From an uncultured Clostridia bacterium (lineage in GTDB: Bacteria > Bacillota > Clostridia > Oscillospirales > Ruminococcaceae), in NCBI GenBank assembly GCA_947625125.1, contig CANQNF010000030.1:1-33703 (forward strand): DNA of 33,703 nucleotides, given 5' to 3'. Both the position numbers and the translations under genes were made by a program. Each line of letters starts with the position of its first letter. The first letter of the stretch is position 1. The notes beneath the pieces were generated by a model. The model saw only the letters and a program-made list of their open reading frames with translations. It was not told where the DNA came from and ran no database searches. Below are positions 1-33,703 of this stretch, piece after piece.

Positions 1-75
1 TCATTCTACCAGAAGTGCGGGGACATGTCTATTTTTTGCACCTTTTTTCTTTTTGCGAAAGATATTGTACCTTAT
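1..75. other. Window edge, no gene recognised
   Basis: This short stretch lies downstream of the TAG stop of the minus-strand gene at 76-670. If that TAG were read through, the same frame would stay open for 24 more codons and stop at TGA on bases 3-1. I see no recognisable protein similarity in the extension, and the region is cut by the window edge. Confidence 0.4.
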
Positions 76-670
76 CTAAGGAAATTCACCACTGAAGTAT
101 TTTCCACTAAAATTATCCTGAATCACTTTCCCATAGCATTTCCAACATTGTGCTGCATTTTCTTCACCGACATTCGATTTTAATACCTGATTTATGCTTG
201 TTGAATCAATAAGACCCGCAAGTAAAACCGCACATACAAAATACTCGTGTTTTAAATACAGTTCAAACGATAAATCAAGTTTTGCTTTTTCTGAATCGGA
301 AAAATGGTTGCTGATTAAAATCGTGAGCGATTCAATATCTCGTTCTTCAAAGCAGTCAGATAATTCATCATCTATTACGCTTATAGGAACATTGTTTTTA
401 AGATCAGCGAGAACATGTCCCGATTTAATATCTTTTTTCTTCCATTTAGGCAGACACCAGCCTATTTTCCCCCCAACATGCCTCTATAAATACAATATGT
501 GCATTTGCTGCTTCCGACATCTCGCTAATTAAATTTACATTTTTTAAGCTAAAATCTTGTACCCATTTATCGGCATTTGTATCTATGAAGCTCTCACTTT
601 CAATAAGGTAGTTGAGAAACAAGCTGTTCATCGGCTTTTTATTCATTACGCTCATCTTATTTCCTGCCAT
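76..670 (-). pseudogene. Unknown gene downstream of hsdR, split by a frameshift at a run of six C
   Basis: The start ATG (668-670) lies inside the end of hsdR (hsdR ends at 657), so the gene is translationally coupled to the restriction operon. The first frame runs about 65 codons to ACWG and then falls out of frame at the six-C run 469-474, ending soon after as ENRLVSA. Removing one base of the run restores a continuous protein of about 198 residues ending in GKYFSGEFP and TAG at 76-78. The restored protein is acidic in its middle part and probably alpha-helical (ELYLKHEYFVCAVLLAGLIDSTSINQ), a pattern loosely like HEPN/abortive-infection helical proteins, but I do not recognise a family. Either the gene is phase-variable or dead, or the run is a sequencing or assembly error. 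Operon position suggests an accessory defence gene; that is inference only. Confidence 0.55.
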
Positions 671-3600
671 CACCTTTCCTCATCTCCCTATAAACAATCT
701 CCGCCAGTGCGCTCATAATCGCGTTATACTTACCCTTATCCTCAAAAAGCGAGGTATAGGTGTCCTGCGACTCGACATAACTATCCTGTGCAGCATCGCC
801 GAAGGCTTTTGGGAAAATGCTCTCGGTGAAAACCTGCGGGTCGGAGGAACGCGCCATTTTGGCAAGCTTTTTGTCGGACATCAATCTCGCGTGAAGCGCG
901 GACAAAAGCACCTTATCCGCGTCGGTGAAGCTGCCCTTGAACCTCTCGTTAATCTTCTCTATGACCTCATCAAGCGGCGTTTTTTCGTCCTGACCCTTTG
1001 CGCCTAACTTTTTCCGGGATTCATAAACAGTAATTCCGTCTTGAAGCTCAATCTCGCCCGCAAAGGTCTTTTGGAGCTTGTAATATTCCAATTTCAGCTT
1101 GCCCTCAAGGTCTACCATTCGCACGGTTTCCTCGGGCAGAAGCCCCAGAAAATATGAGCAGAAAATATATTCCTTGTGCAAGGCACGGTCAAACATGCGA
1201 ACGACCTGCGAGATATATCCGTACCACTTTATCAGGTTGCGGAGAAGCCTGCGGAACTGGTATCTCTCGTCGGGGGTTTTTTGATTATATCTTGTGGCGG
1301 CGGGCATTAAAATGCTCGTCATTTTGCTGATGCCCTTGTCGCCTTGACGAGGTTTGCCGAAATACTCATTTGCAAAGGCTTCAATGTCCTCGTCGGTATA
1401 AATCGCATAGCCGCGCAGCTCCTTTTGGGTCTTGTAAATCAGGTCGGTATTGACTTCCTCGCCCAACAATGTTTCCTGATAGAACGGCTGGAAAGCGTCA
1501 GAAATGTCCTCTTTTTTGTTTACGAAATCAAGTATAAATGTGTCGATTTTTCCCTCGCAGATTCTGTTAAGGCGTGAAAGCGTCTGAACAGCCTTTACGC
1601 CTTTCAGCTTTTTATCGACTATCATCGTATGCAAAAGCGGCTCATCGAAGCCTGTCTGATACTTTTCGGCGACGATAAGCACATTGAAATTGTCGTGAAA
1701 TTCAGCCTTTGTCTGGGCTTCGGAAATGTGGCTGCCGTCGGCTCTTGTATTCAGCTTCGGCTCGGTGTATTCAATATCGCCGTCGGTGACGCTGCCCGAA
1801 AAGGCGGTGAGAACTTTTATATCGTCATAGTGCTGCTCATCTATATATCTTCTGACCTCGTGGCAGTATCTGACCGCGGCAAGGCGTGACGAGGTTATTA
1901 CCATCATCTTGCCCTTGCCGCCGATTTTATGGCGTGTCGTTTCTCTGAATGTTTCGACTATTATCTGCGACTTCTGGGAAATGTTATACGGGTGCAGCTC
2001 CTGATACCTGCGTATCACCTTGGCAGCTCTGCTCGACGGAACATCGGGGTTCTCTGAGGTCGTTTTTGCTATTTTGAAACAGGTATCATAAGTCATGTAA
2101 TTTTGCAGGACGTTGAGGATAAAGCCCTCCTCGATTGCCTGCTTCATGCTGTAAATATGGAACGGGTGGAAAGTGCCGTCGGGATATTCGGTGCCGAAAA
2201 GCTCAAGGGTTTTGTCTTTCGGCGTGGCGGTGAATGCAAAGAAGGACAGGTTTTTATGCTTGCCGTGAACTATCATCTCGTTCATAAGCCTGTCGTCGGG
2301 GTCAAGCTCTTCCTCGGTCTTGCCCTCGATTTCGGCATATTCCCGCAAAGCGTCCTCGGTGTCGGCAAGGGCGGCTTTCAGCTTTAACGCCGAGCTTCCG
2401 GTCTGGGAGGAGTGCGCTTCATCAACTATAATTGCAAAATTGCGACCCGCGGTGCTGTCAACCTCCTGATAGATAACAGGAAATTTCTGCAAGGTCGTGA
2501 CGATAATTCTTATTCCGCTGTTTATCGCGTCGCGCAAATCCTTTGAATTTTTGTTTTCGCCAATCGTTTCGATAGCACCCTCGACGTGTTCAAATTGCGA
2601 GATGGTTTCCTGCAGCTGCGCGTCAAGAACCGTCCTGTCGGTGACTACGATAACGCTTGAAAAGATTGGCTTGTCATGTTCATCAAAAAGCGAAGCAAGG
2701 CGATATGCCGTCCACGCGATAGAATTAGACTTGCCGCTGCCCGCGCTGTGCTGAATTAGATAATTATGTCCCGCACCGTTTTCTTTGACGTCGTTTATCA
2801 GCTTTCTTACAACGTCAAGCTGATGATAACGCGGGAAAATAAGCGTCTTTTTCTTTATTATCTTCTCGCTGCCGTCGGGCAGGGCTTTCTTTTCCTCTTT
2901 GACCTGCAAATGCAAAAACTTTTGCAGTATATCCATCATGCTGTCTTTTTGGAAAACATTTTCCCAGAGATACGCCGTCGGATAGCCGTCGGGGTTAGGG
3001 GGATTGCCCGCACCGCCCGAACGTCCCGCGCCGTTTGAGCCTTGGTTGAACGGCAGAAAGCGCGTTTTCTTTCCGTCGAGCTTGGTCGCCATGCATACGT
3101 CAAGCTGATCCACGCAGAAAAACGCAAGAACACGGCGGTTGAACTGGAAGCAGATCTCACGAGGGTCGCGGTCGTGCATCCACTGCTCCTTGGCGTCATT
3201 GATGTTCTGACCGGTGTACTGATTTTTAAGCTCAAAGGCGAAAACAGGTATGCCGTTGAGGGCAAGTACCATATCAACGCTCTTGTTTGAATCTGCGGAG
3301 TAGTGCCACTGGCGGTAACACTCGGCTTTATTATGCGCCCAAAGCGACATCGCGGTCTGGTTGAGGGTGGATTCGGGTTTGAAGTAGCAGACGTGGAAAG
3401 TTATCCCGCGATGCTTGAAGCCGTGGCGGAGAACGTGCAAAATGCCGTCGGTTTCGCATGCCGAATCAAACGCCGCGCAGAATTTCCCCACGGGGTCGTA
3501 CCGGGTCATATTCTCGAACCGCGCCCACTCTTTCGGCTGTGTTCGCATTACAAAATCTATAAAGGTGTTGACGAAAAGTCCGCGCTTAGCGTCGTATGTA

Positions 3601-3683
3601 TCCGCGCCTTTCGTATAGCCTCCCGCGGGAGAAGTAAAGCCCGCCTCGATGTTTTCCTCATAAACTTTTTCTGTTGCGATCAT
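657..3683 (-). CDS. hsdR: Type I restriction enzyme, R (endonuclease/translocase) subunit
   Basis: 1008 residues, the normal length for HsdR. This subunit translocates DNA using ATP and cleaves unmethylated DNA in complex with HsdM and HsdS. The N-terminal PD-(D/E)xK-type nuclease region shows VDMVLALNG (D137) followed by FAFELKNQ (E151, K153). The superfamily 2 helicase motor has Walker A HSAGSGKSN near 312-320, DEAH at 421-424, FTATP near 490, and later motifs VAEKYQTGFDEP and QTLSRLNR. All key residues look intact. The start ATG overlaps the hsdS stop in an ATGA arrangement (3680-3683), so translation is coupled to hsdS. The 3' end overlaps the next, frameshifted gene. Family assignment is firm; the recognition sequence cannot be read from this subunit. 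Confidence 0.96.
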   Translation of the reverse strand: MIATEKVYEENIEAGFTSPAGGYTKGADTYDAKRGLFVNTFIDFVMRTQPKEWARFENMTRYDPVGKFCAAFDSACETDGILHVLRHGFKHRGITFHVCYFKPESTLNQTAMSLWAHNKAECYRQWHYSADSNKSVDMVLALNGIPVFAFELKNQYTGQNINDAKEQWMHDRDPREICFQFNRRVLAFFCVDQLDVCMATKLDGKKTRFLPFNQGSNGAGRSGGAGNPPNPDGYPTAYLWENVFQKDSMMDILQKFLHLQVKEEKKALPDGSEKIIKKKTLIFPRYHQLDVVRKLINDVKENGAGHNYLIQHSAGSGKSNSIAWTAYRLASLFDEHDKPIFSSVIVVTDRTVLDAQLQETISQFEHVEGAIETIGENKNSKDLRDAINSGIRIIVTTLQKFPVIYQEVDSTAGRNFAIIVDEAHSSQTGSSALKLKAALADTEDALREYAEIEGKTEEELDPDDRLMNEMIVHGKHKNLSFFAFTATPKDKTLELFGTEYPDGTFHPFHIYSMKQAIEEGFILNVLQNYMTYDTCFKIAKTTSENPDVPSSRAAKVIRRYQELHPYNISQKSQIIVETFRETTRHKIGGKGKMMVITSSRLAAVRYCHEVRRYIDEQHYDDIKVLTAFSGSVTDGDIEYTEPKLNTRADGSHISEAQTKAEFHDNFNVLIVAEKYQTGFDEPLLHTMIVDKKLKGVKAVQTLSRLNRICEGKIDTFILDFVNKKEDISDAFQPFYQETLLGEEVNTDLIYKTQKELRGYAIYTDEDIEAFANEYFGKPRQGDKGISKMTSILMPAATRYNQKTPDERYQFRRLLRNLIKWYGYISQVVRMFDRALHKEYIFCSYFLGLLPEETVRMVDLEGKLKLEYYKLQKTFAGEIELQDGITVYESRKKLGAKGQDEKTPLDEVIEKINERFKGSFTDADKVLLSALHARLMSDKKLAKMARSSDPQVFTESIFPKAFGDAAQDSYVESQDTYTSLFEDKGKYNAIMSALAEIVYREMRKGDGRK

Positions 3684-4927
3684 GATTTGACCTCCTTTTT
3701 TCCTGTTACATATTCATAGATGAGCGATTTTTTATAGGCTTCCAATTCTTTTATAAACTGTTGTTTTTTGGCTAAAATGTTATCTATCCCCGCGCATTTG
3801 CGGTCTAAAAAGTCGGCGATACGGTGCTGCTCGGGGAGAGGGGGAAACGTAATAAACGTATTAAGAATATAATTTGAATTTGCTCGGGGCATTTTTGAGC
3901 CATAGGTTGAAGAATTGATATTATCTATAAAGCCATTTTCGAGAAGGCTATATCTCAAATACTTTTTATCCCCATTATAATCAGAAAAAACAAGCAATTC
4001 TCCTGTACAAAAGCTGTCAAATGGCGCAATAACGGATTTAGCAAGATATGGTCTTAATTTGGAAAATAAAACATCTCCTTTTTCACATTTGCTTTGTAGG
4101 GAATCGGCATATTTAGTTTCAGTTGATACCAATTTTGATGAGTAACTCTCAATATTTTCAAGCCCAATATAATTGTCACTTTTGGAATTAAACATTCCCA
4201 CTTCATTTCTGACCCTTGTTAAATATTTCAGTTTAATTACTTCCCACTCTCTCGGTATCTCCCCAATCCACTCGATACCGCTGGGCTTCATCGGGCGAGG
4301 ACCTCGGACGCCTTTTGTCACCGCCTCGGTTATCACCGACTGCTTCAACTTTTTGTATTCCTCGACGGCCGCCTTTGTCTTTTCGATAACCGCGTCGATT
4401 TCCGCACATTTGCGGTCTAAAAAGTCGGCGATACGGTGCTGCTCGGGGAGAGGGGGAAGCAAAACGCTTTTTGTTTTTAATTCGGAATAATTTAATATCT
4501 TGCGAAGCCCTTTGCCCATATTGTGAAATGCCTTGCAGGTATCATAGGATTTCAGCAAATAACACATATATTCAGGATTAACTGTATCGTTAGGTGTTAT
4601 CGCAATATACGCTGATGTAATGATGCCGTTTTCTCTTACTATTGCTACCCTTTGAGTAATAAAGTCAAACTCAAGATTCAAGCCGTTAATCATTATTACA
4701 TTCGGATTAACCACAGTATAATTTGAGTATGTTTCAGCTACTTCATCACGCTCCCATTTAACAGGCTTTCTGATTATTTCACCCATTTTAAATTGAAGTG
4801 CGTTGTCGGATTTTCCGTCGTCGTTTTTCTGCTTGACTTCGCTAAAGCAACCTGCAATTTTCGACGTTTCCCACTCCCTCGGTATCTCCCCAATCCACTC
4901 GATACCGCTGTCTTTCATTTCACGCAT
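3680..4927 (-). CDS. hsdS: Type I restriction-modification specificity subunit
   Basis: 415 residues, typical for HsdS, which gives the methylase and nuclease their DNA target. Two variable target-recognition domains each begin with GIEWIGEIPREWE (near residues 8 and 217) and each end with LPPLPEQHRIADFLDRKCA or FPPLPEQHRIADFLDRKCA. A helical spacer follows each (IDAVIEKTKAAVEEYKKLKQ and IDNILAKKQQFIKELEAYKK), giving the circular two-half architecture of the family. The conserved blocks are also repeated at DNA level: 52 identical bases at 3795-3846 and 4407-4458, and 43 bases with one mismatch at 4241-4283 and 4868-4910. These could let target domains be exchanged by recombination. The start overlaps the upstream membrane-protein gene by 8 bases. 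Confidence 0.95.
   Translation of the reverse strand: MREMKDSGIEWIGEIPREWETSKIAGCFSEVKQKNDDGKSDNALQFKMGEIIRKPVKWERDEVAETYSNYTVVNPNVIMINGLNLEFDFITQRVAIVRENGIITSAYIAITPNDTVNPEYMCYLLKSYDTCKAFHNMGKGLRKILNYSELKTKSVLLPPLPEQHRIADFLDRKCAEIDAVIEKTKAAVEEYKKLKQSVITEAVTKGVRGPRPMKPSGIEWIGEIPREWEVIKLKYLTRVRNEVGMFNSKSDNYIGLENIESYSSKLVSTETKYADSLQSKCEKGDVLFSKLRPYLAKSVIAPFDSFCTGELLVFSDYNGDKKYLRYSLLENGFIDNINSSTYGSKMPRANSNYILNTFITFPPLPEQHRIADFLDRKCAGIDNILAKKQQFIKELEAYKKSLIYEYVTGKKEVKS
3795..3846. repeat. 52-bp direct repeat inside hsdS, copy 1
   Basis: Identical over 52 bases to 4407-4458. It encodes the conserved LPEQHRIADFLDRKC block at the end of the second target domain. Such long exact repeats around variable domains are known substrates for domain shuffling in hsdS genes. 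Confidence 0.9.
4241..4283. repeat. 43-bp direct repeat inside hsdS, copy 1
   Basis: Matches 4868-4910 with one mismatch (CTCTCGG against CTCCCGG). It encodes GIEWIGEIPREWE at the head of the second target domain. Confidence 0.88.
4407..4458. repeat. 52-bp direct repeat inside hsdS, copy 2
   Basis: Identical to 3795-3846, encoding the same conserved block at the end of the first target domain. The 612-base spacing is divisible by three, so recombination between the copies would delete one half of hsdS but keep the frame. Confidence 0.9.
4868..4910. repeat. 43-bp direct repeat inside hsdS, copy 2
   Basis: Matches 4241-4283 with one mismatch and encodes GIEWIGEIPREWE at the head of the first target domain, next to the start of HsdS. 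The 627-base spacing keeps the reading frame. Confidence 0.88.
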
Positions 4928-5246
4928 CGTTCTTCCTCCTAAGCCTTTCGAGGGCTACAACTATCACGGCTGTCACCGCAATAATCCCGAGGCAGACGAA
5001 AATCAACCAGTTTGCGATTACAAATTTGACTGTCCAAATCACAGCGTATGTAATTGCCCATATCACAAAAAATGAAATTGTGCGGACAGTCCAGTGAATC
5101 TCGGAACCCCAAAATCCTCCGCGAGAAGCCTCCCACGCTATCTTAAATGCAATTTTTTCAATGATAAGCAAAATTATCCACTCCAAAAGGGCATTTACCG
5201 GAAGCCCTAACGGACTTATCAAAAGTTTATATATAAAGCCGTACAT
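4920..5246 (-). CDS. Small membrane protein between hsdM and hsdS, function unknown
   Basis: 108 residues. About three hydrophobic segments are visible: near 17-38 (LLEWIILLIIEKIAFKIAW), near 57-75 (ISFFVIWAITYAVIWTVKF) and near 77-98 (ANWLIFVCLGIIAVTAVIVV), followed by a basic tail ERLRRKNDA. It starts in a TAATG overlap with the hsdM stop and ends 8 bases inside hsdS, so it is built into the operon and probably made together with the restriction subunits. It has no Hsd motif and I do not recognise a family. A membrane protein inside a type I operon is unusual. It may be an accessory factor or a passenger gene; overlaps on both sides argue that it is a real, translated gene. Confidence 0.75.
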   Translation of the reverse strand: MYGFIYKLLISPLGLPVNALLEWIILLIIEKIAFKIAWEASRGGFWGSEIHWTVRTISFFVIWAITYAVIWTVKFVIANWLIFVCLGIIAVTAVIVVALERLRRKNDA

Positions 5247-7006
5247 TAGTTTTCCTCCCCAAACAACTGCTCAAGCGACTGCGAGATCTCGCTCTCCAAA
5301 ATATGCAGCCGCTTCGTTATATCCTCCGACCGCTCGGGCGCCTGATACCTGTAAAAATACCTTGTCATCGGAATCTCATACCCGATTTTCGTCTTGCTCC
5401 TGTCTATCCAAGCGTCGGGCGCGTAGGGCAGGACCTCCCGCCTGAAATATTCATCTATATCCTCTTTCAGCGGCACGTTCTCGCTGTCCCTAAGAGCTGC
5501 GTCCGCGACAGGCTTGCCCTTTTTCGTGACGATCTCGCCGTTTTCGTCCCGAAGCGGTCTTTCGACGGTGATTTTTTGATACCCAAATTCCTCGGAATCA
5601 AAAATTTTGCTCTCGCAGTAAACGCCGTTTTCGTCGCCGTAGACGGCGTTGTTTTTGAATTCGCCGTATGCCGTGACGATGAGATTTCGGCAAAGGTCGG
5701 TGATGTCGTTTCTCTTTGTGCCGATTGATTTTCTGCGCTGTTCATAGCAGTGCGACGCGTCGATGAGTTGGACTTTTCCTGCTCGGTATGCGGGCTTGTC
5801 CTTTGAAATCACCCAGATATAGGTGGATATGCCTGTGTTCATGAACTGGTCGGTCGAAAGCTGAACGATAGCGTCGAGCCAGTCGTTTTCAAGTATGTAT
5901 TGCCTGATGTTGCTCGGACCGCTGCCCGCGTCTCCCGAAAACAGCGGCGAGCCGTTCTGAATGATAGCCATTCTGCCGTCGGGCGCGAGCTTTGAAAGAC
6001 CGTTCAGCACAAAAAGCTGCTGACCGTCGCTGATCTTCGGCAGTCCCGGGGCAAATCTCCCAAGCTCGCCGAGCGCGGCTTCGGCTTCAACAGACTTTTG
6101 TTCTCGTTTCCAGTCGATGCCGAACGGCGGGTTGCTTATGCAGTATTTGAACGTGAATCCCTTGAACTGGTCGTCCGAAAGCGTGTCGCCGAATCGCATG
6201 TTGTTCGGGTCGCCGTTTCTTATCATCATGTCAGCCTTGGCGATGGCAAATGTCGAGGGGTTGAACTCCTGCCCGAAACAGGTGACGGTGATGTCCTCGT
6301 TGAGCTCGTGTATTCGCTCTTCCATGCAGGAAAGCATCTGACTTGTACCCATAGTCATGTCGTAGACGGTGATATTAGAGTCGTCGTCGAGCTTTGCGTC
6401 GGTCAAGAGCAGGTCGGTCATGAGATAGATTATATCCCTGCTTGTGAAGTGCGCTCCCGCCTCCTCGCCGAATGATTCCGAGAAGCGGCGGACGAGATCC
6501 TCGAAAATATATCCGCAGTCCACCGCGCTGATTTTGTCGGGGCCTAAGTAACCTTTAGGCGAGTTGAACTCCTTGATAACGAGGTAAAGCGTGTTGCTCT
6601 CGACCATGCGTTTGATAATGCTGTCGAAGTCGAATTTTGAAAGCACGTCCTGAACATTCCCCGAAAATCCCGCAAGATAGTCGCGGAAATTTATCTCGAT
6701 GTTGTCGGGGTCGGCGAGAAGAGTATCAAAGGTAAATTTGCTGATGTTGTAAAATTGACAGCCCGAAGCCCGTGTCAGAAATCCTTCAATGACCGCAAGA
6801 TTTTTGACCTTTTCGTACTGTTCCAGAACTGCGCCGTGAGTCGGCAAAAGACAATCGTGAAACCGCTTCACGACCGTCATGGGAAGTATCACCAGCCCAT
6901 ATTCATGCGGCTTGAACGGTCCGCGCAGCATGTCTGCCACATTCCATATCATCGTCGCCTTTTCCGCAATATTAGTCCCGACCACCGCAATTTTTTCGTT
7001 AGACAT
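5246..7006 (-). CDS. hsdM: Type I restriction-modification methyltransferase subunit (N6-adenine)
   Basis: 586 residues. HsdM transfers a methyl group from S-adenosylmethionine to adenine in the target chosen by HsdS and is part of the R2M2S complex. The N-terminal helical HsdM domain (ATMIWNVADMLRGPFKPHEYG) is followed by the methylase core. AGAHFTSRDIIYLM lies near 184-196. The SAM-binding motif I region is VYDMTMGTSQML near 214-225, a variant of the usual D-P-x-C-G-T-G. The catalytic motif is ISNPPFGIDW with NPPF at 292-295. It is the first gene of the operon, and an AGGCTC-type ribosome site with GGGAGG precedes ATG. A TATAAT lies upstream at 7033-7038 (minus), without a convincing -35 box. 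Confidence 0.95.
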   Translation of the reverse strand: MSNEKIAVVGTNIAEKATMIWNVADMLRGPFKPHEYGLVILPMTVVKRFHDCLLPTHGAVLEQYEKVKNLAVIEGFLTRASGCQFYNISKFTFDTLLADPDNIEINFRDYLAGFSGNVQDVLSKFDFDSIIKRMVESNTLYLVIKEFNSPKGYLGPDKISAVDCGYIFEDLVRRFSESFGEEAGAHFTSRDIIYLMTDLLLTDAKLDDDSNITVYDMTMGTSQMLSCMEERIHELNEDITVTCFGQEFNPSTFAIAKADMMIRNGDPNNMRFGDTLSDDQFKGFTFKYCISNPPFGIDWKREQKSVEAEAALGELGRFAPGLPKISDGQQLFVLNGLSKLAPDGRMAIIQNGSPLFSGDAGSGPSNIRQYILENDWLDAIVQLSTDQFMNTGISTYIWVISKDKPAYRAGKVQLIDASHCYEQRRKSIGTKRNDITDLCRNLIVTAYGEFKNNAVYGDENGVYCESKIFDSEEFGYQKITVERPLRDENGEIVTKKGKPVADAALRDSENVPLKEDIDEYFRREVLPYAPDAWIDRSKTKIGYEIPMTRYFYRYQAPERSEDITKRLHILESEISQSLEQLFGEEN

Positions 7007-7202
7007 ATTGAGCCTCCCGCAATTTTTTATATATTATAACATACCAACTGTCCAAAAGTACGGACTTTTCCAAATTAAGATATATTGTTATTATACCACA
7101 TATTCTGCGGGTTGGCAATATGCAAAAGAACAATTAAATGATGTTATCAAAGGAAGCTAATTTTCAAAATGCAGAGTTTAGCTACATGAAGATTTCTTAG
7201 AG

Positions 7203-7334
7203 CAAGATTCTACCGCGGGACCAAATTTGGCTTGAAGCACAAATTTGACTGCGCGGAATCTTGTTGGGGAGTAGCCTTCCCCAAGCCCTGCTTTAAATAA
7301 AAATGTTACCAACGTGCCAAATTGATACGTTGGT
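7203..7334. other. Candidate oriT: three adjacent hairpins upstream of mobC/relaxase
   Basis: Hairpin 1 pairs CAAGATTC-TA-CCGCG (7203-7217) with CGCGGAATCTTG (7252-7263). Hairpin 2 is TTGGGGA-7-TCCCCAA (7264-7284). Hairpin 3 is ACCAACGT-11-ACGTTGGT (7308-7334), with flanking A and T runs extending the stem. Clustered inverted repeats just ahead of mobC and a relaxase gene are where transfer origins usually sit. No nick site can be assigned from sequence alone. Hairpin 3 could instead be a bidirectional terminator. Confidence 0.4.
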
Positions 7335-7513
7335 ATTTTTATGCTCAAATTCTGTCTGCACTGGTTGCTTTTTCTCGAATTTAAGTGTTACTGAAGCGAA
7401 AACAGTCGTCAAAAAAATTGCACAATAAAGTTGTCATAAATGTCTTGCGCTTTGTGATAAACGGAGAAATTTTAAGTTTTAGGCAAACTTTTTTAGAAAG
7501 TACCCTGATTTTT

Positions 7514-7780
7514 GCGAAAAAAATGTACGTTGTATCGGGGAAGAGAGTGTAACCGTTTGGCAAGATTGAATTTTTCGGTGTGGAAGGAACTGAAGATTTG
7601 GCAAAATCAAAAAATTTGCGTTGAGGGTAATGCAGAAGAAATGCAGTTCACAAAAAATTTACAATCGGATACCTGCTTTTCGTTTGAAAAATGTACGTTA
7701 TAAGATGGGGAGGATAAATCATGTTCATATAAAATTTACATTCAAGGTGTCACCATTCGCGCAAAAAATGTACGTTGTAA
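7514..7780 (+). repeat. Three direct repeats AAAAATGTACGTT(G)TA ahead of mobC
   Basis: Copies are near 7518-7535 (GCGAAAAAAATGTACGTTGTA region), 7686-7702 (GAAAAATGTACGTTATAA) and 7759-7781 (GCGCAAAAAATGTACGTTGTAA). A degenerate copy (AAAAAATTTGCGTTGA) lies near 7609. They could be binding sites for the ribbon-helix-helix protein encoded just downstream (autoregulation or relaxosome assembly). That role is inferred from position. Confidence 0.6.
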
Positions 7781-7798
7781 AGTGAAAGGAGGCTATAT

Positions 7799-8197
7799 AT
7801 GCCAAAGATATATAATACGCCCAAACGCAGCATTGTCGTCAAGACCCGCATGACCGATGACGAGTACGCCGACTTCACCGAGCGCACAAGATTTTGCGGA
7901 ATTAGCCCGTCTGAATTTATCCGTCGAGCGATTGATGATGCAGTTATCAAGCCTATCATCACAATCTCGCCAATCAATGAAAAGTTGCTTTCGGCTGTAG
8001 GGACGCTAACCGCGCAACTCAGCAAAATCGGCATGAATATAAACCAAATCGCACTATTCTTGAATGAGCGCGGCACGCCGTATAATTCATTGTCGGGCGA
8101 TGTTCGAGCCGCCATTGCTGACCTTGCAGATCTGAAGTATGAAATCTTACAAAAGGTAGGTGATGCTATTGGCGACGTTCAAACACTTAAGCTCTAA
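7799..8197 (+). CDS. mobC: MobC-like relaxosome accessory protein (ribbon-helix-helix)
   Basis: 132 residues. The N-terminal stretch RSIVVKTRMTDDEYADFTERTRFCGISPSEFIRRAI has the beta-strand then two-helix pattern of ribbon-helix-helix DNA-binding proteins. The middle KLLSAVGTLTAQLSKIGMNINQIALFLNERG matches the MobC family (bacterial mobilisation protein), where the NQIA-type motif is conserved. MobC proteins bind oriT and help the relaxase open the DNA. The start ATG at 7799 follows AAAGGAGG. Its 3' end overlaps the relaxase gene by about 35 bases, the usual mobC-mobA coupling. Short repeats upstream may be its binding sites. Confidence 0.85.
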   Translation: MPKIYNTPKRSIVVKTRMTDDEYADFTERTRFCGISPSEFIRRAIDDAVIKPIITISPINEKLLSAVGTLTAQLSKIGMNINQIALFLNERGTPYNSLSGDVRAAIADLADLKYEILQKVGDAIGDVQTLKL

Positions 8198-9512
8198 AAA
8201 TGCGGATTACGGATCCGCCGAGAAGTATCTGCTTTTTGAGCATGATGAGTTCACTAACAAGCTCGTTCTTGACGAATCGGGTAGACTGATTCCGCGAGAT
8301 AATTGCAGCTTTGTGACCTTAAATTGCGGCGAAGATGACTTTGCCATTGCCTGTATGAAGTCAAATCTACATTACGGCAAAAACCGCAGTCGGGGCGACG
8401 TTAAAAGCCACCATTACATAATCAGCTTTGACCCACGCGACGGCGTTGAGAACGGGCTGACTGTTGACCGCGCCCAAACTCTCGGTGAACAGTTTTGCCG
8501 CGAGCATTTCTCAGGGCATCAGGCAATCGTTTGCACTCACGCCGACGGTCACAATCACAGCGGGAACATTCATTGCCACATAGTTATCAATTCCCTGCGA
8601 ATTGAGGACGTTCCGCTGCTACCGTATATGGACAGACCCGCCGACATAAAAGCTGGCTGCAAGCATCGCTGCACCGAGGCGGCGATGAATTACTTTCGGG
8701 CAGAGGTCATGGATATGTGTCAAAGAGAGGGATTATATCAGATTGACCTCTTGGGTGGAAGTAGCGAGCGAGTGACCGAGGGCGAATACTGGACAAAACG
8801 CCGCGGACAAGCGGAATTGTCTGAAAGTGGCAAACCGACAAAGTTTGAAACGGACAAGGAAAAGTTGCGGCAGATTATTAAGAAAGCACTTGAAGCTGCA
8901 ACAAATTTTGATGAGTTTGCAGCGCTTTTATCACGACAGGGCGTGACAGTCAAACAAAGCCGTGGACGGTTGTCATATCTGACTTCCAACCGATCTAAGC
9001 CTATAACTGCCCGCCGCTTGGGCGACGACTTCGACCTCACCGCAATAAATGCCGTTTTTGAACAGAAATCACGACAGTTGGAGAGAAACGGAGAGCAAAG
9101 CATATCATCTCGACCGAGTATCCTCAAGCGTTTACAAGGGGCAAAAAATGCGAAAATCGACACTTATCACGACAGTATTTCGCGAATGGTCGATGTAACG
9201 CCCGAAAAGGGCGCAGGTTACGAGCATTGGGCGAAGGTTTTCAACCTCAAGCAGTCTGCCAAGAGCCTTGCCGAGCTTGAGAGATACGGTTTTAAGTCGC
9301 TTGAAGATTTGCAGACCGCGCTTGCTATGGCAAAGATGGGAGACAGCGATTGCCGAGAAAAGCTCAAAGCTGTCGAGATTGAGCTTTATGGCAAAAAGGA
9401 GCTTCAGAAACGCGTGCTTGCTTATGAGAACACGAAGCCGATTCGGAACGAGTACCGTTCGTTAAAGTCTGACAGGGCAAAGGCAAAATTCCGAAAGCAG
9501 CACGAAAGTTAG
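8163..9512 (+). CDS. mobA: MobP/VirD2-like relaxase, cut by in-frame TAG at codon 450
   Basis: 449 residues up to TAG (9510-9512). Relaxases nick one strand at oriT and lead it into the recipient. The family's N-terminal region is present (SSKNADYGSAEKYLLFEH, with tyrosines near 16 and 22 as candidates for the covalent link). The metal-binding histidine motif is HADGHNHSGNIHCHIVIN near 126-143. The C-terminal helical part ends KSDRAKAKFRKQHES. In this family the text normally continues with a helical tail, and the next codons in the same frame (9513-9749) encode exactly such a tail. TAG therefore looks like a nonsense mutation, or a readthrough/recoded codon. The catalytic domain is complete, so the short product could still nick DNA. 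GTG at 8160 is an alternative start. Confidence 0.88.
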   Translation: MLLATFKHLSSKNADYGSAEKYLLFEHDEFTNKLVLDESGRLIPRDNCSFVTLNCGEDDFAIACMKSNLHYGKNRSRGDVKSHHYIISFDPRDGVENGLTVDRAQTLGEQFCREHFSGHQAIVCTHADGHNHSGNIHCHIVINSLRIEDVPLLPYMDRPADIKAGCKHRCTEAAMNYFRAEVMDMCQREGLYQIDLLGGSSERVTEGEYWTKRRGQAELSESGKPTKFETDKEKLRQIIKKALEAATNFDEFAALLSRQGVTVKQSRGRLSYLTSNRSKPITARRLGDDFDLTAINAVFEQKSRQLERNGEQSISSRPSILKRLQGAKNAKIDTYHDSISRMVDVTPEKGAGYEHWAKVFNLKQSAKSLAELERYGFKSLEDLQTALAMAKMGDSDCREKLKAVEIELYGKKELQKRVLAYENTKPIRNEYRSLKSDRAKAKFRKQHES

Positions 9513-9749
9513 TTTATAATTATGGAGTCGGCGCAGAAATATTTCAAAGAGCATGGTGTTACCAAAAGACCGAGCTATAAGACTTTGCAAACCGAAATTA
9601 AACGGCTGACCTCGCAGCAGAATGAACTGTATGTAGAGCTTCACGAAAAACGTGAGGAGGTCAAGCGGCTGCAAACGATTGCAGATAATATAAACCGAAC
9701 TTTGCACGAAGAATCAAACAAAATTAATGACAAAGATTACGAAATTTAA
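9513..9749 (+). pseudogene. Relaxase C-terminal helical tail after the in-frame TAG
   Basis: Directly in frame with the relaxase (9522 minus 8163 is 453 codons). After the stop the frame reads FII then MESAQKYFKEHGVTKRPSYK, and continues as a coiled-coil-like tail (LTSQQNELYVELHEKREEVKRLQTIADNINRTL) up to TAA. Relaxases of this type usually end with such a segment. ATG at 9522 has no good ribosome site (only GTTAGTTTATAATT before it), so separate translation is doubtful. With readthrough of TAG the relaxase would be about 528 residues. Confidence 0.7.
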
Positions 9750-9760
9750 GGAGGATAACA

Positions 9761-10018
9761 ATGAAAGAGTATGAGTCAATCGACCTTTGCGAGTGCTATG
9801 AATCGCTTGAATATCTACCAAAGGAGATTCTGCGAGCATGGAAGCGAGAGAGTGAACCAGTACCAAAACCTTATTACGGCACAGAACCCGACGGCGAAAT
9901 GTACTTTTACATTGGAAATACCCGCATTAAGGTTTCGGAACATTTTGCAAAAGACGGCAAACCGTTAGAGAATTTGCTTGAAGATATAATAAAATATTCT
10001 GCAAAATCAGCACTTTAA
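9761..10018 (+). CDS. Small recombinase-associated protein (TnpW-like)
   Basis: 85 residues, preceded by TAAGGAGGATAACA, a strong ribosome site. The C-terminal half (MYFYIGNTRIKVSEHFAKDGKPLENLLEDIIKY) has the pattern of small proteins that sit just before large serine recombinases in Clostridia elements: a strand-rich start, then a helix ending in lysine-rich residues. Here it also lies right before a serine recombinase gene. The exact function of this class is not known to me; it may be an excision or regulatory factor. It appears intact, unlike the genes on either side. Confidence 0.6.
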   Translation: MKEYESIDLCECYESLEYLPKEILRAWKRESEPVPKPYYGTEPDGEMYFYIGNTRIKVSEHFAKDGKPLENLLEDIIKYSAKSAL

Positions 10019-10021
10019 AGC

Positions 10022-10064
10022 TTGAAATTGTCCTGTGCTTATGATACAATACTCTTGTATTGTA
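10022..10064 (+). promoter_or_regulatory. Promoter and palindrome before the split recombinase gene
   Basis: TTGAAA (10022-10027), 17-base spacer, TACAAT (10045-10050). The -10 box is part of a perfect inverted repeat TACAATAC-4-GTATTGTA (10045-10064), which could be an operator. AAAGGAGG follows before the ATG at 10095. Confidence 0.65.
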
Positions 10065-10094
10065 AGCGTGGGTGATTCACAAAGGAGGTTATAA

Positions 10095-10502
10095 ATGAAA
10101 TCACCTAACAATGCAAAATATTCAACAGCATTATATATGCGTCTTTCCAGAGATGACGAGAATTTCGGGGATAGCATTTCAATAGAAACGCAACGAATAG
10201 TTTTACACAAATTCGCGCAGGAAAACGGTCTGATCGTTTATGACGAGTACGTCGATGACGGTTGGAGCGGCACGAACTTCGAGCGCCCAGCCTTTCAGCG
10301 AATGATGTCAGACATATAAGCGGGCAAGGTAAACTGTGTCGTGGCAAAAGACCTTTCACGTTTTGGGTGTGAGCATGTCACTATGGACTATTATCTCGAG
10401 TTTGTGTTCCCCGAAAAGCAAATCCGTTACATAGCTGTCACAGAAGGCGAGGATACCGAAAAAGGACTTTCAGATTTTGTCCCGTTTCGTAACCTGTTTA
10501 AT
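10095..10502 (+). pseudogene. Large serine recombinase, N-terminal piece (target gene of the insertion)
   Basis: Starts with KYSTALYMRLSRDDENFGDSIS, the catalytic-serine motif of large serine recombinases, and continues through DEYVDDGWSGTNFERPAFQRMMSDI. An in-frame TAA at 10317-10319 sits where the family has Glu (GAA to TAA). Downstream the frame resumes as AGKVNCVVAKDLSRFGCEHVTMDYYLEFVFPEKQIRYIAVTEGEDTEKG up to DFVPFRNLFN. In DLSRFGCEH, Cys replaces a conserved catalytic Arg. At 10503 the sequence diverges from the family and soon stops. The rest of the gene begins at 28823, 18.3 kb away, in the same frame. This piece was therefore decaying and was split by insertion of another element. 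Confidence 0.9.
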
Positions 10503-10504
10503 GA
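10499..10504. repeat. Left attachment junction (attL), shared core TAATGA
   Basis: TAATGA occurs here and at 28819-28824. Left of it the sequence is recombinase (FVPFRNLFN); right of it the homology is lost. The core ends in GA, the dinucleotide at which TnpX of Tn4451 and TndX of Tn5397 cross over. The exact crossover within the six bases cannot be fixed from one sequence. Confidence 0.85.
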
Positions 10505-10511
10505 CAAATAC

Positions 10512-10525
10512 TCATAAAGCATGAC
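10512..10525 (+). repeat. Left terminal inverted repeat
   Basis: TCATAAAGCATGAC, matching the reverse complement of 28796-28809 (TCATAAAGAATGAC) at 13 of 14 bases. It lies 7 bases inside the TAATGA core and is a likely recombinase-binding arm. Confidence 0.7.
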
Positions 10526-10555
10526 AACATTTAGTGCACACAATCAGAAATCCAA

Positions 10556-10592
10556 AACCGCCCTTTCCTGTGCTGTGCAGGAATGGGCGGTT
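10556..10592. terminator. Strong hairpin near the left end of the element
   Basis: AACCGCCCTTTCCTG pairs with CAGGAATGGGCGGTT (14 of 15) around a 7-base loop. The 3' side lacks a clear U run (TTATATTACA), so termination is likely but not certain. It could shield the cargo genes from outside transcription. Between 10505 and 10725 no gene is visible apart from this hairpin. Confidence 0.55.
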
Positions 10593-10712
10593 ATATTACA
10601 TAATAAATAACAGAAAACCGTCTAAACACTAACAGACAGATCGTCGCACAACGGCTATGTAACTTTGCTGCCCTGAATCATTCAAAATTAAGCCCCATTT
10701 TCTCTGAATTTT

Positions 10713-10754
10713 ACTTAATTTCGCCTTGAAATTCAGCTGATTTTTTGGTATAAT
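10713..10754 (+). promoter_or_regulatory. Promoter of the DUF5060 glycosidase with ACTTAATTT operator-like site
   Basis: TTGAAA (10726-10731), 17-base spacer, perfect TATAAT (10749-10754). ACTTAATTT (10713-10721) lies just upstream and is repeated in other promoters of the cluster. With TTGAAATT it forms a loose inverted repeat (ACTTAATTTC-4-TTGAAATT). Candidate target of the LacI regulator at 13884-14897. Confidence 0.75.
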
Positions 10755-10779
10755 CATAAAAAACTTTGGAGGTCGCGCC

Positions 10780-12282
10780 ATGAAATATACCAAATCTGTT
10801 GAAAAATGGGGATTATTTGAGCTAAGCTGCGAGGGATTTTCGGATAATAATCCTTTCGTGGATTATCGCATTACCGCGACATTTGAGGGCGAGCATGAGA
10901 GCAAGACCGTCGCGGGATTTTACGACGGTGGCGGGGTTTATAAAGTGCGGTTCATGCCGTCGCATGAGGGCACTTACCGCTTCACCGTTTCGGGAGATTT
11001 CTCGGGCGAGAGCTATTCCGGGGAGTTTTCGGTGACCGCTCCGTCAGCCGGAAACTACGGCCCTGTGCGGGTTTGCAACACCTATCACTTTGCCTACGCC
11101 GACGGCACGCCCTACTATCCGATCGGCACGACCTGCTACGTCTGGGAGCTGCAATCCGACGAGCTAATCGCCCAAACGTTTGAAACACTTAAAAACTCGC
11201 CGTTCAACAAGATCCGCTTCTGCGTTTTCCCGAAGAGCTACTGCTACAATTCCCGCGAGCCGAGGTCATACCCATACGAGGGAACTCCCGTCGACGGAAG
11301 CCTTGTGAACGAGGACAACGTCTGGGGCTTCGGACCCGATTCTGAGGGCAATAATTGGGACTTTTCACGCTTCAATCCCGAGCATTTCCGGCATATTGAA
11401 AAATGCATTTTGGAGCTTCAAAGACTTGGCATTGAGGCGGATATAATCCTCTTCCACCCCTACGATCGCTGGGGATTTTCGAATATGACTCCCGAGCAGA
11501 ACGCCCATTATCTTAGATATGTTGCCGCAAGATTTTCGGCCTACCGAAACGTCTGGTGGTCGTTTGCGAACGAGTACGATTTCATAAAGAGCAAGACCGT
11601 TGACGATTGGGAGCGCCTCGCGGAGGTAATTGTTGAAAACGACCCATATAATCACCTCCGTTCGATTCACAACGGCGTTAAGTTTTACGACCACGCCCGC
11701 CCGTGGATCACGCATTGCAGCGTCCAGCGCACGCCCGAGGGCACGGCGGACTGGCGCAGGCAGTACGGCAAGCCGGTCGTCCTCGACGAAATGCAGTACG
11801 AGGGCAATATTCAGTACGCCTGGGGCAACATCTCGGCGCAGGAGCTTGTCAAACGCCACTGGGAGGCTCTCTGCCGCGGCGGCTACGGCGGGCATGGCGA
11901 AACATACGTCGGCGAAAATCTTTGGTGGGCGCACGGCGGAAAGCTTAAGGGCGAAAGCCCCGCAAGAATAGCCTTTATGAGGAAAGTTCTTGAGGACGCC
12001 CCCGCAGGAGGCTTGAAGCCGAAAAACATGGAGTGGGACGAGCTTTGTGTTGTGCCGGAGGACGAGAAGCTCGAAAAAGAGAGCGGCTATCACCTCTTTT
12101 ATTACGGTATCAACCGCCCGTCATTCAGGTGGTACCATATCGACGACGAAAACACATACTCGGCCGAGGTCATCGACACCTGGAACATGACCGTCACAAA
12201 GCTCGGCGAATTTAAGGGACGTTTCAGAATAGACCTCCCGGGCAGAGAATACATGGCGGTTAGGGTGAGAAAATACGACTAA
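10780..12282 (+). CDS. DUF5060 / apiosidase-like (DUF4038) / DUF5605 family glycoside hydrolase, cytoplasmic
   Basis: 500 residues with no signal peptide, so probably intracellular. Residues 1-90 form an immunoglobulin-like DUF5060 domain (FSDNNPFVDYRITATFEGE). A TIM-barrel domain of the apiosidase-like class starts at FAYADGTPYYPIGTTCYVWE (near 104-123). The barrel motifs KIRFCVFPK and DIILFHPYDRWGF are visible. Candidate catalytic glutamates are E265 in WWSFANEYD and E337 in VVLDEMQYEG, the acid/base and nucleophile positions of clan GH-A. A C-terminal DUF5605-like strand domain follows. GGAGGT precedes ATG. It has its own sigma-A promoter and probably releases a sugar from imported oligosaccharides. 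Substrate unknown; the apiosidase-like fold and the nearby isomerase, kinase and transketolase make apiose or another pentose worth testing. Confidence 0.82.
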   Translation: MKYTKSVEKWGLFELSCEGFSDNNPFVDYRITATFEGEHESKTVAGFYDGGGVYKVRFMPSHEGTYRFTVSGDFSGESYSGEFSVTAPSAGNYGPVRVCNTYHFAYADGTPYYPIGTTCYVWELQSDELIAQTFETLKNSPFNKIRFCVFPKSYCYNSREPRSYPYEGTPVDGSLVNEDNVWGFGPDSEGNNWDFSRFNPEHFRHIEKCILELQRLGIEADIILFHPYDRWGFSNMTPEQNAHYLRYVAARFSAYRNVWWSFANEYDFIKSKTVDDWERLAEVIVENDPYNHLRSIHNGVKFYDHARPWITHCSVQRTPEGTADWRRQYGKPVVLDEMQYEGNIQYAWGNISAQELVKRHWEALCRGGYGGHGETYVGENLWWAHGGKLKGESPARIAFMRKVLEDAPAGGLKPKNMEWDELCVVPEDEKLEKESGYHLFYYGINRPSFRWYHIDDENTYSAEVIDTWNMTVTKLGEFKGRFRIDLPGREYMAVRVRKYD

Positions 12283-12288
12283 TTGCCT

Positions 12289-12362
12289 ACTTAATTTAGC
12301 TTAACACTCGCTTAAAAATCACTAAATTTCTTATTGCCATTCAGTCCTTCCGATGATATAAT
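12289..12362 (+). promoter_or_regulatory. Promoter of the sugar-binding lipoprotein, with ACTTAATTT site upstream
   Basis: TTGCCA (12334-12339), 17-base spacer, TATAAT (12357-12362). ACTTAATTT lies at 12289-12297, about 37 bases ahead of the -35 box, the same 9-mer as before the DUF5060 gene. Confidence 0.7.
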
Positions 12363-12405
12363 CTGTAAAAACAAGGCTTATTTCATCGAGAAAGGACTGT
12401 TTTTT

Positions 12406-13845
12406 ATGAAAAGAATTATTGCAATTTTTCTGGCGGCACTGATGATAATCGCGCTTGTCGGCTGCGGAAAGCAGAAGCGAAAAATAATCGAGCTGACCCT
12501 TTCTACAGAGGATTCGGCGGCGATTTTGGCGGCAGCGGGGATAAAACTGCCCGACAAGGAGAACACACCTGCGGCAGGCTCGGTCATCAAATACTTCAGC
12601 TGGGGCGACTTCGTCCACAACTATTCCGACGACGAGATCATTCAAACCGGCTTCTGGACCTTTAAAAACAAGTACGACTGCGAAGTCGAGTGGGTCGAAT
12701 GCACATGGGCTGACCGCTTTACATCACTTGCAAACCAAGTGCTTTCGGGCGATTCCCCCGACTTCTACGACGGCTACGCGGAGTCCTTCCCGAAGTATTA
12801 TCTTTCGGGTGTTTTCCAAGCGGTCGATGATTATGTTGACTACAACGACCCGCTCTGGTCAGGGGTCAAGGACTTTGCCGATAAGTATTTTTCACTCGGC
12901 GGCAGGCACTATATGTTCGTCACCGACGCCACTTTTAACAACGTATGCGCATACAACCGCCGCGTTATAAACGAATGGGGATTTGACGACCCGGCAGAGC
13001 TTTTCTATAATGACGAATGGACGTGGGAGAAATTCTACGAAATGTGCCTCGATTTCAGCGACTACGATGAGGACAGGTTTGCGATTGACGGTTGGGGCGC
13101 AAGCGGAGCGTTTCTGACATCATGCGGTACTATGATGGTGACTTTGGACCCCGAAAGCGCAAAATTTGTTTCAAATATTGACGATCCGAGGCTGGAGCGT
13201 GCGGCGGGATATTTATATGATTTAAACAAAAATCAATGCACATATCCGATGTGGGAGCGCAACTGGTCGACAAGAAACGGCGGCGCCGAGGGTGCCGGAA
13301 TAGCCGAGGGGCTCTGCCTGTTCTGGCTTCGCGGTACATGGACATTTACGGGACCTGTTGATGAAATTTCGCCGGTTTGGGGAGATGTCGCAAACGGCGA
13401 GCTGATGTTCTGCCCGATACCGAGAGATGAAAACGGCGACGGAAACTACTATGTTGACACCAAGCCGTCCGGTTTCAGTCTGATCGTCGGCGCGCAAAAT
13501 CCCGAGGGAGTGGCTCTGTATGCGGCCTGCTGCCGATTCAAAACAATCGACCCGACTGTTATCGACATCGACAGAAAGCAGCTCAAGGAGGTCTATCTCT
13601 GGACAGACGAGATGCTTGAAATGTATGACACGATGTATGAGCTGGCAGGGTCGTATAACACCGTTATCGACTATGAATACGGGCTCGGCGACGTTGCGAA
13701 CGTGATCGGCGACTGCACGCAGATAAGTCTTGCGCAGAATCCGACGACATGGGCGCAGGTAAAGGAGGCGAACAAGGACAGGATCGACGCTTATCTTGAC
13801 GAACTCAACTCGCAGATACAGGAATTTGTATCAGGCGAGAATTGA
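12406..13845 (+). CDS. Extracellular sugar-binding lipoprotein of an ABC transporter
   Basis: 479 residues. The N-terminus is a lipoprotein signal: MKR, a hydrophobic run, then lipobox ALVGC with Cys20 as the lipid anchor. The mature part matches family 1 extracellular solute-binding proteins: VIKYFSWGDF, WTFKNKYDCEVEWVECTWADRFTSLANQVLSGDSPDFYDG, then a C-terminal lobe rich in Trp and Tyr. It should sit on the outer face of the membrane and deliver a sugar to an ABC permease. No permease or ATPase genes are in the window, so it must pair with proteins coded elsewhere. ATG at 12406 was chosen because it gives the signal peptide and follows AAAGGA at suitable spacing. It has its own promoter and terminator. 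Confidence 0.88.
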   Translation: MKRIIAIFLAALMIIALVGCGKQKRKIIELTLSTEDSAAILAAAGIKLPDKENTPAAGSVIKYFSWGDFVHNYSDDEIIQTGFWTFKNKYDCEVEWVECTWADRFTSLANQVLSGDSPDFYDGYAESFPKYYLSGVFQAVDDYVDYNDPLWSGVKDFADKYFSLGGRHYMFVTDATFNNVCAYNRRVINEWGFDDPAELFYNDEWTWEKFYEMCLDFSDYDEDRFAIDGWGASGAFLTSCGTMMVTLDPESAKFVSNIDDPRLERAAGYLYDLNKNQCTYPMWERNWSTRNGGAEGAGIAEGLCLFWLRGTWTFTGPVDEISPVWGDVANGELMFCPIPRDENGDGNYYVDTKPSGFSLIVGAQNPEGVALYAACCRFKTIDPTVIDIDRKQLKEVYLWTDEMLEMYDTMYELAGSYNTVIDYEYGLGDVANVIGDCTQISLAQNPTTWAQVKEANKDRIDAYLDELNSQIQEFVSGEN

Positions 13846-13858
13846 TCTCCATAAAGAA

Positions 13859-13882
13859 GAATCCCCTTTTTCGGGGATTTTT
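13859..13882. terminator. Terminator between the convergent binding-protein and lacI genes
   Basis: AATCCCC-TTTTT-CGGGGATT hairpin followed by a T-rich run (TTTCTC). It can serve the plus-strand gene; A-rich sequence on the other side (AAAGAAG) gives partial U-run function for lacI. Confidence 0.85.
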
Positions 13883-13883
13883 C

Positions 13884-14897
13884 TCATTTTATAACCGATT
13901 TTCGTTTAACAAGCTTAGTTGAAACCTCAATTTTTAAGGGACATGCTCCCTTGTCCTCAATTATCTGCGCAAGCCTCTCAACCGCGGTTTTCCCGAGATA
14001 ATCTTTAGGAACATTAACCGTCGAAAGCGGCGGGTTGAGATAGGTGCAAAACGGCATATCGTCGAAGCCGATTATCGACACGTCCTCGGGAACGCGATAG
14101 CCCTTTTCGAGCAGCGCTTTCATCGCACCGGCGGCGATGTTGTCATTGTCCGCAAAGTAGCCTGCGACGGGCTTTTCGCCCTGCTCAAGAAAGTCGAGCA
14201 TATCGCGGTAAGCACCGTCCAAAGAGGGGGTCAGGCGAATGACAGGCGAGCGTGATGCGCTCAGCCCCGCGGCTCGAACCGCGCTGAAAAATCCGTCGGC
14301 GCGCTCATCGAAATTGCCGATCCGGTAGGACGATTTCAGATAACCCGGCTGACCTTTAATGCGCTTTATCAGGTGCTCGGTGGCAGTGAACGCGCCCTGA
14401 AAATTGTTGATGATAACGCAGTCGTACGGTAACGCGTGAAAGTATGTGTCAAGAACGACAATCGGTGCTTTGATTCGCTCAAACGGCGTAAAATCAGAGC
14501 TTTTCATCTCAGTGCCGAGCAGGATTATGCCGTCGTAAATCGGTAAAGAGTCGATCTGCTTTCCAATCTCGCCATCGTCGTAAAGGTAGCTGATGTGCAG
14601 GCGATATTTTAGAGCCTTACATGCGCTCTCGATGCCCTCTGTTAGCTGGTTGAAAAACGGCGTGTCCGCGACTATCGCACCGTGTTTTTTGTAGATTACA
14701 AAGGTGATGTTACCGCGGGACGAGCCGCTCGAAGTCTTTTCGGCGATCCGTGAAAAGTCGTATCCATGGGCTTTTGCGGCCTCAATTACCCGATTTTTTG
14801 TAGCAGTGCTGACCCCGGGTTTTCCGTTGAGAGCCATCGAAACCGCCGCCTCCGAAATTCCTAAAAGCTTGGCTAATTCCTTGGAAGTTATTGACAT
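13884..14897 (-). CDS. LacI-family transcriptional regulator
   Basis: 337 residues. The N-terminal helix-turn-helix is typical (ITSKELAKLLGISEAAVSMALNGKPGVSTATKNRVIEAAKAHGYDF), with the hinge helix region near residue 50-60. The rest is a periplasmic-binding-protein-like effector domain: ITFVIYKKHG, YDGIILLGTEM, VAGYFADNDNIAAGAMKALLEKGYRVPEDVSIIGFDDMPFCTYLNPPLSTV. It probably binds a sugar or sugar phosphate from this pathway and controls the neighbouring operons. It is divergent from the isomerase operon, and its promoter overlaps an AATTAAGT element. Similar ACTTAATT elements precede the DUF5060 gene, the binding protein and the isomerase. Regulation by this protein is inferred, the family is certain. 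Confidence 0.93.
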   Translation of the reverse strand: MSITSKELAKLLGISEAAVSMALNGKPGVSTATKNRVIEAAKAHGYDFSRIAEKTSSGSSRGNITFVIYKKHGAIVADTPFFNQLTEGIESACKALKYRLHISYLYDDGEIGKQIDSLPIYDGIILLGTEMKSSDFTPFERIKAPIVVLDTYFHALPYDCVIINNFQGAFTATEHLIKRIKGQPGYLKSSYRIGNFDERADGFFSAVRAAGLSASRSPVIRLTPSLDGAYRDMLDFLEQGEKPVAGYFADNDNIAAGAMKALLEKGYRVPEDVSIIGFDDMPFCTYLNPPLSTVNVPKDYLGKTAVERLAQIIEDKGACPLKIEVSTKLVKRKSVIK

Positions 14898-14919
14898 ATA
14901 ATCGCCCCTTTCCGAAATT

Positions 14920-14948
14920 ATTATATACCGCGAGGTGAATTAAGTCAA
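14920..14948 (-). promoter_or_regulatory. lacI promoter with overlapping operator-like motif
   Basis: On the minus strand: TTGACT (14943-14948), 17-base spacer, TATAAT (14920-14925). The motif ACTTAATT (14938-14945, minus) overlaps the -35 box, consistent with autoregulation. Confidence 0.75.
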
Positions 14949-14977
14949 GAATTTTTTGAAAAATACTGAATTATTTG

Positions 14978-15006
14978 TTGAAATTAAGTTTGACTTTAAG
15001 TAAAAT
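14978..15006 (+). promoter_or_regulatory. Promoter of the isomerase-transketolase-kinase operon with operator-like site
   Basis: TTGAAA (14978-14983), 17-base spacer, TAAAAT (15001-15006). AAATTAAGT (14981-14989) overlaps the -35 box, and a second similar half ACTTTAAGT (14993-15001) runs to the -10 box. It lies back to back with the lacI promoter. Confidence 0.75.
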
Positions 15007-15028
15007 TTATTTGGAAAGGGTGATGCGA

Positions 15029-16426
15029 ATGGTAAAAATAGGCTTTGCTCCGACAAGGCGAAGTATTTTCTCTGCTCCCGACGCGCTGAGATACTCGGGG
15101 CTTATAAAATCCTGCATGAATGATCTCGGAATTGATTTCGTCGGAATAGACGACATCGCTTCCGACGGGCTTTTGCACGACGATGAGGACAGAAAGCGGA
15201 TCGCGGAAAAGTTCAAAAATGAAAGGGTTGACGGTCTTTTTGTGCCGCACTGCAACTTCGGCACCGAGTACGAGGTCGCGCGTCTGGCGAAGGATTTAGG
15301 TGTTCCGATCCTGCTCTGGGGGCCGCAGGACGAAGCCCCCGACGAAAACGGTGTACGCCTCCGCGATACCCAATGCGGGCTTTTCGCGACGGGAAAGGTG
15401 CTGCGGCGGTTTAACCTGCCGTTTACATATCTTCCGAACTGCCGCCTCACGGACCCTGAATTTGAGGTCGGAATGAGGAATTTTCTGCGCGTCTGCTCGG
15501 CGGTCAGGACGTTTCGGAACATCAGGATTTTGCAGATCGGCCCACGTCCGTTTGACTTTTGGTCGACGATATGCAACGAGGGCGAGCTGCTTGAAAAATT
15601 CAATATCCAGCTTTCGCCGATCCCGCTGCCCGAGCTTATAAAAGAGGTCGAAGCCGCGAAAGCCGAGGGAATCGCCGTCAGAAAAACAATGGAGTTTTGC
15701 CGCGAGAATTTTAATATTGCAATCAGCGACAATGAGCTTGAAACCGTCTGCGCACTAAAAGTGGCGATACAAAATTTGGCAGAAAAATACGGCTGCAACG
15801 CGGCGGCGATACAGTGTTGGAACGCTCTTCAGAGTGAGCTCGGCATAATGCCCTGCGCGGCAAATGCGCTTTTGAACGACGAGGGCTTCCCGGTCGCATG
15901 CGAAACGGACATTCACGGCGCGATCACATCTTTGCTTGTTGAGGCGGCGGACATGGGCGAGCACCGCAGCTTTTTCGCCGACTGGACTATACGCCACCCA
16001 TCAGACGACAACGCCGAGCTTTTGCAGCACTGCGGGCCGTGGCCGCTGTCGGTCGCATCGGAAAAGCCGACGATAGGCTATCCTCTGGCGTTTGATTTTC
16101 CCGGAGCGGTCAGCGCAAAAGCAAAGGATGGCAGTCTGACCATTGCCCGATTCGACGGCGATCACGGAAAATATTCCCTGCTTATAGGGAACGCAGAGAC
16201 GACCGACGGGCCTTATACAAAGGGCACATATCTTTGGTGCAGGGTCAAAAATTGGGAAAAGCTTGAAAGCAAGCTCGTCGAGGGACCGTATATCCACCAC
16301 TGTGTCGGAATTCATGCCGACGTGCTGCCGGTGCTTTATGAAGCCTGCAAATATATAGGCGTCGAAGCTGATTTATTTGACGCGAATGAGGACGAAGCAA
16401 GGTCGAGATTTTGGGGCAAAGTATGA
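15029..16426 (+). CDS. L-fucose/L-arabinose isomerase-family sugar isomerase
   Basis: 465 residues. Members of this family interconvert aldoses and ketoses using a metal ion. Visible features: N-terminal Rossmann-like region (KIGFAPTRRSIFS; VDGLFVPHCNFGTEYEVARLAKDLGVPILLWGP), middle domain (IRILQIGPRPFDFWSTICNEGELLEKFNIQ), and the C-terminal metal-site segment PVACETDIHGAIT with E292 and D294, plus the late histidines in PYIHHCVGIH. ATG at 15029 is chosen because GGAAAGGG lies 8 bases before it; ATG at 15023 is too close. It is the first gene of an operon with a split transketolase and an FGGY kinase, so its ketose product is probably phosphorylated and passed to transketolase. Substrate not determined: L-arabinose, D-arabinose, L-fucose-like sugars, or another pentose. 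Confidence 0.85.
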   Translation: MVKIGFAPTRRSIFSAPDALRYSGLIKSCMNDLGIDFVGIDDIASDGLLHDDEDRKRIAEKFKNERVDGLFVPHCNFGTEYEVARLAKDLGVPILLWGPQDEAPDENGVRLRDTQCGLFATGKVLRRFNLPFTYLPNCRLTDPEFEVGMRNFLRVCSAVRTFRNIRILQIGPRPFDFWSTICNEGELLEKFNIQLSPIPLPELIKEVEAAKAEGIAVRKTMEFCRENFNIAISDNELETVCALKVAIQNLAEKYGCNAAAIQCWNALQSELGIMPCAANALLNDEGFPVACETDIHGAITSLLVEAADMGEHRSFFADWTIRHPSDDNAELLQHCGPWPLSVASEKPTIGYPLAFDFPGAVSAKAKDGSLTIARFDGDHGKYSLLIGNAETTDGPYTKGTYLWCRVKNWEKLESKLVEGPYIHHCVGIHADVLPVLYEACKYIGVEADLFDANEDEARSRFWGKV

Positions 16427-17250
16427 ATTATAATGCGTTTTCGTATGACTTAAGAAAAGACGTCGCGGATATGATATATTCCGGCAAGGGCGGTCATATC
16501 GGCGGCGACATGAGCGTTATGGAAATATTAGTAACGCTTTATTTTCGGGTGATGAATATCTCGCCCGATAATTTCGGGTCAACGGATCATGACAGATTTA
16601 TTCTCAGCAAGGGGCATTGCATAGAGGCTCTTTACGCGGTTTTGGCGGCAAAGGGATTTTTCCCGATCGATGAGGTCAAAAAGAATTATCTCAGATTTGG
16701 AACGGAATTTATCGGGCATCCGAACGTAAAAATTCCGGGGATAGAAATTAACGGCGGCTCGCTCGGGCATGGGCTTTCGGTCGCGGTCGGAATGGCTCTT
16801 GCCGCGAAGATGAACGGTAGCGGCAGCCGCGTATATGTTGTCATGGGCGACGGAGAGCTTGCAGAGGGTCAGGTCTGGGAGGCTGCTATGGCGGCAAGTC
16901 ATTATCACCTTGACAATCTCTGCGCAGTGATAGACCGCAACCGCCTGCAAATATCGGGCAGCACCGAGGAGGTAATGCACCAGGAAAATATAGCCCGGCG
17001 CTGGTCGTCGTTCGGCTGGAGAGTGATAGATGTTGAAAACGGAAACGATTCCGACAGCCTTTATAGGGCGTTTATGAGAGCGAAGAATAACAGGTTCAGA
17101 CCGACGGTGATCATCGCCGAAACTGTCAAGGGATATGGTTCAAAAATTATGGAAAACAAAGCCGACTGGCACCACCGCGTCCCGACGGAAAAGGAATACC
17201 GCGAGATGATAAGCGAGTTTCAAAAAAGAAAAGAGGCGTGCTGGGAATGA
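16423..17250 (+). CDS. Transketolase, N-terminal (thiamine-diphosphate-binding) subunit
   Basis: 275 residues, the N-terminal half of a transketolase as found in two-gene transketolases of many bacteria. Visible features: KGGHIGGDMSVMEIL, the HDRFILSKGHCIEALYAVLA block, GGSLGHGLSVAVGMALA, and the thiamine-diphosphate/Mg motif GDGELAEGQVWEAAMAA beginning near 142 and ending in DRNRLQ near 171-176. The ATG at 16423 overlaps the isomerase stop as ATGA. The next gene is the C-terminal half. Together they should move a two-carbon unit between sugar phosphates, linking the pathway to the pentose phosphate pool. A split transketolase beside an isomerase and kinase is also the layout of known D-apulose-4-phosphate transketolase operons; specificity here is unproven. 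Confidence 0.92.
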   Translation: MNYNAFSYDLRKDVADMIYSGKGGHIGGDMSVMEILVTLYFRVMNISPDNFGSTDHDRFILSKGHCIEALYAVLAAKGFFPIDEVKKNYLRFGTEFIGHPNVKIPGIEINGGSLGHGLSVAVGMALAAKMNGSGSRVYVVMGDGELAEGQVWEAAMAASHYHLDNLCAVIDRNRLQISGSTEEVMHQENIARRWSSFGWRVIDVENGNDSDSLYRAFMRAKNNRFRPTVIIAETVKGYGSKIMENKADWHHRVPTEKEYREMISEFQKRKEACWE

Positions 17251-18182
17251 ACATGACGGCTGACCGAGCTGTAATATGCAAAACGCTTATAGAGCGCGCC
17301 AAAACCGACCGCGATATTGTGGTGCTCTGTTCCGATTCAAGAGGGAGCGCATCTATGTCTGCGTTCGCGGAGAGCTTTCCCGAGCAGTTTATTGAGGTCG
17401 GAATTGCCGAGCAGAATCTTGTCGGCATTGCGGCAGGACTTGCAAAATGCGGCAAAAAGCCGTTTGTCTGCTCGCCTGCATGCTTTTTGTCAGCGCGAAG
17501 CTATGAGCAGATAAAAATCGACTGCGCCTATTCGGGGACAAACGTCAAGCTTGTCGGCATAAGCGGCGGCGTTAGCTACGGGGCGCTCGGAATGAGCCAT
17601 CACTCCCTTTCGGACATTGCCGCCATATCCGCGATCCCCGGTATAAAGATATATCTTCCGAGCGATCGCTTTGAAACGGAATTTCTGACAAATTTTCTTT
17701 TGGAAGATACGGCTCCCGCATATATCAGGATAGGGAGAAATCCTGTGCCGGATATTTACAGCGCAGGTTATAAATTTGAAAAGGATAAAGCTGTCAAACT
17801 GAAGTCTGGCAGCGACATCGCGATAATCGTCTGCGGTGAAACGGTAAAACCGGCTTACGACGCCGCAAATCTTTTGGAGCGGGAGGGAATAAGCGCGGCG
17901 GTTTTGGATATGTACTGCTTAAAGCCGCTTGATGAAAAATCGCTCATTGAAACCGCTTCGGGCGTTAAGGCGGTGGTCACGGTCGAGGAGCATTCCCCTT
18001 ACGGAGGGCTCGGGTCAATGGTTTCGGCGGTGCTGTCAAAAAGCTGCCCGAAAAAGGTATTGAGCTTATCCCTGCCCGATTCGCCTGTAATATCCGGCAG
18101 CTCGGCCGAGATTTTCAGATATTACGGTCTTGACGCCGAGGGCATCAAAGCAAGCATTATAAGGCTTTTGGAGGAGCTATGA
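17247..18182 (+). CDS. Transketolase, C-terminal (pyrimidine-binding) subunit
   Basis: 311 residues. It starts in an ATGA overlap with the previous gene (GTG at 17238 is a less likely start). The pyrimidine-binding domain shows IVVLCSDSRGSASMSAFAESFPEQFIEVGIAEQNLVGIAAGLAKCGKKPFVCSPACFLSARSYEQIK, where the Glu of GIAEQN activates thiamine diphosphate. The C-terminal domain follows (GSDIAIIVCGETVKPAYDAANLLEREGISAAVLDMYCLKPLDEKSL; VTVEEHSPYGGLGS). It pairs with the N-terminal subunit at 16423-17250. The last bases overlap the kinase gene as ATGA, so all four genes are tightly coupled. Confidence 0.93.
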   Translation: MNMTADRAVICKTLIERAKTDRDIVVLCSDSRGSASMSAFAESFPEQFIEVGIAEQNLVGIAAGLAKCGKKPFVCSPACFLSARSYEQIKIDCAYSGTNVKLVGISGGVSYGALGMSHHSLSDIAAISAIPGIKIYLPSDRFETEFLTNFLLEDTAPAYIRIGRNPVPDIYSAGYKFEKDKAVKLKSGSDIAIIVCGETVKPAYDAANLLEREGISAAVLDMYCLKPLDEKSLIETASGVKAVVTVEEHSPYGGLGSMVSAVLSKSCPKKVLSLSLPDSPVISGSSAEIFRYYGLDAEGIKASIIRLLEEL

Positions 18183-19648
18183 AAAGCGTTCTGGCAATAG
18201 ATCAGTCCACTCAGGGCACAAAGGGAATCCTGTTAAACGACCGTGCGGAAATAGTCGCAAAGGCGTATTTGCCGCACCGCCAGATAATCACCCCAAAAGG
18301 GTACATTTCCCACGATCCGAACGAGATATATAAAAACGTATTGGGAGTTGCCGCAAAGCTTTTGAGCGAATGCCCGAGCGCCGAAATAGCCGCAGTAGGA
18401 ATCTCAAATCAGCGGGAAACGACCGCAGCATGGGACGGAGCCACCAATGAACCTGTCACGGACGCCATAGTGTGGCACTGTTCAAGAGCAGGAAAAATCT
18501 GCGACAGCCTCACCCAAGACGAAAGAAAGCTCATTTTAAGCTCCACGGGGCTGCCCGCCTCGCCGTTTTTCCCTGCGGCAAAGGCGGCATGGATACTTGA
18601 ACACGTCCCGAGGGCAAGGGAGCTTGCCGATAAAGACCGCCTTAAATTCGGAACGGTCGATTCATGGCTGATCTATAGGCTTTGCGGCGAGCATCTTTGT
18701 GATGTTTCAAACGCTTCGCGAACGCAGCTTATGAACCTATCGTCGCTTAGGTGGGACGAAAATATCCTGAAAATTTTCGGGATAACGCCCGAAATGCTGC
18801 CGAAAATCCTCCCCTCGGACGGCAATTTCGGCATGACGGATTTTTGCGGGCTCTTAAAGCATAAAGCGCCGATTTTGGCGGTCATGGGCGATTCTCACTC
18901 GGCGCTTTTTGCACACCGATGCGAAAACCCGGGGCAACTGAAAATCACATACGGCACCGGCTCATCGGTGATGATGAACACCGGCAGCAGGATAATCAGG
19001 TCAGAAAACGGACTTGCAAGCTCGGTCGCCTGGGGCTTCGGCGGGAAGATTTTCTACGTCTTGGAGGGCAACATCAACTACTCGGGCGAGGTAGTTACAT
19101 GGCTCAAAGACAGTCTGAAATTGATAAATTCTCCTGCCGAAACCGAGGCTTTGGCAGAAGACGCGAACATTTCGGACAGGACTTGTCTTGTTCCCGCGTT
19201 CAGCGGTCTCGGGGCGCCTTATTGGTCGGAAAATTCGCGCGCGGCGATAATCGGAATGTCGCGATTGACGGGCAAGGCGGAGATAGTCCGGGCGGCTTTA
19301 AGCTCGATTTGTCTTCAGATAAACGACGTTTTAGAGGCGATGAAGAGGGATTCGGGGCTTGATATGGGCATAGCTTACGCTGATGGCGGACCGACCGAAA
19401 ATCGCTATTTAATGCAGCTTCAAAGCGATCTGTCACAAATTGAGATAAAAGTTTCGGAAGAAAACGAGCTTTCCGCGCTCGGCGTTGGCTTCATGGCGGG
19501 AATAAGGGCAGGACTGTTTTCCGATGATGCGGCATTTGGGAAGCGTGGGTACCGTTCGTTTACCCCGAAAATGTCGGACGGAGAAAGGAAAACTTGCCTT
19601 TCGGACTGGAAACGCGCAGTCGAAGCGGTTACAAAAGGGTCGATATAA
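18179..19648 (+). CDS. FGGY-family carbohydrate kinase (pentulose/glycerol kinase-like)
   Basis: 489 residues. FGGY kinases phosphorylate ketoses or polyols with ATP. Visible features: AIDQSTQGTKGILL at the N-terminus (phosphate 1 motif), GISNQRETTAAWD (77-86), IVWHCSRAGKICD, FGTVDSWLIYRL (158-168), catalytic Asp in VMGDSHSALFAH (D238), ATP-binding TYGTGSSV (257-264), and GLGAPYWSENSRAAIIGM, followed by the adenosine-site segment AYADGGPTENRYLMQLQSD. It resembles glycerol kinase in some motifs, but the operon with isomerase and transketolase points to a ketopentose. It overlaps the transketolase stop (ATGA). It is the last gene of this operon; a new promoter follows. Confidence 0.9.
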   Translation: MKSVLAIDQSTQGTKGILLNDRAEIVAKAYLPHRQIITPKGYISHDPNEIYKNVLGVAAKLLSECPSAEIAAVGISNQRETTAAWDGATNEPVTDAIVWHCSRAGKICDSLTQDERKLILSSTGLPASPFFPAAKAAWILEHVPRARELADKDRLKFGTVDSWLIYRLCGEHLCDVSNASRTQLMNLSSLRWDENILKIFGITPEMLPKILPSDGNFGMTDFCGLLKHKAPILAVMGDSHSALFAHRCENPGQLKITYGTGSSVMMNTGSRIIRSENGLASSVAWGFGGKIFYVLEGNINYSGEVVTWLKDSLKLINSPAETEALAEDANISDRTCLVPAFSGLGAPYWSENSRAAIIGMSRLTGKAEIVRAALSSICLQINDVLEAMKRDSGLDMGIAYADGGPTENRYLMQLQSDLSQIEIKVSEENELSALGVGFMAGIRAGLFSDDAAFGKRGYRSFTPKMSDGERKTCLSDWKRAVEAVTKGSI

Positions 19649-19651
19649 GTA

Positions 19652-19679
19652 TTGATTTTTTCTCATATATCATTATAAT
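19652..19679 (+). promoter_or_regulatory. Promoter of the GH5-GH43-GH27 operon
   Basis: TTGATT (19652-19657), 16-base spacer, TATAAT (19674-19679), then AAAAAGGAC as ribosome site before ATG at 19701. No ACTTAATTT motif is seen here, so this unit may be controlled differently. Confidence 0.7.
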
Positions 19680-19700
19680 TTAAAAAGGACGGTGTAAAAA

Positions 19701-20846
19701 ATGTTAAGGCAATTAAAAATCATGTCGGTTCTTTTCGCCATGCTCATGCTCTTAAGCGGCTGCAAAATCGGAAAAATATATGAAATGCGCGAGAATTTCA
19801 GCGCCACGGACGCGGCTGCCGAAATGGGTATCGGGCTAAATCTGGGCAACACCTTTGAATCTTTTTTCGGCGGCGAGGAAAACCTCTGTGCGCTGTCGTC
19901 AGTCGTCGGTGAGGGCGAAATTATCGACTACGAAACCTGCTGGGGCGCGATAGAAACCACCCGTGAAATAATCGACGGCATGCGCGACGCAGGCTTTAAA
20001 ACGGTCAGGATCCCAGTCTACTGGGGCAACGGCATGGAAAACGACGGCACGTTTACGGTCAGCAAAAAGCTGCTGAAAAGGGTCGAGCAGGTCGTAAAAT
20101 GGGTGCTTCAGGACGGCATGTACTGCGTCATCAATATGCACCACTACGACGAGCGGCTGATTTTAAAGCTTGAGCGGGAGGACGCCGTGAACGCCGCAAA
20201 AACGGTCTGGAAGCAGGTCGCGGAGCACTTCAAGGACTACGGCGACCGCCTGATTTTCGAGGGCTACAACGAGTACCTCGGCTCGGTCAAGGAAGGCACG
20301 AACGCCACTGACGCCGAGCGATTTGACTACTGCAACGAGCTGAATCAGGTCTTTGTGGATACTGTCCGTGCGACCGGCGGCAACAATTCCGAGCGAATTT
20401 TGATAGCTTCGGGATATAATACAAATATTGACAAATCCACAACTGAAGCCTTTGTGATGCCCACTGACAGCGCCTCGGGCAAGCTGATGGTATCGGTCCA
20501 CTACATCGACCACAACATGAACTGGCAGCGGCAAATCGGCTCGGAACGCTGGCACGACTACATTTATTTTGAATGCGACAAGCTGAAAGAGTGCTTTGCG
20601 GACAAGGGCGTACCCGTCTTTGTCGGAGAGACTACGTCGGATTACGGTGTTAATTTAGTTGATGATCCCGTCTACGGCGGTGAGCAGGACTGCATAAGGG
20701 AGTTAATTAAAATAGCACGGCAGGAGTACGGCTTTATCCCCGTTTTCTGGGACACAAACAACGCCGACGGCAGCTCGTTTTACAACAGGTATCAGTGTAA
20801 GATCAGCGACGAGAAAAACGCCGAAACGGTGAAAATGTATGGGTGA
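19701..20846 (+). CDS. GH5-family endoglycanase lipoprotein
   Basis: 381 residues. Signal peptide with lipobox LLSGC (Cys21), so it is anchored on the cell surface. The (beta/alpha)8 barrel shows the GH5 landmarks: GIGLNLGNTFE (43-53), FKTVRIPVYWGN (99-110), VINMHHYDE (143-151), the acid/base in IFEGYNEYLG (E191), VSVHYIDH, and the nucleophile in PVFVGETTS (E310). GH5 enzymes cut beta-glycans such as cellulose, xyloglucan or mannan inside the chain; the linkage cannot be told here. It heads an operon with a GH43 lipoprotein (4 bases after the stop) and a cytoplasmic GH27, giving surface cutting, side-chain removal and intracellular finishing. Confidence 0.9.
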   Translation: MLRQLKIMSVLFAMLMLLSGCKIGKIYEMRENFSATDAAAEMGIGLNLGNTFESFFGGEENLCALSSVVGEGEIIDYETCWGAIETTREIIDGMRDAGFKTVRIPVYWGNGMENDGTFTVSKKLLKRVEQVVKWVLQDGMYCVINMHHYDERLILKLEREDAVNAAKTVWKQVAEHFKDYGDRLIFEGYNEYLGSVKEGTNATDAERFDYCNELNQVFVDTVRATGGNNSERILIASGYNTNIDKSTTEAFVMPTDSASGKLMVSVHYIDHNMNWQRQIGSERWHDYIYFECDKLKECFADKGVPVFVGETTSDYGVNLVDDPVYGGEQDCIRELIKIARQEYGFIPVFWDTNNADGSSFYNRYQCKISDEKNAETVKMYG

Positions 20847-20850
20847 GCGT

Positions 20851-22380
20851 ATGAAAAAATTTGCAATAATTTTGTTATGCATATTAACAGCTTTCTGCAC
20901 ATCTTGCGGCAAGGAGGAGATAATTTTGGACAGCTTGGGGACATCGTCAAAAATCGAAAAAATCAGCGAAAACGCCTTTAAATCGGTGGATTGCGCGAAT
21001 CCTATATCATCGAATATCTACTGCGCCGACCCGACCGGGATCGAGTACAACGGCAGGCTTTACGTCTTTGGCACGAACGACAATCAGCAGTTTGAGGTCA
21101 AAGGCAAGGGCAACGGCGGCGGGTATGAGCACATCAAATCGCTCGTCATTTTCTCGACCGACGACATGGTCAACTGGGTCTACCACGGCATAATTAACGT
21201 CGGCGAAATCGCGCCTTGGATAATAAATTCATGGGCGCCGTCGGTCATCTCGCGGGTCGAAAAGGACGGAAAAACGCACTTTTACCTCTACTTCTCCAAC
21301 AGCGGCGCGGGCGTCGGAGTCATAACAGCAACCGACCCCCTCGGACCATGGACTGACCCCTTGGGCGAGCCGCTTGTCTATCAGAATATGCCCGGGCTGG
21401 AAAACTGTCCCGCTCCGTTTGACCCCGGCGCGGTCATCGACAAGAACGGCGTGGGTTGGCTTGCTTTCGGTGGAGGCGCTCCCAACGGCGACGGCATCGT
21501 TCACACAAGTATACCGAAAATCGCAAAGCTCGGCGACGATCTCATATCCTTCGACAGCGATTTTGTGCCGATAGACGCGCCGTTTTTCTGCGAAGCGAGT
21601 GAGCTGAACTACGCGGACGGCGAGTACATTTACACCTACTGCAACGACTGGCAAAACCACCGTCAAGGTTGGGATTACGAGGGCATCGACCCGCCGCCGA
21701 CCTGCTCAATGAGCTATATGACGACAAAAACTCCGCTCGATTCGGGCAGCTGGCAATACAAAGGCGCATATTTCTATAATGCAGGTGAGAATAAAAGCGG
21801 GCAGTCGGGGCTGCGCTGGTCGAACAATCACACACATTATTTTGAATATCAGGGTAGGAATTATATCCTGCACCACACCCAGCTTTTGGAAGAATTGAAC
21901 GGCTCAAACGACGGCTTCCGCAGTTTGATGGTCGATTATCTTCCGATAAATGAGGACGGGAGCATACCCATCGCAGCCGCGACAAAAGTGGGCGTCGAGC
22001 AGATAAAGGCGCTCGACCCATATGCTGCAAACTCCGGTTCTACGATGTTTACGAGCGCAGACGTCGGTTTTGACGGAGATATAAACCCCGCCGCCGTGAG
22101 CAACGCCGAGGGCGCGTGGATATTCATAAAGGGAGCGGATTTTTCCGACGGAGCCGCCGATTTTATCGCAAAAGTCAAGGGCAGCGGCAGGATTGAGATT
22201 CGGCTTGACGACATAAATTCCGAGCCGGTTGCGTTTGTGGATTTTGACAATGATGATTTTGCAAACGTCCGCGCCGCCGAAATTCAGACGGAAATCTCGG
22301 GCGAACATGATATTTTTATCCTATTTTCGCATAAAAATATTGAGCTTAAAGAGTGGAAATTTGTAGCAAGTGATGATTAA
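20851..22380 (+). CDS. GH43-family glycosidase lipoprotein with C-terminal CBM6-like domain
   Basis: 509 residues from ATG 20851. This start gives a lipoprotein signal (MKKFAIILL, then FCTSC lipobox). An ATG at 20839 overlaps the GH5 stop and would add four residues. The five-bladed propeller of GH43 shows the three acidic residues: CADPTGIEYNGRLYVFGT (D60, base), PAPFDPGAVIDKNG (D191) and FFCEASELNYADGEYIYTY (E248, acid). The C-terminal 130 residues (SADVGFDGDINPAAVSNAEGAWIFIKGADFSDGAADFIAKVKGSGRIEIRLDD) look like a CBM6 carbohydrate-binding domain. Typical activities are alpha-L-arabinofuranosidase, beta-xylosidase or arabinanase. With the neighbours it would remove pentose side chains at the cell surface. 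Confidence 0.88.
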   Translation: MKKFAIILLCILTAFCTSCGKEEIILDSLGTSSKIEKISENAFKSVDCANPISSNIYCADPTGIEYNGRLYVFGTNDNQQFEVKGKGNGGGYEHIKSLVIFSTDDMVNWVYHGIINVGEIAPWIINSWAPSVISRVEKDGKTHFYLYFSNSGAGVGVITATDPLGPWTDPLGEPLVYQNMPGLENCPAPFDPGAVIDKNGVGWLAFGGGAPNGDGIVHTSIPKIAKLGDDLISFDSDFVPIDAPFFCEASELNYADGEYIYTYCNDWQNHRQGWDYEGIDPPPTCSMSYMTTKTPLDSGSWQYKGAYFYNAGENKSGQSGLRWSNNHTHYFEYQGRNYILHHTQLLEELNGSNDGFRSLMVDYLPINEDGSIPIAAATKVGVEQIKALDPYAANSGSTMFTSADVGFDGDINPAAVSNAEGAWIFIKGADFSDGAADFIAKVKGSGRIEIRLDDINSEPVAFVDFDNDDFANVRAAEIQTEISGEHDIFILFSHKNIELKEWKFVASDD

Positions 22381-22391
22381 GGAGAATAATT

Positions 22392-23669
22392 ATGGATAAG
22401 AACCAATTTGCGCTGACCCCGCCGATGGGCTGGAACAGCTACGACTATTACGACACGACCGTCACCGAGGACGACGTCAAAAAGAATGCCGATTACATGG
22501 CGAAAAATCTCAAAAAATTCGGGTATGAGTACGTCGTTGTTGACATTCAGTGGTATTCAAACGCCGCCGGGACACGCCGCGATACCTACCAATATATTCC
22601 TTTTGAAGACCTTGAGATTGATGAATTCTCACGTCTCCAGCCGTCGCATTTGAGATTCCCAAGCTCGGCAAATGGGAAAGGTTTTAAGCCTTTGGCGGAT
22701 TATGTTCACGCCCTCGGGCTAAAGTTCGGCATACACATCATGCGCGGTATTCCGAGAATGGCGGCACATAAACACTTGAAAGTTTTGGGGACATCTGCCA
22801 CCGCCTCCGATGTTGCCGACGCCGGTTCAATCTGCGGCTGGAACCCCGATATGTACGGCGTTAAACACAATGCCGACGGTCAGGCGTACTACGATTCGAT
22901 AATCCAAATGTACGCCGACTGGGGCGTGGATTTCATCAAGTGCGACGACATCTGCGACAGCTGGATGTACCCCGTCGAGAGGTTCTCGGGTTGGGAGGAA
23001 ACCCGCATGCTTAGGCGCGCTATCGACAAATGCGGGCGGCCTATTGTGCTGAGTTTATCGCCCGGGCCCGCGCACGTCGAGAACGCTTACCACTACACCG
23101 AAAATGCCAATATGTGGCGAATTACCGACGATTTCTGGGACAACTGGGGGCTCTTAAAAAACATGTTCCACCGCTGCGAGCAGTGGCAGGATCACACCCG
23201 CGAGGGCTGCTGGCCTGACTGCGATATGCTGCCGATCGGCAAGCTCGGCAAGGGGCATGGGCATGAGTGGACGAGCAATTTCACCGAGGACGAACTCAAG
23301 ACGATGATGACCCTCTGGTGCCTTTGTCGCTCGCCGCTGATGATAGGGACAGACCTGCTGACGCTGAGCGAGCGGGACTTCGGATTATTGACGAATCCTC
23401 AGATTTTAGCGATGGAGTTTGACGGCAAGGCGAGGCAGTTAAGGAGAAATGATAGAGAGGCGGTTTGGCTCTCCGAGGGTAAGGACTGCGTGAGGGTCGC
23501 GCTGTTCAATCTCTTGGACGAGGACGCGGTAATTTCTGCGGAGCTGCCTGAAAATGCCCGCGGCGAGGGAGAGGAGCTCTGGGGCGCGGGAAGCTGTAAA
23601 ATTGTTGATAATAAAATCACCGCCAACGTGCCGAAGCATGGAGTGAGGATTTACCGATTCGATAAGTAA
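22392..23669 (+). CDS. GH27-family glycosidase (alpha-galactosidase or beta-L-arabinopyranosidase)
   Basis: 425 residues with no signal peptide, so cytoplasmic. AAGGAGAATAATT precedes ATG. GH27 features: TPPMGWNSYD (9-18), YVVVDIQWYS (47-56), FGIHIMRG, nucleophile in DFIKCDD (D185), and acid in MWRITDDFWDNW (D247), followed by a C-terminal beta domain. In alpha-galactosidases two neighbouring Asp residues bind the galactose C4 and C6 hydroxyls; here the pair is Asp51-Ile52. An Ile at the corresponding position is described for GH27 beta-L-arabinopyranosidases, which lack a C6 group to bind. The enzyme may thus prefer L-arabinopyranose. That is inference from one residue. Last gene of the GH5-GH43-GH27 operon, followed by a terminator. 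Confidence 0.9.
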   Translation: MDKNQFALTPPMGWNSYDYYDTTVTEDDVKKNADYMAKNLKKFGYEYVVVDIQWYSNAAGTRRDTYQYIPFEDLEIDEFSRLQPSHLRFPSSANGKGFKPLADYVHALGLKFGIHIMRGIPRMAAHKHLKVLGTSATASDVADAGSICGWNPDMYGVKHNADGQAYYDSIIQMYADWGVDFIKCDDICDSWMYPVERFSGWEETRMLRRAIDKCGRPIVLSLSPGPAHVENAYHYTENANMWRITDDFWDNWGLLKNMFHRCEQWQDHTREGCWPDCDMLPIGKLGKGHGHEWTSNFTEDELKTMMTLWCLCRSPLMIGTDLLTLSERDFGLLTNPQILAMEFDGKARQLRRNDREAVWLSEGKDCVRVALFNLLDEDAVISAELPENARGEGEELWGAGSCKIVDNKITANVPKHGVRIYRFDK

Positions 23670-23686
23670 GTTTTCAAAAATATTAA

Positions 23687-23719
23687 AAGTACCCAAGCCG
23701 TTTTTGCGGTTTGGGTACT
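23687..23719. terminator. Terminator after the GH27 gene
   Basis: AGTACCCAAGCCG pairs with CGGTTTGGGTACT around a short T-rich loop. Strong stem, modest 3' tail. It separates the cargo from the mobilization module. Confidence 0.75.
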
Positions 23720-23754
23720 CACATTAAGGGAAGAATCCAAAGAAACCTACGGTT

Positions 23755-23880
23755 TCGTGGCACACGACCTTGCAGGCAAGGTCTAGTGTGTTATACCTTT
23801 TGCTGTTGACTTTCCTGAGAAAAGGTTTTTATGTATATACAGCCCCAGAAAAATAGGGACGGGCAAAAAGCAAAAGGTAT
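23755..23880 (+). other. oriT: Probable MobV oriT with pMV158-like nick sequence
   Basis: The stem CACACGACCTTGC-AGG-CAAGGTCTAGTGTG (23761-23790) is followed at once by TTATAC. TAGTGTG/TTATAC (23784-23796) equals the nick region known for pMV158-type MobV plasmids, with the cut expected between 23790 and 23791. A further long-range inverted repeat pairs ATACCTTTTGCT (23794-23805) with AGCAAAAGGTAT (23869-23880). A MobV relaxase is encoded nearby at 25220-26170. The match is read directly; the nick position rests on family knowledge. Confidence 0.8.
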
Positions 23881-23881
23881 A

Positions 23882-24688
23882 TCACCCTTCGTCCTTTTTC
23901 TCACCGTCGCTTGGTAAATCTTTCAGCAGTTCCGTTCCGAACGTCCTAACGATTTTCTGCATATTCTCGTCAATATTGCCCGATGATTTTACGACGTTCG
24001 CAATCGTCGCGCTTATCTGTTCCGGCGTGAGTTTTGCCGCGTCCTGAGGCTTAAAAGATGCCAAAATCTTCTCCAGAAATTCTTTGTTCGCTCTGTTGTC
24101 TGCATTGGCGTCAGAGTTTTTCTTTATGTCCTTGACCGCCGTTATAAATTCATATTGTATGTTAATAAGCTGCTCGGCTTTGAAATTCGGCTTGGACAAT
24201 ACGACCGCTTTCTTGACCTCTTTCGCCTTGGGATTGACTTTTCCCGCAAAATCCCGCATAGATTTTGTGAAGTCGTTCTGCCCCTCAACGATTTGTGCGA
24301 AGTAGTCACTCGTATAAAAATCAATCAACAGCAGCGCCTTAATAAAGTGCGGGTCAACGAGCAACTCGTTCAGAATACCAATCGGAATAGTACGAGAAAC
24401 GATGTTTGTCGCTGCGTTCTCGGTTAAACCCAACTCCTCCGCATCAATTATTTGGTGTCGCGGTATATCTGTCACTCCCAGCAGATAATCAGTTGAGCAA
24501 CCGAAAATCTCAGCGAGCTTGACTATCTGCTCAATGCCAAGTGTATCTGTTTTGCCAGACATGAATCGGTTGAGCGTAGCTTCAGAGATGCCTATTTCCG
24601 TTGCCAATTTAGCCTGCGACGATTTATTATCCCTAATCCAATCCGAGATTTGGTCGCGAATCGTAAATTTCAGATATTCTTTCGGCAT
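23882..24688 (-). CDS. XRE-family (Cro/CI-type) regulator of the mobilization module
   Basis: 268 residues from ATG 24688 (MPKEYLKFTIRDQISDWIRD); an ATG 18 bases upstream would add MKRTDF. The N-terminal helix-turn-helix reads KLATEIGISEATLNRFMSGKTDTLGIEQIVKLAEIFGCSTDYLLG, the lambda-repressor-like class. The long C-terminal region is helical, with two stretches of Lys/Asp/Asn-rich helix, and has no protease-type SOS motif that I can see. It is transcribed away from the MobV gene and ends next to oriT. It probably represses the mob, rep and recombinase genes; a CTTGCATATTTGCAAG palindrome (24799-24814) upstream is a candidate binding site. Confidence 0.85.
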   Translation of the reverse strand: MPKEYLKFTIRDQISDWIRDNKSSQAKLATEIGISEATLNRFMSGKTDTLGIEQIVKLAEIFGCSTDYLLGVTDIPRHQIIDAEELGLTENAATNIVSRTIPIGILNELLVDPHFIKALLLIDFYTSDYFAQIVEGQNDFTKSMRDFAGKVNPKAKEVKKAVVLSKPNFKAEQLINIQYEFITAVKDIKKNSDANADNRANKEFLEKILASFKPQDAAKLTPEQISATIANVVKSSGNIDENMQKIVRTFGTELLKDLPSDGEKKDEG

Positions 24689-24722
24689 AAAATCGGTCCT
24701 TTTCATTTGTAGTTTCACTAAC

Positions 24723-24751
24723 ATTATACACCCTGCCGCAAAGGAAATCAA
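24723..24751 (-). promoter_or_regulatory. Promoter of the XRE regulator gene
   Basis: On the minus strand: TTGATT (24746-24751), 17-base spacer, TATAAT (24723-24728). Sits 35 bases before the gene start. Confidence 0.75.
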
Positions 24752-24798
24752 TACTTTTTAGAACATTTGTTCTTAAATTTTCTTAAAATTTTGCTCTT

Positions 24799-24814
24799 GT
24801 CTTGCATATTTGCA
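24799..24814. promoter_or_regulatory. Palindrome upstream of the XRE gene, candidate operator
   Basis: CTTGCATATTTGCAAG, an inverted repeat of 6 bases around TATT, lying between the divergent XRE gene and mobilization genes. Function inferred from position. Confidence 0.35.
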
Positions 24815-24911
24815 AGATTTGAGGGCAAATTTTTTCGTTTTCCTGCGAAAATGACGGTTTTGTAAGGCTATAGACAAATCCGTGGTATCATTGATTATGG
24901 AGGTGATGCAC

Positions 24912-25158
24912 TTGATTTCTTATAGCAAAGGTCAAGCATATTAAAAATCGCGAAAATTTTAGCCGCTTTGAGAACACATTTCGCCATTCGGCGGCACGTA
25001 GAAGAGCGAAAGTAATACGACATAAAGCGTGTGTTTACGCAGCTTGCTGCAAATTCACATCAGACTGCGAAAACGACTACCCCCATCTATGGCTAACTGT
25101 TCATACCGTCAAAATGGAACGGCTGGGCTTGAAAAGAAAAATATGCTGCATAGCGTAA
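24912..25158 (+). pseudogene. Small Cys/Arg-rich reading frame before MobV, apparently frameshifted
   Basis: GGAGGTG (24899-24905) is followed 6 bases later by TTG, giving MISYSKGQAY and TAA at 24942-24944. In the next frame from 24940, about 72 codons stay open (KNRENFSRFENTFRHSAARR, then RAKVIRHKACVYAACCKF and so on, ending KRKICCIA). The two parts read like one protein of about 80 residues with a single frameshift at GCATATTAAAAA. No family is recognised. Alternatives: a short leader peptide plus chance open frame, or programmed frameshifting. Apart from this, 24815-25219 shows nothing clear. Confidence 0.35.
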
Positions 25159-25219
25159 ACAAATTGCTGTACGGCACAAGTAATTCATTAACAAGCAAAA
25201 ATAATTTTTAGGAGGTTTT

Positions 25220-26170
25220 ATGCAAAAAGCACAATACGGAATTTTGAGATTCGCAAAGTACAAAGGTCCCGAGATTGGCAACATCGAGGCGCATAACGAG
25301 CGCACGAAAGAAAAATATGCGAGCAACCCCGACGTGGACCCCTCGCGCAGTAAGTACAATTTTCATTTGATAGAACCGCAAGGTAAATACCGAGCAGCCG
25401 CCGAGAAACAAATCGCTGAGGCAGGCTGCAAGACCAGAAAGGACAGTGTTCGACTGGTAGAAGCCTTGGTAACGGCAAGCCCCGAGTTTTTCAAAGGCAA
25501 AAAACGCACTGAAGTTAAAGAGTATTTTGAATACGCGTTCAAGTTCGTTCAGTCGCACCAATCGCCCGAAACAATCGTGTCTGCGGTCGTGCATATGGAC
25601 GAAAAAACTCCGCATATGCACCTGACGTTCGTACCGCTGACGGCTGACGGTCGTTTATCTGCCAAAGAGATTATCGGCAACAAAAAGAAGCTGACATGGT
25701 GGCAGGACGAATTTTGGCGGCACATGGTCAAGAAGTATCCTGACCTTGAAAGGGGCGAGAGTGCGAGTGTAACAGGGCGAGAACATATTCCACCAAGACT
25801 TTTAAAGCAAGCGGTACACCTCAATCGTCAGCGAGATATTATATTTCAAACTCTGAAAGACATAACGCCTTTCAATGCAGGCAGGAAGTCTGCCGAAGTT
25901 GCGGAAATGATTGAAAAATACATATCAGGAGCTGAGGGTATGCGGTCTGCCCTCAAAGGCTTTGAGGGCGAAATCAAGGCTTTGCAAGCAGAGAATGCCA
26001 AGCTCGAAAAGAAGCTCGACGGCAGCAAAGAGAGTATTCAGAAACGGCTTGAAATCAATCAGAAGTTGAGCGACTATGAGGATTTGAAACGCACCGTTGA
26101 TGCGATTCCTGCTGAGATTTTGGCGGCTTATTCGACGCTAAATATGACATCAAAAGGGGTAGAGCTATGA
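25220..26170 (+). CDS. mobV: MobV-family relaxase (plasmid recombination/mobilization, MobM/Pre type)
   Basis: 316 residues, preceded by TAGGAGGTTTT. Motif 1 of the family is clear: GNIEAHNERTKEKYASNPDVDPSRSKYNF, where H25 matches the catalytic histidine described for MobM of pMV158. The KDSVRLVEALVT segment follows. The metal-binding motif is VVHMDEKTPHMHLTFVPL (H125, D127, E128, H132, H134). The C-terminal part is coiled coil (LQAENAKLEKKLDGSKESIQKRLEINQKL). It should nick the oriT at 23790/23791 and lead transfer with a helper conjugation system. It is shorter than plasmid MobM (about 490 residues), mainly at the C-terminus. It is followed by the rep region. Confidence 0.93.
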   Translation: MQKAQYGILRFAKYKGPEIGNIEAHNERTKEKYASNPDVDPSRSKYNFHLIEPQGKYRAAAEKQIAEAGCKTRKDSVRLVEALVTASPEFFKGKKRTEVKEYFEYAFKFVQSHQSPETIVSAVVHMDEKTPHMHLTFVPLTADGRLSAKEIIGNKKKLTWWQDEFWRHMVKKYPDLERGESASVTGREHIPPRLLKQAVHLNRQRDIIFQTLKDITPFNAGRKSAEVAEMIEKYISGAEGMRSALKGFEGEIKALQAENAKLEKKLDGSKESIQKRLEINQKLSDYEDLKRTVDAIPAEILAAYSTLNMTSKGVEL

Positions 26171-26345
26171 TTATCCACAACGGGAAAACCCGCCGCCGGA
26201 ATTCCAGACGGTGGATAACCTGACCGTCCGGAAGCCGCGAAAATTAACCGTCATGAAGTATGAAAATCATTCCTCCGGGCGGCTGAAATTCATACCCAAA
26301 TTAATATAAATAAAACTAATATAAATTAGTTAATATCAATCTATC
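26171..26345. other. Candidate replication origin next to rep
   Basis: TTATCCACA (26171-26179) is a perfect DnaA-box sequence, and TTATCCACC lies in opposite orientation at 26210-26218. GTATGAA and TTCATAC form an inverted repeat around 26258-26292. An AT-rich stretch follows (about 26293-26355), including the palindrome AACTAATATAAATTAGTT. The rep-like gene begins directly afterwards. This fits an origin for an element that can replicate after excision; it is inferred, not shown. Confidence 0.45.
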
Positions 26346-26380
26346 TAATACAAATTTTGATGGGATAGGAGGGATAAAAA

Positions 26381-26749
26381 ACGGCAAAAAGTCTTTTGAA
26401 AGTCACGAAAGATAGCTCCACGTTGTCCTACATACCGCTCCCGCGGTTTCTTCTTGATGAGGAAATATCAAACGACGCGAAATTGCTGTATGCCCTGCTG
26501 CTTGATAGGGCGAGCATATCTAAATTGAACGGCTTTGTTGAATCAGACGGTGCAATTAGGGTATATTTCACCGTTGAGCAGGCGCAGAAAAAGCTGTGCC
26601 GAAGTCGACAATGCACAACGAAAATTTTTCGGGAATTAGAGAACTGTGGGCTAATTAGTCGCAAAAAGCAAGGGCTCGGCAAGCCTGCGGTCATCACACT
26701 GAATTACCCCGAGAGCGCAAAGCTGATTGAACCGCAAAATACTGTATGA
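26381..26749 (+). CDS. Short RepA N-terminal-domain replication initiator-like protein
   Basis: About 122 residues if translation starts at ACG 26381, which sits 7 bases after ATAGGAGGG and gives M-AKSLLKVTKDSS. The first usual start is TTG at 26396, too far from the ribosome site. The ACG is probably a mutated ATG, so expression may be weak. The protein matches the RepA_N replication initiator pattern: SYIPLPRFLLDEEISNDAKLLYALLLDRASIS, then YFTVEQAQKKLCRSRQCTTKIFRELENCGLISRKKQGLGKP, a winged-helix fold. Plasmid members are about 250-300 residues, so this is only the N-terminal domain; such short forms also occur in integrative elements. It may act as initiator or regulator at the adjacent origin-like region. 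Confidence 0.75.
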   Translation, partial: TAKSLLKVTKDSSTLSYIPLPRFLLDEEISNDAKLLYALLLDRASISKLNGFVESDGAIRVYFTVEQAQKKLCRSRQCTTKIFRELENCGLISRKKQGLGKPAVITLNYPESAKLIEPQNTV

Positions 26750-26874
26750 AAAAGTGTCGGAAATCAGCAAAATTTTGCCCCATAAGCGACGGGAACGACG
26801 TGCGTAATGGAATATAGCAGTGAACACAAAAATGCGTTACAACGCGGGAAATTATAAAAATCAGGAGGAATTTA

Positions 26875-27090
26875 ATGAACGAAAACAAAGAAAACAATTT
26901 TGAGAATGGGAAAATGCTGCCAATCATTGATTATCAAGGCAGGAAGTTTATGTGCTTACCGAATCGGACGGAAATGACATTCCCCGACGGCACGGTTTAT
27001 CGCGTGAGCAGCACCTTTGTCGGCAAAACGGAAATGGGAGATATGCTCGACGCGCTCACTATTGAGAAAATAAATCGCGAGGTGGCTTGA
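26875..27090 (+). CDS. Small protein upstream of the recombinase (TnpW-like)
   Basis: 71 residues, preceded by TCAGGAGGAATTTA. The sequence has a strand-rich core (MLPIIDYQGRKFMCLPNRTEMTFPDGTVYRVSSTFVGKTEM) and a helical end (GDMLDALTIEKINREVA). Position directly before a large serine recombinase and the general layout fit TnpW-type proteins of Tn4451 relatives, but similarity is weak. Function unknown. Its last codons contain the recombinase promoter. Confidence 0.65.
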   Translation: MNENKENNFENGKMLPIIDYQGRKFMCLPNRTEMTFPDGTVYRVSSTFVGKTEMGDMLDALTIEKINREVA

Positions 27091-27115
27091 AATGGCGAGG
27101 AAAATATGCTACAAT
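27087..27115 (+). promoter_or_regulatory. Promoter of the intact serine recombinase
   Basis: TTGAAA (27087-27092), 17-base spacer, TACAAT (27110-27115), followed by AGGAGGT before ATG 27164. Confidence 0.7.
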
Positions 27116-27163
27116 AACAGCGGATTTCTGATTGAAAATGCGCTGCATATCAGGAGGTAAAAT

Positions 27164-28792
27164 ATGGCTATGCAGATTATAAATCAGGAAAATTACAATG
27201 TCGGAATTTACGCAAGATTAAGCCGAGATGACGAAAGAATCGGTGAGTCGGTTTCAATCGAGAATCAAAAGGAGCTGCTCGGCAGGTATGCTCGCGAACA
27301 GGGTTGGAACATCTTCGACTACTACTGTGATGACGGTGTAAGCGGCACAACATTTGACCGCCCCGAATTCAATCGGCTTGTGCAGGACGCAACGGACAAG
27401 AAAATCAACCTTGTTTTGTGTAAAGACCTTTCCCGCCTCGGGCGCGATTACATAGAGGCTGGCAGATACACGGATTTCGTCTTTCCGTCGCTCAGTTGCA
27501 GGTTTATCGCTCTTAACGACGGCGTGGATACCTTGCAGAAGAATAACGAAATGCTCGTTATAATAAAAAATGTTATGAACGACCTCTATGCTCGCGACAC
27601 AAGCTCCAAAATAAAGGCAGTTAAGCAATCTACGTTCAAGTCGGGGAAATATGTAGGCTGTTATGCGCCACTTGGCTACAAGAAAAGCGAAGCGGATAAG
27701 CATATTTTGGAAATCGACCCGATTACCGCGCCCGTGGTGCGCCATATATTCGACCTAAGACTGCAAGGCAATAGTTTCCGCAAAATCGCCGCCCAACTAA
27801 ATGCTGAAAACGTGCCAACGCCTATGGACTTCTATTATATGGCAAAGGGAACTCCGAAGCCCGCGAATCGCAGTAAAGCATGGGGCGCCGAAGCCGTCAG
27901 GCTGATTTTGAGAAATGAGGTTTACCTCGGTCACATGGTGCAGAACAAGACGGGAACGGTGTCCTACAAGAACCATAAGCAGATTGACAAACCGCAATCT
28001 GAATGGATTAAGGTTGAGAACACCCACGAACCGATTATATCTCAAGATGTCTGGGACGCGGTTCAGAAAATGGACAATCACCCCTCACGCGGCAGGACTG
28101 CAAAATGCGGTGAGATTCCTTTGTTCAGCGGCATGCTTAGGTGCATGGACTGCGGAGCAAGTTTCCGTTTCATTCGCGACTACCGCACCAAGCGAAAGCC
28201 GTCAAGTTACAAGGCGTACGCCTGCAATCGCTATATGTCAGGCGGCAAGGACGCTTGCACAGCGCACGTTATAAACCAAAAAGCGTTGATTGCCGTCGTT
28301 CTGACCGACATTCGCAGTAAAGCAATCCTCGCGCAGAGAAATCGTGAAGCTCTGAAAGAGCGGATTCTCGCCATGAAAAAGACCTCGAATGAGGAAAAGA
28401 CAAGCATGCTGAAAACCGAGTTGACAGCGATTGAAAAGCGGCTTGCCGAGCTTGAAAAGTTGATTCAAGCGGCTTATGAGGATAAGGTCATGGGTCGCAT
28501 ACCCGAGGGCGTTTGCATTAACCTGCTTAACAAATATGAATCCGAGCGTTCAGAGAAGCTTGAATGCAAAAAAGAGCTTTCTGCGAAGTTGGCGGCAAGT
28601 GAGGCTAACGAAAAGTCCGTCGATGACTGGCTCGATATGATTCAAGACTACGCCCAACTTGAAGAACTCGACCGTGCGACGCTTGTCAGACTTATCCAAA
28701 AAATTGAGATTGGTGAAAAACGCGAGGTCGATGGACACATCGAGCGCGACATCAATATCTACTACAATTTCGTGGGGGTTGTAGAATTATAA
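27164..28792 (+). CDS. Large serine recombinase (TnpX-like), integrase of the 18.3-kb element
   Basis: 542 residues, intact. The resolvase domain starts NVGIYARLSRDDERIGESVS with catalytic Ser20, and contains CDDGVSGTTFDRPEFNRLVQD and the Arg motif CKDLSRLGRDYIEAGRYTD. The recombinase domain follows (YAPLGYKKSEADKHILEIDP; FDLRLQGNSFRKIAAQLNAENVPTP), then the zinc ribbon CMDCGASFRF with YACNRYMSGGKDAC, a coiled coil (LTAIEKRLAELEKLIQAAYEDK) and a C-terminal DUF4368-like end (KREVDGHIERDINIYYNFVGVVEL). AGGAGGT precedes ATG. The stop codon is 30 bases from the right junction. It most likely inserted and excises the surrounding element, using GA-type core sites. Confidence 0.95.
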   Translation: MAMQIINQENYNVGIYARLSRDDERIGESVSIENQKELLGRYAREQGWNIFDYYCDDGVSGTTFDRPEFNRLVQDATDKKINLVLCKDLSRLGRDYIEAGRYTDFVFPSLSCRFIALNDGVDTLQKNNEMLVIIKNVMNDLYARDTSSKIKAVKQSTFKSGKYVGCYAPLGYKKSEADKHILEIDPITAPVVRHIFDLRLQGNSFRKIAAQLNAENVPTPMDFYYMAKGTPKPANRSKAWGAEAVRLILRNEVYLGHMVQNKTGTVSYKNHKQIDKPQSEWIKVENTHEPIISQDVWDAVQKMDNHPSRGRTAKCGEIPLFSGMLRCMDCGASFRFIRDYRTKRKPSSYKAYACNRYMSGGKDACTAHVINQKALIAVVLTDIRSKAILAQRNREALKERILAMKKTSNEEKTSMLKTELTAIEKRLAELEKLIQAAYEDKVMGRIPEGVCINLLNKYESERSEKLECKKELSAKLAASEANEKSVDDWLDMIQDYAQLEELDRATLVRLIQKIEIGEKREVDGHIERDINIYYNFVGVVEL

Positions 28793-28795
28793 GCA

Positions 28796-28809
28796 GTCAT
28801 TCTTTATGA
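28796..28809 (-). repeat. Right terminal inverted repeat
   Basis: GTCATTCTTTATGA, reverse complement TCATAAAGAATGAC, matching 10512-10525 at 13 of 14 bases. It lies 9 bases inside the TAATGA core, compared with 7 on the left. Confidence 0.7.
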
Positions 28810-28818
28810 AAGGGTGAC

Positions 28819-28824
28819 TAATGA
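28819..28824. repeat. Right attachment junction (attR), shared core TAATGA
   Basis: Same six bases as 10499-10504. To the right the recombinase text resumes in frame as EWLAKDTGRK. Confidence 0.85.
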
Positions 28825-29727
28825 ATGGCTTGCCAAGGATACCGGCCGCAAAGTTAAGGCAGCATTGCATGCGAAATTTGCAGCAGGTGAGCGCACGTTC
28901 ACAACTGCCCCGCTCGGCTATATGAGGCACCCAGAGAACAGGAACAAACTTGCTGTTGACCCTGATACTTAGTGGATAATTGAAAAGATTTTCGATCTTG
29001 CAGTTCATGGTGCTGGCGCAGGGAAAATTACGAAGACTTTGATTCAAGAGAAAATTCCGACTGCGGGTTACATTAACTATAAGAAATATGGGCAATTCGC
29101 AAAAATTTATGAAAATGCACCTGCCGAAAAAGCCTATGCATGGAATATCCGAGCGGTCAGCGACATTTTGAAAGACGAAACGTACATAGGTAACAGCGTC
29201 CATGGAAAGCAGACAAATGTTTCATACAAAAATAAAAAGAGCATTCGCCGCCCAGAAAGTGAGTGGTTACGCATGAAGCCATCATCTCAAAAGATGTTTT
29301 TGACCAAGTTCAAAAGCAGCTTGTCAGCCGCAGTCGACCCATGAAGTCGGGCAAAACGCAGATTTTTGCAGGGCTCGTAAAGTGCGCTGATTGTGGTTGG
29401 CCAATGAGCTATGCTGAAAGGCGGTACAAAACTTGCTCGACAGGATTTTTTAACTGTTCGCAGTTTCGGAAGCTCGGAAAAGTCGGGGGAAGATGTTCGG
29501 CTCATTACATCAAGTACGACACACTTTACGCATATGTTTTAGCAAGATTGCAGGATTGGATTTATCAGGCACATACAGACGAGAAAGAGCTTCTGAATAG
29601 GCTGCTAAAGACAAGCGATAGAGAGGCAGCAAAAGCACATAAAAAGCAGTCCGCCAAGCTTGCCAAGGCTGAAAAGCGCAAAGCAGAAGTAGACAGACTG
29701 TTTGTCAAGCTCTATGAAGATGTATGA
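28823..29727 (+). pseudogene. Large serine recombinase, C-terminal piece (continuation of 10095-10502)
   Basis: Begins EWLAKDTGRKVKAALHAKFAAGERTFTTAPLGYMRH, exactly where the left piece stops. An in-frame TAG is at 28970-28972, where the family has Arg (DPDT-W). A short deletion near 29273 shifts the frame: ESEWLR is followed directly by out-of-frame HEAIISKDVFDQVQKQ, missing the expected VENT residues. The zinc ribbon (CADCGWPMSYAERRYKTC), FFNCSQFRK and the coiled coil (KAHKKQSAKLAKAEKRKAEVDRLFVKLYEDV) remain. The last part of the gene is lost at a stop near 29725. With the left piece this is a dead gene of an older element. Confidence 0.9.
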
Positions 29728-29763
29728 TATAAAGGGTGAGAATCACACCTAATATATCATAGC
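29724..29763. repeat. Palindrome at the truncated end of the recombinase
   Basis: TATGATATA pairs with TATATCATA, with inner GTG-5-CAC. It starts exactly where the recombinase text ends, so it may be a deletion scar, a terminator-like structure or an insertion end. Confidence 0.5.
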
Positions 29764-29827
29764 TGACGGCTCATTTGCGGAAATAGCGAGTTATGACGTG
29801 GAGCTGAAAATGGCGAAAGGAGGGACT

Positions 29828-30178
29828 ATGGTTATAGATTATACCGCTGTTGGCGACTATCTTCTGCCAAATATCGCATATTGTGATGATACCTTGCATT
29901 TTGGCCGTTATTCTCGGCTGCGGCAGAAGTTTCTGAAAGAAAATCACGGCGGTGTGTATAACGAAATGTTGCTTAGCGGTTCTCTTTGGGAACATCTCGC
30001 GGAGGTTGAGGACTCTTGTCAAATGCGTCTGGAACGAATAGTTTCGACACTTGCCAAAAGCGAGGGCGTGACAGAATCGCTAAAGGAATCAGACCAGCTT
30101 GAATGGGTCCGCAAGATGAACAATATTCGTAGCAGGGCGGACGAAATCGTTTTGGCAGAATTGATTTACACCTTATGA
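29828..30178 (+). CDS. tnpV: TnpV family transposon-encoded protein
   Basis: 116 residues from ATG 29828, directly after AAAGGAGGGACT. The sequence follows the TnpV pattern of Tn4451-type elements: YTAVGDYLLPNIAY, LHFGRYSRLRQKFLKENHGGVYNEMLLSGSLWEHLAEVEDSCQMRLERIVSTLAKSEGVTESLKESDQLEWVRKMNNIRSRADEIVLAEL. It is all-helical and soluble. The role of TnpV is not established. It probably belongs to the older element whose recombinase was split, since it directly follows that gene's remnant. Confidence 0.9.
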   Translation: MVIDYTAVGDYLLPNIAYCDDTLHFGRYSRLRQKFLKENHGGVYNEMLLSGSLWEHLAEVEDSCQMRLERIVSTLAKSEGVTESLKESDQLEWVRKMNNIRSRADEIVLAELIYTL

Positions 30179-30183
30179 AAACT

Positions 30184-30218
30184 GCCCTCAGGCAAACGCT
30201 TGAGGGCGGCTTTTTATT
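30184..30218. terminator. Terminator after tnpV
   Basis: GCCCTCA-GGCAAACGCT-TGAGGGC followed by GGCTTTTTATTT. It lies between tnpV and the convergent gene ending at 30214. Confidence 0.8.
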
Positions 30219-31101
30219 TATCCTTGTTTCTCGACTTGTAAACATTAAACCTGTTTTTGCATTCCGCACTGCAAAAAAGGTTATCGGGACGCTTCGCCTC
30301 AAAAACTTTGTTGCAGTGTTTACAAAGCCTAAGAGGATTTTTCTCATCGGTCAGCATGGTGCTGAACATCATTTGGATCATAAGCAGTAGAGAATGGAAA
30401 TCCCAGACGATCGTCGGCTTGTCGCGCAGCTCGATATGGTACGTCGGCGCGTTGCCGTCAAACGCGGACATCGCCTGCCTGAAAAGCTCCTTTGTTTCCT
30501 CGTCATCGCTCCCCTCATAATAAAGCAGGCTCGTCGAGAAAATGAAAATCCAGTCGGTGAACTGCTGTTTCAGCCAGTCGAAACGCTCGGCATACCCCCG
30601 CTGAAATGACATATTCATAGCGGTCGGTTTGCCGCTCATCGCCATGGCAAGAGCAATCATTGTGCGATCGTTTGTTATATCCCATTTGGATTCAATGCCC
30701 TGTTTGGTAACTTCGAGCTTCTCATTTGGGAAAAACAGCGCGAGATATTCCTCGGTCGCCATCGTTTCAGCCTTTATAAACCTGTTTTTCGGAAGATAAA
30801 CATATTCGTAATCCATAAAATTTGCCGTAGTCGGTAGCGCAGTCATCAAGCCGAGCATACCGTAGTTTTGGGCAAACTCAAGAATAGCTTCCCGAATTAT
30901 ATCGTCGGGTTTCTTGCTCATACAAAGCCGCCCGATGTTCAGCGCGTCAATAACAGCTTGCTTACCGTTTTTGAGGGGGTCATATATTTCGGGCTTCGCG
31001 TTTTCGGCGAGCATTAAGTACAGCTTTCCGTCAGTTTCTTGCCAGATATAGCTGTCATAACGTACCCACTGTGAACTTGAATTATCAAAAATGCTTCGCA
31101 T
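30214..31101 (-). CDS. Unknown protein with C-terminal zinc-binding CxxC/CxxxC motif
   Basis: 295 residues. AAGGAGAGAAT precedes ATG. The long N-terminal part is mostly helical with aromatic residues (YDSYIWQETDGKLYLMLAENAKPEIYDPL; GMLGLMTALPTTANFMDYEYVYLPKNRF). The C-terminal 35 residues hold CKHCNKVFEAKRPDNLFCSAECKNRFNVYKSR, a four-cysteine zinc site followed by basic residues, as in CGNR-like or similar zinc tails that can bind DNA or RNA. I have seen this layout described only as hypothetical proteins near mobile elements and cannot give a function. It seems intact, and it is the downstream partner of the HTH protein at 31165-31884 on the same strand. Confidence 0.75.
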   Translation of the reverse strand: MRSIFDNSSSQWVRYDSYIWQETDGKLYLMLAENAKPEIYDPLKNGKQAVIDALNIGRLCMSKKPDDIIREAILEFAQNYGMLGLMTALPTTANFMDYEYVYLPKNRFIKAETMATEEYLALFFPNEKLEVTKQGIESKWDITNDRTMIALAMAMSGKPTAMNMSFQRGYAERFDWLKQQFTDWIFIFSTSLLYYEGSDDEETKELFRQAMSAFDGNAPTYHIELRDKPTIVWDFHSLLLMIQMMFSTMLTDEKNPLRLCKHCNKVFEAKRPDNLFCSAECKNRFNVYKSRNKDK

Positions 31102-31164
31102 ATTCTCTCCTTATATCGTGTAACCTATTTCAAATATATTATATTACATAGTATAAACCCATCT

Positions 31165-31884
31165 TCACTCTTTGTCAAGATTTCTTTTTGTTTTTTCAAG
31201 AAAATTTCGCTCATCCAAGGTCATAGGCAAGCCTTTTTCCTCTCGGCGTTTAAGCTCCGGGAGGATATTTTTATGTATCTTTTTAAGAACCGTTTTCATC
31301 ACTTTTCGGATATTCCTGTCGGTCTGCCCGCGGATTCTTGCTATCTTTGCAGAGCTGTAAAGCCTGACCGCATTGTAAAACAATAACTCCTTGTGATTCT
31401 CGTTCAGATCTAATAGCGTTTTGCAAAGATAGTCCTCCGACACAAGCTCGTGAATTTCATACGGGCAGTTAAAGATAACGTCAAGAAAATCCCCCTCGCG
31501 GATCTGCTTTGCAAAGACGCCGTTCAGACTGTCGGGAAAATATCTGCCGATGTCCGAAGCACCGTATTCAAGCGGCAGATCGTCACCGCTTCGGCTTACT
31601 TCGTGATACCTTTCGCGGCGTTCCCTGTTGGCGTCAAGCCTGTCCCACCAATCGGCGACGTTCTTGAAGTCCTCGACCGTTCTCGCTGCGCTTTCAAGAC
31701 GTGCGAGTGCTTCGGCCTGAAGCTCTCTTTTCAGCTTTCTCTTCTGCGGAGGGTCGTTATTCTCAATCTGCGGATTCTCGTCCTTTTCAAGCTGTATCTC
31801 AAAATCGTTCTCCTGTTCTAATAGAAGTTCTCTGTCAAACGCTTCTTCGGAGTTGAGCAGTTCAATATCTTCAATATTATCCAC
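31165..31884 (-). CDS. Sigma-factor-like helix-turn-helix protein, function unknown
   Basis: 239 residues from GTG 31884; GTG 31893 directly touches the GGAGG ribosome site and is less likely. The N-terminus is very acidic (IEDIELLNSEEAFDRELLLEQENDFEIQLEKDE), then basic and helical. Near residues 160-205 the text ENHKELLFYNAVRLYSSAKIARIRGQTDRNIRKVMKTVLKKI resembles sigma-70 region 4: a helix-turn-helix with an invariant-looking SSAKIARIRG turn. Such proteins are common in Clostridia mobile elements and may act as regulators of element genes. It lies 63 bases upstream of the zinc-tail gene and is probably co-transcribed with it. Confidence 0.65.
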   Translation of the reverse strand: MDNIEDIELLNSEEAFDRELLLEQENDFEIQLEKDENPQIENNDPPQKRKLKRELQAEALARLESAARTVEDFKNVADWWDRLDANRERRERYHEVSRSGDDLPLEYGASDIGRYFPDSLNGVFAKQIREGDFLDVIFNCPYEIHELVSEDYLCKTLLDLNENHKELLFYNAVRLYSSAKIARIRGQTDRNIRKVMKTVLKKIHKNILPELKRREEKGLPMTLDERNFLEKTKRNLDKE

Positions 31885-31943
31885 CAAATCCACCTCCGAA
31901 AAAATTTTTTCAAAAACAGTTCCGCTTTTATGCCGTTATTTCT

Positions 31944-31992
31944 CCTATTAGTGAGAGGGTAATCTGTTTTATATTATTCAGATTACTCTCAA
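31944..31992. repeat. Inverted repeat upstream of the HTH gene
   Basis: GAGAGGGTAATCTG and CAGATTACTCTC (near 31953 and 31980) pair with two unpaired bases around an AT-rich loop. Possible operator or terminator for the divergent units on either side. Confidence 0.4.
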
Positions 31993-32014
31993 TCTGACGA
32001 AAGGAGGGAATTAC

Positions 32015-32074
32015 TTGAGTGAATCAAGCTATGCGTCAAAAGATTTTTCTTATTTTCTGTCGTCTGACCTCTGA
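32015..32074 (+). CDS. Possible 19-residue leader peptide
   Basis: AAGGAGGG (32001-32008) followed 6 bases later by TTG, reading MSESSYASKDFSYFLSSDL and TGA. The strong ribosome site argues for translation. A tandem repeat, a GC-rich hairpin and then tnpW follow, so an attenuation-type leader is possible. No family. Confidence 0.35.
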   Translation: MSESSYASKDFSYFLSSDL

Positions 32075-32097
32075 CCTCTGACGTAGCCTGACGTAGC
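32063..32097. repeat. Tandem short repeats before tnpW
   Basis: TCTGACC, TCTGACC, TCTGACG (32063-32083), then CTGACGTAGC twice (32078-32097). Two overlapping tandem repeats at the end of the leader frame. Possible slippage region or protein-binding site. Confidence 0.75.
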
Positions 32098-32101
32098 CGT
32101 T

Positions 32102-32175
32102 TGCGCCCTGTAAAGCCGCTTGCTATGCGGTTTTGCGGGCGCAGTTTTATGTTTTCGGTATAACTGTGCCGAAAA
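32102..32175 (+). terminator. Two hairpins between the leader and tnpW (terminator/attenuator-like)
   Basis: TGCGCCC pairs with GGGCGCA (32102-32143), with an inner CCGC-7-GCGG stem, followed by GTTTTATG. A second hairpin TTTTCGG-10-CCGAAAA is at 32152-32175. Either could stop or regulate transcription into tnpW and the recombinase. Confidence 0.6.
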
Positions 32176-32258
32176 TAATGCAAAACGGTTACAAAGAAAA
32201 GAACTCACAAAGCAATTTTACTGCATTTGACAGGAAAAGTCAAGAAACGGAGGATCAT

Positions 32259-32537
32259 TTGAACGAAAACAATCAGCAGTATTTTATCAAAAGAATCGGC
32301 AGAACGAATTTTAAGGTGAACGTCTTTTTCAGCGAAACGGAAAAAGAAACGCTGGAGGACAAAATTTTAAGGCTTCGCCACATGATTATTGCCGTACAGA
32401 TGCGCAGTCAGATTTTTCGTCAGACGAAGCCAAAAGCGGAGGTAATACTTTGTGTATTGCCGAGCATTTTGGCAAAGTATGGCGGAAAATATGCAAGCAG
32501 ATGTGCGGCAAAGGCGCAGCCGGTAATCGTGCGGTGA
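32259..32537 (+). CDS. tnpW: TnpW family transposon-encoded protein
   Basis: 92 residues from TTG 32259, which follows CGGAGGATCAT; an ATG at 32178 would add 27 residues without similarity. The TnpW core is visible: QQYFIKRIGRTNFKVNVFFSETEKETLEDKILRL. The rest (HMIIAVQMRSQIFRQTKPKAEVILCV, then LPSILAKYGGKYASRCAAKAQPVIVR) does not look like the usual short TnpW tail, so the C-terminus may be a fusion or frame change. TnpW proteins lie beside TnpX-type recombinases; their role is unclear. Here the next gene is a broken recombinase. Confidence 0.7.
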   Translation: MNENNQQYFIKRIGRTNFKVNVFFSETEKETLEDKILRLRHMIIAVQMRSQIFRQTKPKAEVILCVLPSILAKYGGKYASRCAAKAQPVIVR

Positions 32538-32566
32538 AGCCTTTAGAATTATTCGCAGAGAAACAC

Positions 32567-32594
32567 TTGAAAACGGCTCAGAATGTGGTATAAT
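32567..32594 (+). promoter_or_regulatory. Promoter of the third recombinase
   Basis: TTGAAA (32567-32572), 16-base spacer, TATAAT (32589-32594). The palindromic repeat copy 1 begins at 32596, next to the expected transcription start, so it would form the 5' end of the message. Confidence 0.65.
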
Positions 32595-32595
32595 C

Positions 32596-32681
32596 AATAA
32601 AAGCTGGTTTTGTTCCCGCTCGACTGCCCTCATCAAAAACGACCGATTCGGTTGTCTCGCGGACAAAACCCCGCGTTTATT
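32596..32681. repeat. Palindromic mini-repeat, copy 1 (86 bp)
   Basis: Starts AATAAAAGCTGGTTTTGT and ends ACAAAACCCCGCGTTTATT; the ends are inverted repeats of each other with a few mismatches. Its outer segments match copy 2 at 32784-32853, while the centre differs. A MITE- or REP-like element. Confidence 0.75.
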
Positions 32682-32720
32682 TACCGCAAATGAGCCGTTC
32701 AGCCTGAAAGGAGTTCAACT

Positions 32721-33703
32721 ATGAACATCAGGCAAACGGAAAATAAGATTACAGCTCTTTATGAGCGACTTTCGCGCGATGATAATGAAAGCTGGTTTTG
32801 TTGCCAATCGACCGTCCGCAGGACGCTCTCTTGGACAAAACCCCGCGTTCATTCTTGCCGGCGACAGCAATTCGATCATCAATCAAAAGAAATACCTTGA
32901 GGGTTACGCCGCCCAGCAAGGCTATGAAAATGTCGTCCATTACACCGACGACGGCTACTCGGGCGGCAACTTTGAGCGACCCGCTTGGAAGCAGCTTGTT
33001 TCTGACATCGAGGCGGGAAAAGTGGCGCACGTCCTTGTAAAAGATATGTCCAGAATCGGCAGGGACTATTTGCAGACAGGCTTTTACACCGAGGTTTTAT
33101 TCAGACAGTATGACGTTCATTTCGTCGCCGTCGGCAATAATGTTGACAGCAACGACCAGAACAGCAACGAATTCGCGCCGTTTCTGAACATTATGAACGA
33201 GTGGTATCTGCGCGATTGCAGCCGCAAGCAGTGCGCGGCATATCAGGCTCGCGGGAGGTCGGGAAAACCTACTACAAATCATGCCATATATGGCTACAAA
33301 AAAGACCCGAACGATAAGCACCACTGGCTTATTGATGAGGAGGCAGCGGCAGTCGTCAGAAGAATCTATGATTTGAGCGTAAGCGGCAAAGGTCCCAAGC
33401 AGATAGCAGATATACTTCGTGACGAAAGAGTGGAACGACCGTCATACTATCTCTCAAAACGCGGTATATGCACCGTAAAGAACAGCGGCAATATCGCGCA
33501 CCAAAAAAGAGTGCCGGAGTCATTATATAAGCACAAAAAATCTGATGATCATTGTCAGCGAAACGGTCAGGTTGGTCAGCAAATATGCAATCGACAACGA
33601 AGAGGAATTTGTCCGGAAGATCCGCACTGCGTCGGAGGTTCAGAAAGCCGATGAAGCCAAGGCTCTCAAAAAGCGAATACAGAAGAACTCAAAGAGAATC
33701 AAT
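32721..33703 (+). pseudogene. Third large serine recombinase, broken by a mini-repeat and an internal deletion, cut by window end
   Basis: Starts after GAAAGGAGTTCAACT with MNIRQTENKITALYERLSRDD, the catalytic-serine motif. Bases 32784-32853 (70 bp) are a palindromic insertion; removing it joins RDD to LAGDSNSIINQKKYLEGYAAQ, the normal family text. Since 70 is not a multiple of three, the rest is out of frame with the start. The catalytic domain continues (VKDMSRIGRDYLQTGFYTEVLF; NIMNEWYLRDCSRK) to RPSYYLSKRG. Then most of the recombinase domain and zinc ribbon is missing. From about 33544 another frame reads IVSETVRLVSKYAIDNEEEFVRKIRTASEVQKADEAKALKKRI, the family's C-terminal helical part. 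Probably non-functional. It belongs with the TnpW gene. Confidence 0.88.
32784..32853. repeat. Palindromic mini-repeat, copy 2 (70 bp), inside the recombinase gene
   Basis: Starts AATGAAAGCTGGTTTTGT and ends ACAAAACCCCGCGTTCATT. The ends are near-perfect inverted repeats. Precise removal restores the recombinase frame, so it is a real insertion. Related to copy 1 at its ends only. Confidence 0.82.

Follow-up and report, generated by a model that had tools for sequence, protein, structure and literature searches.

Among the closest described counterparts of the locus studied here is Tn4451, an element with a serine recombinase, TnpX, at one end, a 2-bp crossover overlap and a Mob/Pre-type relaxase, from a family that carries tnpV, tnpW and tnpY genes. 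It is listed with numerous sites at the dinucleotide GA in a 2017 review (PMC5704250, Table 1), which also describes serine-recombinase integrative mobilizable elements (IMEs) in rumA, Maff2, SNF2 and traG, and whose Table 1 names IMEs that split ICE genes (Maff2, SNF2, traG and oriT, with Tn6104 listed as well). Similarly, IME_Rho_tet goes mostly into MAFF2 genes (PMC12904643), while a DUF4368-rich clade of recombinases has been called multi-targeting and was excluded from an analysis of target-gene enrichment (PMC10083194). A recombinase gene is the site in none of the 42 entries of the review's Table 1, and a single erm(B) element has been described that breaks the serine integrase gene of an IME of S. 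suis (PMC7168690).

The window, by which is meant the whole stretch of 33,703 nucleotides analysed here, is contig C30 of a 3.17-Mb draft genome in 101 contigs, and it holds an element inside another element's recombinase gene. The guest resembles Tn4451 in its terminal serine recombinase, 2-bp overlap and relaxase, and also in the lack of conjugation genes among the 15 ORFs between 10780 and 28792 that were searched with Pfam; of solved structures, that of TnpX matches the guest's recombinase best (2mhc, E 2.2e-27). In contrast to Tn4451, the guest's clade uses AA and recombinase genes, with one homologous site in 48 of 61 right ends. Five guest backbone ORFs tested gave no match of the tnpV, tnpW or tnpY type in Pfam, whereas TnpV lies in the element that is split. 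The IMEs that split ICE genes also enter a second mobile element at a conserved position, in most cases through a serine recombinase (as reviewed in PMC5704250), but in the present case it is the recombinase gene of the other element that is split. The DUF4368 recombinases called multi-targeting share the domain make-up of the window's enzyme and have many target genes, as described in PMC10083194, whereas here most targets are one homologous site. The erm(B) case too is a mobile piece interrupting an integrase gene; it differs in being a single 1.7-kb example for which no excision was seen and which is not described as a site-specific family (PMC7168690). A search of open-licence literature, which is weak evidence of absence, found no description of an element family that targets recombinase genes. 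IMEs that split other elements' genes are known, and a preferred site in others' recombinase genes would be a new variation on this theme.

The split gene, its host element and the guest

The target gene and the outer (host) element are made up of the following features.

7799-8197, + strand: NikA-like protein of the host element (Pfam NikA-like, 3.9e-12)
8160-9512, + strand: MobA/VirD2-type relaxase of the host element (Pfam Relaxase, 4.7e-13)
10095-10501, + strand: first half of the split target recombinase, catalytic domain (HMM E 2.1e-67, model 17-147)
10499-10504, strandless: left junction TAATGA, overlap AA at 10500-10501
28819-28824, strandless: right junction TAATGA, overlap AA at 28820-28821
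28820-29727, + strand: second half of the split target recombinase, decayed (HMM E 7.7e-56, model 145-297)
29798-30178, + strand: TnpV of the host element (Pfam TnpV, 7.6e-39)

The initial annotation had proposed that an element from 10503 to 28822 splits a serine recombinase gene between two copies of TAATGA, that an intact serine recombinase adjoins the right junction, and that everything in between, sugar locus included, is one integrated element. This picture is upheld except for the exact limits, which are now set at 10502-28821 (18,320 bp) because relatives put the 2-bp overlap at AA. The intact recombinase ends at 28792, beside the right junction. The target's left piece breaks off at FVPFRNLFN and its right piece starts again as N-EWLAKDTGRKVKAALHAKF, the first residues after the break being N-EWLAKD. 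The alignment with intact homologues that had been suggested as a check finds both halves back to back elsewhere in the same genome. One contiguous stretch of contig C23 matches window 10300-10504 (C23 1324-1527) and 28832-29000 (C23 1535-1703), with 84% identity to the left piece and 80% to the right (92% and 88% over shorter stretches). The 7-base gap between the two matches corresponds to the seven bases 28825-28831 of the window, so that the six shared junction bases are counted once. Contigs C83, C5 and C81 likewise carry both pieces adjacent, in register and without insertion; the homologue in C5 is an open gene of 542 aa, and that in C23 has a frame change elsewhere. On these comparisons the 18,320-bp stretch is confirmed as one integrated element splitting a serine-recombinase gene. 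Neither a circle nor an empty allele of this exact site was seen. Searches of the window found no tRNA or known RNA, and a degenerate site search within it, allowing three mismatches, gave no match.

Beyond the split, the target gene has decayed: an in-frame TAA stands at 10317-10319 in the first half, and the second half meets a TAG after 50 codons and a frame change further on. With stops in both halves and a shifted frame, the target recombinase of the window is dead. The order in the window is NikA-like protein, relaxase, a small ORF (9761) and the target recombinase, with TnpV after the second half; the split gene is therefore part of a Tn4451-like host element that bears TnpV. This arrangement of the host recurs on contig C52 of this genome, where a relaxase (85% identical) and the counterpart of ORF 9761 (72%) likewise lie upstream of the split gene, and where a related element of 8.3 kb, with a broken recombinase of its own, interrupts the gene at the same codon.

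The ends and backbone of the guest are as follows.

10502-10597, + strand: element left end, common to the elements of C52 and C11 (similarity stops at 10596-10597)
10512-10525, + strand: left terminal inverted repeat TCATAAAGCATGAC, 10 bases from AA
23882-24751, - strand: Xre-type regulator (HTH_3, 1.3e-09; part of it in C52)
25220-26170, + strand: MobV/Mob_Pre relaxase (Mob_Pre 4.4e-52; MobV above cut-off)
26396-26749, + strand: RepA_N-like protein (6.7e-14)
26875-27090, + strand: 71-aa ORF, retained beside the recombinase in several relatives
27164-28792, + strand: the element's own large serine recombinase (Resolvase, Recombinase, Zn_ribbon_recom and DUF4368, the last at 2.2e-17, as in the multi-targeting clade)
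28796-28809, + strand: right terminal inverted repeat GTCATTCTTTATGA, near-inverse of the left, 10 bases from AA

The guest thus combines its own predicted integrase and a specific integration site with a MobV relaxase, and we read it and its relatives as probable IMEs. The nearest named relatives of its recombinase, among the matches listed, are MAGs called Lapin, presumably from rabbit gut.

A sugar operon in the cargo bay

Between the left end and the Xre regulator lies a cargo bay, in which the sugar genes extend from 10659 to about 23700.

10780-12282, + strand: apiosidase-like glycoside hydrolase (DUF5060, Apiosidase, DUF5605), which we take to be GH140-like
12334-13845, + strand: extracellular solute-binding protein (SBP_bac_8)
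13884-14897, - strand: LacI-family regulator (Pfam search)
15020-16426, + strand: sugar isomerase, weakly like the fucose isomerase C-domain and sulfoquinovose isomerase, both below cut-off
16411-18182, + strand: two-part transketolase, the N part starting at 16411/16426 and the C part at 17238/17247
18179-19648, + strand: FGGY kinase, glycerol-kinase-like (37% identical to AplK)
19701-20846, + strand: GH5
20839-22380, + strand: GH43
22392-23669, + strand: melibiase/GH27-like

These genes are consistent with an operon for breaking down a plant sugar, plausibly D-apiose, whose pathway the gene set resembles. The apiose gene names AptA, AptB and AplK are taken from PMC13001218; the N and C parts of the transketolase are 43% and 38% identical to AptA and AptB of E. 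coli SE15, respectively. The identity of the sugar is a guess because the kinase scores higher against glycerol kinases, and the isomerase has no match above cut-off in domain searches.

The isomerase occurs in two of 31 genomes of the genus, the window's own included (E <= 1e-60), and in 32 of 347 genomes sampled from the family (E <= 1e-80). Twelve family sugar loci of 7.5-19.9 kb each were examined. Isomerase, both transketolase parts and kinase are kept together in 11 of them, the remaining one (L233) showing no transketolase; at a cut-off of E <= 1e-15, MobV, Xre and own-family recombinase are absent from all 12, although a recombinase of 32% identity lies close to one of them. A relative (G022) has GH140, part of the solute-binding protein gene, LacI (94%) and isomerase (96%) at a different place, on a 5.1-kb contig, where a different coding sequence, which looks flavodoxin-like, precedes GH140 in place of the element's left end; this shows the sugar genes to be captured cargo. 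A sugar locus at this position without recombinase pieces had been named beforehand as a finding that would speak against integration; G022 matches this in part, with the locus at another place, which is no argument against integration here. Genes in the cargo bay of the C52 element include those for an NAD(P)H-binding protein and a Macro-domain protein and, just under cut-off, for a SIR2-like protein. The cargo status of the sugar genes rests on this pair of observations, other genes in the bay of C52 and the operon elsewhere without the element.

It is possible, rather than probable, that the sugar locus came in separately, after the element was already in place. Homology to other sugar loci begins at 10659-10682, 62-85 bp past the shared left end, and paralogous GH140, LacI and GH43 genes with 85-94% DNA identity are present in C23, as separate entry could explain; set against this, the ten cargo ORFs searched contain no other recombinase or transposase, and whichever the order of events, the sugar locus lies inside the present element ends.

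Landing sites across the recombinase family

To place the window among its relatives, 89 places were surveyed, namely the best 80 of 89 relatives from 84,980 species genomes, six viral places and three from the window's own genome; 15 were dropped for lack of an own-family C-terminus at 45% identity and two for flanks of less than 120 bases, leaving 72. All survey counts that follow carry this restriction to the best 80 of 89. A recombinase piece lies in the 700-base right flank at 53 of the 72 places, as against 20 of 350 windows drawn at random from the same loci, and since a strict test is passed by 43 of 72 true flanks and by one of 350 random windows, the recombinase halves on the right are not due to chance. 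For 48 of the 61 right ends matched by the end pattern, reading on from one and the same Asn codon leads in frame into another serine recombinase's second half, the relatives concerned being 49-100% identical to the window's enzyme. The pattern missed L145 and L150, non-recombinase by eye, with which a harsher count gives 48 of 63; L198, a tandem recombinase, is not counted. The target second half stays open for at least 350 codons in 34 of the 48, stops earlier in 12 and runs off the contig in two.

The 31 genomes of the genus include eight with the recombinase at E <= 1e-180, and the right-end pattern finds 12 places in seven of the 31, every one continuing into an HMM-confirmed recombinase second half. 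By comparison, none of eight other-clade recombinases of the window's own genome with a downstream flank has a second half starting there (four of these lie in the C44 array; a ninth, on C55, was left out at a contig end). Beyond chromosomes, one of six viral relatives (L197, 66% identical) has the family end and a recombinase flank, and 513 plasmid records match, all below 60% identity, the best at 40.1% and an annotated plasmid-borne TndX at 35.6%.

Thirteen elements of 4.2-18.3 kb are seen whole (best 80 of 89), and in nine of them a recombinase first half precedes the left end (E<1e-3); L141 has one at E 0.016, a 52-residue stub, L144 sits reversed in a recombinase gene, and L137 and L183 have no forward recombinase half on either side. 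A looser search of 14 loci found first halves in two, L168 and L171 (complete genome AP012044.1). In the genus, the left-end pattern finds 13 places in nine of 31 genomes, eight after a recombinase first half and five not, two of these five lacking AA; the survey pattern demands AA and is hence blind to such ends, whereas the genus pattern is not.

It is evident, moreover, that the preference is not absolute, because 13 of the 61 right ends, as well as L145 and L150, lie outside forward recombinase sites. Two of the 13 (L144 and L162) are flanked by a recombinase piece in reverse orientation; L144 itself is inserted backwards at the family's usual site within a recombinase gene, and its core reads TT. 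In L170 and L187 (and by eye L164), which are outside the 48, the recombinase end faces an opposite-strand recombinase first half. A broad, multi-targeting enzyme, for which recombinase genes would simply be the most frequent hits of a loose DNA motif and which has no special relation to mobile elements, would account for the 13 ends elsewhere, which share little beyond the pattern-required AA and T at +9 (11 of 13; best 80 of 89), and would fit the description of DUF4368 recombinases in PMC10083194. We consider it unlikely. That 48 of 61 ends fall at a single codon of a single protein family, and do so in all large branches of the tree, is far from random, and the 48 targets are diverse (40 groups at 90% identity, 30 at 70% and 6 at 50%, single linkage). 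In a tree built from 56 family sequences no shorter than 380 aa, in which some long branches are unsure, the 38 recombinase-targeting rows occur in all large branches and are somewhat clustered (12 changes, reached by two of 500 shuffles), and the nine non-targeting rows are scattered (nine changes) and do not form one clade.

A very improbable reading takes the recombinase second half for part of the element, as tandem serine recombinases exist and C44 of the same genome has several in a row; it is contradicted by the diversity of the halves at the 48 right ends (40 kinds at 90% identity), by first halves at the opposite end of most elements seen whole, and by uninterrupted homologues. Scarcely credible, too, is that assembly joins between many recombinase copies mimic the splits, for all that many survey loci are MAG contigs from fragmented drafts and this genome's contigs hold 55 matches to the window's serine recombinase: the same codon and the same kind of end recur in the complete genome AP012044.1 as well as in isolates, of which the survey includes Flintibacter muris DSM 110149, Pseudoflavonifractor sp. 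60 and Oscillibacter valericigenes Sjm18-20, and left and right sides agree in elements seen whole.

The aligned ends also define the crossover. In the window alone, both copies read TAATGA, and GA, TGA and AA are all compatible. After AA, left ends have T in 15 of 15 survey cases (best 80 of 89; the pattern allowed T or C) and in 13 of 13 genus cases, three of them common to the survey set; right ends in recombinase targets have C in 34 and T in 14 (best 80 of 89), and those elsewhere any letter. The letter preceding AA is T in the right ends listed and T, C or G in left ends. AA is the only common part because the neighbouring letters on both sides follow either the element or the target, and it lies exactly 10 bases from each inverted repeat, centred between them. 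As read from these alignments, the crossover dinucleotide in the window's clade is AA; GA, which the initial annotation had borrowed from TnpX and TndX, is excluded for this clade by the fixed T of left ends, the variable letter of right ends and the symmetry of the inverted repeats. In the clade at about 50% identity, with left ends AAC (L168) and AAT (L171), an overlap of AA or of GA is possible.

An element that may ride on its rivals

Taken together, the reading to which we assign a probability of roughly 0.9 is that of an IME which, by means of a DUF4368 large serine recombinase, entered a TnpV-bearing element's recombinase gene through a crossover at AA. The proposed attB is the stretch coding for a conserved N-x-x-N-[E/D] segment at the end of the catalytic domain, to which the guest's recombinase, the likely agent, would join a circular att site. 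The foreign enzyme would be cut after about 140 residues, with a stop four codons later in the window. Landing would stop the host element's own recombinase and let the guest ride on the host element, and the guest could next move by its own MobV relaxase or by the host element's transfer. A landing in a recombinase gene need harm no cell gene, and attB would travel with other mobile elements because related mobile elements carry such recombinase genes.

Further, it may be that the clade as a whole forms an element-riding class, to which rivals' recombinase genes offer portable landing sites. The rival's mobility would be silenced while the guest is integrated and precise excision would restore its recombinase, making the guest a reversible switch. 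The guests' own recombinase genes may be spared, as hinted by the 42 targets long enough to compare, which are 30-41% identical to the window's recombinase (best 80 of 89), none exceeding 41%. This wider proposal is tentative, and we rate it somewhat less likely than not.

The locus presents a recombinase-gene-targeting element that carries a putative plant-sugar operon, and the 48 natural site variants constitute a specificity data set for a recombinase family. Moreover, some recombinases may look multi-targeting simply because their one site lies in a gene family that is both mobile and diverse. Finally, the element and its relatives would represent, in gut bacteria and with defined att sites, a form of element-on-element parasitism aimed at a rival's very means of moving.

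Features around the host and guest elements

Three features of the window lie outside the sugar cargo and the recombinases already described:

657-7006, - strand, Type I restriction-modification genes with HsdR, HsdS and HsdM domains (Pfam)
10556-10592, a 15-nt hairpin
32761-33654, an additional serine recombinase, close to the contig end

The restriction-modification genes adjoin the host element. The hairpin lies immediately inward of the left end of the guest and is perhaps a terminator that keeps the promoter of the split gene from reading into the cargo. Elsewhere in the same draft genome, contig C44 (locus L016) carries a tandem run of several recombinases.

Variant ends and insertion sites

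Two left-end matches, G019:C1:280851 and G028:C48:4623, lack the AA overlap and are preceded by no recombinase; from the former, a right end running into a recombinase follows 6.4 kb on. The DNA surrounding the guests L137 and L146 is non-recombinase, yet their right flanks (GGTATGCGAAGGATATTC and GTGGTACGC) are still similar to the recombinase site, and these insertion points are possibly secondary sites. In the 54-63% relatives L057 (G006:C18), L164, L170 and L187, an opposite-strand first half of a target recombinase faces their recombinase end; the site is apparently the same and the arrangement different.

Paralogues of the cargo genes

Another contig of this genome (G000:C23, loci L035/L103) holds a compact cluster of GH140, LacI and GH43 paralogues with 85-94% DNA identity to the guest cargo, a possible source or sink for cargo genes.
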